From Scenedesmus sp. ARA3 (lineage: Eukaryota > Chlorophyta > Chlorophyceae > Sphaeropleales > Scenedesmaceae): a stretch of DNA of 64,000 nucleotides. Location of the stretch: contig RWJK01000863.1 of the NCBI GenBank assembly GCA_004335835.1, forward strand, positions 55,343-119,342. Reading direction: 5' to 3'. Positions 1-64,000 of this stretch are shown in pieces. How positions within the stretch are numbered: position 1 is the stretch's first letter; the number at the start of each line of letters is the position of its first letter. The translations under genes were made by a program, and so were the position numbers. Under the pieces are notes generated by a model that was not told the DNA's origin, did not search any database, and saw only the letters and a list, made by a program, of their open reading frames with translations.

Positions 1-1699
1 CGCCAGTCTCAATCGCTGACCTGGGGGGCACTGAGGTGCGCTGCATGTGTTTTTATTTCAGCCAGGCTTTGAATTTGATTAGCTCAGGCTGAAGAGGTTA
101 CAGCTGTGCTTGAATGTTGTGAGGGGCAGCCGTCCAGCAGCTGTACCCAGCGTGGTGCTGTGTCTGCAGCACCTTGACTGATATGTCGCTGCAAGCTGCA
201 GGCTGGCAGCAGACGTAACACAAAACATGTTTGAGGTGGTCAGCTAGCAGAACCCTTTTCTGCAGTGCCCTGACAGTCCGCTGTGTCACGCCTGGCAACT
301 TAAACTATCATCGCAGCGGCCACCGTCATCACAATCAACATCGTTGTTGTCATGTTTGCCTGCCTGCAGATCGACCTGCGCTTTGCCTGCCCTGAGGAGG
401 GCAGCCTGCAGGTGGTGGTGGCGCCGGTGCTGCGCTTTGCTGACGTGGGCTACAACGCAGGTGTGTTATTTTGACACATATAACACGTAAGTAACATGTC
501 ATGCAGCAGAGCTGCATGTGGGTGTGTTGTGGTGGGCCGTGGAAGCCAATTTGCGTGCATGCAGTGCTGCTGCCTCGTGTGTCCTTGCTTGAACATGACG
601 GCTGTTGCTTCCTGCCTTCAGACGTGCGTATCACCGACCTGAACAAGCCTGAGAACATCGCCAGCAGCTTCAACCAATAACGCCTGATGACATGACACAA
701 ATGCTGCTGTTGTTCCCTGCCTGCAGATGTGCGCATCACGGACTTGAACAAGCCTGAGAACATCATCAGCGGCTTTGCGCCGGAGCTGTTTGGGCGGCCG
801 CTGGACGATGAGGACGTGCTGGAGCAGCGCGTGCTAGAAAAGGAGGGCGTACCGTACTATGAGTGGTGAGCAGCCACATATCCTTGATGATGTTGCACTT
901 GGTGGTTTAGTCAAGATTGTGACCAGCAGGGGATGCAGCAGCAATTGCTTGCCGGAAAGTTACAGTGTTGTTGCAAGGGGCTGTGGGCTGCTGTGCATGC
1001 CGTGGCACGCGCACGATGCTGCGGCCTACTGTGTTGGATCAGCAAAGGAACAAATGACGAGGACGTGCTGGAGCAGCGCATGGTGGAGAAGGAGGGCGTG
1101 CCCTACTATGAGTGGTGCGTGCTGCTGACTTTGTAGCATGAAGTGTGACATGTTGACTTTGTAGCATGAAGTGTGACATGTTGACTTTGTAGCATGAAGT
1201 GTGACATGTTGAGGACGTAGGGCACATGGGTCACAGCACAAGCAGGCATTCCACACCACGAGTGGCAGATGCGCAAACGCTCGTGCGCCACCGCGCCACC
1301 TTCCGTCTCGTCCTGCAAGCTCTTGCTGGTGCTCATGCTCGCCGTCACGTCGTAGATGTGAAAAGGACGTTCAAAGATCCGCATGCACAGCAGTAGCGCA
1401 CGCAGCAACCTGCAGCCGCAACACTTCACTTTGCTGCTGCATGCAGGCCACACCTACAGCTGCAAGCTGCTGCAACGTGCATCAAGCCTTACCAGTGTCT
1501 CGCTGCTTGGCTGCTTTCACGTTGCTGCTGCAGGCAGGTCAAGCCGCACAACCTGGTGTCAGCGACAGCAGTGGGCAACCGCGTGTTCATCCTGAACATC
1601 ACTCCACGCAGCAGCCGCACATTCGCCAAGACAGGTGAATCGCTGCGCCGCATGCAGGAGTCGTTCTACGTGCCTGCTGACTACAAGAAGCTCACGTAA
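1..1699 (+). CDS. PsbP-domain thylakoid lumen protein, 5' end outside the window
   Basis: Exons 1-35 (partial), 370-460, 727-865 and 1534-1699, stop TAA 1697-1699. All junctions are GT-AG and the phases join: ...GGTE/IDLRFACPEEG...FADVGYNA/DVRITDLNKPENI...VPYYEW/QVKPHNLVSATAVGNR...SFYVPADYKKLT. The series 'VRITDLnkPE', 'YYEW', 'PHNLVSATAVGNRVFIL' and a final 'SFYV' strand follow the order of the PsbP (OEC23-like) fold. Proteins of this family are imported into the chloroplast lumen, where members support photosystem II, NDH or photosystem I assembly. Which paralogue this is cannot be said because the transit peptide and N-terminal half lie upstream. Fragments of exon 727-865 recur in both flanking introns. 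Family is well supported; subfamily is unknown. Confidence 0.85.
622..672 (+). repeat. 5'-edge copy of PsbP exon 727-865 in the upstream intron
   Basis: Follows an AG acceptor and repeats the start of the real exon (VRITDLNKPENI) with several silent changes and IASSFN in place of IISGFA; it then meets a TAA. It lies in intron 461-726, upstream of the intact exon. Confidence 0.8.
1056..1115 (+). repeat. 3'-edge copy of PsbP exon 727-865 in the downstream intron
   Basis: Repeats the end of the exon (DEDVLEQRxxEKEGVPYYEW), again followed by a GT donor, with V-L changed to M-V and silent differences. It lies in intron 866-1533, downstream of the intact exon. Confidence 0.85.
1126..1209. repeat. 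Three exact 28-bp direct repeats in PsbP intron
   Basis: The unit begins tgactttgtagc and ends gtgtgacatgt; three head-to-tail copies without mismatch directly follow the 3'-edge exon copy at 1056-1115. Confidence 0.9.
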
Positions 1700-2932
1700 A
1701 GTTTTTTGAAGAGATACGTGAGAGTAGACATTGTTTGCATAGCGCAGTTGTTGGCGCATTTGTGTTCGCATGACAGAGGGGAGCAGGCGCGGGGCCCGTC
1801 GGTGCTGCAAGATCGTGCCGTGAACAGCCGTGAACAGTAGCGGAATATATATCGGCGCAATGATTTTTTGCCGTGCATCTGGTGTGCTGGTTGTGCGTGG
1901 AGTGACAGAAGGCGTGTGCTGAAGGCACCGGCCTACAATTGGTTACTACTGCATCGTGGTTGCTGCTGTTGTTCCGGATCATCTGTTGCAGATGTTCTGT
2001 TGTTGCTGCTGCTGCTGCTGCTGCTGTAACAGCAGCTGCTGCGGACCGAGTGGTGCATGCTGTTGGTTTGATCGAACTTCATGTTGAACAGTGCAGCGCC
2101 GTCTGAAGAGCTCAGTGAGCTTGTTTAAAATGGGAGCTGATCGCTGCCGTGTGTTGGTTGCTGCTGAAACAGAAATGGCAGTTCTGAGCTGAGTGATACC
2201 GAGGCTGCTGCTAGTAGCAGCGCTGATTATGAAACCCCTTGAGCGCAGCTGGAGTGACAGATCCACCGATTGCTGTTCTATGTTGGTCGTATTGTTGTGA
2301 CTGTTGCATGCGTGGACGCTTACAGTTGTAGAGGTCAACTACGCTTGCGATACTAACCGTTGCATATGCGGAGGAATATGGTGGTGTCCCAGTACAGCAG
2401 CGGCCGGTTTGCTGTTGCCGGATCCAAGGCTGGTGCTTGCAGGCACACCTATGTCTGCCATGGTTTGACAGAATCATGCTGTACAAGGCGTTTCCAACGA
2501 TTAATAGGTAAACCTGTAACTTCTATGCACTCAGTACGCGTGAGGCCGTTGTTGTGGCAGAGCTGACGTGTGCGGGCGCCTGTGCCGGTGGCGGGCCGGT
2601 CCGTTTCCGCGATGCCTATCACCCTGCGCAGTGCGATGCTTAATGCAACTGAAATTGTTGCACGAGTGCATTGTTGGGCCCCTTTTATCGGTTCAGGTGG
2701 GCTTATCATGTCTGACACAAAATGACATGCTGACTCAAGTCTAGTAAGGTAACACATATCAACTTCCACGGCCTCAAAAGCACCCACGCAGCGCACTGTT
2801 GGGCACATTACCACCTGATTGGAGCGTGACATGGCACAAAGACTCACCGGCTTGCAAATATACTTGGCGAAAGTGAGCGAGTTCTTTGAAGAACCTTGAG
2901 CGAGCCGGATGCAGTGCCAGACAGCTTCAATC
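1700..2932. other. Intergenic: PsbP 3' end and PEPCK upstream region
   Basis: No supported gene. It holds a short (CTG)n tract at about 2000-2026 ending in TGTAA, and otherwise single-copy sequence presumed to include the PEPCK promoter. I see no clear TATA box or operator-like site. Confidence 0.5.
2025..2029 (+). terminator. Candidate TGTAA poly(A) signal, PsbP gene
   Basis: TGTAA 326 nt past the stop codon. This pentamer is the usual chlorophycean poly(A) signal; position is plausible but no cDNA supports it here. Confidence 0.4.
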
Positions 2933-4548
2933 ATGGCGACCAAGACATCAAGTAAGTGTCTGAAGTGTTTTGGCAGGGACCGGTGCAGCAGGCTGCGTGT
3001 GATCATGACAAACAGTTTCAGCAGGGTGTCCAGGTGGACTCAGCTCCGGTTTCACCGGAGCTAAGCAGTGTGTCACGTGCCCTGACAGATTCTATATGGT
3101 TGCAATTGCTTTTGTCTTTGTGCAGGCAGCAAGGCCGTGGAGCCAAGGTCGGACCAGGGTCTCATCGGTGAGGGAGGAAAGACGCGGTCCAGAAACGCTT
3201 GCCCGTAGTGTGCTTGAAACAAACAGCTCAACATTTAATCCTTTTGCAGGCATGAAGGCTGCCGCGCAGCAGCAGAGGGATGCACTGGGTATCAACGCTG
3301 ACAAGGCGGTCATCGATGCCTGCAAGGCCTTCAAGGAGGCTGGCTTCAAGCCCAAAATGGTCTTCAGGAACCTGCCACCATCCCACCTGTATGAGAAGGT
3401 GCGAATACACCAGTGCAGCGATGGCAAGCCGTGGTTATGCGACTCCTACTACGAAACACGCGACTGTGCCAAATCAACCCTTAGGCTTCCAGCCGCAGCC
3501 TCAATAGTCGCACCTGTTTGCTGTTACGATACAACATCAAAGGGACGGATTGATGGCAGTGCTGGCGCGCTGATGGAGCTGAACAATTGGGGTGACACCA
3601 CACAACAACCCTAGCGCGCCAGTTTCACATTGTTCACTCTGTTTTCAATACACTGCAGGCTCTGAGGTATGAGCCGGGAACCCACATCGTCAGGAGCGGA
3701 GCTCTGGCGACCTCCTCAGGTAAGCAGTGTGCACATGTTGCTGTTCCAGTGCTCAAGACAGTGCGCTCCTGATGCAGCTGGCCGTGTGAGCTTGTTTTCC
3801 TTTGACATCAGCAACTTGAATGCTGGTCATGCTCCATGTTACTGGTCAGCTTCAGCAATGATGGCTTGCTGGTGGGCGGCAGTCTCTGTGCTGAGCAGCA
3901 GCTGCATGCAGTCTGGGTCCTGATGCAGGATGGCGCTGTGGAGCAGCACCAATCCAGACTGCACCCCTCTACCACAACAAGCCCCAGGGATATTTAGTCA
4001 ACAGAATCCAGCTATCCTGGGCGAGCTTTGAATATCAGCAGCATCTACAGCCCTCGGAATGTGGCCGGCGTCCAGCAGCAATGGCAGCACCCTCCGGCTG
4101 CACCTCGGCAAACACCAACTCTTGCCCCCTGCTGCCGCCACCGCCGCTCCTGCTATCGCCTTCTGCTGCTGCCGCCTCCTTCACCCGCAGGCGCCAAGAC
4201 CGGGCGCTGCCCCCGCGACAAGCGCGTGGTGCGCGAGCCCTCCACCGAGAAGGACATCTGGTGGGCCAGCAGCAGCAGCGGCAGCCCCAACTACGAGATG
4301 GACGAGCGCTCCTTCCTGCTCAACAGGGAGACGGCAGTGTCCTACCTCAACAGCCTGCACCACGTGTTTGTGTTTGACGGCTACGCCAACTGGGACCCGG
4401 AGGCGCGCATCAAGGTGCGGGGGTGTTTAGGGGTTTTGGGGTATGGGGTTTAGCAAGGTATGTGGTATCAGCAGGATGCCGGCAGACCCAAGATGTCGTG
4501 CAGCAAATGTGTCCCCTGCATGACACCTGCTGCTCCTACTCGGCCTCA

Positions 4549-4585
<37 letters not shown>

Positions 4586-5410
4586 AGGTGCGTGTTGTGA
4601 CTGAGCGCGCCTACCACGCGCTGTTCATGCACAACATGCTCATCAGGCCCAGCCTGGAGGAGCTGGAGGACTTTGGGGAGCCGGACTTCATCATCTACAA
4701 CGCAGGTGGGCTGGGTGGCGGGCTGGGTGGCGGGCTGGGCGGCGGGCTGGGCGGTGGGCTGGGCCAGCGTGATGCTTGATCATGTTTTGGTTGGTGTGCC
4801 TGGCGATGCAAGGCGGCCACGGCAGCCTGAACTGTGAATGCGGATTGTTTTGGCTGGTTCCTTGCTCAAACTAACCAACGCTTGTGCTGTCAGCCTGGAC
4901 CCTAACCCTAAACCCAAACATTCCTTTGCTGCCGCCGCCGCCGTGCAGGCGCCTTCCCCGCCAACCGCTTCAGCAACTACATGACCTCCACCACATCAGT
5001 CGACGTCAACCTCAAGTCGCGCGAGATGGTCATCCTAGGCACGCAATACGCCGGAGAAATGAAGAAGGGAGTGTTCAGCGTGATGCACTACCTCATGCCA
5101 AAGCGCGGCGTGCTGTCGCTGCACAGCGGCTGCAACATGGGCGCAGCCGGGGACGTGACGCTGTTCTTCGGGCTGAGCGGGACCGGCAAGACCACGCTGT
5201 CGACAGACCCGCGGCGGCCGCTGATTGGCGATGACGAGCACTGCTGGGGCCCTGATGGTGAGCTTCTCATTGGTGTTTCTCACTGGGAAATTTTTTGTGG
5301 CTGGTGTGAATTTTGGTGTGAAGTTTGCGATGAAGATTTTTTGTGCATGAGAGGTGTCAGGGGCAGCGAGTCTTGCTGTGTGCCTGTGAGGTGTGCCCTC
5401 GCATTCCTGG

Positions 5411-5441
<31 letters not shown>

Positions 5442-8170
5442 GTTATTGCTGCTGCGCTCTCCTAGGCCGCTAAACCATGCTGTCCCCATGCTGTCACTGT
5501 GCCATTAACAGGCACGCTCAACATTGAGGGCGGCTGCTACACCGAGTGCATCGGGCTCGCACCACCACCTTCAAGCACACTTCTGATCCTGCAATATTGT
5601 GTTGATATCTTTTTGCAGGCGTGTTTGAGGGCGGCTGCTACGCCAAGTGCATCGGGCTCAAGGCGGCCAGCTACAAACCAACCATAATGCTCACAATCCT
5701 GCTGTCTTGTAAACACTGTGCAGGCGTGTTCAACATTGAGGGCGGCTGCTACGCCAAGTGCATCGGGCTCAAGGCGGCCAGTGAGCCGGAGATCTTCAAG
5801 GCCATCCGCTTTGGCAGTGTGCTGGAGAATGTGGTGGTGGACGAGCGCACACGCGACGTGGACTACATGAGCAACAGGATCACAGGTGGGCGCTGATATA
5901 TATTGTTACATAACATGTAATGTGTCATGTTGTTACTTGTGGTTTAGCAGCAGCTAGAGAATGTGGTGGTGGATGAGCGCATGCGCAACAGCTCTGGCAG
6001 CCTCTGGTAATTCTGATTTGCTCTCGGCTGCTCCTCGGTCATCGCTCGCACTGCATGGCTGACGCTGCTGGTGCTGCTGCTGCACCTGCACCTGCTGCAG
6101 AAAACAAGCGCGTCAGCTACCCCATTGACTACATTGGCAATGCCTGCACCTTACGACCCTCCCGAGTAATCTCTTTCCTGAAACTTTGTGCGTCCCGCTG
6201 TTGTGCCTGGGTTTGTGGTGCAGAGAACACGCGTGCTAGCTACCCCATCGACTACATTGACAATGCCAAGATCCCCTGCGTGGGCCCGCACCCGCGCAAC
6301 GTGGTGCTGCTGTGCTGCGACGCCTTTGGCGTGCTGCCGCCAGTCAGCAAGCTCAGCCTGGAGCAGGTCATGTACCACTTCATCTCCGGCTACACCTCCA
6401 AGGTGCGTTTTATTGTATGTTATTTTCTATGTTGTCTGTGTTATTTTTCTATGTTATCTGTGTTATTTTGACTGTACGTGCTGCCGCCAGTCAGCAAGCT
6501 CAGCCTGGAGCAGGTCATGTACCACTTCATCTTTGGCTACACCTCCAAGGTGCGTGTTAGTTTTCTATTAGTTTGTTGGACTGGTCATGCATGTTTGGAT
6601 TGACGTGTGCACTGGAGCAGGTCATGTATCATTTCATACTTGGCTACACCTCTTAAGGTGTGTGGCCACTGCTAATGCGTGTGCTTCATAGTGCTTAGTA
6701 AGTACGCTCAATAATGCCTGCTTGTATAGCACTCAGAATAACGTTGCAATGTGTTTTGTGTTTGTAGGTTGCCGGCACAAATACGGGTGTCACGGAACCA
6801 GAGACCACCTTCTCTGCCTGCTGCAGCCGCCACCATCCTGCTCCATCTATAACATTCAACATTATTGAGTCTGTCATTGCATGTGTATCCACAGGTTGCC
6901 GGCACAGAGATGGGTGTCACCGAGCCCGAGGCCACCTTTTCCGCCTGCTACGGCGGCGCCTTCCTGATGTGGCACCCCATGAAGTATGCCGCCATGCTGG
7001 CAGAGAAGATGCGGCAGCACGGCACCAAGGGCTGGCTGGTCAACACAGGTGAGCGCCTGTGCACACAGCCCCTTTGTGGACAACAAGTGTGATGTTTCTG
7101 GCCTGTACTTGTGCTGTTTCGTAGTCCACACCTACGTTCTTTGCTCAGCTGTAGCATCTCTGGCAGCATTGTCAGAAGGCACTGCACTGCCCACATACTG
7201 ACTGTGCTGCAACTGCCCTGCCGCTGTGCTGCCTGCAGGCTGGACTGGTGGCAGCTATGGCGTGGGCAGCCGCATCAGCCTCAAGTACACTGCAACCTTA
7301 CTAAAGAACATGCTCTGTACTGCCTTTGTACTGCCACTGTACTGCCGTTGTACTGCAGGCTGGACTGGTGGCAGCTACGGTGTGGGCAGCCGCATCAGCC
7401 TCAAGTACACGCGCGCCATCATCGACGCCATCCACAGCGGGGCGCTGGACAGCGTGGAGTGCGCTGAGATGCCGCTGTTCAAGCTGCAGGTGGGGTTTTG
7501 TAGGTTTCAGGGGTTTTGTGGCTCAGGTTTGAGCTGCTGCAAGAGGGCTGTGAAGGCTGTGTGGCAAGGCTGCTGCTGCTGCTGGCCTGTATCAAGATGT
7601 CAAAGCACTTCCGTTGCAGATCTGGCTGCAGGCTCGCACTGTTAGCCCAGAGCGCATCCGTCCAGTCTTGGCATCAGCGAGGAGCGCCCTGCTCACTGTG
7701 CCATGTTTGCTGCTGCTGCTGCCGCCTCCGTGGTTCTCCTTTCATCCATCTACCTGCAGGTGCCCACCTCGTGCCCGGGCGTGCCCGACGTGCTGCTGCA
7801 GCCCGCGCTGCAGTGGGCCGACAAGGCAGACTTTAATGACACACTGGCACAGCTGGCCACACTCTTTGTGGGCTCGTTCCGCAGCTACCTGGAAGATGCC
7901 GCGCTGCATGTGGGCGCTGACATGGCAGACAGAATCTTATCTGGCGGCCCGAATCTGGATGATATTAAGGCGGCAGAGGCGGCAGCAGCAGCAGTGCCAC
8001 ACGAGCACCATGATGTGCATGCTGCGCCGCTGGGTCCTGATGAAGGGGATGGAGATAGCGATGTGCCGGCAGCGGAGGAGGAGGCGGTGCAGAAAGGCGG
8101 CGAGTGCAAGGTGTGTGCGGCGCGGCAGGTGGCGGACGCTGCTGACCTGGCGCCAGCTGGCATGGTGTAG
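2933..8170 (+). CDS. PCK: Phosphoenolpyruvate carboxykinase (ATP)
   Basis: Twelve exons: 2933-2951, 3126-3167, 3250-3398, 3659-3719, 4191-4414, 4588-4705, 4949-5257, 5724-5885, 6224-6402, 6895-7048, 7359-7489, 7760-8170; 1959 nt, 652 residues, all phases consistent. It converts oxaloacetate plus ATP to PEP, CO2 and ADP (gluconeogenesis). The kinase-1a loop GLSGTGKT lies near residues 279-286 and the ATP-PEPCK signature LIGDDEHCW near 296-304. [39 protein letters not shown] and [16 protein letters not shown] are further family blocks. No transit peptide is evident, so it is probably cytosolic. The canonical end (GGPNL) is followed by about 70 extra residues, acidic and containing ECKVC. The first exon is only 19 nt. 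Introns hold at least seven partial copies of exons 8-11. Confidence 0.97.
4706..4770 (+). repeat. 12-bp G-rich minisatellite in PEPCK intron 6
   Basis: About five head-to-tail units of gggctgggtggc and the variant gggctgggcggc begin right at the donor of exon 4588-4705. G-runs on the sense strand could form a G-quadruplex in the pre-mRNA; that is inference. Confidence 0.8.
5512..5670 (+). repeat. Two 5'-edge copies of PEPCK exon 8 in the upstream intron
   Basis: Copies 5512-5558 and 5619-5670 each follow an AG acceptor and encode versions of [16 protein letters not shown] ([34 protein letters not shown], one codon missing). The intact exon starts at 5724. Neither copy ends in an evident donor. 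Confidence 0.88.
5951..5984 (+). repeat. Fragment of PEPCK exon 8 3' half in the downstream intron
   Basis: Repeats the [11 protein letters not shown] coding segment of exon 8 (5819-5855) inside intron 5886-6223, then diverges. It has no usable splice site of its own. Confidence 0.7.
6101..6143 (+). repeat. 5'-edge copy of PEPCK exon 9
   Basis: After a CTG-rich tract ending in CAG, this encodes [15 protein letters not shown] against [15 protein letters not shown] in the real exon at 6224. It lies in the upstream intron. Confidence 0.85.
6477..6657 (+). repeat. Two 3'-edge copies of PEPCK exon 9 in the downstream intron
   Basis: 6477-6549 repeats [22 protein letters not shown] with one replacement (S to F) and keeps the GTGCGT donor. 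6612-6657 is an older copy, [14 protein letters not shown] followed by an in-frame TAA, and has lost the exact donor context. Confidence 0.88.
6768..6820 (+). repeat. 5'-edge copy of PEPCK exon 10
   Basis: After a TAG acceptor it encodes [18 protein letters not shown] against [18 protein letters not shown] of the real exon at 6895. Confidence 0.87.
7239..7290 (+). repeat. 5'-edge copy of PEPCK exon 11
   Basis: After CAG it encodes [18 protein letters not shown] with only silent changes from the real exon (7359), then runs into intron sequence. It is one of the youngest copies. Confidence 0.9.
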
Positions 8171-8199
8171 GCAGGTATTGCGCCTCGCAGCCGAGTGCA

Positions 8200-8288
8200 G
8201 GAGGAGGTGCAGAAAGGCGGTGGCGAGTGCAAGGTGTGTGCGGCGCGGCAGGTGGCGGCCTGAGCTGGCGCCAGCTGGCGTGGTTTAG
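8200..8288 (+). repeat. Copy of the PEPCK C-terminal extension beyond the stop
   Basis: Repeats the coding segment 8082-8170 ([20 protein letters not shown]...APAG, then a TAG) starting about 30 nt after the stop codon. It carries a small insertion and a deletion, so the copy is no longer in one frame. Confidence 0.8.
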
Positions 8289-8925
8289 AGGATTGTGCTG
8301 CTGCTGCTGCGTAGGTATGTGGAGCAGCAGTGGTGCCTGCTGCTTTTGTGCGAGCTGCGGCTGGCTGGCTGCGCGCAGCAAATGGTCGGCAGCAGCGGGG
8401 CTTATCTTTGTGGCTGATCCTCTGTGGTTTCAGGTGGTGTGGTGTTAGTGCAAGTGGGGAGGGAAGGACGGCAGCAGCTGCAGCTTATCTTGGTGTGGGT
8501 GCTTGAGTGAGGTGCATCCCCTTGCTTTGAGTGGCAGGTTGAGGAGGGCGGTGTGTTTTGAAATTGGTCTTCGGATGCTGGCCGAGTTGTGTGGCTCGCT
8601 GTAATGCCGAGTGGCCGGCAGTGCTGCTGTTATGTCTGTGTTAGTGACAAGTTGTCGAGGTGTTTTTTTGCGTGGTTCTTTCTGCTGGCTACGATGGCGA
8701 AGTGGCAGCAGCACATGATCCAGGCACCTCGATAACTTCAAATGTGTATGCATGCGTATGAATCGCAGCAGATTTAAGTGTTGTATTGCAGCGGGATGGG
8801 GCAGAAGAGATGCCTGCAAGTCTGCAGGGAAAATTGTGCGGGTGCATGGCCGTTCTGCTGGCAGCTGCTAGGCTGCTGGCTACTCGGATATATGCAGGTG
8901 GCATCCCCATGCTGTTTGCTGCTGT

Positions 8926-8930
8926 TGTAA
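8926..8930 (+). terminator. Candidate TGTAA poly(A) signal, PEPCK
   Basis: TGTAA about 760 nt past the PEPCK stop. A long 3' UTR is usual in green algae, but a second TGTAA near 9484 is an alternative. Confidence 0.3.
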
Positions 8931-9590
8931 GTTGGAGTCGAGTCTGTGTTTTTGGAATGGCTGGCCCAGACTCTGGTGTGGGGGTGTACATGACTGTGTA
9001 TCATATGCATACAAGGGCGTTGTTCTAGGCCTAGCAGATGTGCTAGCCCTTGTGCCGTCGCGCAGTTTTGGCAAACTTGTGTTCACTGTGGCTAGACTTT
9101 GAGCGGGGTGCTGAACATGCACTCTGCGCAACATTGGCTGAGACACGCCGACGGCGCAACCTTTTTGATGCGAGCAACACACGAGGAAGTGGGCTCGCGC
9201 TGTTGTATGCATGTACATCACATCACACTTGTGGGTCTGGGACCATCTATCTCACACTAACAGGAAAGTGTGAGATTCTTCACACCTTTGTTTCCTTGTG
9301 TCCGCTTGTCGAGTGTGCGGCTTGTGTGTTTGCGCGCCAGGTTGAGCGTAAAGGCAGAGGGTTTAGGTGTTAGGTTTTAGACTTTGTGAGCTGTCGGGCC
9401 ATCTGTTTGGCAGCGCTGAGTCTGTGTGCAGACACGCGGTGTGAAGCGTGCTGCAGTGCACGGTGTGGTGCTGGCATGTGCGGTGTAACACCACAGCGCA
9501 GCTACAAGTCGCAAGTTCTACGCCACATCAGAAGCAGGCAAGCCTGCTCTTTTGTGCATAAGTAAGATAAGGAAAAGGACATGCTTGGAA

Positions 9591-9595
9591 TTACA
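9591..9595 (-). terminator. Candidate TGTAA poly(A) signal, BAR/PH gene
   Basis: TTACA on plus (TGTAA on minus), about 320 nt past the stop of the minus-strand BAR/PH gene. Confidence 0.4.
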
Positions 9596-9917
9596 CAGCG
9601 CCATACACACACTTCAGCGTAGCTGCCAGCCTGGCCCCGGCACACTCCAGCAGCCACTGACAGGTCCACCGCTGTAAAATAACGAATTCGATACAAAGCC
9701 AGGATACCAAAGTACGCTGGTCATGCACAGCTGCGCACCTTCAAGCAATGCTGAGCCAGAAGACTCCCGCCAAAGCCTCCTGGCACTCCAAGTGGGCTGT
9801 TCATGCAGGCGCGGCTGCCCGGCACCATAGCATCATGCGAAGTTCTCGCTGTACAGCACTGCACCCTTCACCCTTGGAAGTTCACCCTGAACTTGATATT
9901 CACGCTGCGTCTGTCCG

Positions 9918-11007
9918 TCATCTGCTCAACCTGCTCGGCAATGACTTGCCGGCGCTGCCGCTGCTTGCTGCTGCTGCGCCTGTGGAGCTGGCCAGGGCAA
10001 TTGCCTCCCTGAGGGCTATGGCCCACTCACAGCACTCCTCTACACTGGAAGCCTGCGGGACACAGCAGCAGCAGCAGCAGCAGCAGAAGCAGCAGCAAGG
10101 GTTTTAAAAAGGGCCATGGACATAGCTGCACTAGGAACTAGGCTGAGGTCTGTGCCATGCACACAACTGACAGCAGCTGGCATTCCATCTGAGCAGCAGC
10201 AGCAACAACCGCCACACGCCGTACCATATCCCAGCGCACGCTTGCCACCAGGACTCGACGCCTAAGCACAAGTAATCATATCACTGTTCATGGCAGCTGC
10301 TGCTATACTAACGCTCCCGCAGCTTGACCTTCCTGCTGCTGCAGCTCACCAGCCAGCCGCATGCCATCGATGTTGTGCTGCAAACACACAATCTCCCAAA
10401 ACAGCCGCCTCACCTGCAGCGTGATCTTCTTCCTGCTGCCGCGGCCCACCAGCAACATGCTATTGGTTTCTGCAGACCCTGCTTTCAATATAGCAGCGTC
10501 ACCTGCAGCAATCTTCATGCTGCCGTGGCCCATCAGTCAAAGTGCTTTTCTGCAAAGGCTGTTTTCAGGACAACTGCCTCACCTGCAGCGTGATCTTCCT
10601 GCTGCCGCGCCCTACCAGCCAGCCGCCACTGCCAGCATGCTCTTGGTGTCCTTTGCGAATGGCTCTCTCCAAAACCAACCAAAACAGCTGCCTCACCTGC
10701 AGCGTGCTTTCCTGCTGCCGCGGCCCACCAGCCAACATGCTACTGGTTGTGTCTGCAAGTGCTATGTTCAAATCAGTAGCCAAAAAGTAGCACAGTGTTG
10801 GCTCACCTGCAGCGTGATCTTCCTGCTGCCGCGCCCTACTAGCCAGCCGCCGCTGCCAGCCTCCACCAGGTGGAACACGGGCGCAGCGCCAGCCTCAAAC
10901 GAGCACCTGCGGCGGCGGCAGAAGCAGCAGCAGCAGCACAAGTTGAGTGTCTATAGCCTCCACCAAGTGGAACACGGGAGCAGCGCCAGCTTCAAACGAG
11001 CACCTGC

Positions 11008-11100
<93 letters not shown>

Positions 11101-12114
11101 CATACTTGGTGTCCATCCTCCACCAGGTAGAACACAGGAGCAGCATCGGCCTCAACAGAGCAATTGCAGCAGGCTGTGAGCCATAGCAGTTACGTGCCTA
11201 TTGGTTAAACTCACAGCAGTCTGACAGCTTAGATGGTGTTACAGAATCACTCTGCGCTGCCACCCCCTGCTGCCCGCAGCATGTATGGTCCCTGAAGCTG
11301 CATCCACAACCACGCTCGAAAGGAGTGCAAATACGACACATCCACTGTACGTGCATTGACAGTACTTGATGTCGATTAGTACACTCATGCTAATGCCATC
11401 GACCACAGTAAAAGAGCCAGCCCTCACCTGCACAGGTTGAGCGGTCGCTCCAGCGGTGTCACATCCTCCATGCCGGGAAACCAGTGCACATGATAAACAA
11501 TCAACATACCAGCGATAACAGACAACAAATGAGCAACTTAAATAACACAAATTCCCTCACCTGCACAGGTTGAGTGGCGGCTCCAGCGGCGTGACATCAT
11601 CCATGCCAGCAAACCAGATCACATAACAGAGACACCAAACTTCAAGACCCAACGTAACAGCTGTTTATCGAGGAAATAGCTCTCACCTGCAGAGGTTAAG
11701 TGGCGGCTCCAGCGGTGTGACATCCTCCATGCTGGCAAACCAGTGCAGGAACCCGGCACGCGTCAGCACAAAGTGGGCACCCGCCCAGCTGCTGCTCTTG
11801 GGCTGCCACAGCTCCATGGCCCCTTGCCGGATGATCTCAGGGCTGCAGAAGAGCTCCTGAGACACAACACACACTGCTTCAGCCTGCCGTGCGGCAAGCT
11901 GCTCACTTGTAGCGCGCATGTCTGCGGCAGCGGCGGCAGCAGCAGCAGCAGCAGCAGCAGCGGAGTGATTGAGCTGAGTATGTATGTATGTGTATGCCAC
12001 AGCTCCATGGCGCCCTGCCTGATGATCTCGGGGCTACAGAACAGCTCCTGAGATACATTACAAAATGCCTCTGCTTGGCGCGCTGTGAGCTGCTCATTCG
12101 TAGCGCCCATGTCT

Positions 12115-12146
<32 letters not shown>

Positions 12147-15100
12147 GGCAGCAGGAGCGGATCAGTTGGCCAGGATCTGTTTGTGTGTGCCACAGCTCCA
12201 TGGCCCCTTGCCGGATGATCTCAGGGCTGCAGAAGAGCTCCTGAGAAACATTGCACACGGCTTCTGCCTGGCGCGCGGCGAGCTGCTCGCTGGTGGCGCG
12301 CATGTCTGCAGCAGCAGCAACAGCAGCAGCAGCAGCAGCAGCATCGAACTGATTAGGCTGGGTATGTATGTCTGTGCCACACAGCTCCACGGAGCCCTTC
12401 CGGATGATCTAAGGGCTGCAGAACAGCTCCTGAGACACATTACAAAATGCCTCTGCTTGGCGCGCTGTGAGCTGCTCATTCGTAGCGCGCATGTCTGCAG
12501 CAGCAGCAGCAGCAGCAGCAGTGGCAGCAGGAGCGGATCAGTTGGGCAGGATATGTATGTATGTGCCACAGCTCCATGGGCCCTTGCCGGATGATCTCGG
12601 GGCTGCAGAACAACTCCTGAGAAACATTGCACACTGCCTCTGCTTGACGCGCGGCGAGTTGCTCGCTGGTGGCGCGCATGTCTGCAGCAGCAGCAGCAGC
12701 AGCAGCAGCGGCAGCAGTGGCTGAGTTGGGCTGAATGTGTACGTGTGTGCTGCTCTCCGTCCAGCCAACACACACATGTGGCATCTAAATCACCACGCTA
12801 GTGCTTCATCGCCTGCCTCACACTTGTTCCCGCCTGCTGCCACCTGTGCCAGGTGTTGCACGCCCGCCTCCCAAGCGTCACCATCAGCCCATGTCGCACG
12901 CATGCAAAAGACACCCCACCCGCTGTCTCACAGCTGCTGCCTTATACTTGCCCTGACCTGCTGCTACCTGCACCAGGTGCTGCTGCGATTCCGCCTCTCT
13001 CCCCTCCACAGCACACAACACACCCCCTTTCCTGGTGCCTGACACTTCCTGCTCTACAACAGCATCCAATTCACCTGCTGCCACTTGTGCCAGATGTTGC
13101 ACGCCGGCCTCGTCAGCACCACCCAGCCCGCCAAGCATGCCCTGCAGCAACAACACAACCCACTCGCTGCCCCGCACAACATACACTCACCTGCTGCCCA
13201 CCTGCGCCAGGTGCTGTACACCCGCCCCTTCCTCCACAACCTGAAGCTAACTAAATATAACAGCAAAAAACAGTATCAAACCAGTAATATAACTGTATGT
13301 GCCTCACCTGCTGCCACATGTGCCAGATGTTGCACGCCGGCCTCGCCAGCGTCACCCAGCCCGCCAAGCATGCCCTGCAGCATGGCAGCAGCAGCAGGCA
13401 TGCCGGCCACTGCGCTGCTGTAGCTCTCAGCCAGCGCCTGCCCGGCCTGCATCAGCGCTGCCACGCGCTCCTGCTCCAGGGCCTGCAGCGAGTCAAAGCC
13501 ACGCTGAAGCAGCTCGCGCTCCTGGTCCTGCAGCAGCAGCAGCAGCAGGCCGTGCCAGCAGTGCAGTCATTCCGCTGCAGTAGCAACCTAGTGCCATCTG
13601 TTGGCTGCAAAACCACGCAGTACAAGTACATGCACTTCTGCAGAGTGTTTGTGGCGCTCAGCTGTGCTGATGGCCATCCCACACAGCACCACACTGCCGC
13701 CTTGCCCACCTGCCACATCTGCAGCACCATGCACAGCAACAGCAACCAGACCAACAGCAACCCACGCTGCTGACTCACACACCTGCCACTTCTGCAGCGC
13801 AGCTTGCTCCGCAGCCAGCTTGCCTTCACTGGCCCAGGGGTCCCGTGTGGGAGCAGCAGCAAACCTCGGACGCAGCACACCGCCGCGAGACCACAACTGA
13901 CGAGCACATACCGGGCTGCAGTGTTTTGGGGCGCTCAGCTGGCATTCACATTAATGTATAACACCAACAACTATGCACAGCACCAACGCCAGCCATGAAC
14001 ATCATCAACACCAAGTAAACACATCGCCGCACTGCTGCTGGCCGCACCTGCCACTTCTGCAGCGCAGCTTGCTCCGCAGCAAGCTTGCCTTCACTGGCCC
14101 AGGGGTCCCGTGTAGGAGCAGCAGCAAACCTCGGACGAAGCACGCCGCTGCCGCCGCTGCTGCTGCCAGCCGCCAAATGCAGCGCTGCAACTGCCATGCC
14201 AGCTGCACCCGTCCACGCATCACCTACTGCTTCTACGCTGCTGCTGCTGTTGCCGCGGCGGTGCTGCTGCTGCTGGTGGTGTGCTGCGTCGCTGCTGCTG
14301 CTGCTGAGAGCGTGGCCGGTGGACTGCCAAACTACCACTGCATCGAATGCCTCACAGGCTGCTCTGTGTTCACTGAGGCAATGCTGCAGCTGCTTGCAGC
14401 TGCTGTCGATTTGCCTCTGAGCCTGCATAGCGGTTGGGGCGACGCAACAGCACAGACCACAGAAAGGTGATCGGAACACGGAGATCTGAGCGTAAGGACG
14501 TGTGGTGAGATCGCTTTCATTGTGATTGCGGGAGGCTGGCGGCAGATCACGTCATATGACCACGGCAGAAGGCAAAAGCAAGCCCAGCAAGACAGCAGCC
14601 AGCTAGCAGACAGCAAGCGACCATACCAAGTGCATTGAGCTGGATTCCAACAAGGTTCAAGAAAATAAGAAGAGGAGAACAGGGCGATCCAGCCACGCAC
14701 CGTGCTCACGGAGTTTTTGAGCTCCTTTGCTGCTGCGTTGTACTTGCGCCACAGCGCACGCACCGCCTCAACGAGCGTCTGCGGCAGTACGTGTCAGCAT
14801 GTAACATTTATAATGAGGCCAGCAGCATAGAGGTTTTCTTGCTGCTTTTATAAACTGTAAGCTTGTGACAGCTAGCCATGCTTGCTGCACCCGGACTAAG
14901 AGCATGATGCAAACGGCTGACTGTAGTGCTGGAACGGCGTGTTGTTGCATGCGAGATCTGCTGATATGCCCTTGCCTCCTGTGCCTCTGCGCATGCAGCC
15001 ACTGAACATCCACAGGTCTCATGCCACAAGCCAACCCCATCTCAAACACTCGCATGTTGGAAGTTTAGCATTTCAGCACAAAAGCCGCCAATGCACAGAC

Positions 15101-16745
15101 AGCATTGTTCACTAATCGTCCTATGCCTAACTGCCTGCAAAAAACAGCTCCCACCTGCAGGTCTAGGTACAACTGCCTGTGGCCAGCAGCAGCCGCTGCA
15201 GGCAGCTGCACCAGCCCTTCTACTGCTGCTTCCAGCCCTCCACTGTCTGCTGGTGCTGCCAGCGGCCCCGCTGCTGCTGCTTTTGCTGCTGCTGACATGG
15301 CGCTGCTGTAAGCTGCCTCTGCCTCCATGAGGCAGGTGACCAGCCGCAGCAGGCACTCAAGCGCTCTGCAGGTGGCAATTAATAAAGCAGCAGCAGCAGC
15401 GATAGGAAATGATGCATGGTAAGTGCAAGCACAACAAGCTAAGAAGAGGCGGGAGTTGTGGTGCCTCAGTGCAGCCCTGCTGCCTCTGCTTCCATGAGGC
15501 AGGTCACCAGCCGCAGCAGGCACTCCAGCGCTCTGCAGGTGGCGACAATGGACAAAGCAGCAGAAGCAGCGGCAGCAACTGCGATAGGCGATGGCGTATG
15601 CGAACTGCAAGCACGGCAGCACAGTCCTGACGAGTAGGGATGTAGCGTACCAAAGCAGTGAAGGGCAGCACATGCCCAACAGTAAATGGCCTTGCAGCCG
15701 CTCCAGCAGCAGCCCAGCCAGCTTCCAATGAACCTCTGGCCTCTACCCCACCAAACAGTAATGTGCAGCCCTGTCCATGCCAGCAGCGTACTCACTTCCT
15801 GCTGCTGTGGCGCTCCGCCAGCAGCCCAGCCAGCTCCCGGTTGACCTTGCAGGGGCACAAGCAGCTCGCTACAAACCCAACGAACAGTCCTGTGCGATCT
15901 CTCTTGAAGGTCTCTCTCTGTTTTTAACAAATGTCTAGATTTTTTTTGCAAAGCAATTGTCTGGGCAGCAACACACTCACTTCCTGCTGCTGTCCAGCCG
16001 CTCCGCCAGCAGCCCAGCCAGCTCCCGGTTGACCTTGCACTCCTCGCCCACACCTTGCAGGAGGGAGGACAGGTGCTCGCCCTGGCGTGCCAGCTCAGCC
16101 TCGTGCCCCGAGCCTGAGGCGACAGCAAGCACAGCAGAAAACAGGTTGTTATGGATGCACACGAATGTATACGTTGGACACAGGCAGGTGCGCCGCCTGG
16201 CACACGAGCTCAGCTCAGCCTCATGGCCCCAGTCTGAACCAGGCAACACACAACAGGGCAGAAAAAAACAGACAGGTGGGTCACCCTGGCGGGCAAGCTC
16301 AGCTTCACGCCCCGAGCCCGAACCAAGCGACAAACAAAAAAGGCAGGGAAAGAAAAACACATCTAGATGGTTGAACAGGTGCACCACGCTTGCCGCAGGC
16401 ACACTCCTAGGCAGCGCTGCTGGCGCGCTTGCAGAAGCAGACCTGGCGGTCACCATCACTGCTGCTGCTGCTGCTGCTGTCAGTGACTGGCAGTGCTATT
16501 GCAAGGCCACCTGGTCAACCTTCCCACACCTAAAACCCCCAAACATCCAATATTTTAAATCCAGCAACCTGTAACAACAGCCAGACGCACACCTTCCAGG
16601 CAGCTGCCCACGTCATCGTCCATGTCTGCTGCTGGCGTGCCGCTGCCGCCGCCAAGCTCCCGCCGCGCTGCTGTCGCCAGCGCTGACTTGTTCTTCAGGA
16701 ACTCCTCCATGCTAAAACGTGTGTCACTGATGGCGGGGCTGGCCT

Positions 16746-16786
<41 letters not shown>

Positions 16787-16840
16787 GCTTGAGAAACTCC
16801 TCCATGCTAAAACGTGTGTCACTGATGGCGGGGCTCGCCT

Positions 16841-16873
<33 letters not shown>

Positions 16874-17684
16874 TCTGAGGAATTGCTCAATGCTGAAGCG
16901 TGTGTCACTGATGGCGGGGCTGGCCTGCAGCAGCAGCAGCAGCAGCAGCAGTTTTCATGTCTTTCCTGTGGGCTGAAGCGTGTGTTACTGATGGCGGGTT
17001 TCGCCTGCACCAGCAGCAGCATGTGATGTGCACCAGCAGCAGGTGCAAAGACAGCAGGTGAGACTATGGGTTGCTACATCAAAAGGGTTCTTCCTTGCTG
17101 CGATGTGACTAGGTTGTAAATGCCTCTGCACAGCAGCAGCTCTTCAAACTCCAGGTCAGCCACACACATTGTAGCCGTGCAGATGCAGCAGCTGAGCCCA
17201 CCCTCTGCAGCAGCTGACCCAGCTCCTCAGCATTCAGGTCAGGGTCCGGCAACGACGGCAGCGGCACCGCTATGGGTCGGCTAGCACTGCCGCTGCCGCT
17301 GCTGTTGGCGCTGCTGCTGCCGTTGCCAGAACTCCCATTGGCAATGGCTGCTGCCTCTGCAGCTGCTGCGCCAGGTGAGGACAGAGGTGACAATGTGTCG
17401 GACTGCTCGTCTGCTGCAACACCATTGTCATTATCGCTGTCATCATCGCCATCCTGGATTGCAGCGCTCAGCGGGTCGATGCTGAGCGAGGAGGGATTCC
17501 TGCTGTGGTTTCCTGCAGCCCTGCTGCCACAGCTACCCGCTGCTGCTGGTCCGTTGCTACCTGCCACAGCATCAGCTGACTGCTGCTGCTGCTGCTCCAA
17601 GGCATGCAGCTGCGTATTTTGACTTTCTGACTGCGGCTTGCTGCTGGTGTCGAGTCCTGCAAGTGCAGCTGTGAGTGGGTCCAT
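9918..17684 (-). CDS. BAR-like and PH domain protein
   Basis: Ten exons on minus: 17684-17202, 16743-16593, 16113-15981, 15365-15155, 14778-14710, 14422-14048, 13527-13308, 11921-11687, 10906-10807, 10052-9918; 2112 nt, 703 residues, every phase joins. Residues 1-160 are a Ser/Gly/Ala-rich, partly acidic tail (MDPLTAALAG...). About 165-545 is predicted mostly alpha-helical and carries a BAR-type signature near 455 (DPWASEGKLAAEQAALQKW) and a second long helix (ELLQRGFDSLQALEQERV). About 570-690 is a PH domain: IRQGAMELW, HFVLTRAGFLHWF, a middle part SRKITLQ, and the terminal helix EECCEWAIALREAI with its conserved Trp. Such BAR-PH pairs bind phosphoinositide membranes and sense curvature; the order recalls fungal Slm1-type proteins, but orthology is not shown. 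Introns carry many exon-edge copies. Confidence 0.78.
10409..10740 (-). repeat. Four 3'-edge copies of BAR/PH exon 9
   Basis: About 10409-10460, 10500-10537, 10583-10640 and 10697-10740 each repeat the exon end encoding GRGSRKITLQ with the following GTGAG donor. Variants include an inserted Lys (SRKKITLQ) and SRKSTLQ. All lie downstream (lower coordinates) of the intact exon 10906-10807. Confidence 0.85.
10948..11165 (-). repeat. Two 5'-edge copies of BAR/PH exon 9
   Basis: Near 10955-10997 and 11115-11160, copies of the exon start (CSFEAGAAPVFHLVE; CSVEADAAPVFYLVE) precede the intact exon in transcription order. The first directly follows a long (CTG)n acceptor tract. Confidence 0.83.
10999..11100 (-). 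repeat. (CTG)~34 microsatellite ending at a 3' splice site copy
   Basis: About 34 uninterrupted CAG units on plus, i.e. CTG on the sense (minus) strand, running straight into a CAG acceptor of an exon-edge copy. Long polyQ, polyS or polyL frames here are artefacts of the repeat. Confidence 0.95.
11427..11620 (-). repeat. Two 3'-edge copies of BAR/PH exon 8
   Basis: 11427-11490 and 11560-11620 repeat the exon end (MEDVTPLEPPLNLCR region) followed by a GTGAGG donor; substitutions include S/G and D/T changes. Both are downstream of intact exon 11921-11687. Confidence 0.85.
11995..12695 (-). repeat. Four 5'-edge copies of BAR/PH exon 8, each behind a CTG tract
   Basis: Copies near 11998-12113, 12187-12306, 12376-12496 and 12566-12682 encode DMRATSEQLAARQAEAVC.VSQELF and then CSPEIIRQGAMELW. 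Each begins right after a (CTG)7-10 CAG acceptor. Period is about 190 bp. The intact exon is the last one (11921-11687). Confidence 0.9.
12830..13230 (-). repeat. Series of 3'-edge copies of BAR/PH exon 7
   Basis: About four copies of the exon end encoding GVQHLAQVAAG, each with a GTG(A/G)G-like donor, near 12830-12870, 12955-12985, 13065-13145 and 13190-13220. The 13065 copy also repeats MLQGMLGGLG. All are downstream of intact exon 13527-13308. Confidence 0.82.
13786..13875 (-). repeat. 3'-edge copy of BAR/PH exon 6
   Basis: Repeats VLRPRFAAAPTRDPWASEGK and the rest of the exon end through QKWQ with a GTGTGT donor; nearly identical to 14048-14145 of the intact exon. Confidence 0.9.
15480..15545 (-). 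repeat. 5'-edge copy of BAR/PH exon 4
   Basis: Encodes ALECLLRLVTCLMEAEA after a CAG acceptor, with silent differences from the intact exon (15365-15155). It is upstream in transcription order. Confidence 0.88.
15797..15855 (-). repeat. 3'-edge copy of BAR/PH exon 3
   Basis: Repeats the KVNRELAGLLAER coding end of exon 16113-15981 with its GTGAGT donor, in the downstream intron. Confidence 0.83.
16203..16325 (-). repeat. Two 5'-edge copies of BAR/PH exon 3
   Basis: 16205-16240 and 16283-16325 repeat the start of exon 16113-15981 (GSGHEAELARQG; variants DWGHEAELS and GSGREAELARQG), both upstream of the intact exon. Confidence 0.8.
16790..17010 (-). repeat. Three 5'-edge copies of BAR/PH exon 2 behind CTG acceptors
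   Basis: Copies near 16795-16840, 16878-16925 and 16970-17008 encode ASPAISDTRFSMEEFL or decayed versions. They and the intact exon start (16743) are separated by (CTG)n blocks ending in CAG. Confidence 0.88.
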
Positions 17685-19364
17685 CTTTACAGCCCCTCAA
17701 CTGCTACAACAGCTGCTGGCAGTACCGTCTGCACACAAGAGCGACACAGGTGCCAAGCAAGCTATGGTGAGCAGGTGCAGCAAGATGGCCATAAGATTGA
17801 GCGAGATTGTTTAAGCAGTAGAGTAACCAAGCGCATGGCAGCTGCTGTGGACCTGCTACGAGCCTTGGAGGGCAGCACAAGCGTCTGCACCCAAGGTGCC
17901 CTGCAACCAACTCAGCTGCCACGCTACAGCCAATCCCAGCCTAGCGTCACAGCAGGCACAGCAGGCAATCATTACTGACAAACACAGTATTTGGCTGGCT
18001 TGCAGCTGGCCCACACTAGGCGAAAATCTTGTGTGAATTGCATTGCAACAGCAGCTGCTGCTGACTTGCACCTGTTGCGTGTGCATGCAAATGAAGTCAG
18101 CCCGTTTGCGTGGTGAAAATGAATCAATTAGTCAACCTTACCTCTTCTAGGAGTGCTGAGATCCTCCGAGGCAGCTGTCGATTCAATCGATGGCGTTGTT
18201 GCGACAATTTCGCCAATGCCTGCTTACTGCCTCGCCGCACACTATTAACTACGATCTATTTTAAGCATCGTGAGGAGCTCTCAGTCGGTACAAGCACCAG
18301 AAAGAAACTGGGGAGTAGTAGAAGAGTGTGACAGCTCAGCAGCAGAAATGCAGGACGCTTGGAACTAGTCTCAAAGCGATCGCAACAGAATCGACCTCCA
18401 GTAGTTTGCGGGTTTTCATTTGTGCAATGTCACGTACTCCACCCCTCAGTAGTACATCTGACAGCTCTGAACCACAGCCCTAACCCACACAGCCATATGA
18501 CACCAAGGGGCCCCTCACCACATCTAAACATTCACAACTCGCATGCTGGCCCGGCACGAAGCCTGCAGTCCCAGACAAATCAGCTATATAGAGCATGGAG
18601 CAAACATCACTGTCCTGGACACAATGCACTTTCGGCGCCAATGTTTTCGCATCGTTACACACCCTACTGGATAGCACAGCCATGGTCTGCACACGAGGGG
18701 ATGCCATGGCAAGGCTTGCTGCCAGGTAGTCAAACCAGGTTTTGCTAGGAGCTGCTACACGGCTCCTGGACAAGTTGTGCAGACATGCACTGGTGCGGTA
18801 AGTGCTCAGCAGGCGTCCGCCGTTGTGGCCGCATGACAAGCCCATGGCTGCTTGACACCTTGCAGGCACCATGACAACGCACTCCGTGACCCAAACTACA
18901 TGCCAGCACTGTGCAGCTTAGGCCGTCCTCAAAGTCTACGGCAGTCGTCACTACGACAGCATGGGCAGCACGGCAGCATCCACCTGCTTGAAACTGCGCA
19001 GGCGCCTCAACGGCTGTGCACCAGCTTTAAAAACATGATCATGAACAGCCCTGAACCCGGTGCATGCCATCCGCCTAATCACTGTGGTTGATGTGGCCTT
19101 GATCCCCATTGCACAATTAGACGCAATCAAATAAGCTGCTGCTGCTTCTGCCAGCACTGCTGTCACTATACACCTGCCACCCTCCCATCAAACTGCCCCG
19201 TCCCACCCGCCCAGCACGCCGTTCCCTGCCATCAACTCCAGCCCCCAACTTCCACACCCACAAACTGCTAACACCACCAAGACGACAGCTGCCGCTGCAG
19301 CTGATACAGCGAGTGCTATGGCCGCGCTGCTGCCTTCGCCGCTGCCACTGCTGCTGCTGCTGCT
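17685..19364. other. Intergenic: BAR/PH upstream region and AKR2 3' region
   Basis: 1.7 kb without a supported gene. The segment next to 17685 should contain the BAR/PH promoter, the segment below 19365 the AKR2 3' UTR. Open frames here are short and unlike the neighbouring exons in codon use. Confidence 0.5.
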
Positions 19365-22300
19365 TTACTCCAGCAGCTTCGCCACGTCCTCCTGCTCATT
19401 CAGGGTGGCCACCTCCAGCGCTGTCTTGTCGTCTGCGTTCTTGGCTGACTTGTCCGCGCCGCTGCAGCAGCAGGGAACCACAACGAGTAATCACAAAACA
19501 GCGTCAGCAACGGCACATGAAGCGCTCTCAAACTAAATACAACACAAGGTGGCCACAGGCACTGAAACACCTGCCATCTAGATCATACAGCCAAGCTCGT
19601 CAGCAAGCTGGACAGCAGCTATCGGTGTAACACAAACAACTGTGGGCTCAACATGAGCTCATTCAAGACAAACTTAACTCATGCATCACCAACACCCAGC
19701 GCCCCGACAGCACTCACCTCTCCAGCAGCAGCTTCACGCTCTCCGCCTGCCCGTAGCCGGCCGCGTAGTGCAGCGCGGTGTTCTTGTTGTTGTCCACAAG
19801 GTCCAGCTTGGCACCAGCCTCGATCAGCAACTTGGCGCAGGGGATCTCGCCATACCCAACAGCAAAGTGCAGCGCGGTGCGCCCCTCCTCGTCGACCTCG
19901 TCGACTGCAGCGCCCTCCGCCAGCAGCTGCTTCAGCACCTCAGCATTGCCTGCAAAGAGAAACATAAAGTGCAATCATGTTGACGATAAGGTCGCTATGC
20001 GAGCAGGTAGACAGATGTAGTGGCCAGCGCATGCTGTGTGAACACGCGGCCAAGGGCTGCAGCAGGACCACCAGCAAGCGCAGCACAACGCAGAAGCTGG
20101 CCCAACTCTTGAAATGCTTGGATCTGCCATTGGAATTTAAAGAGATGCATACTCATTCAGTTCCATGCACATGCAACACCGGCAGCAGCCGCACTGCTGC
20201 ACAAGCACCACACGGCTGTCACATACACAGGCTGCATGCTGCAGCCACATGCGCTTACCGTCGCTGGCTGCGGTGTGCAGGTTTGCCTCCTCCTCTTCCT
20301 CCTCCTCTCCCTCGGCTGCCTCCTCTCCCTCGCCTGCCTCGCCTGCGCCTGCCAGCATGCTGTTCATGTCAAAGATGTCGCCCATGGACTCGCCCAGCTT
20401 CTTGAGCACAGCTGGGTCGTTCCAGTACCTGCAGGCAGGAAGTGAGGAACGGCTTTTGATTAGCAGGTGCAAAGCATGCTTGAGAAACGCAGCTTATCCA
20501 GCTCCTTGAGCACAACAGGGTCGTTGTAATACCTGCGCACAGATGGAAAACACGCAGATGTGGGCACATAAGCTGCCAAGGACGCGAGATAAGAAGATGA
20601 AAGGATAGTGGCAACAGCTGGCGGAATGTGGTGTAGCATAATCAGGTAAGCACCTGCGTCCACCTGCCTCCCAGGGCTGTAACAGCCCCGCCACGGCCAG
20701 CTAAGGCACACACAGGTGTGTGATGATGACCGATGACATAAGCCTGCTGCAATCACCCAGGCTGGCCAAGCAACATCAGCGCGACTCACTGCATCACGCT
20801 GCTGTCCTGGCTAGCAGAGTCAGCAGCACATGCCTGCTGTAGACGCTAACATGTCACGGCATAACAAAAGTAAACAAGCGGCAGCCGCGCGGCTCACTTC
20901 ATCATGGCTGCGGGGCCGCCGGACTCCAGCTCCTCAAAGATGCCGCTCATCTCGGGGTCGTCCTTGAGCCCCTTCATGGCTGCCTCCACCTGCACCGGCA
21001 GCAGCAGCAGCAACATGCAGGGGTTATGTTTGTTGCTTGTTGATCAATTGCAGTGTGCAAGTATCAGGGTCGTCCTTGAGCCCCTTCATGGCAGCCTCCA
21101 CCTGCAGGTGCAGTCACCGTAGGCAGGCAATATATATGATTTACTGGTGTCAATTGCTTACACTTTGCAGACGTCTAGCTCGTCCTTGAGGGCCTTCATG
21201 GCAGCCTCCACCTGACAAGCGCAGCAGCAGCGACATGCAACAATACATGGGCAACCCGCAGTGAGCCGAGGGTGCAGTGTGCAGAGCTCCGCATGCCAAA
21301 TAGGCAACCTTGTCTTGCCTCTGATCTCTGACCGTTGGTGAGCGAGCAACTGCTGTGTGTAGAAACATGTGGGCACGCAAGCGCTGCCGTGGCTGCCGCC
21401 GCTGAAACCTTTCAGTCGCTCCCTCCATACCGTCACAAGCTGACAAACATCATTGGATGTGCAATGGTTGGCAGCTGCAGCTGCGAGGCAAGTGACAGGG
21501 CTGCCGCTGCCGCTGCCGCTGCCGCTGCTGCTGCTGTTGCCGCACCTTGGCCTTGTACTCTGGGTCCTGCATGGTGGTCATCATCTTCTGCATGTTGGGG
21601 TCGCTCTGCAGGCATGAAATCAAGGCGCAGCAGGTGGCAAAGGCAGATGCAGAGGCTTGAATCATCAGCAAGTGTTGGAGCAACACACAGGACCGACATT
21701 GCATAAGGTCCAAGCTTCAGGAAAATGTAAAAATGGGTGTTGCACAGCAGCAGGACACTTCTGTGGCCGCCACCGCGTCCCTGCTGCCACATACTGCCAC
21801 AAGAACCTGTTGCACGCACGTGGATGATGGCCTGTCCCAGCTTCTCAGCCATCTGCATGAACTGCTTCCTTGCACATCACCATGTAACCAGCCAAGCCAT
21901 AGCAAACAGAACCTATCCTCAGCGGCTCACCTGGATGATGGCCTGGCCCAGCTTCTCCGCCATCTGCATGAACTGCTTCCTTGCACATCACCATGCACTC
22001 AACCAAGCCATAGCAAACAAAACCTAGCCGCTGCTGCGCACCTGGATGATGGCCTGTCCCAGCTTCTCCGCCATCTGCATGAACCCCTTCCTTGCACATC
22101 ACCAAAACAAACAAGCCAAAACAAACTAATCCTAGCCACATCGTCCCACCTGGATGATGGCCTGTCCCAGCTTCTCCGCCATCTGCATGAACTGCTTCCT
22201 TGCACATCACCATGCACCCAACCAAGCCAAAACAAACTAATCCTAGCCACATCGTCCCACCTGGATGATGGCCTGTCCCAGCTTCTCCGCCATCTGCATG

Positions 22301-23831
22301 AACTGCGGGTTCTGGAACATGCCGCTCATGGCCTGCATGTACTTGGAGGGGTCGAAGTTGGCGGGGTCCATGCCGGGGGGCATGCCGGGCATGCCGCCGG
22401 GCATACCTGGCATACCAGGCATGCCTGGCATGCCTGGGAAGCCTGCAGGACACAAAGATGTGGCAGTTGCATTGTCATCAGCTGTCAGCTGGAGTACAAA
22501 CCACTGAAGTGTTTTGAACAAGGATTTGTGGACCAGGGGTCCATGCCGGGGCGCATGTCGGGCATGCCGCCGGGCATACCTGGCATACCTGGCATGCCTG
22601 GAAAGCCTGCAGGAGAGACAAAACCACAAAATGATCAGAGGGCAGGCGGCTTGCTGGTGTGCTGTTGGGCTTCATGTTGGGACGCCTGCAGGCCTGCAGC
22701 GCAGAAACACACAGTCAGAATGCTAGCAGATGGCAGACAGGCTGCAGATATGCTGTTGGCATAGTCCATGCCGGGAGGCATGCCTGGCATGCCTGGGAAA
22801 GCCTGCAGGACACACAGATGCAGCAGTTTGCATGTGAGATGTTTGTTGGCTGACCGACAGGCTGCTGGCATGCATGCTATGTGAGGGGGCAACTGCCGGC
22901 ACACTGGGCATGCCTGCAAAGCCTGCAAAACAGGTATGACTCAAATCAAAGACTTGAAAGTGAAGGCACTCATGTGAATGATATGCTGTTGGCGGTATCC
23001 TTTCTACGGGCACGCCGGGTACGCCTCACAGATGACCAGCTGTTGCAACCTGCAATGTACAAGTGTAGTGCCACGCTATCTGCTGGCTGGTGTTCGGCCT
23101 GCAGTCCTACCTGGCATGCCACCAGCACCAGCAGCAGCAGCGCCGCCCTCAGCGCCAGCAGCACCGCCCATTGCCCCCATCATGCCAGACATGCTCTCCT
23201 GCAGCTGCGCAGTGAGCCCCTGGAACGAGGGGTCGTTGGCAATCTGCTCTGCCATCTGCTTGATGGAGGGGTCCTGCAAGAGCGGCAAGGAGTGCATGGA
23301 AAGTTTGCAGGAAGGCAATTGGGCAGTCATGAGACGTGCAGGCAAGCAAAGGGTTAAAGAGGCTGGTAGTGCAAGCAGAAACAGGTTTCAAGATGCTGTG
23401 AAGTCCAAGGTGCACTGGGCATGCATGGCAGGATCCTGCAAGCATTGATGCTGCTGAACGGGTGGTAAGAAGCTACAGCTGCTAACATCAGCAGTGTATG
23501 CCGATTGTGGTGCTGAAAGGCCTGCTGCAGGACTGCTGCAATGCATGCTTGCAACGGCAGATGGCGGCCAGCAGCTTGTGTGCAGATGCAGGTGCAGGCT
23601 GGGGCCTAGAGCTGTCCAAGGCCAGGACTACGCGCATGTTCAAGCAATCTAGCATCAAGCACACGCAATTGCAGCATATGCATGCACTGCACGTTGAGAT
23701 AAAGCTGCCTAGCTCCTCTACGTCAGAGGCCACTGCAACGCCTCCGTATGCACGTGCACGTGCACTAAGCTCACATTTAGGGCGGACTGCAGAGCAGAAA
23801 AGTCAAAGGGAGCACCACCACCGGGCATCAT
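19365..23831 (-). CDS. AKR2: AKR2-type ankyrin-repeat chaperone for chloroplast outer-membrane proteins
   Basis: Eight exons on minus: 23831-23775, 23273-23111, 22442-22261, 21605-21546, 20989-20898, 20428-20259, 19949-19718, 19461-19365; 1053 nt, 350 residues, close to the 342 of Arabidopsis AKR2A. It starts [19 protein letters not shown], then a STI1-like block [17 protein letters not shown] (about 20-40), a Gly-Met-Pro-rich linker (about 74-95), a second STI1-like block [38 protein letters not shown] (about 180), a Glu-rich stretch, and ankyrin repeats (about 235-350: [27 protein letters not shown]). AKR2 is a cytosolic factor that binds signal- or tail-anchored outer-envelope proteins and delivers them to the chloroplast through lipid-binding ankyrin repeats. 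The start codon is the first ATG after a possible acceptor, so a further 5' exon is possible. Confidence 0.94.
20497..20540 (-). repeat. 5'-edge copy of AKR2 exon 6
   Basis: Encodes [14 protein letters not shown] after a CAG acceptor against [14 protein letters not shown] in the intact exon at 20428; it is upstream in transcription order and noticeably diverged. Confidence 0.82.
21060..21213 (-). repeat. Two 5'-edge copies of AKR2 exon 5
   Basis: 21060-21103 and 21170-21213 repeat [12 protein letters not shown] / [12 protein letters not shown] after CAG acceptors, upstream of the intact exon 20989-20898. Confidence 0.87.
21820..22260 (-). repeat. Tandem array of four 3'-edge copies of AKR2 exon 3, period about 110 bp
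   Basis: Counting the intact exon end at 22261, the start-to-start spacings are about 111, 108, 111 and 111 bp. Each unit has the exon end encoding [15 protein letters not shown] (first residues eroded) plus a donor and about 60 bp of intron. All lie in the intron just downstream of the intact exon. The 343-codon plus-strand frame through it is the array read backwards. Confidence 0.92.
22520..22925 (-). repeat. Three 5'-edge copies of AKR2 exon 3 (Gly-Met-Pro region)
   Basis: 22530-22608, 22768-22806 and 22885-22925 encode progressively shorter and more diverged versions of the exon start ([35 protein letters not shown]), each after CTGCAG. All are upstream of intact exon 22442-22261. Confidence 0.85.
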
Positions 23832-25617
23832 CTTGGCTGTCTGTCTGTCTGAAGTGTGTCGAGTAAAAAGTCGGCCAGCAGAGATCTGCTGTATACGCAG
23901 AACAGACTAACAGCTGGATCGATGCGACAATCTTTCTTATTGGCAATTTCACAGCGGTCCTGTGGTGATATTCCCTGTGCCAGGCTACAACACATGTCAC
24001 CTCAGCAAAGCCCTGCAGCACGCTTACGAGGAGCGAGCTCAGCAACTACAAAAAGTTTTGCTCGCAGCTTTAACGCCTGGCCTGCGCCGGCAAATGGCCA
24101 CCACCATCAGTGCTTACCAGGCTTCCAGAAGTTCGAAGTTCTACTGTTCGGTGCTACGACTGCAGTGTAATGGTAGCAATTTGCCTGGGTGTACGCATCC
24201 CGTATGGTTACAGGACCTGAAACAAAAACATAGTCCAGGGAACTGCACCTCAGGTGCTGGTGTCAGCCGGCGATTGTGCTGCTCCTCCTGCTGATGATGC
24301 AGCACCCCAAACGTGAGATCATGTGAGACAGACTGCACAACAAAGCCCAGGCATCCGTTTGAAGCATCACTCATGCACATCTTTCCAGACATACAGCACC
24401 ATCCGCCATTCATGGCACACATGCTTTACCCTTGGACACGCATGCAGCATGCAAAGAGTGCTTGTGCTCTTGGCGGCAACAGCCTGCACCCTGGCATGCC
24501 TGGACTGACACACACGATGAGGACAATAGCTGGAAAGCACTGCTCTTAGTGTGCTGTGTCAGCTTCCCTGGCAGCAGCAACATGTGTACAACACAGAAAA
24601 TGCCGTCTCCGCTTGTGGTATTAGGAAGCAGATGTCGCTGAACCACCCCGCCATACCGCCTATCTCATGCAGCGCTGCATGCCAGTCACCGCCAGTCACC
24701 GCATTCATCACCCTGCAGCCCACTGCTATTCATGTGACCATCAGGCACAGAGCACCCAGCAACCATCATGCGACAGTGCAACACGTGCATGCCCATACCA
24801 GCAATTGCCGCAGGATTTAAGGAAGTCCCTGCACAATGCTTGACCGAAACAGCTAGCATGGTGCACAGCCACCATAGGCCTTGCAGCAAGCACATGGGCG
24901 AGATTCCGCCACGCATTACACAACAGCTACTTGTTCTCTGCTGACATACGGAGGCCATCCCAACATCAGCAACGCTTGCTGTGCGCGTGCCTGAACACGC
25001 AACACTGAGTGCATCACGTCACAAGCTGCAGCAGACTAGCTGCACCTCACCTCGAATGTGCATGGCCAGCAGCAAATGCACAACGCCGCATCATCATGCT
25101 GGGGGTGCCAGCTGCCGCCCAACAGCATGCCTTGTGCTGGACATACTACAGATAGCTGCTCAAACAAAACCCCAGTGCTGAAAGGTGCTTAATTTCATAC
25201 ATTTGTGAAAGCACAAAAGTGCCGTGTGTGTGGCAACGCCCTGCCATTCACAGGGGCAGCTGCTGTGCGCTCCCGCGGGCAACCAGCCCAAAGGTGATCT
25301 GCCACTCAAAAATTGTACACGTTGTTACAAACATGTACAATTCATCAACCAAATAGCACTCAGGTGCACTCCAGAGTGCGGCAAACCTTGGATATGATGC
25401 ACTCAGCACTCAGCCACAATCGCAAGACGCCTGGTCAAGCAGCAGGCGCGCTGCCACCACAGAGCGTGCCTGCCTGCCCACTACTGTGCCTTGATTTGGC
25501 CCCTGCCAGCATGCATGGACGTACGCAACACACACGCGCCAGCACCTGACATGTCAACACGCATGCGCCTCATGTCACACGCACGCGCCGCAACACGCAG
25601 CAACAACAGCAGCAACA
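23832..25617. other. Intergenic: AKR2 5' region and ZIP 3' region
   Basis: 1.8 kb. I recognise no gene. Possible 5' untranslated exons of AKR2 may lie near 23832-24130, since an AG precedes the chosen ATG. Confidence 0.45.
25325..25329 (-). terminator. Candidate TGTAA poly(A) signal, ZIP gene
   Basis: TTACA on plus, about 290 nt past the ZIP stop codon. Confidence 0.4.
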
Positions 25618-27769
25618 TCAATGCAGGTCGCCCAGCACGTACGTGTTGAGCAGGTGCAGATTCAGCGACATGATGCCCATGCCAGCTAGCAGGCAGCCAA
25701 CTGCCAGGCTCTTGCCTGCATGCTGGAAGGCCAGCGGCAGCAGCTCATGGAATGCAAGGAAGGCCATGATGCCGCCCACCCCAGCCAGCATGCAGTCCAC
25801 AATGCGCTCGTCGATCTGGCCTGGGAAGAAGAGGGCCAGCAGGATGACTGCCAGGGGCTCCGCCAAGCCTGCAGGACAGCAGCAGCAGCAGCAGCAGCAA
25901 AGGCAGCAGCAGCAGGGCAGTGTTGAGCACTGGGTGTTGACATGGGTATGGAGCACTGGCAACGCATGGCGTTGTGTACGCAGGTGAAGATGTGTCGCTG
26001 TAGTGCGCACATAAACCCATCCACCCACATCACTGCGTTTGGCATGCATGAGATGGCATCGGTCGCTCACCAGCATGCTGGCACTAGCGTTGCACAGCAG
26101 CTGCGCTGCACCCTAAGAGCTCACCTGACAGTGCTGCTGCCTGCAGCCCTTTCCACCTGCTGCCAGTGGCAAAGTAGATTGGCAGCGCAACACCAACGCC
26201 CTCCGGCACGTTGTGCAGCGCAATGGCAATTGCCAGGCTCAGCCCTGCGAGGCGCAATGCAGGATTCGCGTGTGAGCAGGCAGCTTGTGCATGTTCTGCA
26301 GCAGCATGGGCAATGGTTAACGCCAGCTGTCTTCAAGCAGCAGAACAGAAGGCAGCGTCTTGGTGCTTGGTTCAGCAGCGGTTCAAACAGATGCAAGGAT
26401 ACACGTCTCCAACAGAAAGATGGCGTTGGTTGGCTCCTCTGACATTGAAATACTGTGCACAGTGCCTGGCAGCAGCCAGCTTGGCAACAGCCTCACCTAC
26501 TGCCGGCGACTTCTGCGCTGCAAGGAATACCGCCACGCCCTCAGGGAAGTTGTGCAGGGCGATGCCGAGTGCTGTGATGACGCCAGACATCAGCAGCTGC
26601 CGCTTCAGCTTCGCATCGCTGCTGCTGCTGTCACTCTCATCCAGCAGCACCACGTCCAAGTCAGCAGAGGTGCCAGACTCGCTGCTGCAGCCCGCTGCCT
26701 CCGCGGCCGGCTGCCACTGCTGCTGCTGCTGCTGCTGTGCTGCAGCGTGCATGCTGCGCCTGGTCAGGCCTGACCCAGCGTCTGGCAGCTGCTGCACGTC
26801 CTGCGTCAGGCTGTCCTGACTGCAGGAGGAAGCATACGCAGACAGGGATCCAGTGCATGAGTTCAATGCTGATCATTAACAATGCATGGCAGTGCTGAAT
26901 GCATCAGCCATGCACGATCAACTACATTGCATTGGCAGCGCTGCAAAGGCAAGAGTGCAGCCAAGTGCTGCAGTACTGTGATTTGCAGTATGCTGCGCCC
27001 TTGCTTGTGGCATCTAGCACGGCAGTATGCATCATAGCGCACTGAACATCCAAACATTGTGCAGGCTCCTGGTCCAGCTACCTACCTGCTGCTGGATGCC
27101 CTCTGCAGCACTGAGGCCTTGCCTGCAACACCTTTGCTGCCTGCTGCCGTTCCTGCAAGCGCGGTGCTTGCTGCAGCAGCCTCTACCAGCAGCTGAGCAC
27201 GTGCTTCGCTTTCCTTCACTGCAGAAGCTGGCTTGCTACTGCTTTTTATTGTGGCTGCTTGGGTGTTTGGGCTTGGCGCAAAGAAGAGCGTGTCTGGCTC
27301 TGGTATGAGTGCAACAATTGCTGCAAAAAACAGCACGCCAGCATAGAAGCACACGTTGGCTGCCACAAAGCCGATCTCTTCAGCAGCCTCTGGCAGCAAG
27401 TCCATCACAGATATGCTGAGCATCAGTCCTGCTGCCAAGCCCTGCAGGCACAAGAGCAGCGCACCAGCATCAGGTCAGGTCAGGCCAGCTGCGGGGCATG
27501 CTGACGATAGCATGACTGCATAACCTGACAAACCTTATGATCCACATCAAACCGCACAGCTTGAAAATGTATAGCTTCAGCCTGTTCATCGGCATTTCTT
27601 GCACAGTCTGCCTTCAGGCGGGTTGCTGTTCTCCAGGCACAAATCCCACCTGCAGGGCTCCGAGGCGCTTGAAGCTTAAGTTTGGCTGAAGCACAACTAG
27701 TAGCCCTCCCAATGCTGTGCCCAAAGCGCCCAGGCCCGTAAGGACCAGAGCCACTACAACGGAGCCCAT
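25618..27769 (-). CDS. ZIP-family divalent metal transporter
   Basis: Five exons on minus: 27769-27650, 27441-27086, 26819-26497, 26244-26125, 25868-25618; 1170 nt, 389 residues, phases join. An upstream in-frame TTG exists, but the first ATG (AAAATGG context) is used. Membrane segments include VVVALVLTGLGALGTALGG, FYAGVLFFAAIVALI and LAVILLALFF. A long hydrophilic Ser/Gln-rich loop (about 115-200) separates the halves. The two ZIP signature helices are present: GIALHNFPEGVAVFLA and AIALHNVPEGVGVALPIY, with the metal-binding His, Asn, Pro and Glu residues, plus the later FHELLPLAF. This is the ZupT/GufA-like branch (ZTP29 in plants). It should import Zn2+ or Fe2+/Mn2+ into the cytosol; substrate and membrane are not deducible. 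No exon-edge copies are seen in its introns, unlike neighbours. Confidence 0.95.
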
Positions 27770-28455
27770 TTTCGCAGGCTCGGCGTCAGTCGCCGCTAGC
27801 AAGCACAGATACGACCGTCTGTAAGGATCCTGGTCACTAACAGCAGTTTGTTCATGAACTTATATCCATCGACAGCCCTGCAAGCATGAAGTGCACACTC
27901 GGCTGTGAGCTCTGAGGAGCGAATAGCATTGACACGTTCCTTCAACCGTGCTGAGACTGCACATCTCTAGTAAAATCAGAATCAAGTGCCGAAGTGAAGC
28001 TGGACCACACGGAGGCTGATTGTTACACGTCCGAAAACCCTGGCAGAACCACCACCCTTCAGGCATGCTTGCTGCCATCAGCTTATGCCTTGGGCGGTGT
28101 CCAGGGTCCTTCAAGTGCCGTCGCCCCCTCTTTCAGCTGTTGAATCATGGCGTCTGCACGGCACAGGCGGCCAAGGCAGACACGGTTAGTGAGTCAGCGT
28201 CACAAGGTGTTCAACATGGGACGCACTGCTGTCAGTGCTCCAACTGATGCATGCTGTCCGATGTGCTTGCTGGATACAATTATGCTTCCCGGGCGTGTAA
28301 CCCCTCTATCCTATCTGCTTCCCGGGTGAGGAAACCAACATGTGTCGCCATGTGCAATCGCTTCAGCTGCAACGAGCATCTGAGCACTGCACTTTGCAAC
28401 ACTGGACCATCTCGTGAAACACACAGGCCATACACTGCAGCAGCTGCATCCTATT
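27770..28455. other. Intergenic: ZIP upstream region and Nudix 3' region
   Basis: Nearly 700 bp without a gene. TTACA at 28023-28027 (TGTAA on minus, about 430 nt past the Nudix stop) could be the Nudix poly(A) signal. Confidence 0.45.
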
Positions 28456-29785
28456 TCAAGTGGACCTGCAGGCACATGAACCGCTTGCTGTGCCAATGAT
28501 ACCATAGTTGATGGCCACAAGGTCTTGCAGGAAAACACACATGCAGCCAAATATATACACATACACACCTGCTTGCTGCACTTCTGGCCGCTCCAGCAGC
28601 TTCTGGAAGGCCTCCCGGATGATCTGCTTGTGGTCAAACGCCAGGCTGGGCAGGGCGTTGACCGGGTACCAGCTGGCAGCAGCAGCGTCATCCTGCGGCA
28701 GCGTAATAGGTGCCGGCGTGCGGGGGAAAGGCAGCACATGGGTCAGAAGGCAGCAACGGGAACTGCTAACTGCATGGTAATGGCCACAGACTGTGCCGAC
28801 TGCATTTTTTTTCCATGTCCTGCTCCTACGAATCTGATGTTGCTACCTGGCAGCAGACACGTGTGTGTGTGTGNNNNNNNNNNNNNNNNNNNNNNNNGGG
28901 GGGGCAATGATCCAGCTGTTTCGAGACTTGCAGCGCGGCATCTGTGCACCACGAAGGCACTTGCAGTGCAGTGCAGCATGCTGCAGGAGAGCATACCACA
29001 TGCGATTGTGCTCTTACAGACAAGCATGGTGCGTGCTGCAACGTGTGCTAAGCATCAAGAGTTGGAAACAGCCGCCATGCCAGGGCCTACATGCAAGCTA
29101 TTGCATTCACACATTGTGTCATGCAACCGCTCATACTTCCGCTGCCGCCCGAACTTACAGCAGCTCTAACTCCCAGCTCTGTGCTAGGCACCACTGCTGC
29201 ATACGCCACAGTGACAGTCCAGCCTCGGGGGTCCCTCCCTGGGTCTCCATAAGTGCCAACCTGCACAGTCACAGATGTGCTGTCACATAACACACATGAT
29301 GCCATGACACTGTGCTGCCAGGCCGAGCCATCTATCTGGTAGCAGGCTGCATCCTAATGTGCGAAGCACTGCCGGCAAACTGAATCTAGCGCTGAACATG
29401 TGCTGAAGCAGTCAACCACAATACATATCTGGAAACCAGCCTCGCTCCGAGCAGCCAGGCTGACCATAGATAACAGCATTTGACCAGCTGGTGATAAACA
29501 CAACAACGCTCCCCTTGTCAGCGATAAACTACCCTCTCCTGCAGCCCGCTGGCACAGGAACCTTGCCACCGGATGGAACTGACCAAACTGCGCAAGTTAC
29601 AATCATCTGCAGCGTCGAGCACAACAGCACGTATGCGAGACAGGCAGATACCCTGCTGCCCCACACCTGGAACATGTCCACATCAGCAGGGTTGACCGAG
29701 GTCTCCTCCTGCAGCTCCCTGGCAGCAGCAGCAGCCAGCGGCTCGCCCTGGTCAACAAAGCCGCCAGGCAGCGCCCACTGGCCCT

Positions 29786-29825
<40 letters not shown>

Positions 29826-30561
29826 GCACGGCTGGTGATGCAGTGCTTGCTGCAGTACAACACATACTTTGCATGCAGCATGCAGTAGGTGATTGCATAG
29901 ATTGCCAACAGTAGCAGCATGAGATGGAGGTGACATCTGACCAACAAGCTCGCTGTGCAGCGGGCGTTGGTCCAGCCCAAGGCAAGCACACACAACAGAC
30001 ACAGCAAAGTCATATCCCGCTTTGTGACCGACAAAGTCTCTTGCTTGCCAAACAGCAGCAGCAGCAGCAGCAGCAGAATGCAGCAGAGGCTGGTCAAGTC
30101 GGCGCATTGTTGGCGGACTGCGGCCTCATGTTGTGGCAGCAGCGGCCATCCGATGAGGTACCTGGCAGCTTTAAGCTCCAAGGTAAGTTACCTTGCATGG
30201 GGGGTGCTTGCGCTGTATGAGCAGCAGCTGTGATGGCGTGCTGGTTGCAGGCTTTGCCACAATCACTGCATCAACTGTTAGGGCTGGCCTCGGCCACCTG
30301 CTCAACAGCAGAAGAGTGCAGCAGATGATGTGTTTCAATGCACGTTGAGCAGTAGCAGGAGCAGCATGCGCAGCAGCACGAGTTGGAGCTTATACAGTGC
30401 AACGTCATGCAAGTGCTGCAAGCCTGGGGCAAAACAAAACTTCGATGGAGTGTATGTTTATACGCACACGCAGTTGATACCGATCTGGCTGGCGCTAGGG
30501 CAGATTCAGCAGCGGAGAGCTGTACTGCTGCTTGCACTTACTCGTAGCTGTACTTCGCCAT
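28456..30561 (-). CDS. Nudix hydrolase, ADP-ribose pyrophosphatase-like
   Basis: Six exons on minus: 30561-30542, 30297-30192, 29783-29667, 29260-29159, 28692-28569, 28523-28456; 537 nt, 178 residues. The 20-nt first exon encodes MAKYSYE; exon 2 continues WPRPALTVDAVIVAK and QLLLIQRKHPPCK. The Nudix box is at residues 50-72 (GGFVDQGEPL, then RELQEETSV): G50, E56, R64, E65, E68 and E69 are kept, and the usual Gly near the end is Ser71. YGDPGRDPRGWTVTVAYAA follows, a block typical of COG1051 ADP-ribose pyrophosphatases and NrtR-type regulators. It probably hydrolyses ADP-ribose or a related nucleoside diphosphate using Mg2+. No transit peptide is visible. The acceptor of exon 3 is formed by a (CTG)n tract. 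An assembly gap sits in intron 4. Confidence 0.93.
28861..28904. other. Assembly gap flanked by GT and G runs
   Basis: Bases 28874-28897 are N, between (GT)n and a run of G, in the Nudix intron 28693-29158. Presumably a simple repeat that was not sequenced through. Confidence 0.95.
29784..29824 (-). repeat. (CTG)n acceptor tract of Nudix exon 3
   Basis: About 13 CAG units on plus (CTG on the sense strand) end exactly at the CAG acceptor of exon 29783-29667. Confidence 0.9.
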
Positions 30562-31788
30562 GGCTCGCACTTGGCTTCGTTGACGGGCTGCTGGGACTTG
30601 ATGTAGCAAGCGGCGGGTAGCGACAAACATTAAAGCAGCACAGCACAGGACTGCAACACGGACAAGGGTTTGAGTCCAGCGATTGCCCGATCGTGTCGTA
30701 AAACAGCATGGTTCGGCATAATTACAACCACGTTCTTTCGTCCTGCAACCCGTTCAATCAGTATACAAGACGCAGCACAAAACCGCATGCGTTGTGATAC
30801 ATGTGCTTGTAACTGACATGGCTGACTGTGTTGCACATGAACAATACCAAAGATCGCAGCCTCCGGCCGGTTGCAGCAACTGCTGCAAAAAAAAACAAGG
30901 TATGGCTCCCTGCCACTCGCCAGTGCTTATGTGCATTAAGATAATAATAACTCAGCAACGCCGTCTGCTGCACGCGGTGACACACAATACTGCAGGGACA
31001 CCACATGTGGGAGTCGCCAAACCATGCAAGTTGTGCCAACAAATTGCTGTGTACGTTGACTGACCGGAGACCGCAGCAACCACACAACTGGGATAGTGGG
31101 AGCCTAGCTGACATATTTTATACCTGCTTCAACCTGCAAACTTCACAGGCGATTTTGAAAATGGCCCCAGGAAGACAATGCTGTGTGCATACAAGCAGTC
31201 ACACATATGCGTGCACTGGAATTTGGGACCTCAACTGCGCACCCAGAACAGCCTGTTGTGGCGCCTGCAGCAAGCCTGCACGTGCGCTGATGATGTACAG
31301 TTTATCCCGCTGCAAAGGACCCTAACACACCTCAAGTGTGTCACCTAGCTGCATGCATGCAGCACAAAACCCTCCAGCAATATAACCCGCAGCACTAAAA
31401 CACAGTGAATGATAGTCGCCATGCCACAACGCATAAAATCCTGCAAGCTGGCTGAGTAAAGCTGCAAGGCAACTGCCAAGGCTCTTGCTGAGTCAGCGGC
31501 ATCAGTTGCAGCACAGCAGCTAAGAGCTGCAACCCACCGGATCACCAGCCACAGCTTCCCAAACAGCAGCAATGCAGCAATGCAGCAGCAGTGCAGCCAT
31601 ATCCAGCGCCGTGCTGCTTGCGTGCATGCTGCCCTGGCACACGCAAGCTGCTCCTCCCTCTAAACATCAACTCCCGGGTACGTAGGCATTTGAATGATCC
31701 TCATCGTCACTGATACTCAGATTCTCAAATTGCACCAAAAACAACTCCTGTCGTACAAAGCACAGACTAGCGTGTGCTCAGCTGAACT

Positions 31789-32526
31789 TCACGCAGCCAA
31801 AACAGCACCCTGCTGGATGCCATATTCTCTGGAACAATGTGTATTCCACAACAGACAATAATTGGTGGGCACGCTGACATTACCAATATCATGCATGGGA
31901 CAGTCGAGAATCAGCATACATGGCCCAAGCAGCAGCGAGCTGCATCCATCAGGAGCCCAGAAGCATAACTTCCCCCACCGTCGCAACTGCCGCTCCTTGT
32001 GTGACGGCTTGCATCCATTTCTGCCATGCAACTGCAGCGCGTTCAAGCACACCATGTGCGGCACATCCACTGCATCCGTGTCCACAACGCCCCCAGAAAT
32101 AACGCTGCGTGTATCTGTCAGCATACAACAGCACCAGCACTGACGCACCACTGCCCACAGAAACACTGCCCACATCTGCTTTGCTTCAAACTTTGCAGCA
32201 GCAGAGAGCCAGAATGGTAGTGGACACCGCTGCCAGCAGTGTATAAATGTTTGTGTCTGTGTTGTACTCATTTCACAGTCCAGGGCCGGCAAATGAGTAA
32301 ATGCCATCTGTGGTGCAAGCCAGCCAGTAACAGCTGCATCCTCACGCACTGGAGTGTGAGCAAGCCATTGTAAATGGTGAGTATGCAACAATGGGGTTGG
32401 GTGTGCAGCAGAGCTTGCGTCTGCAACACAGAATGCATTCGTGGCACGTGCGGGCCTGCTTTGCTGCAGCAGCTGCGGCTGCCACAGCAGCATGGCGACC
32501 ACACAGTTCTGCCAGCAACATAACAT
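31789..32526 (-). CDS. Doubtful 245-codon open frame
   Basis: The longest uninterrupted frame in the gene-poor region. It is Cys- and Trp-rich, has no recognisable domain, no poly-Ala or poly-Gln tract like the neighbouring proteins, and no exon-edge copies around it. It may be a chance frame; listed so that a reader can test it. Confidence 0.15.
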   Translation of the reverse strand: MLCCWQNCVVAMLLWQPQLLQQSRPARATNAFCVADASSAAHPTPLLHTHHLQWLAHTPVREDAAVTGWLAPQMAFTHLPALDCEMSTTQTQTFIHCWQRCPLPFWLSAAAKFEAKQMWAVFLWAVVRQCWCCCMLTDTRSVISGGVVDTDAVDVPHMVCLNALQLHGRNGCKPSHKERQLRRWGKLCFWAPDGCSSLLLGPCMLILDCPMHDIGNVSVPTNYCLLWNTHCSREYGIQQGAVLAA

Positions 32527-33985
32527 GCAACATGACGCGCGGCGGGCTGCTGATTCTGCAGACGCGTGCGGCGTGGTGTGACAAGCGTGTACGGAGCAAT
32601 CTGCATGCCCATTCGAACGGCATGCAACACCTGACAGTGACAGAGACCTTACAGTGACATGAATAAGCTGCCGCTTATAGCCGCCGCCACTTTCAACCCC
32701 TCACGCCTAAATGCACTTCAACCCCTCACGCCTGGATGCAGACTGATCACATGTATCATGGCCTTCACACCCTTGCTAGCAGTGAAGCAGCAGCAGCGGC
32801 TGTAACCACCTTGCCATGGGCCGCAATGTGTAGTATGCAATTGTAGTTGGCACCAGAACAGCAGCTGCTGTGCCGTGCCAAGCTCAATGTGTGTCTGCAA
32901 TCGCATCGTACTGGCAGAGAACCGATCGTGCGTGCACTGACAGGTGGTGCCGACGCCAAAAACGTGACGCAGCATTGCCACATTCAGTGTGGGCTACACA
33001 CCACAGCAAGGCAGTGGCAGCAGCAGCAATGGCTGTTGCCGCTGCTAGCCCTGGTGAGTGACGCCCGTACTAGGTAAGCCGCTCTCTACACGCAACGCCT
33101 ACCGCACACAAGATTCGAGCACGGGATACATCATGCCCGGCTGCTTAGCAAACTGCCTTGCAACGGCTGAGCTGTACAGAGCAACTAGCCAGTGCTGCTG
33201 TAGCCAGTGCTGCTGCAGTCAGTGCAGTCTGCTGTGCTAAGCAGTGCTAGGTACGCACCACAGCCCATGGTCGCGTGATTGCAGTATGCAGCACATGCTG
33301 AGAAACAGCAAATGGTTTCCAACATCAGTAAGCAGCCGCCAGTCGCTTTCACCAGCCAAGACAGAGACCAGCAGCCAAGACACGACCCGCTTTCGCCCGC
33401 CAAGACACAGACCCGTATGCTGCTGCAGCACCAGCTAGGCACCACCAACCAACAGTGTTGCAGACCAACCCAGCCTCAGCAACAAGCGCAAATGAAAACT
33501 CATGCAGGATATCGAGTGACAGCACGGCAACCGCCATTTTCTAGTACGTGTAGGGAGACGCTGCCGCTGGCAAATGCAATAACACCTTATAAGCTTCAAA
33601 TGCTGCTTATTCCAGCTGAACAACATCAAGCTCAGAGTAGCTGGCACAAGTTCCACATGCGACTTTAAAGAGCTCGAAGCAGCCTGGCAGAGCAGCCTGG
33701 CAGCAGCTGCTGCTGCTCATGCTGCCGGGCTAGGAGTTCGACCCCACCTGCCAAACCCATGGCACTGAATACACACAAACACTCCACGTACATGCATGCC
33801 GCTGCACGTATACTGAAGTAGCTGTGCATCAAGCAGAGTTGCCAAGCACTGCCGCCTAGCACTGACAAGTCACACAGCAGTGCGCCACACGTAAATAGAG
33901 AAAGTGTGATTTCTACACAGAAAACAGCACCGCATAACCAGGAGCACGCGCAGTGCGTCATGCCACTGATATGCAACCCCGCAGA

Positions 33986-34234
33986 TTAGCACAAGTGAAC
34001 ACAACCCCCATTGCGCAGCGCTAGCAACACTCGTGTTGAGTCTGAGTTGGTGTCAGCATCACCAGCGGGAGCTGGCAGGCGCAGCCGAGAGATGCTTATG
34101 AACACAATACCCAGAGATACAACAACAACAGCAACAACAGCAGCCCACCACAGCATGTACCACCAGAACAGCTGCGCAAAGCGGCTGCACCTGCGCAGGC
34201 CCAGCGGGCCTGATGAACAAATATACCTGCAGCT
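33986..34234 (-). CDS. Doubtful terminal exon with a membrane segment
   Basis: Follows a CTGCAG acceptor-like site and stays open to a TAA. It encodes a hydrophobic stretch (WWAAVVAVVVVSLGIVFISI) after an Arg-rich segment, then a polar tail. No upstream exon could be joined, and the hydrophobicity partly comes from TTG/GTT-rich simple sequence. Confidence 0.15.
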   Translation of the reverse strand, partial: SCRYICSSGPLGLRRCSRFAQLFWWYMLWWAAVVAVVVVSLGIVFISISRLRLPAPAGDADTNSDSTRVLLALRNGGCVHLC

Positions 34235-35860
34235 GGCAGTGGTAGAAGGCAAGCCTGTGTTGCCGGCATTACCGGCCCATGGCGACAACTGCACCTGGGC
34301 CAGTCGTAGCCTCTGTTTTTATACTGACAAAGCGCCAAGATAACAAAGCCTGTGACCAGACTGACGTGCGCGCACATGGACACATTGCATGCGCGCGTTT
34401 ATGCAGCAGGCGTGCTGCCAGAGGCCAAAGGGTTGCACACATTGCGTGTTATCTTTGTTATGTAACTGTTATGTAACGGCAAGGCTGGTACCATGGCATG
34501 GAGCCTCCAAATGCTACCACAGCACACAGCACACAGCAAGCCTCCACCTTCTCTTCAAATCCCTTTGAACACAGCCTGAGAGAGGTGCAAAGGCGAAAGA
34601 TGACAGCTGTGCCAGCTGCCTCGAATGCGGTGTTATTCCGCCTGCTGAACCGCCATACAAATACGCGGGCACGGTTTTACGCACAAGCAACCAGATCACA
34701 AGCATGCACTGGCGTGGTGGTTATTCTACTTCAGCTTGCAAGCAAAACAACAGCAGGGGAGGAGCGAATGCGCTGCAATATGTTTTTTTCCCGGGTACCA
34801 GCAGGGTGAACGGTGCACCGCCTGCTGTAACCAGTGGTTTGTGTGCTGCCCCATGGCAGGCATGCAAGCATGGAGAGCCAATACGTGTAAACAAGGCGAA
34901 AAGTATGCTGCACAGTGCACCAGGCAAGCACACCAACAGGCACCACAGCGGAACTTCAGGCGCAAACACACACGCAGTTCAGCAAACGACCACATGTAGC
35001 TGCAACAGGCAGACACATCTGCAAGGATCGACCAAGCAGCCAAGCAATCTGCCTTACTTTATGCATAGACACCAAAAGAACAAAAGAAAGCCACACCGCA
35101 GGTGCGCCCGTCATTCCATAATAAGGCTCATTGTCGACAGAAAGCGGACGAAGCGGCGCCACCAAGCCTGCTGCATTCTCTGCATGCCATGCAAGCGGCT
35201 CACAAACACGCACCACGCCCTGCTAATAGTCAGCTGAAGCCAATCGCAGAACAGTAAGCTGTATCCGCAAAGCACGTGCACATCAGGCACAAAGCGCAGA
35301 GGTTGATGCTCAACAGCGCTGTCAACGCGCAAGCTGGCAGCACAATGCTGGTAGCTCACGCGCTCTCAGATTACCAAGCCTAACCAGAGAGTGACGGATA
35401 ACGTTATAACATGCCTGGAGAGGAATGTGACAGATCTGCCACATGAGGTGATCAACAAACACACACGCACACACCCAACAGCAGACAGCTGCCATCTGAT
35501 AATGGACTCTGCGTCCACGACAACATCAGGTAGCTGCAATTAATCAGCATACAGGATAACAGGCGACACAGCTGCCTTCAAAGCAGCCGACGGCAGATGC
35601 CGGCCCCTGTGCAGTTCCAACACAGCCCACCATCACGTGTGCCCAGCCCACCATCCTGTACAGTCCCTTTCCCAACACAGCCCACCATCAGATCTGGACC
35701 AAAAGCTGCTGCTGATGCAGCATCAGAGATCAATCACGTCTGGACCAACTGCTGCTGATGCAGCGCTGCTGCTGCTGCTGCTGACGCAGCGACTCCAGCG
35801 CTCGCTCTGAATCCTTTAACTCATGATCATACCTAATAGCCTCCAACATCAAACACCGCA

Positions 35861-36088
35861 TCAGCTCTTCACGATTGCGCCCAGTATGTCACTGCACACC
35901 TCCACCAGCCGCTGCCTGTCACCCGGCCGCACCCCCTCATCCCTAGCAAGCTCTACCGCCACTGCTGCTGCTGCTGCTACGGCAGCAGTGACGCCGCTGG
36001 TGCTTGGTGTTGCATTGCACAGGCACTTGGCCAGGAAATGCAGCAGCAGGCCGAGCGCGACTGCCTCCTTGATGCATGCGGCATCTGG
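35861..36088 (-). pseudogene. Condensed downstream copy of the last exon of the 858-residue gene
   Basis: On minus, the copy begins with the exon-3 start (ACIKEAVALGLL) and the TPSTSGVTAAVAAAA segment, skips about 800 nt, and ends with the exon-3 end (ELARDEGVRPGDRQRLVEVC... ILGAIVKS and a TGA). The join keeps one reading frame. An AG precedes it, but the phase does not match a direct splice from exon 2. Confidence 0.85.
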
Positions 36089-36116
36089 GATTATACCGCC
36101 TCAAACACCACAACAA

Positions 36117-37788
36117 TCAACTCTTCACGATTGCGCCCAGTATGTCACTGCACACCTCCACCAGCCGCTGCCTGTCACCCGGCCGCACCCCCTCATCCCT
36201 AGCCAGCTCCATCAGCTTCCCAACTGCCTGCCCCACAACATCAAGCTGCTGGTTGTGCGCAGCAGCAGCAGCCTCTCGCTCCTGCTGCATGCGCAGCAGC
36301 GCCTGCTGCTTCACACCCAATGAAGCCTTTGCCAGCACCACCTGCTGCCGCAGCTGCTGCATAGCACCCTGTAGCGCCTGCAGCTCAATAGCCGGCGTGT
36401 GCTGCTGCTGCTGCTGCTGCTGCAGCTGCGCTGCAACTTTGCGTGCTGCTGCGGCCTCATTTGCTGCTGGGATGACCATGTAAGCCAGTTGCTTGCAGAG
36501 CCGCTGGGAGCGGGAAACTGCCATGACAGTGCGCAGGAACAAGTCCCGGCCTTGAGGGGACATCACAGCGCCGCCCTGCTGCTGCTGCTGCTGCTGCTGC
36601 TGCAGGCCAAACAAGCCTAGCTCGGGTGCCTCTGCCGGTGTATCTGCTGGGGTCGCTGCTGCTGCTGCTGCTGCGGCGGCGGCGGCGGGTTCCTCGCCTT
36701 CACCAGGGATATCAGCTTGAGCTGCCTGCTGCTGCTGCTGCTGCTGCTGCTGTGGCAGCGGCTGCTCCAGAGCTGGTGCAGCAGTATCGCTGCTGCCATG
36801 GCTCAAGTTGCGGTCCAGGTGCCTGCTGCTGCGCGCCTCTGATGCCGCTGGCGCTGCTGCTGCTGCTGCTGCTGCCTCGCTTGCTGTGGCTGCTTCTGCA
36901 GCGCTGCTGCTGGCCAGGCGGTGCAGCTTTGCTGGCCTGCCCCCTGTCTCATCTGCTGCCTGATGAGCAGTACTGTCCCTGGGCCGTTTTGCAGGTGAGG
37001 CAGTTTGCTCCTGTGCATTGCCGCCGCTGCTGCTGGGTCCGGCTGCTGCTGCTGCTGCCGCTACGGCAGCAGTGACGCCGCTAGTGCTAGGTGTTGCGGT
37101 GCGCAGGCATTTGAGCAGGAACTGTGGCAGCAGGCCGAGTGCGACTGCCTCCTTGATACATGCAGCAGCCTGCGGAGGTGGGTGACAGCAGCATGGACAG
37201 CAAAGCAACGCATCACATTGCGGTTAGCGGCATGTTGGCGTATGGGTGAGAGCAACACTGCACAGAACGACAGCTGCAGCTGGCTTGTGTTACACGCGCA
37301 ACAACTGACACCAAGCCACGCAGCCTAAGCCCAGGAACTGTGGCAGCAGGCCGAGTGTGACTGGCTCCTTGATACATGCGGCAGCCTGGGGCCAAAACAA
37401 CAGCACATCACACCAGCACAGCATGTGAACGTCAGCGCCTCGTCTGGATGTTGCTGTTATGCTGCCCAGCACACCTGCAACGGGCATGCCTGTCTGCATC
37501 TGCAGCTGCCACGGCCGCGACAGTTCACCATGCACTTTGCAGGATGCACCCAACTTGCCCGTGAGCAACACAGCCGCAGTGCTGAGTACCCGTGCATCCA
37601 TTCTATCAGCAGTCGTGCCACTGGGTGCCGCAAATACAAGGATAGGAGCAGAGTTTGGTGTGCGGGGCGGGAGAACTTGAGTGCTAACTCGTATGGAAAC
37701 ACTCCGCACCTGCTTCTTTGTGCTGACCACATCATCCAGCACCTTCTGCAGCTGTGCTGCATCAAAGAACGCGCCAGCTGGCAGCCCT

Positions 37789-37830
<42 letters not shown>

Positions 37831-38710
37831 CTGCCACCACCTGCAGCCTCTGCAGGCATGCCACTGGTGCATGTTGTGGCTGCTGCTGCTGCTGCTGCTG
37901 CAGGTTGTGATCCAGGTGCTGCGCGCAGCAGTAGGCCTTCCAAGTCACCTACACTGATGCCAGAGGGAGCCTGCTCATTTGACAGCGCAGGCACAGCTGT
38001 TGCAGCTGGTGACCGTGCCGGCACTGCAGCTGCTGCTGCTGCTGCTGCTGGGTCCTCTGGGGCCAGCGCAGGCTGCTGCTGCTGCTGCTGCTGCTGCTGA
38101 CTCAGCAGCATCTGCTGCGCCCTGCTGACCATCTGTGCCTTGCTCAGGCGCTGGCTAGCACACGAGGTGTTGGAGCCGACACGACCCGCCAGCAGCTCAG
38201 GATCATCCTCATCATCCATGTCTGCTGCTGCTGCTGCTGCTGCTGCTGCTTGTGGAGGGCTTGGTGCTGCTGCTGCTGCTGCTGCTGGAGGGCTGGGCGC
38301 AGCTGCTGCCGCAACAGCAGCGGCCCAGTTGTTGCTCTGCTGGTGCTGTGGCGCATGGCCTGCCCTGCTGCCAAGCTGAGCTGCCATGGCCTCGCTAGGC
38401 AGCTGCTGCAGCGGCGGCGGCGGCGGCGATGCTGCTGCTGCTGCTGCTTTGATGGCTTCTAGCCTGCCGAGCAGGTCTGCTGCTGTTGCTGACTCTGCAA
38501 CTGTCAGCGTGCGCTGCAGCAATCCAGGTGCTGCGGGTGCTGGCATGCCAAACATGTTAGGCAGTCCAGGGATGCCTGATAAGGCGTGCTGCAGGTTTGT
38601 TACGTTGCTGGACGCAGACAGGTTGGACAGGTTGGATACGGCGCGCTGCAGGTTGCCGGTGCTGATGCCGATGCCTGCTGGTGACAGTGGGGAGCTGCCT
38701 GCTGCTGCTG

Positions 38711-38750
<40 letters not shown>

Positions 38751-39332
38751 GTCGCAGTCATTGCCTGCAGCTCTTGCTTTAAGCAGGCTCTCCAACAGCT
38801 GCAGTTGGCTGGGAGTGCTTGCTGTCTGCAGCTGCTGCTGCTGCGCCAGCCACTGCTGCTGCAGCTGCTCGCGCCTGTCCTGCACCTGCTTCGAGGCACT
38901 GCTTATGGCTTGCAGGAGACTGCCCATGTCTGTTGCTGCGCCCAGGCCTGCGCCTAACAGCTGCTGCTGCAGCAGAGCTCCTGCAGCACTACTGGCCCCC
39001 AGCGCCCGCTGCAGGTTGCTGAGGCTGCTTGCCATGCTGAGGCTGCTGGGATTATTGGTGTTATGCATGGTGGTTGCAGCGAGGCAGATGGCGTCCATGT
39101 TCTGCTCACTGCGGAGCGGGCTACTGCCTTGCACGCCCAGGGCAGGCGAGCTGGAAGTCATGCGAGCACGTTGCTCGTCCGCTCTTGCCTCAACCTGTTG
39201 AGGGAAGGTTGAAAGTGGCAAAACACGCGTACAAGGTGACTGTACTTGCGTGTTGAAAGAGTGGGACGGGTGATGACCAGGGTAAGGCCTTACCAGAGCG
39301 AATGCAGGCAGCCTCGTCGAACCAAACGACAT
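36117..39332 (-). CDS. Unrecognised Ala/Gln-rich protein, 858 residues
   Basis: Three exons on minus: 39332-39294, 39194-37710, 37169-36117; lengths 39, 1485 and 1053 nt, all multiples of three. Exon 1 gives MSFGSTRLPAFAL. I do not recognise the family. Visible features: an N-terminal stretch rich in Arg and Gln (EARADEQRARM), three related motifs NLQRALG, NLQRAVSNLSNLS and NLQHALSG (about 70-235), many poly-Ala and poly-Gln runs, a Lys/Arg patch SPAKRPRDS that could be a nuclear signal, and a helical C-terminal part (about 690-858) with a coiled-coil candidate (ELQALQGAMQQLRQQVVLAK). The composition recalls transcriptional co-regulators, which is inference only. Exon 3 start is copied upstream at 37322-37386 and the exon is copied downstream. 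Confidence 0.78.
37322..37386 (-). repeat. 5'-edge copy of exon 3 of the 858-residue gene
   Basis: Encodes AAACIKEPVTLGLLPQFL (A to P and A to T changes) after a CAG acceptor in intron 37709-37170, upstream of the intact exon. Confidence 0.87.
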
Positions 39333-40195
39333 GTGTGGCTGTAACTATGAGAACACGACATCAAGGAGCGGACCAGGTTGCGTACCACGGAGGACGAACC
39401 TAGCAGCCCGCCCAGAGCTTGGCAGGCAGGAGAAGCTCGCCTTCACGGTAAAGGCCACTAGTACTGTTTGCGTCCTTAATCAGTGTCTTTTTAAGCATGA
39501 GATCACCACCTCAGCACACGCGCTTAGACCGCTGCGCGTGCTGCTGCACTGCGCAAGCACATTTATCTGTTATAAAGTCTTTGTAGTGTTTTGGTGTTGC
39601 CTGGAGGAGGTTAAAGCAATGATATCAACACAATGGCTGCGTTTGCCTGATGCAATTAGTCGACGTGCCCTTGCTTATTAGTGGCTGAAATTACTTGACT
39701 AGCATACTTCACCTTTTGTGATGCTGTGGTGCTCAGGATGCACGAGTTGACGAGTCCTGTAACTTGTCACCTTGCCGGGGGTCATACGACATTGGTGAGC
39801 AACTCATATAGACGGTTTCAGCATGCCTCGTGCAGAAATTATTGACTTAAAGCATATTTCAAATGCATTGGAGCCTCAATTGAAGTTTAAATTCGTGTTT
39901 AAACCGTAGTCACTCCGTCTCTGGGGCTGCCAGCAGCTACGTCCTATATATATCATCACAGCGAAAAGGCAAGCTTGCGCATAACATCGCACCAGTAAGT
40001 GCTACAACGGCTGTTTTAAGTTTTTGTACAGGCCAAACTACATGCGTGCCACATCGATGACTTCCTTTCAACCTTCCAGTCAATTGACAAGCACTTAACT
40101 GCAGGCCGTGCTCAGCTCACTGCAACAAGCAGCACGCCCGGCTCGTGACATGTGCACATGCATCGGATCATATTCCCTACGGTAAATCGCGGCAG
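39333..40195. other. Intergenic: promoter of the 858-residue gene, 3' region of the SEC14-like gene
   Basis: Less repetitive and more AT-rich than the genes. A run TATATATATC at about 39943-39952 is the only TATA-like element, 0.6 kb from the start codon. Confidence 0.4.
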
Positions 40196-40777
40196 CTACT
40201 GCACTCCTGCAGCTGTGCTGCTGCGCGTCAGCTCCTCTTCCTCTGTTGGCACAACGGCCTGCAGCTGCTCCCGCACAATATTTAGCCGCAGCAGCACCGC
40301 CCGCGCAAGCTGCCCAAGCAGCTGCCTGCTGCTGCGAGGAGCCAGCCACTGCAGCAGCAGCAGATACAGCACCACCGCCGCCCCACCAACCACCAGCAAG
40401 CCGCCAACCACCAGCCGCGCCGACAGCCGCCCCCGCCGCCGCCCCACGCTGCTGCTGCCCCACCCGCCAAACCCATTCCCATGCACAGCTGCATTATCTG
40501 CTCCACCCGCTCTCCCTCTCCTCCACCTCATTAAACCCCGCCTGTTATTTTGCGGCCCCATGCGGGGGGTCATAGGTGCCCTCACTGAGTGCGGAGTAAA
40601 CGGCTCCTCTGCCCCACTCTCCACAACACTGTCTGCTACAGTGCCTGCAGCGCTGAGCCCTAAATTATCGCCATAGCTCGCTGTTTCCAGGAAGGCCCAG
40701 CTGTCCAGGCCTGCTGCTGCTGACAGCTTGTGGCTGCGCAGCTGGCTGGGCAGGCGGCGTGGCACGTCTGTCACCCT

Positions 40778-40832
<55 letters not shown>

Positions 40833-40922
40833 CAACACAGTGCTCAGATGTATGGCATCACCACTAAATCAGCGCAAATACCATCGTCGCGCTTGGCGAC
40901 AGCAACAGACGCCGCCGCAGCA

Positions 40923-40955
<33 letters not shown>

Positions 40956-43730
40956 CATGGCGGCTTGTGCTGCCCCTCTGCAGCCACTCCATGTGTCTAC
41001 GAGTTCTGCAGACACCAGCTCAGCAGCAGGCGCTGCAAAGCCGCGGACTCCCGCCTCCCCACGCCGCAACCACGCACCCACACCCACACGCACTGCTCAT
41101 GCACTGCTCATGCGCTGCACACGCACATGCACATGCACTGCTGATGCGCTGCACACGCGCATGCACCCACATGCACACACGGTCACATGCTCACACGCAC
41201 CTGCACATGCGGACCTTCCTGTGCGTGTGCACATGCACGTGCATTGCACTGCACTGCACACGCACCCACATGCTCACACCGACACGCACCTGCACATGCG
41301 TATCTTCTTGCGCGTGTGCACGTGCAGCAGCTGCAGGCAGGCCTTGAAGGTCCAGCGCAGCGGGAAGGGCAGCCCGACCATGTACAGCACCTGCAGCCAG
41401 CACCCGCAGAGGCAGCAGGGTGTTGGCACTGCTGCCAAAAATGCGTGACTGGGCAGCCTGACCATGTACAGCATTTGCTGGCAGCGCCCACCAGAGGCGT
41501 TGCATGCTACCACGACATGACCCAGGGGCTGGAACACGGGCATATGTGCGGTGTGGTGCAAGTGTGCAGCCCAAGACAACAAGCAAAAAGTGACAAATAA
41601 CTTGTAACAAGTGACAAGACGATGTGACAAGTAACGCATTCTCACCTGCAGCCTGCAGGGGTACATGCGGTCCATGACGTGCCCCACGCGCTGAAACACG
41701 CCGCGGTTGCGCAGCGTGGTGCCGATGTGCACCCCTGATGTGTCCACCACCACGCGCAGCGTGCTGGCGCAGTGGCACTCGCCGATGAGCTGCCGCACAC
41801 CATACTCCATCTGCGAGCAGAGTTGCGGAAGCAGTGGGCAGCAGCTTGTGGGGTTGTGAGGCGGGATTTCAGGCTGTTGTTTGCCAAATGCCATGAAGAC
41901 CGTCACAGCCTTGGTGCGCTGGCGCCGCACAGCGCGCCGCAATGCAGTATGGTTCACTGCACGTTTATCACACGTCGCAAGCGATCACTACTGCATGGTA
42001 CAGAACACAACAATGCAGGGCATGAAGTGCACTGCATGCATCGCCGCACCACAACATGCGCAGTGCATATGCATAAACGCATGTAACAGCATCTCCCCTC
42101 CCCTACACACTCACGTTGGACACCAGCACTCGTGCCACCAGCTCCGGCCCATGTGTCCTGCTGGCGCTGACTGCTGCCCTGAAGTCGATCATGAGCCACA
42201 GGTGCCCTTCTGCATCAGGCCCCTCCCACCACGCAATGCGCTGCCACGCCGCCAGGTCACCTGCAGGCCCATATGCAATCAAGCAGGAGCACAGAATGCG
42301 CAGCTCTCAGTGGTTACACAGATAGATTGGTATAACTCTTGGGACGTGTGCGCCTTTAGTATTAGCTCAAGGTGGTGGCACCTGCGCGTTGGTCGCCTTG
42401 GAACAACAAGGTTGAAGTCAATCATGAGCCACAGGTGCCCTTCTGCATCGGGCCCCTCCCACCACGCAATGCGCTGCCACGCCGCCAGGTCACCTGCAAG
42501 GACGTGTAGCAGCACCCAGCACATACAGTAAGTGAGCTGCGTGCGTGGCTGCAAACAACGGTGGGATGTGACATGTTCCGGCTGCAGCAGTGACGGGCAC
42601 AGCAGACCCTGTGCTGTTACATTGCGCACAATACAGAGGCACCCTGGGTACCCAAAACAGGTACAAGCGCAGCCTTTGGTTTGTGTGATACAATACAATA
42701 CTCTCAGGACCAAAACCTGCCTCAGGCTCACGCCCAGCTAGGACTTGGTGCTTCCCCAACTTTGTTTACCTGGTGGTATGAAGCTGTACTTGGCGTGCCA
42801 TGCTGCAAACTCCTTGATGTTGGACATGGTGCGGTCCATGGCCACCAGCGCATCCTTGAGGCTGCGAGCCTGAGCAGCAGCAGCAGCAGCAGCAGCAGCA
42901 GAGGTGAGTCACAGTAGAACATGGTGAGGGTTGCTACATTGCAGTTGCACGGTTGTAAAAGAATTGGCTACACCACCGCACTTGCAGGATGTTGTAGCAG
43001 AGCGCAAAGCGCATCAGCTCCTCGTCCCCTTCCGGCCCCTCAGCAAACAGCGCCTCAGGCAAATCCACGCCCGCCTGCGCCCCCGCAGCAGAGCTGTCTG
43101 TTGCGGGCACATGCACTGCTGCCCCGCAGTTTGCTGTCATCCTTCCCCATCTACCACACTATGCACACAAAGCCTACCCACTCTTTTTTCACCCCAGAAG
43201 AACATTTATGCTAGGTCTATCGCATACCTGCAGGATGTTGTAGCACAGCGCAAAGCGCATCAGCTCCTCATCCCCTTCCGGCCCCTCAGCGAACAGCGCC
43301 TCAGGCAGATCCACGCCAGCCTGCGCCAGCCGCCCCCGCAGCAGCAGCAGCCACTCGCGGTAGATGGTGCAGTAGTCTGCCAGGCTGCGGGGCATGCGGG
43401 GGTCCACGCGCGGCACCACTGACAGGCCCAGCTGGAGAGCCCGCACTGCAAGAGTCAACAAAGTTCAAGGTAGAACAGCAGCAGCAGCAGCAGTAAAATG
43501 TGAGGCACGGTAGGCAGGCCCAGCTGCAGAGAGCACACTGCTCAGGTGATGGTCACAATGATAGCAGACAGCATCAGCAGCAGCAGCAGCGGCGGCGACG
43601 GCGGCATGATATTGTTGGTGGTGGTGCAGTAGTCTGCCAGGCTGCGGGGCATGCGGGGGTCCACGCGGGGCACCACCGACAGGCCCAGCTGCAGCGCGCG
43701 CACTGCAAGATTAAACAAAGTTGAAGGTAG

Positions 43731-43779
<49 letters not shown>

Positions 43780-44102
43780 CGTGAGGCACAGCAGGCAGCC
43801 CCAGCTGCAGAGAGCGCACTGCAAGATAAACAAAATTGAAGGTAGAACAGCAGCAGCAGCAGCAGTGACATGTGAGGCACGATAGGCAGACACAGCTGCA
43901 GAGAGCGCACTGCAGAAAACATGGTCACAATGATAGCAGCATCAGCAGCAGCAGCAGCAGCAGCGGCGGCGACGGCGGCATGTTGTTGTTGGTGGTGCTG
44001 CAGTAGTCTGCCAGGCTGCGGGGCATGCGGGGGTCCACGCGCGGCACCACTGACAGGCCCAGCTGCAGCGCGCGCACTGCAAGATGAAACAAAGTTGAAG
44101 GT

Positions 44103-44156
<54 letters not shown>

Positions 44157-45038
44157 CAACAGCGGTAGCAGCAGCAGCATGTTATTGTTGGTGGTGGCAC
44201 AGCAATGTGCCAGGCTGCGGGGCATGCGGGGGTCCACGCGCGGCACCACTGACAGGCCCAGCTGCAGCGCGCGCACTGCAAAAATGCAGTATTCATGCAG
44301 ACGAGGAGCAGCAGATGCAGCAGCCATATGTTGGAGTGATGTCCTTCAAGGAGGATCAACAGCAAAAGGCAGCAGCACCAGGTGATTGTAGCTGGGTGGC
44401 AGGAAATTTTGGGACACCACACGGAGCAGCCCTGCTGGCGCTGCCAGATATGATGGCCTTGTGGTGCCCCTGCTGCTGCTGCCCCTGTGCTCCTGCCCCT
44501 GTGCTGCTGCATTTGCTTTGGTTTTAGATGCAGAGCGCTGCAGCCACGGCAGCTTGGTCACCGCTATGCATATCTGCTGCTTCCACTGCCCTTGATCATT
44601 ACAAAATGCACTGCTGCAGCAACCGAACACACCTTCTGTGCCCTCTCTGCCCGCCTTTGCTTCATCTTTGTTCTCCCGCTGCTGCACCACACTGCCCACC
44701 AGCCGCACCCCTTGCGCCAGCACCACTGCAGGGGCCCAGCCCCTAGCCAGCCTCAAGCTAAGCAGCAGCAGCAGCTTCAGAGGAGCCGCAGAAGCATGCC
44801 CGACTTGACCAACAGGCTGCGGCACATGCATGTGCCCATGCCGTTGCCTGCTGCTGCTGCTGCTGCTGGGTGGTGCGGCTGCAGCAGCTGATGCATCTGC
44901 TGCATCTTCTGCTGCTGCTGTTTGTGTGGAGCTGTCTGCGGATGACCTGATCAGGGGCGCTGCGAGTGCTGCTATCTCAAAGATGGTGGTGAGGGTGGGG
45001 GCTGCCCTTTGGCAGCGGCAGGTGGCCACTGCCTGCAT
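40196..45038 (-). CDS. SEC14-like CRAL-TRIO protein with C-terminal membrane segment
   Basis: Exons on minus: 45038-44633 (tentative), 43445-43228, 42869-42770, 42260-42115, 41810-41646, 41390-41290, 40775-40196; 571 residues if exon 1 is right. From exon 2 on, phases and splice sites are firm. The CRAL-TRIO lipid-binding fold is seen in order: LMRFALCYNILQ, IKEFAAWHAKYSF, the strand HLWLMIDFRAAV, TLRVVVDTSGVHIG, HVMDRMYPCRLQVLYMVGLP and TRKKIRMCR. SEC14 proteins exchange phosphatidylinositol and other lipids between membranes. After the fold come a Ser/Pro-rich linker, a basic GRRRGRLSARL and a hydrophobic helix (LVVGGLLVVGGAAVVLYLLL) about 50 residues before the end, suggesting membrane anchoring; algal and plant relatives with such an end are known only to me in general terms. 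Introns are crowded with exon-edge copies. Confidence 0.84.
40776..40830 (-). repeat. (CTG)n acceptor tract of the last SEC14-like exon
   Basis: About 17 CAG units on plus end exactly at the acceptor of exon 40775-40196 (CTG...CAG on the sense strand). Confidence 0.9.
41080..41289 (-). repeat. CA/CG-rich alternating purine-pyrimidine tract containing a 3'-edge exon copy
   Basis: Degenerate repeats of CACGCACATGCA fill about 200 bp. Within it, 41196-41240 repeats the end of exon 41390-41290 (HVHTRKKIRMCR as HVHTHRKVRMCR) with its GTGCGTGT donor. The tract looks like an expansion of that exon-intron boundary. Confidence 0.82.
41455..41488 (-). repeat. 5'-edge copy of SEC14-like exon 6
   Basis: Encodes VLYMVRLP against VLYMVGLP of the intact exon start at 41390; lies upstream in transcription order. 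Confidence 0.82.
42411..42495 (-). repeat. 5'-edge copy of SEC14-like exon 4
   Basis: Nearly identical copy of GDLAAWQRIAWWEGPDAEGH and LWLMIDF, after the same CTGCAG-type acceptor context; the intact exon starts at 42260. Confidence 0.92.
42984..43081 (-). repeat. 3'-edge copy of SEC14-like exon 2
   Basis: Repeats the exon end (GVDLPEALFAEGPEGDEEL... CYNILQ) almost perfectly, in the downstream intron. Confidence 0.92.
43505..44280 (-). repeat. Six 5'-edge copies of SEC14-like exon 2 alternating with CTG tracts
   Basis: Three longer copies (43628-43706, 43998-44079, 44203-44280) encode VRALQLGLSVVPRVDPRMPR; three short ones (about 43509-43541, 43790-43822, 43880-43915) encode VRSLQLGLP-like remnants. 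Between them are (CTG)5-18 tracts and copies of a short intron segment. The intact exon starts at 43445. Confidence 0.9.
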
Positions 45039-46121
45039 CGGCAGCAAATAAAGCAATCGATCAGGCAGCAGGATAGATTGGAGGGGTAGCTATTTATCAG
45101 GGTTGCACGTGCTGTAGTGCCAGACTGCCCCAGTGCTGAACTCTGGCACACATAGTGCTGGAGGTGCAATCCCTCAGACTACTCAGGCTGTTGCAGTTTA
45201 TGCAGATGCTGTGAAGCATTGACATAGCAGCAACCACTGTATCTGGCTGGAAGTGCATGTGTAGCTAGCATGACAGCGAATGCACACCATCACAGGGAAT
45301 CGCAGATGCTGCTGCACTATGCGGGCATGCACAGCAGCTGCACGTCACGTTGGGCGGAGCTGAGCTCTTGTTGTGACTGTTTGTTGTAATGATTTGTGAT
45401 ACAAATGCGCAAGGAGAGCATTGATCTAAGTACAAAGAGTCTGCCAGCCCGCCAGCTTGCTGTGCCTGTAGAACCATCACCCACCTTGACCAGCGTCGAC
45501 ACTACACGCCTTATTCGCCTTATCACCATTGTTTTGGCTGTGTTACTACATGTTCGTCACTCAGCATGCGGCGTGATTCTGTGCCACTCGCTGGGTGCCG
45601 AGACTGGTTGCCTACCGCTCGAAAGTACTGGCAAGCTTATCTCAGCGCAGTTACGCTGAATTCAGAGCCTTCAACAACGTTCAGCAAAAGTTATTGCACT
45701 CGGGAACGTGCATATCCTTTGCTAGATGCTGATTCAGCTCTGTTGGCCCTGGGCCGTGTGCCTACTGCCATACTCTGAGAAAGTAGAGGTTCAAACGTTT
45801 GACAGATGTAGTGTTTCTGATAGGGATCGAGCGGACAAGAAGCTGTGCTGGTTATGTAGGTAGGGTTTCGGGTAAGGACGCAATCGCTCAGCTGCGGACA
45901 GGTAGAGCTGTACAGCTCACGCTCAAGCAAATTCCTCAGTATTTTGTGTAATATTGCCTTTAACAGCGCCTGACAACAGCTTTGTGACAGCCCCAGCTCC
46001 TGCAGAAGGACAGCTGCAGTGTGCAGGCTGCAGTGCGGTTGTACGGAACCCAATGTCAGCCCTTTGAGGCGGATTGTGGTGTGTATGAATGTACACTTCT
46101 TCTGAGTCTGTCTGTTTGACA
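45039..46121. other. Divergent promoter region between SEC14-like and F-box/RCC1 genes
   Basis: About 1.1 kb between two genes read away from each other, so it should carry both promoters. I see no repeat array and no clear TATA box. Confidence 0.5.
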
Positions 46122-46920
46122 ATGTCTGCCCCTGGCCAGGCACAACCAGCAGGTTCACCTGCAGCAGCAGTGCACACACAGCTCAGCCGTGATATGGGCG
46201 ATGTGTCTTGGGCTGCGCTGCCACCAAACGTCTTGATCCGGGTGTTCCTACAGCTCAGCTTGCAGGAGCTATGCAGCTGCAGCCAGACTTGCGCCACATG
46301 GCGCAGTGCAGCAGCAGAGGACAGGCTGTGGCAGAGACTGTTGCAGGAGCACTGCTGCAGGAGCACACCTACTGGCAGAGCACAGTCCTGCAAGCAGTGC
46401 CTGATGCAACTGGTGAGAATTTCTTACAGCACAACAGCTGTGATGTTCTAGTCATTTAGTGGAAAGTTCATGTGAATCTGCGGATGGCTGGTATCTGCGC
46501 GATGCTTCAACAGTCTGTGCATGCAGCATCGTGACAAGCTTGCTGGGCTATCTTCTCCGATATCATGATTGGGCATACATGGCTCACCAAATCATGAGGC
46601 ACTGATATGCCTGACTCTGCATGCTAATGGAAATCTTGCCGCCGCTGCCAATGCTGCTGCCAAATTGACACACTGCAGAAAACTGGCTCATTGTGGAGCT
46701 GCGGCAGCCCATGGCCCTCCCTCACTGCATTTTTGGATGGTGCTACAGCCAGCAGCAGGCCCACAGAGCTGGTCAAACTCTGGTCAAACTTGTCGGCTGC
46801 TACAGCCTCGCCCCTGGAACGCTACTGCCGCCTGCCTGGAGGCTTTGCTGTAGCAGCAGTAGCTGCTGGCAGCACCCACATTGTGATGCTGAGTGCGGCA
46901 GGGGAGGTAATCGACACGCG

Positions 46921-46959
<39 letters not shown>

Positions 46960-49900
46960 TGACGTGCCAGCAGCCGCGCCACCGGCTGAGCCGCCGGCCG
47001 CAGCAGCTGCAGCAGCACTGGCAGAGGAAGCAGATCCAGGGGCAGCAGCAGCAGCAGAGCTGCAGCAGGGTGATGTGCACGATGCTGCTGCTGCTGCTGC
47101 TGCCGCTGCTGCTGCTGCTGCTGCTGCTGCTGCCGCCGCTGCTGATGAGGATGGTGGCCTGCAACAGCAGCTAGGTGTGCTCCAGCTGAGCAACCCCTGG
47201 AGGCCTTTGGGAGCCACAGTGGCCAGCATAGCAGCAGGTGGGTGCGTGGTCAAGCTGCAGCAGCTACGTTACTGCATATATCACGTATGCACTAAGCTGC
47301 CTACTGTGTCTGCAGTTCAGCTGAACTTGTGTGCAGTTACCTGCCAGCCTTTGCTCATGCCTTCTATATCCCACAAACATGCTGTTACTGCCAACACATT
47401 CATGTCAAACGGCATATGTGTCCATATGTTTGGCCTCTTGCATGCGTGCCACATGCCTTGGCACGTGTGTGCAGGCGCTGGTCATGTGCTGGCTGTCACC
47501 GAGTGTGGCCAGGTGTGGGGCTGGGGCCGCAACACGCAAAACATACAACTCTGCATGAAGTTGTCTAAAATTTTGAGAAGTTCAATTTGTTTGACCTCCT
47601 GCATGCCTTGGCACGTGTACACCTGGTCTGCAGGCGCTGGTCATGTGCTGGCTGTCACCGAGTGTGGCCAGGTGTGGGGCTGGGGCCGCAATGCGCAAGG
47701 CCAGCTGGGGCTGGGCCACAGCCGGGCCTGGGTGGCAGCACCAACAGAGGTCACAGCAGCACTTGAGGGCGCGTGGAAGGTGCGCAGCAAGGTATAATAG
47801 CAATGGAGATAGAGGGGTGCACACTTTGTGGCCATCACCATGGGAATTGGTTGGTTCCTTATTTGTGCTTGTGTTGTGAAGGCGTGCAACAGGCCACTCA
47901 TCACTAGCTGCTGCACAACAGCAATGCCCCTCTCCAACGTCAACGTGCACCTGTGTTTGATACCTGCCGGTGGATTGGCGCTATCTCCTGCAGGACGCTT
48001 GTGATGTCAAGGCGTGCAACAGGCTACTTAACACTGGCTGCTGCACAGCAGTTTCACTCTGTCGCCAAAATGCACCTGATGTTGACACTTGATATCTGCC
48101 GATGTGGAATTTCCCCTGCAGGGTGCTGCTGACGTCATCACATCAGCTGCCTGTGGTGACGCTCACAGTGCGCTGCTGGCTGCCAGTGGGGCTGTGTTCA
48201 CGGCTGGCTGCAACAGGCAGGGCCAGTGCGGACAGGACCCTGCACTGCAGCTGGTGAGGGTGATGCTGGTGGAAGTGGTTATTGGTGCATTTGTTGGTGC
48301 ATTTTGTGGTGCATTTTTTGGTGCTTGCCCTGCACTGCAGCTGGTGAGGGTGGTGCTTCTCTGCTGGCCATCTGCACGCCATAATGGTGAATCTGTAATT
48401 GCTGGTGCTTACACTGATGCTTAATACAATTTGCCGCAGCTCATAACAGCAGGTAGTGGTTTAACATACCGGTTCCTCGTGAAAGTTAGCAATGGTTTCA
48501 GCTGGTGCAGCGCCCAGCTTGACAGAGGAACAGCTTCTGCTCCTGCAGCATACAGTCACAATACAGTTCCTTGGAGGTATCAATGTACTTCTGTGTGAAG
48601 GAGCTTGTGGTGAGACCTAATGATGCCGTCGCAGCGTTCATGATAGCAGTCTGCTGCTATTGCATTGCTGCTGCTGCTTGCAGTGCCCGGTGTTTTGCCA
48701 GCCGTCGCTGCCTGGCAGCAACCCCGACCCTATCAAGGCAGCAGCGGTTGCCTGCGGCACAGCCAACACAGCAATCGCCAGCCGCCAAGGTAACTTGCGA
48801 AGCAAGGCTTGGCACCACCAGCACAGTGTGGTTGTTTCTCATTGGTTGCCTGTTGCAGCTGGCAGCTAATCCGTGCAACCGATAAAGTATGTAGCTCTGC
48901 TACATGCAGTGTAGCATTTACAGTACGACAGTGTTGAGGTCTTTGTGCTGTGCTGGCGGCTGTCGGTGCCCTGGTGCTACAGTACGACAGTGTTGAGTTC
49001 TTTGTTACATTACATTACAATACATGCTCCAGTCAAATGAGGAGTGGGAACTTCAGTCAGGTTGTGCTGTGCTGGCGGCTGTCGGTGCCCTGGTTGCTTC
49101 AACCAACGCCAGCCATATTGCGCTGCTTTGTCTGCCAACCATCAACCTCCTGACATGTGTTTCCTGCTGTCCTGTTTGCAGGCCGCCTGCTGGTGTGTGG
49201 TGACGCGTCAAGTGGCCAGTGTGGGCAGAGCTGTATCAAGCAGCGCTGCTGCTGGCAGCTTGTGGACCTTGGCCCTGAACTGGGCTGGCACGGGCTGACA
49301 CGGCCCACAGCAGCAGAGGTGGCAGCAGCAGGCGGTGCTGTGGCGCAGGCGCTGCCAAAGGTGTGTGTTGCTGCTGTCAAAGGCTTATTGAGGCTTATTG
49401 AGGCTGATTGAGGCTGATTGAGGCTGATTGAGGCTTGTTAAGGCTTATCAAGGCTTATTGAGGCTTCTTGAGGCTGATTGAGGCTGATTGAGGCTGATTG
49501 AGGCTGATTGAGGCCTGGGTTTTCTGGTGGAGCTTTGGAGAATATTTCTTTGGTGCACGGCTACAGCTGATCCTGGCATGGCAATGCTGCCACAGCAGCA
49601 GCTGCTGCCAGATGATGGACGCATATGAATGTACGTCAGGTGTTGACGAGGATCCATGCTTGTTGCTACTGTTGTATGCAGGAGCTGAGCTGCTTGCAGC
49701 TGCCTAACTTACCAGGTGTCTGTGGTGGCGTATGCCGCATGAACACACCGTGTAACCCCTCTATCTATTGTTGTTCTGCAGGTGGTGGATGTTGCAGTGG
49801 GCTGCGGCACCTGCTATGCTCTGACAGATGGCGGGGACGTGTATGCCTGGGGAGCAGGCAGCAAGGGGCAGCTAGGGCGAGGTAAAGTTGCCGGGATGTT

Positions 49901-50993
49901 GCTGCTGTATACACGTGTATGTAAAAACTCATATGTTTGCCTGGCAAGAGAAGCCTGACCGCGCTTTCTTTGCCTTCTCACCACCATCTGGATGTGTAGC
50001 ACGTCTGCAGCACTTGCTGCGATGCGGCACAGGTGGTAGAAGTGCGGTCCTGCATTCCCCCACTGTCTGGAACCTGGAACGCTGCTCCTTATGGGAGCTG
50101 AAACTCGTTCAGCGGGCTGCAGCACGTCCAGATTCAAAATCATATATCATAGGACACGTGTCCGGCACTTGACACAACCCCTTTGCACTGACATGCGTCT
50201 GCTGCTGCCGTTTCGAGCTGCAGGGGGCTGTGCCAAGGTGCAAGCCACACCAGCAAAGCTGCCCTGGGCGAAGCGCATAGTGCAGATGTCGGTGTCGCTG
50301 GACGGCCACTTTGCAGCAGCAGTGGATGCAGCAGGTCACCTGTACACATGGGGAGCTGGTGAGTAGTACATTAATGCACGTTGAGCTACAGTCCTGCAGT
50401 ATGTGTTTAGGTGTACCTAAATGCCACTTCCAACACACTGGCGCCTGCAGCAGTAGCGGACAAGTGGTTAGTACACCTTTGTCAAGTTGCTGGCATCATA
50501 TGGATGTTGTGCACCTACCACTGCTGCTGCTGCTGCTGTCTGCGTGTGTGCTGCCACCCCAATGACAATGTTGACAAACTTGGTCAAACCACCCGCAACT
50601 TGTATGTGTACGCTGCTGCTGCTGTCTGCGTGTGTGCTGCCGTCCCGCAGGCAAGTGGGGCCAGCTGGGGCATGGCGACACCTCAAAGCGCACCGTGGGC
50701 AGGGCAGTGAAGCAGCTCAAGCAGTCAGACGTGCTGCAGGCAAGTGCACGCGTAGTGTGCTGCAGCAGAACCCGCAGCATGTCACATGCGCTATGTCACT
50801 CTGTTACGTTTTGCACCAAGCTGCCAGCAGTCTTGTTGTGAGCTGGGCCTGTGAACACGGCGTATGTGGATGCACAGCAGACGCACAGCAGCGACGGGAC
50901 GTTGAGCTGTACTCGGCAACACTTTCCTTGCAGCCTCAACTGCTGCAGCTCCATGTGTGTTGTGCTGACCTGCTGCAGGCCTGATCATTGTTG

Positions 50994-51090
<97 letters not shown>

Positions 51091-52650
51091 GCAGGTGGTG
51101 TGTGGCAGTGAGAGCCTGCTGGTGCTCAAGAGTGACAGACCACTGCAGCACGCCACCACCACCAGCACCCTTGCAGGACGCAACAGCAACAAACAACAGC
51201 AGCAGCAGGACAGCCTTTTGGCATTGGTGAATCGGGCTGCCAGCCACACCAGCAGCTCCTCAGCAGCAGCAGCAGCAGCAGAAGGGGATATGAGCATGGA
51301 TGGGGCGGACTGGGTGGATGTGGAGGGCCGGGGGCCTTTCTACTGCCCCGCTCCTCGCAGGGTGAGTGACTACACAGCTCAGCAAGGCAACATGGAGTTG
51401 CAAGCGCACTGCAGACAAGCTGCTTATGTATACACGCCGTACCGCTCTTGACTCGGCGCATACATCAGCGCGTTGGCCTGTAGCGCGTGCACATAAAGCG
51501 GCACTCGCTTGCTTGCTCAATCATGCCTTGCTGTGCTTACTGTAGGGCTCCAAGGTCGCCAGGCAACATGACGCAGCAGCAGCAGCACCTGATGCTGCTC
51601 CTGCAGAAGCTCCAGCCGGTAGCAGCTCTGAGCATGATACCAGCAGCAGCAGCAGTACTGCCAATATGCCCTGGCAGCAGCAGCATCACCCACGTGATAG
51701 GCGCCAGCAGGCTGCGGCTGCAGGATCATCATCATCATCAGCAGCAGCAGCAGCAGCAACAGACTCTGCAGCAGCAAGCAAAAGCAGGGGAGTGCAAGGC
51801 AGGCTGCAAGGCAGGTTCACAATCGACAGCTGGGAGCCTGAGGGCAGGCGCAGCAGAGCAGCAGCAGCACGAGCCGCTGCTGCAGCAGCAGAGGTGGCTA
51901 GCTACAAGGCCATGCACACGCCAGGTCAGCAGCACCACAATCACCAGCGGCGGCAGCAGCAGTCTACAGCTGCTGCAAATCAGAATACACATGACAGCAG
52001 CGGCCACACAACAGAAGCAGGAGAAGCAGAGGCAGAACAAGCAGGTGCTGCAACTCTGCCTGGCGGCAGCAGCAGCAGCAGTGCAGTTCATCTGGCACGA
52101 AGTGACATTGGGGACGAGCCTGCACCCCACAGGCGCCCCCGCATGGACAAGGGCTTCCGGCGGCTGCTGAAGCGGCTGCTGCATGACTTTGCTGCTGACA
52201 GCAGGCAGCGGGAGCTGAGCCTTCCTGCAAACCTCTCCGCTGCAGACAGGTGCGCACGGGGTTGCGCAAGTGTATGCGCCTTTAATCATGCCTCAAGGTG
52301 TTGTTGACATAGAAACTGCATCGGGTGCATGCAAGCAGGCTAATGAAGCATCCAGCAAATGTGAATAACAACGTTTTGGTGACATTAGGGTGATATACCC
52401 TTTCACTGCTCAACAATCAAAACTTAATAGTAAGTTGTGTTAGTGACTTGAGTACTGCGGCTAGCAGCGAAGGGGTGATGGGATTCATGCTCCTGGCAGG
52501 CTGAATGCTCTGTCTTCCCGGAGCTAGCCCGCAAGTCTGCTGGTGAACACAAGCCATCACACTGGCTGGCATGCATGGGTCGTGCAGAGCATCGAGGGCT
52601 GCAGCGTTGTGCACAGACTGAACGGGCTGAGTTACATCTGCCACCGCCCG

Positions 52651-52699
<49 letters not shown>

Positions 52700-53340
52700 G
52701 CAGATACTACGTGCATGTTGCTGCTGAGGCGTGGGGCTTGGGGCATGCCAGCCACAATGAGGGCGGGGAGCGCGTGATCAAGGTGGGCTGCACTGCTGCT
52801 GCTTGCTTTATCATGCTGTCTGCTGCTGCTACGGCGGCGTCGTTAACGCTGGGCATGTCTACATATGGGCATGTATGCATATGGGCATGTCTACATATGG
52901 GCATGTCTACATATGGGCATGTCCACATATGGGCATGTCTACATATGGGCATGTATGCATATGGGCATGTATGCATATGGGCATGTCTACATATGGGCAT
53001 GTCTACATATGGGCATGTCTACATATTGGCTGGCTCGCTACGCAGCCACTGCAGGATGTGCTTATGGCAGCTGCAAGCAGGACCAGGACTGATAGGTGTG
53101 CAGCGCGCCATGCTGGGCCGCAGGCCCTGTGCCAGGCTGACATGCGACACATGCCACAGTTGAAGAAACTGTGAGACTGTTCCTGCAAAGGCATCTTGAC
53201 CTGGCAGAGACTAGGCCTCTGCTTTCTATGGCATCAACAAGCTGCTGCTGCTGCCGCTGCTGCTGCTGCAGGTGTGGAAGCTGTCCCGCTCGCGCCGGTC
53301 CATGCGCTCAGGAGCTGACCCTGGCTTTGGGTCAGACTGA
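46122..53340 (+). CDS. F-box, RCC1-repeat and R3H domain protein
   Basis: Thirteen exons: 46122-46412, 46679-47237, 47634-47779, 48122-48253, 48684-48789, 49182-49360, 49782-49881, 50224-50358, 50651-50739, 51095-51361, 51546-52249, 52704-52782, 53272-53340; 2856 nt, 951 residues, every phase joins. An in-frame ATG at 46089 would add 11 residues. Residues 31-76 are an F-box (ALPPNVLIRVFLQLSLQEL, TCATWR, DRLWQRLL), expected to bind SKP1 of an SCF ubiquitin ligase. Residues about 135-630 hold RCC1 blades: GHVLAVTECGQVWGWGRNAQ, ACGDAHSALL, GRLLVCGDASSGQCG, GCGTCYALTDGGDVYAWGAG, GHLYTWGAGGKWGQLGHGD; two carry Ala-rich inserts. After a Gln/Ser/Ala-rich linker, residues about 875-937 form an R3H domain (LSAADRYYVHVAAEAWGLGH.S), a nucleic-acid-binding fold. 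One intron (50740-51094) is GC-AG. Confidence 0.9.
47476..47548 (+). repeat. 5'-edge copy of F-box/RCC1 exon 3
   Basis: After GTGTGCAG it encodes GAGHVLAVTECGQVWGWGRN identically to the real exon (47634), then loses similarity. If spliced it would break the blade. Confidence 0.92.
48328..48356 (+). repeat. 3'-edge copy of F-box/RCC1 exon 4
   Basis: Repeats CCTGCACTGCAGCTG with the following GTGAGGGTG donor of exon 48122-48253, in the downstream intron after a GGTGCATTTTGT tandem stretch. Confidence 0.75.
49380..49515 (+). repeat. 10-bp minisatellite in F-box/RCC1 intron
   Basis: About 13 head-to-tail units alternating between attgaggctg and attgaggctt, starting about 20 nt past the donor of exon 49182-49360. 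It has no coding sense. Confidence 0.9.
50997..51090 (+). repeat. (CTG)~30 tract forming the acceptor of exon 10
   Basis: About 30 CTG units followed by CCGCAG and exon 51095-51361. It is the 3' end of the intron with the GC donor. Confidence 0.93.
52652..52703 (+). repeat. (CTG)~15 tract forming the acceptor of the R3H exon
   Basis: CTG units followed by GAGCAG and exon 52704-52782, which completes the R3H motif (AG + A gives Arg, then YYVH). Confidence 0.9.
52852..53031 (+). repeat. 16-bp minisatellite, about 11 units
   Basis: Units gggcatgtctacatat and gggcatgtatgcatat in tandem within the last F-box/RCC1 intron. Each unit contains the palindrome catatg or acatat/atgcat elements across its boundary. 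One unit reads ccacatat. Confidence 0.93.
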
Positions 53341-54091
53341 GGCACGCACAGGTGCCTGCTAGTGTACATCAGGCACAGATCTGGTACCACGTACCTGAGC
53401 TTGGTATCGGTGGCAGTTCCAGTAGCATTGCGTATGCTGGTGTTAGGAGCTGTAGTTGCGCAACAGCAACAGGCACTGCAGTTGACTTGAAGCTTTGACC
53501 TTTGAAGCCTACTTCTGCCTGTGGTATGCCTCTGAGCGCATGTGCTGCACCGTCACAATGATTTTTTGTTGACCTCTATTCTGTTCGGGGTTGCATTCGA
53601 TGTAAACATGCTGGTTGCCACTCATGCCTGGCAGTTGGCTACAGCATTGCTACTGCCAAACCCTGCCACGTCCGTGCTGTTGATGTGTCGATAGCCTGGT
53701 TGAACAACCCAATTTGTACATATCGTCTGCACGTTTAGCCAAGATGCAGCGTTGGCAGTCTCCTCAGGCACTCCACGCGGTGCAGTGCACGACTCAAACT
53801 GTTCTCCTAGCTCAGCTCGTCGGCATGGTAAGACCAGCTTTTAGTTAGTTATGAGCTTTTGTTTGATGCTTTTTTCTGCCAGCCAGGTTGGCACGAAGCG
53901 CAGTCCTGACGCTGTTGACAGTACAGCCTCAATGGTACTGTACATCAGCAACCTTCTCAAACATTAAATTGCCCGCTGTAGGTACTCAAACCTCTCGAAA
54001 CCTGGACGTCTGTCAGCATGCATCTTGGTACTAGCAGCAGCTGCTGCTGACTGGGTTCCAGCGGCTGTGCTTTGCACCACCTCAAAACAGC
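53341..54091. other. Intergenic, tandem genes
   Basis: 3' region of the F-box/RCC1 gene and presumed promoter of the 2183-residue gene. TGTAA at 53601-53605 is a candidate poly(A) signal. No coding sequence is supported. Confidence 0.5.
53601..53605 (+). terminator. Candidate TGTAA poly(A) signal, F-box/RCC1 gene
   Basis: TGTAA 261 nt past the stop, within the usual range for green algae. Confidence 0.4.
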
Positions 54092-55627
54092 ATGCCCAAG
54101 CGCAAAGGCAGCGCTGGCAAAGCTGCCCCTGGGCAGCTGACCAGCAACCACAAAGCAGGATGCGCAGCAACCAATGAGGCTTTCAAAGCGCCTGCTGGTG
54201 CAGCAGCTGGCAGTCATGGGGCCAAAGCAACTGCACACACAGCAGCACAGCCAGCACCTCAGGCTAGAGAGCAGCAGCTGAAAGCTGTGGTGCATGGCAT
54301 GCAGCAGCCTAAAGCGGTGTGTGACAGTCAAACTGCACCTGCAGCACGCACAGCAGGCAGCAGCACACGCCTGAACAGTCCAAGGAGCTCTATCCAGGCA
54401 TGTAAGTCAGCAGCAGCATCACCAAGAACAGTGGGGAGCCCAAGAGCAGGCAGCAAGCAGAGCGGGTCTCCTGCTGCCTCCCCACGAGCAGCAGCAGCTA
54501 CATCACCAGCTGGTCAAGCAACATTCAAACCCGCTTGGAGCTCCAGCTTCAAAATCAGCAGCAGCAGCAAGCACAAGTTGGCGCAGGCCAGCAGCAGCAG
54601 CAGCACTCTGGCTCAAGCAGCAGCACCTACAAGCCCTGTCCGCACTGCAGATGGCAGCAAGCCTGTCTCGCCCAGCAAGAGCAGCAGCAGCCAGGGCTTC
54701 AAAAAAGCAACAGCTGCCAGCTCGGCCAAGAGGGCAGCAACAGCTGCAGCTGCTGCCAGTGCTGGTGCTAGTGCGGCTGCAGCTGCAGCTGCAGCTGCAG
54801 CAGGCAGCCGGGTGGTCAGCGCTGCTGGCAGGCTTGAGGCTGGCAAGTGTTGCACATTCAGCGCGCCTCTGTCGGTTTCTGTGGAGTGCTGTGAGGCACC
54901 AGGTGAGGGTTGCATGATCAGCAGCAACAGCAGCATTGCGATGGTTGAAAGCAGCACACCACAGGATGCGTCGTCTCAGAGTTGCATACAAACATAGTCG
55001 TGCATGATGCCTGCACATTACAGGGGCAACCAGCCACATCGCCATATCATGCCTTGCCTGCTGTGAACGCATCAAACTTCTATCACAGCAGCTGTGTTGC
55101 AATGTCTGCTGCTGCTGACTGCTTGCAGGCATGCAGCCCTGTGACACGCCGACAAGGCATGAGGCAGCAGAGCAGGCATTCAGCAGTGCACTGCCGGCAG
55201 AGCCATTGGTGCACTTCCACTGTGTCAGCTTGAATGGGCATGGCAGCACGTCTGGCCAGCAGCCTGCAACCAGGGGCAGTGCAGCTGCAGATGCAGCAGA
55301 CACTGACGACTGGGAACTATGCCCTGCACCAGCATTGCCAGCAAGTGAAGATGTAGATGACGGTCTATCACATGATGGGCACAACTGCAGACCGCAGCAG
55401 CACACAGTAGCAGGCAACAGTAGCAGCACCAGCACACCACGGTCGCGCCGGCTGTCAGCAGCAGCATCAGCAGCAGAAGATGCTGACGGCAGCTGCTTCT
55501 TCAGCACGCCGCGGCGTGGTGAGCGGCGGCTGTTCAGCCAGCACAGGGCGGGGCTCAAGGGCGAGGCGTACCGGGCGTGCGGCACAGCAGCAGCAGAAGA
55601 GGGTGCAGCAGTGGGAACGGATCCAGT

Positions 55628-55680
<53 letters not shown>

Positions 55681-55997
55681 AAGAGAAAGATGAAACGGCA
55701 GACGAGGCAGCGGCAGTACCGGCAGCAGATGCAGCAGCGGAGGAGGCAGCAGGAGCGGGGCATGATGCTGGAGTAGAGGCAGCAGAGGGAGCGGCAGCAG
55801 GCTGTCACAGCCTAGCACAAGCAAACCATGTGTCTGCAGCAGCAAGCACAGGTGAGGCAGCAACAGTCGACCTGATGGTTGCAGCACGGCAGCTGCTGGA
55901 TGATAGGGACGCATGTGAAGCAGCACGGCAATCACAACTGAATGCAGAGATGTGGGTGCAGTCTCGACTTCAGCATGAGGCAGATGCGACAGCAGCT

Positions 55998-56029
<32 letters not shown>

Positions 56030-57799
56030 TGAAGGTGATCTGGGGCTGGAGGCAGCAGAGGCAGCGGCAGCAGGCTGTTCTATGCTAACACAAGCTTTCC
56101 ATGTGTCGGCAGTAGGAGACGCGGCAACAGGCGATGCTGCAGCCGTGGACAGCATGGTGGCAGCACGGCAGCTGCTGGATAATAGGGACGCATGTGAAGC
56201 AGCACGGCAATCACAACTGAATGCAGAGATGTGGGTGCAGTCGCGACTTCAGCATGAGGCAGATGCAACAGCAGCAGCAGCAGCTGCAGGTGACCTGGGG
56301 CTGCTGCCGCTGCCTTCTGATGACAATGCGTGCTGGTTGACAGCAGATGCGGCCACCATGGGACAGGTGTCCCTGGCGCCTGCTGATGAGCAGGCAGACA
56401 CGCCAGAAGTTGTGCACATGGCGCACTCAGATCCTGGTCTTGAGGCAGAGGCAGGCACAGCAGCAGAAGCAGCAGAAGCAGCAGAAGCAGCAGCATCTGA
56501 GGCTGTCCTGGATCTGCTGCCGCTTCCTTCATATGAGGAGGCGTGCTGCCTTGCAGCACCTGCAGGCGTGATGGACGATGCCCTTGCAGGAAATGCGCAG
56601 GATCCAGCAGCAGCACCATTGCAGCAGCAGCAGCCGGACGCTGCAGCGCTAGAAGGGCAGCAGCAGCAACAGGGGCAGCAACAGCCTGATCTGTACGAGC
56701 CCTTGCAACAGCAGACAGTACTTGGCAGCCGCACCAGCATTGCAGCAGCAGCAGCCAACGACAGCAGCAGCAACGACTTCACCACCCAGCCGCATCACCG
56801 ACCAACCCTGTCATGCGACATGCCACTGAACCACATGCTGCTGCGGGGTGACACCGCAGCAGTTGAGGAGATCTCGCAGCGGCTAACAAGGCGGCTGTCT
56901 GCAGCAGCAGGAGTTCTGCCAAGGGTGAGTGCAGATGGTGTGCTGCTGGGTGGCTTGAGCAGTGGTAGCAGCCGAGTGCAACTACCGGACACGCAGACAG
57001 CAGCACCAGCAGCTGCGGCAATTGCAAGCGAAGTAGAGGCGGGTGGCAGCACTCCACTGGCGGAGCTGCTGTTTGCAGACAGCAGCAGCGGCAGCTACGA
57101 GACAGATGATGACGATGATGGAAGCAGCGATGAGCAGGATCAAGGGGAGTGCAGTGGCTGGCAGGGGCAGCTGGCGGTGCAAACTTACGAGCCTACTGAG
57201 GCAGCTACAGCAGCTGTAGAAAGCTGCTTTGGCAGCGTGCCACCAGAGCCCGCTGCAGAAGGTGCTCAGGACAAAGCTCAGGCAACAGCGGGCAGGGATA
57301 CTACAGCTGCAACAGCCAGCACAGACGCTACACCAGCACTCCCAGCCGCAGCCAGCATCAATACTGTTGAGGCAACAGATCATAGCAGCAGCGACAGCAG
57401 CAGCACAGGCGATGATGCTGCAGCAGCAGTTCCTGCCCAGCACCCAGGCCACCATGCACACCTGGCACAGCCACAGCCACGACACCCTTTGCAGCTGCCA
57501 CCTGCTCCCTGCTTTGCATTCACCTCAGACGGCATCCTGGAGCTTGGAGCAGCTTCAGCAGATGAGCTGCCAACACCTCACTTGGCGACGACCAGCAGCA
57601 GCAGCATCGTGGGCTGCAGCACTGCTCGGGCTGGCAGCAGCTTGGCCGGCCAGCTGGCAGCAAGGCACCTTGCAGGCAATGGGCTGCTGCTGCAGCAGCT
57701 GGAGCGTGCTGGTGGGAGTGATGTGGCTGTGGGCTCACGCTTTGGCAGCGCAAGGGCTGTTGCAGGGGCCAGGGCAGAGCTGATGGCTGCTGGGGCCCT

Positions 57800-57849
<50 letters not shown>

Positions 57850-60800
57850 GGCATGGGTTTGAAATTGTGGAAGCAGTGATACCAGCAGCAGTAGCAGCTG
57901 ATGATGCCTTATTTGGGCCGGATTACGACTATCGGTATGATGACGGCAGTGCGTTAGCTGCGGCTGCAGCACCAGAAAGCAGCACGTCTGCTGATGGTGA
58001 GCAGTGCCCGGCTGTGCAGCAGTCGCTTGCTGGGCAGCATCAGCCCTACCAGGTCAGCCTGAGCGGCACATTGAGGATCAAGAGTGATGCAGAGACTGCT
58101 GAGCAACAGGGCAATGCAGCATTCAGCAGCAGTGGCAGGTGTGCACCCGCCTCAACAGCAGCACCAGCAGCAGCAGCGGTGCCGAGGGTTAGTGACGACT
58201 TCTTGGCTGCATTGGACTCCTTTGCTGCCAGCCAGCTGCTGCCACAGGCGCGTGCACTGGCGAGTGAGGTGACAGCTGCGCGCACGCTGCTGCAGCAGCT
58301 GAGCAGCGAGCGGCGCAGCAGCGGCAGGGACAGCAGCAGCAGGCTGGCTGGGCAGTGCTGTACTACAGAAGCTGTGAGTGAAGTGTTAGGCGTGGTGCCG
58401 TCCAGCAGGCGGCACAGCAATGCAAGCAGCACTGGAATCTGCAGGAGGTCCAGCTCCAGTGACGCAGATCCAGAGCAGCAGCAGCAGCAGCAGCAGCAGG
58501 GACGGCACAGCCGCCGCGCCAGCTGCCACATGCGTCACATCAGCATGGATGGCAGCAGTGTATCTGGTTCAGATGAGGCAGCGCTAGCAGCAATAGCAGC
58601 AGAGCTTGAGGAGATACGACACTGCAGCAGAGATGGCAGCTTGCCTAAGCGGGGGCGCAGTGGCAGCCTGCAAGGCCTAGGAGGTGATGGTGAGGCGTGT
58701 TTGCGGCCATTGAGCAAAAGTGCCAGTGGCAGCGGTGAGGCTGGTGTGGCGTGCAGCAGCAGCAGTGGCAGGCGCAGCTTGGACAATGCTGGCTCGGGCT
58801 GTGTTGCAGGAGGGGGCGGTGGGCAGACAACAGCAGCAGCAGCACCAGCTCCAGGTCATTGTAGGAGGGTGAGTCAGCACAGTCGGCAAGTGAGCGTGGA
58901 TGGCTGCAGCAATATTGGCTGGCTGCAGCAGCTGCAGCAGGAGACTGGGTCCTGTTCGACACCAGCAGCCACGCCAGATGAGGTGCTGCGCCCTGCACAG
59001 CATGACGCAACGGACAGTGGGCGGGCTGCAGTGTTGTCGTCACCAGAGGACAGCTTCAGCAGCGGCAGCAGCAGCGCAGGTGGGGCCAGCTTCCCGCTGC
59101 AGCAACAGGAGCTGCAGCCGTTGCATCAGCAAGGGCAGCAGCCGTGTGCTATTCAGCTGGCAAACCTAGCTGCCATTGCACCTACGCCGCAGCAGCACCA
59201 GCAGCATCAGGGTTTGGGAACAAATACAGCAGCAGCAACTGCAGCAGAAGATGTGCTGTCAGCTGGGTGCTCCGGCGGCAGCAAAACAGGCTGCAGCACT
59301 CCACTGGACCTTCAGGACAGCTTGCAGGAGCTTGAAGTTCACCACGAAGCTCCTGCAGCAGCCAGTGAAGTTCACGCTGAAAGCAGCGCAGTGATGTGGA
59401 GCTACAACCAGGCGTATGAGCTGCAGCCCAACACAGCCAGGACGCCCGGCATGCCAGCAGCAATAATGCAACAAACACAGCCCCAGCCCCGCAGTGTGAC
59501 GACTGCTGTGCAGCCGTATGTTTGGGGCTGGGGCTGTGCTGCCACCACAGCAATGGCAGCAGCCACCATGCAGCAGCGCAGTGATCCTGCAGCAGCAGAA
59601 CCTGGTGCATTTGGTGGCCCTGAGGACTGCCCGTTTTACTCTTATGAGGCAGCCTTCAGTACTGATGTTAATGGTGGATGTGAGAAGGCTGTGGGCAGCA
59701 GCAGCAGCAGTGTTGCCAGTGGCAGCACCAGTGACAGGAGAGGCAGCGCAGCTGCAGCAGCAGATGACACAAGCAGCTTGCACACACCTTCACATGAAGC
59801 GCAGCAGGTTGGAGGTGATGATACTGGTGATGCTGGCAACGACGATGAGTTGCCGCTATTGGAGAGTACATCAAGTGTTGTGGTGCTGAGCAGCGCATTA
59901 GATGCCATCTGCAGCAGCTGCAGCCAGCCAGGCTCAGTGTGCAGGCAGGCTGACGACCTGCTAACCGCCCTGGCAGATGCCAGTAGCAGCAGCACTGCTG
60001 GTGCAGTTGCAGCTGCAGATGGCCATGCGCCGCCAACTACAGGCATTATGGGTCAGCAGCAACCAGGCAGCACAGCAGCAGGCCCCAATGACCCAGCAAT
60101 GCCAGTGTGTGATGCTGCTGCTGCTGCTGCTGCAGCCAGCAGCGACCTGAGCAGTGCTATTGCACTGCTGTTGGAAATGAAGGGGCTGCTGCAGGAAGAT
60201 GTTGCTGCACTTCGAACCTCGCTGTCAGCAATGCACGCAGCACAGCTGAGTCAGCTGGCAGGCAGTGAAGCCAGCAACGGCACTGGCAAGGATGTTGGCA
60301 GTGGTGCTGGCTGTGCTCCTTGCATTATGCCTGATGCAGCTGTCTGTGCTACACATGCAGCAGGAGCTGACTCAGCTGCAAGTCACTGTGTGGCTGCAGT
60401 GGCTACATTAGGGCGGGCTGAGGCAGTGCCTTGCATGGCAGAGCTGGGTCAACTGCAGCAGGCCTTGCCAGTGGCAGCTGCAGCTGCAGCTGTGGACACT
60501 CAGCAGCAGCCGGCAGAGCTGCCTGCTCAGCAGGTGCTGGCGCTGCTGCTGCGGCTGCTGCCGGCTGTTGCGGCACTTGCTACAGCTGAGGCTCCGCGCC
60601 GCGCACAGTGTGGACAGTGTGCTGTGCCGAATCAGCTTGCAGGAAATGTGCGGCGTGTGCAGGGGTTGGGGCCAGGTCAGCTGGCAGGAAACAACAGGCA
60701 GCAGCAGGCTGGGCAACTTGCACAGGCCATCCTGCGGCTGCTGTATCCTGCAGATATGGATGGGTCTTCGGAAGATGGCAGCGGCAGCAGGCGTGGCAGG

Positions 60801-60869
60801 CTGGTGCGGACGCTGACGTCTGTTGTACGGGAAACTCTGGACAGCAACAGCTGCTGCGGCAGCCCTTGA
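54092..60869 (+). CDS. Unrecognised 2183-residue low-complexity protein
   Basis: Two exons, 54092-54902 and 55129-60869 (811 and 5741 nt), joined in phase (EAPG/MQPC). Exon 2 alone is 5.7 kb open, very unlike the short exons nearby. No known domain is seen. Residues 1-270 are basic and Ser/Pro-rich, with many SP sites (SPRSS, SPRTVGSPRAG, SPVRTADGSKPVSPSK). The rest is rich in Ala, Gln, Ser and acidic residues. A unit of about 94 residues is repeated at about 519 and 613 (AARQLLDxRDACEAARQSQ, then WVQSRLQHEADAT). LLPLPSDDNACWL and LLPLPSYEEACCL are related. Two basic Ser motifs at about 1396 (SRRASCHMRHISMDG) and 1514 (CRRVSQHSRQVSVDG) resemble protein kinase A sites. The last 100 residues (LLRLLPAVAALA, RLVRTLTSVVRETL) may be helical. 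Probably disordered scaffold; function unknown. Confidence 0.85.
55627..55680 (+). repeat. Coding (GCA)~18 tract
   Basis: Pure GCA repeat encoding poly-Ala in the 2183-residue protein, kept in frame. Confidence 0.93.
57797..57848 (+). repeat. Coding (CAG)~16 tract
   Basis: Pure CAG repeat encoding poly-Gln in the 2183-residue protein; same strand, different frame from the poly-Ala tract at 55627. Confidence 0.93.
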
Positions 60870-61435
60870 TGGATGACAATGGCGAGTAGGACAGCAGCGC
60901 ACAGCAGGCAATGAGGACTGTTCTTGGGCTGCAGCTGGGAGGGGCTTCAGGCAATAAGAGATGTATATAAGTGTCCAGCAGTCAATGTCACATATGCTTG
61001 AGACGGCCTACATGCAGCTGGGGTGCTGGCAGCAGAATGTAAACATTGGAATGACTGCGCCAATGCTACGGTGAAGCATCGAACCTTTTTTTACGCAATG
61101 TTGTAGAGAACTTTTAGCGGTCGGCAAAAGAGCGGCGCACGTGTGGCAGAACCCTTCTGCTGCAGTCATGGATTCACATGTACAGTGCGCTTGACATCAA
61201 CTCAACTCGCATATGCGCTACACCTGCAGGGGCTTAAGCCAACGTATCAGGATTTGTAATACGAATCATATCTAAAACTTGTCTCAGCGGTCCAACACGA
61301 GGTGACTGAAGCATTTTGCACCGTACGCAGCAGTAGCAGTCCGTGTGACTGGGATCTCGACAGTGCACTCTAGATGGTCGGAGTACAACCCCATTTGCCC
61401 TCAGTAGATTGAGTTGGTTCATTATCGAAGGCCTG
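60870..61435. other. Intergenic, tandem genes
   Basis: 3' region of the 2183-residue gene (TGTAA at 61039-61043) and presumed promoter of the following secreted-protein gene. Nothing else is seen. Confidence 0.5.
61039..61043 (+). terminator. Candidate TGTAA poly(A) signal, 2183-residue gene
   Basis: TGTAA 170 nt past the stop codon. Confidence 0.42.
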
Positions 61436-64000
61436 ATGGGACGTAAGTCCGACCATCATCAGCCAGCAGTGCTGCTGCTGCTGTTGGAGCTGCTGCTGGC
61501 CATCCCCAGCACATCAGCCGAGGCAGGCGTCGAGCTGTCATCTTCGGTGATACTGTTTTACGACAGCGAGCTGGCGACGCCTATGTATGGCAGTGCTGTG
61601 CCTCAATGCGAGCTGCTGCTCAGGCGTGCGGTCAGGCATGGAGGCAAGCGAATACAGCTGGTGCCCACACACTACTGGTGAGATGTTGCTAGGGAGTTTG
61701 CATGCGGCAATTCAGCATGTTTGTATCCTCAGATGTGGCAGGCGATCTTGAAATATATCTATGTGAAGATTGCTTCACTTTCAGCAGCTGCTGCGTCGAG
61801 GTTGTGTCACACTGCTGAAGACGAGCTGGCAGAGAAACACTGCACAGCAAGCTGAGAACGTGTAAGTACAGTTATAACTGATTTCACGTGTTTTGCTGTG
61901 TTGCAGGTATGACAAGCGCTATGAATCTCAAGATCAGAACGCTTGCCTGCCAGACAATTGGTGAGTGCAGCATTGCCATACCTTGCGGCTCCTGGATCCA
62001 GCTGCTGCATGTTCTGTGCAGCTGCAGGCACCTACCAGGCTGACATATGCGCAACAGCAGGCAGAACAGCACAGCACAGCAGCACAGCAGCACAGCAGCA
62101 CAGCAGTATAGCAGCACAGCAGCATCAGCAGCAGCAATTCAAAGGACTATGCAGCTGCAGCAAAGCAACACCAGCAATGCTCAGATGCTTGCTTGGCTGT
62201 CCTAAACACCTTGCTGCTACCCCACCCCCCACCCCCATGCTGGTGGCTCACGTTATCTTTGTATGTGTCACTTTTGATTACATTTTGAATCACCGCACAG
62301 GGCTGACACTGACCTGCGCGTTGACTACTACTGCTCCAAGTGGGCATGGGATGCGCCCTGCAAGCCCTTCACCAAAGAATCAATAGCATCTTTTAGGGAT
62401 GCGATGCGCAAGGTGTGGCTTTTGGCACGCAAAGCAGTGTCCAGGATACGGGCGCATCAGGGTCACCATGAACCTAATGAGATGCTGCTGCATGGCATAG
62501 CAACTGCAGAGGTGCTGCTGGGTTTGCGTAAAAGGAACGTGCTTGCTGGGATCAAGTCCGTTCAACTCATCATTCGTGGCTGTGTGATGCCTCGTGTGCC
62601 TGCAGTGCTTGTCACTAGCTGTACAGCTGTACGAGGAGGTGCTGATTGCACCACATTTGGACCGTGTCGCGGGCAGCAGCAAGCGCGGCAAGTGGCGCAA
62701 CATGCTGCGGTTTGACCCACTGCAGAAGGACCGGCACGGCAACAGGTACAGTTGGCCTGACAAGTGTGTTTGAGCATGTCAGACGTCATAGTCATGTGTT
62801 CAACCTGTTGTGGCTCATACCATCCAAGATGGTGCCAGGACCCACATGTAACTATCCCCTCTCAAAGGCAGCGGTGTTGAAGTGCCCATGGCTGCAAGGT
62901 TGCTGGGTCGATGTCACAATGCAGTTTAGCTCAGCACCAGCGCTGCTGTTGCTGTGCAGGATCGTGATTTGGTTTTGGCAGCTTTGGGTTTCCTTATGTG
63001 CCTGCTGCTGCTGCCCTGCTGTTGTTATGCAGCTACTGGGAGATCATGCTGCAGCCGCTGCTGCAGGCGGCCAATGATGCTTTCAACAGCAGCAAGGGCA
63101 AGACCCTGCACTTTGCAATGGGTGGTGAGTAATAGAATCCACAGTAACCACAGAACTTCTACGACTGCTTGTGGTGGCGAGCTTGTGATGTGCAGTACAG
63201 GCACAAACGGCAACTGACCAAAACCCTGCACATAACCCATCACATTACCCAGCCATTCACACTGCTCCAGACAGTATAATCCTGCTGTTTTCTTTCACAC
63301 ACTGCAATTCTGTGCACCGATGTTGAGCTGAATTGTGAAGCACAACTGAAGTGGCCTGCACGGATGAAAGGTTGCATGGTGAACCCCAACGCAACCATCT
63401 CATTCTACCAAGCACCTGTATGCAGGAGAAATGGGCGGCACCCTTCTCAACCACCCAGCGCAGTACCTGAAGATTTTCAACGCCACACGTGCAGCCTGGA
63501 AGGCACCCGCACGCCTGCAGCTGGGGGTAACCTTCTACCATGCTTACACCCCGGGGCAGATCAACCACCAGCCAGACCCTAAGGGCGTTAAACCCTTGCC
63601 TGACAGCCCTCTTGGAACCTTGGACGGCGGCTATGGACCGCTGCTGCCATATGACAAGTGGCCTGGCGTGGCGCAGGTACCGTGTTGGAGGTTTTGAGTA
63701 TCTGACCATTGAACATGAAATGTGCCTGGTGTGTTGAATTCGTGTGTGTGCTGCTTACGTTGCAATTTGCTCAGTGCGTCCAGCACATTGCCATGCTTGC
63801 CTGTAGGGCCTCATTCTGCTGCTTGCTCTGCTGTGTGTTCTGCTGTGTTGCAGCTGCGGGCAGTGCTGCCTGACTTCAAGAGGCTGCTGCAGGAGGCTCA
63901 GTTCATTGGTGTCAGCAACTATGCGAGGTGGGTGTGATGTGAGCGGTGTCTTGATCACCTGTACGTGTGAGCGTTGTCTTGATCACCGGTACGTGTGAGC
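61436..64000 (+). CDS. Predicted secreted protein, glycoside-hydrolase-like barrel suspected, 3' end outside the window
   Basis: Exons 61436-61677, 61907-61960, 62301-62412, 62606-62745, 63033-63124, 63426-63676, 63854-63927; further exons lie beyond 64000. Phases join throughout. The first ATG gives MGRKSDHHQPAVLLLLLELL and a Ser/Ala cleavage region, a good signal peptide. Then VILFYDSELATPMYG and GGKRIQLVPTHYW/YDKRY, DYYCSKWAWDAPCKPFT, SLAVQLYEEVLIAPHLD, YWEIMLQPLLQAANDAF, LHFAMGGEMGGTLLNHPAQY, LQLGVTFYHAYTPGQ and FIGVSNYAR follow. Alternating short hydrophobic strands and helices, with Tyr/Trp/His-rich strand ends and the GEMG motif, suggest a (beta/alpha)8 barrel such as a glycoside hydrolase. 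This is inference: I cannot name the family. Several Cys suggest extracellular disulfides. Confidence 0.8.
62075..62135 (+). repeat. 8-bp tandem repeat in intron
   Basis: About seven units of agcagcac, one interrupted by tat, inside intron 61961-62300. Confidence 0.85.

Follow-up and report, generated by a model that had tools for sequence, protein, structure and literature searches.

The window analysed here, a stretch of 64 000 nucleotides, is from Tetradesmus obliquus or a very near relative, and it contains seven genes (PsbP, PEPCK, BAR/PH, AKR2, an 858-residue protein, SEC14-like and F-box/RCC1) that harbour partial copies of their own exons, mostly in neighbouring introns. The exon models of these genes were read by hand; all seven are open reading frames with GT-AG intron borders, the sole exception being one GC-AG intron in the RCC1 gene. 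The PEPCK model has the same 652 residues as an independent annotated T. obliquus protein, with 99 % identity, and the BAR/PH model is identical to such a protein at 487 of 491 positions, starting within exon 2 and running to exon 9. In both genes the exon joins are those of the independent proteins, with no added exon and no copy inside, i.e. the joins in use are those adjoining the exon body; for the other five genes the joins were judged from open frames only, and the same is inferred. The copies are as follows, with coordinates of the live exons in brackets:

622..670, plus strand: 5′-edge copy with acceptor, PsbP exon 2 (727-865)
1056..1114, plus strand: 3′-edge copy with donor, PsbP exon 2
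5512..5670, plus strand: two 5′-edge copies, PEPCK exon 8 (5724-5885)
6101..6144, plus strand: 5′-edge copy, PEPCK exon 9 (6224-6402)
6477..6656, plus strand: two 3′-edge copies, PEPCK exon 9
6768..6840, plus strand: 5′-edge copy, PEPCK exon 10 (6895-7048)
7239..7290, plus strand: 5′-edge copy, PEPCK exon 11 (7359-7489), both mismatches silent
8187..8288, plus strand: copy of the 3′ end of the last PEPCK exon, past the stop codon
10317..10734, minus strand: four 3′-edge copies, BAR/PH exon 9 (10906-10807)
10955..11163, minus strand: two 5′-edge copies, BAR/PH exon 9
11428..11617, minus strand: two 3′-edge copies, BAR/PH exon 8 (11921-11687)
11995..12681, minus strand: four 5′-edge copies, BAR/PH exon 8, with a 384-bp two-unit block duplication
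12834..13149, minus strand: two 3′-edge copies, BAR/PH exon 7 (13527-13308)
13783..13886, minus strand: 3′-edge copy, BAR/PH exon 6 (14422-14048)
15479..15532, minus strand: 5′-edge copy, BAR/PH exon 4 (15365-15155)
15796..15851, minus strand: 3′-edge copy, BAR/PH exon 3 (16113-15981)
16185..16317, minus strand: two 5′-edge copies, BAR/PH exon 3
16785..17004, minus strand: three 5′-edge copies, BAR/PH exon 2 (16743-16593), an array with CTG tracts
20498..20532, minus strand: 5′-edge copy, AKR2 exon 6 (20428-20259)
21064..21211, minus strand: two 5′-edge copies, AKR2 exon 5 (20989-20898)
21820..22195, minus strand: four 3′-edge copies, AKR2 exon 3 (22442-22261), units of about 111 bp
22536..22801, minus strand: 5′-edge copies, AKR2 exon 3
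35861..36083, minus strand: last-exon copy of the 858-residue gene, both edges with the interior deleted, downstream of the gene
37332..37385, minus strand: 5′-edge copy, last exon of the 858-residue gene (37169-36117)
41201..41237, minus strand: 3′-edge copy, SEC14-like exon 41390-41290
41451..41474, minus strand: short 5′-edge copy, SEC14-like exon 41390-41290
42413..42493, minus strand: 5′-edge copy, SEC14-like exon 42260-42115, 79/81 identical, both mismatches silent
42982..43091, minus strand: 3′-edge copy, SEC14-like exon 43445-43228
43778..44275, minus strand: four counted 5′-edge copies, SEC14-like exon 43445-43228, in a 373-bp block duplication
47475..47539, plus strand: 5′-edge copy, RCC1-gene exon 3 (47634-47779)
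47867..48009, plus strand: 130-bp tandem duplication of the intron tail and about 20 bp of RCC1-gene exon 4 (48122-48253)
48328..48343, plus strand: 16-bp 3′-edge copy, RCC1-gene exon 4

Each exon was searched against its own gene plus 1.5 kb with exons masked, and same-strand matches with E<=0.01 were kept after a CTG/CAG filter, giving 59 non-repetitive exon-to-intron matches in the seven genes; the last two RCC1-gene features listed are additional to these. The preliminary description had counted more than 35 copies and proposed that copies of an exon's 5′ edge sit upstream and those of its 3′ edge downstream. Both statements hold, since 52 of the 59 matches, at 52 different places, obey this rule, i.e. 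31 5′-edge copies upstream and 21 3′-edge copies downstream, two of the latter at gene ends and not at a donor. The remaining seven are five fragments on the right side but short of the edge (PEPCK exon 8, three AKR2 exon 3 pieces and BAR/PH exon 3), one chance-size match of 19 bp and one genuine exception, in which 122 bp of the last-exon 5′ edge of the 858-residue gene are copied beyond the stop codon, as part of the copied last exon with the internal deletion. Copies are present at 26 of the 88 modelled edges and in 22 of the 44 introns, and not in every gene: the NUDIX and ZIP genes (about 25.6-30.6 kb) showed no pair of at least 30 bp passing the filter. By hand count, the distance between copy and live edge is a multiple of three in 23 of 52 cases (17 expected).

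Repeated rounds with up to six copies, as described earlier, are borne out by the multi-unit blocks and by the array of SEC14-like exon 43445-43228, where the motif reveals six copy starts, including 43909 and 43537. Likewise, duplications inside exons are nearly absent; the single exception, at 55712-56289, is in frame. If units of the lengths seen were positioned randomly, 18 % would lie within an exon, and many such duplications should be lost to selection.

The splice sites of the copies are one-sided. The outer ends score in the range of live splice sites in 17/31 acceptors and 16/21 donors (33/52), while a good inner partner site is found in 0/31 and 1/21 (1/52), with a chance expectation of about 9 % per copy. 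The copies should therefore not work as cassette exons, and cassette or mutually exclusive exons, both of which need two splice sites, were rejected. Of the earlier proposal of alternative sites or decoys, the part resting on the outer sites stands, while alternative exons are unlikely with inner sites at chance level. As judged from the sequence, it is possible that copies serve as alternative acceptors or donors, with disrupted messages as the result.

There are several indications of a tandem origin. The preliminary description had called for a comparison with random expectation: the window contains 56 local repeat pairs in direct and none in inverted orientation, and each of 20 order-3 Markov resamplings of the window gave 0 local direct pairs. 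In 51 of the 52 pairs (one was dropped for a flank of <30 bp), the intron flanks of copy and live edge are homologous in 13/22 low-divergence and 14/29 other pairs, which, together with the multi-unit blocks, supports tandem duplication across a junction as the source of the rule. When two copies in one array are compared, the nearer one is less diverged in 23/33 comparisons. In a genome sample, 53 clusters of local duplications, counted irrespective of exon position, were found in 15 of 21 readable loci (about 172 kb), and an exon-resolved second gene, the C1029 PEPCK paralog, is arranged likewise, with copies on either side.

A SEC14-like query found exon-edge copies only beside its own gene, the matches on other contigs being three of about 50 bp to an intron stretch. 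Introners or other transposed intron elements, which place similar sequence in many unrelated genes, were therefore rejected for the case examined, i.e. the SEC14-like one. Copying of exon edges into introns from an RNA or cDNA template would fit some pairs whose similarity stops at the splice site, such as the SEC14-like copy at 42493 (79/81 in the exon part, p 0.73 for the flank). Such templating is highly improbable, however, given the homologous intron sequence in AKR2, SEC14, BAR/PH and RCC1 copies, the direct orientation of all local pairs and the confinement of the SEC14 copies.

For the edges themselves, presented earlier as special, there is no evidence of targeting: once exons and copies were masked, edge arrays were not clearly above noncoding-only duplications, although events were few and the masks approximate for the ZIP, NUDIX and last RCC1 exons and for the coding stretch at 54-60 kb, the ZIP and NUDIX joins containing frame breaks.

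While a neutral copy allows a ratio of 4-fold to 0-fold differences of at most 2, this ratio is 4.7 between copy and live exon (95 % interval 3.3-6.2; 0/5000 bootstraps <=2), 3.6 (2.0-6.0) between copy and copy, and 4.0 in the C1029 paralog (23/89 vs 24/373). Base, CpG or trinucleotide composition was discarded as the cause, since the ratio is still 4.25 after matching and 4.08 after trinucleotide matching (0/2000 at or below 2). In the genome sample, frame choice by codon score gave 1.9; the method is too weak, returning 2.1 instead of 4.7 on the window, for this value to speak for or against constraint. The excess contradicts the simple form of the neutral debris considered in the preliminary description, i.e. 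single-lineage tandem duplication of the live junction with copies unconstrained from birth. This reading accounts for the rule, the direct orientation, the flank homology and the age gradient, and the two B-type units of BAR/PH exon 8 do behave neutrally, with four silent and five replacement differences and a stop in one member, but with the ratios observed we regard it as unlikely.

The two A-type units of the same exon, in contrast, show eight silent differences and one replacement (both alignments were read by eye), as would be expected had A-type units, unlike B-type ones, remained coding until recently. The BAR/PH exon 7 copies read HLAQVAA, as in the OEZ86 protein, while the live exon reads HLAHVAA.

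Alternatively, the copies may be functional, as alternative acceptors or donors or as decoys tuning splicing, and be kept by purifying selection. The copy-live and copy-copy ratios are in line with this, as are the live-range outer sites and the changes private to one copy, 35 silent and 42 replacement, which exceed the 27 % silent expected without constraint (p 0.0007), even if part of them may be changes in the live lineage. However, in arrays of at least three copies the private changes (12 silent, 21 replacement) are close to neutral, the B-type pair looks neutral with one member carrying a stop, and neither of the two independent proteins contains any copy. Moreover, lacking inner sites, a copy that was used would bring intron sequence into the message, whereas a signal at the level of codons presupposes translation. 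We therefore consider functional copies improbable.

Taken together, our data are probably best explained by recurrent tandem duplications straddling splice junctions, which strand the outer copies in introns and whose partners were often diverged coding alleles. Short tandem duplications, with units of about 85-500 bp and sometimes as multi-unit blocks, would arise at many places in the genome and need not aim at exon edges. Where such a unit crosses a splice junction, the copy next to the exon body would remain in use, while the other, without a partner splice site, could not form an exon and would be stranded in the intron; further rounds and multi-unit blocks would then build arrays and lengthen the intron. 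The exon half would stay recognisable because one partner is under selection, while duplications wholly within introns or intergenic regions would decay faster and become invisible. We infer from the silent excess that many partners were coding alleles which had diverged before they were brought together, e.g. through an unequal exchange involving homologous chromosomes from different strains, the outer copy becoming noncoding only later. Of the earlier interpretation, the copies, the rule, the rounds and the tandem origin are retained, while special edges and simple neutral debris are not.

Allele-like silent divergence and poorly alignable introns would also be expected if an assembly had joined divergent haplotype pieces end to end at conserved exons. 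Such an artefact is very unlikely, considering that junctions have up to six copies, that arrays contain internal block duplications, and that in the four introns with both kinds the tail copies of the previous exon precede the head copies of the next, the reverse of serial haplotypes. The sole N run in the window (24 bases) lies outside the arrays, and searches with three stretches revealed neither a second allele nor a haplotig (in one search, 40 of 188 candidates were scored). T. obliquus vegetative cells were judged haploid in one study (PMC5966456). These last two points also count against the main reading, since its diverged partners would then have to stem from past sex or hybridisation.

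Further observations count against junction-straddling duplication with diverged partners. The 17 single-copy junctions have a ratio of only 3.2 (26/192 vs 29/688), a recombination test of two arrays was not significant, and the SEC14-like copies at 42493 and 42982 have nearly identical exon parts and no detectable intron-flank homology, although such homology would be expected after a simple tandem duplication of recent date. It is tempting to speculate that the copies form a working reserve, exchanging sequence with the live edge or read in some transcripts, as a local library of coding variants, filtered by selection, on which the alga would draw in the evolution of its exon edges; we regard this as doubtful.

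Partial exon duplication with tandem splice sites places extra acceptors or donors near the real ones, and differs from the present case in the density and silent-rich divergence of the copies. A potato case shares the tandem duplication over intron tail and exon head with re-use of the parental acceptor; there, however, the second exon head remains coding and an additional intron arises, while here the outer copy lies in the intron, which becomes longer, and copies are present at 26/88 edges. Tandem-duplication introns and intron sliding in Drosophila (PMC2891723) likewise involve the duplication of a splice or proto-splice site and the intronisation of one of the copies, but the duplication lies inside a coding exon with AG/GY and not across an existing junction with up to six rounds. 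Introners (PMC9860276) are also genome-wide intron-associated repeats, whereas the copies tested here match only the neighbourhood of their own exon and share no family. Among the titles and abstract openings surveyed, mostly outside subscription journals, none gave an account of such copies in T. obliquus.

The arrays seem to preserve earlier versions of exon edges next to the current one, and their silent-rich divergence is an anomaly that implies either the joining of diverged alleles by the duplications or coding selection on intronic copies. Exon-like pieces of this kind may also mislead gene prediction in such genomes. Finally, the copies point to a concrete way for introns to lengthen: the spans from live edge to farthest copy sum to 6,175 of 18,334 bp (34 %) over the 44 introns, and their removal lowers the mean intron from 417 to 276 bp. 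Reported values are 230-302 bp for three other Sphaeropleales, 270 bp for Chlamydomonas reinhardtii and 462 bp for T. obliquus (PMC5966456), so that the introns without copies are close to those of the other species and far from the T. obliquus value.

A local duplication process operates in this genome, evident both in the window and in the majority of sampled loci, and it leaves one-sided copies of exon edges in introns. When each exon was compared with its own gene plus 1.5 kb (all exons masked, same strand, CTG/CAG filter), 59 matches were retained, i.e. 31 copies of 5′ edges upstream, 21 copies of 3′ edges downstream, of which two are at gene ends, and seven others. Only one of the seven, a copy of the final exon of the 858-residue gene, is a true exception to the rule of the preliminary description that 5′-edge copies lie in the upstream and 3′-edge copies in the downstream intron. 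Before filtering, the matches listed were mostly CTG/CAG tracts and short matches. That the edge copies are real is further borne out by 56 local direct pairs in the window, compared with none in 20 resamplings of local order-3 composition; local inverted pairs were not found in the window. Of the 44 modelled introns, 22 contain copies, which involve 26 of the 88 edges; none were seen in the NUDIX and ZIP genes.

The genome examined comprises 87.3 Mb in 1567 contigs, with the window on contig C588. The window PEPCK is a 652-residue protein with 99 % identity over its full length to T. obliquus OEZ85_003713, while BAR/PH shares 487 of 491 residues with OEZ86_005457, from inside exon 2 through exon 9, the latter protein lacking exon 1. 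Judged by these protein identities, the source organism is T. obliquus or very close to it, and the exon joins of these two genes are therefore those of independent annotations. The models of all seven genes have open frames and GT-AG borders, except for one intron of the RCC1 gene:

50740-51094, probable GC-AG intron of the RCC1 gene, donor GCAAGT

Downstream in the RCC1 gene region lies a 16-bp minisatellite of 11 copies (52850-53030), and the sole N run of the window (28874-28897, 24 bases) falls within a probable NUDIX-gene intron. CTG/CAG tracts directly abut splice acceptors at 4552-4585, 16746-16785, 29786-29824, 40778-40834 and 50994-51089, where they may act as the pyrimidine-rich part; some of them border duplicated units.

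Copying by tandem duplication across the junction, as previously proposed, agrees with the flanks past the splice site, which are homologous between copy and live edge in 13 of the 22 pairs whose exon parts differ by no more than 6 % and in 14 of the 29 remaining pairs (p≤0.05, with flanks from other genes as the reference; a further pair of the 52 was omitted, its flank being too short). In those pairs, the duplicated unit was therefore DNA across the junction. Repeated rounds, likewise claimed before, are evident from multi-unit blocks duplicated as one, one of 384 bp at BAR/PH exon 8 and another of 373 bp in the SEC14-like gene. Where two copies were compared, the one closer to the live edge was the less diverged 23 times out of 33, and in six of eight two-copy arrays, as expected if new copies arise at the live junction. 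Tandem duplication across the junction, with new copies made at the live junction, would fit either replication slippage or unequal exchange. A recent simple event does not explain pairs like SEC14 42493, where exon identity is 79 of 81 bases and flank homology is lacking. At BAR/PH exon 7, the copies probably predate a residue change in the live exon, because they share with the OEZ86 protein a residue that is altered in the window's live exon.

Random placement of units with the 44 lengths observed would put 50 % in noncoding DNA only, 26 % across one junction, 7 % across two or more, and 18 % inside an exon. Set against the last figure, many of which selection would be expected to eliminate, the near-absence of duplications inside exons holds: one clear case was found in the window, an in-frame 267-bp (89-codon) duplication at 55712-56289 within a long Ala/Gln-rich coding stretch. 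Masking exons and known copies made every event detectable solely by its noncoding part, and left the AKR2 array, the SEC14 array and four further cases:

47867, junction case, mostly intron
distance 1018, CTG-type pair
48943, noncoding-only case
1123, noncoding-only case, a 28-bp minisatellite

Among these few events, there was no evidence for targeting of edges. Exon halves are recognisable for longer than noncoding parts, because their live partner is constrained. The RCC1-gene duplication at 48943-49094 lies inside an intron, is noncoding only and contains a 33-bp part that is 100 % identical.

The idea that copies offer alternative splice sites would hold for the outer sites only. Taking the 10th percentile of live sites as the lower cut-off, the acceptor is retained in 17 of 31 5′-edge copies and the donor in 16 of 21 3′-edge copies, whereas an inner-end partner site was present in none of the 31 and one of the 21, respectively, with about 9 % each expected by chance. 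Most copies are therefore one-sided.

Such copies are mostly a by-product. The earlier notion of neutral debris is contradicted in its simple form by the silent-site differences. For a copy free from birth and a live exon open to silent change only, a 4-fold/0-fold ratio of at most 2 is expected, whereas differences were observed at 127/559 4-fold and 99/2041 0-fold sites, a ratio of 4.7 (bootstrap over 30 junctions 3.3-6.2; 0 of 5000 at or below 2). This silent-site anomaly is well supported: the ratio was 4.25 after base and CpG matching, 4.1 (2.8-5.0) after trinucleotide matching, 5.1 (2.9-8.5) using the closest copy per junction alone, 3.6 (2.0-6.0) between copies, and 5.3 (3.7-7.1) in multi-copy arrays compared with 3.2 at single-copy junctions. 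For a lone copy, gene conversion confined to one lineage would not be expected to raise the ratio above 2. Direct constraint on the copies themselves is a rival explanation: changes private to one copy (35 silent, 42 replacement) still exceed the silent share of 27 % that absence of constraint would give (p 0.0007), and are less silent-rich than the total, with 12 silent and 21 replacement where an array has at least three copies. In alignments of the BAR/PH exon 8 array read by eye, the B-type pair of old intronic units shows neutral divergence, with a stop, as against eight silent changes and one replacement between the two A-type units. The silent excess therefore lies mainly in older, shared differences. 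We read this as divergence built up while both partners were coding, as different alleles; the partners would have diverged first, and one would have been stranded in the intron afterwards.

Beyond the window, 22 loci chosen by contig number regardless of content (186 kb, around 172 kb readable, very short contigs being missed) contained 53 clusters of local direct repeats in 15 loci, counted without regard to exon edges, i.e. 0.31 per kb compared with 0.39 per kb in the window (25 clusters). Local duplications are thus widespread yet patchy. In the PEPCK paralog on contig C1029, the single independent gene with exons resolved, four 3′-edge copies lie downstream of a single exon, and four or more 5′-edge copies lie upstream of exons; the 4-fold/0-fold ratio, from six of the copies (at least eight in all), is 4.0. 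Two adjacent 3′-edge copies in this locus (L026, 1232-1475) read DASFGLLPPVSK, with most codons silently changed relative to the corresponding 11 live-exon residues, including a serine AGC/TCC switch. The PEPCK paralog on C924 has no copies within 3.2 kb.

Isolated tandem duplications across an intron-exon boundary are described, among them one in potato (PMC4974935), and duplication-born introns have been described in Drosophila (PMC2891723) and reviewed (PMC3443670). This alga differs in density, repetition and coding signature, and its introns grow, whereas in the potato case an intron was gained. Reported mean intron lengths are 462 bp for T. obliquus, whose cells were judged haploid, 230-302 bp for three other Sphaeropleales and 270 bp for Chlamydomonas reinhardtii (PMC5966456). 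In the window, introns with copies average 532 bp and those without 302 bp, and the mean of the 44 introns falls from 417 to 276 bp once the span of duplicated units is removed; we therefore propose, from this one window, that duplications of this kind could explain the excess intron length of T. obliquus.
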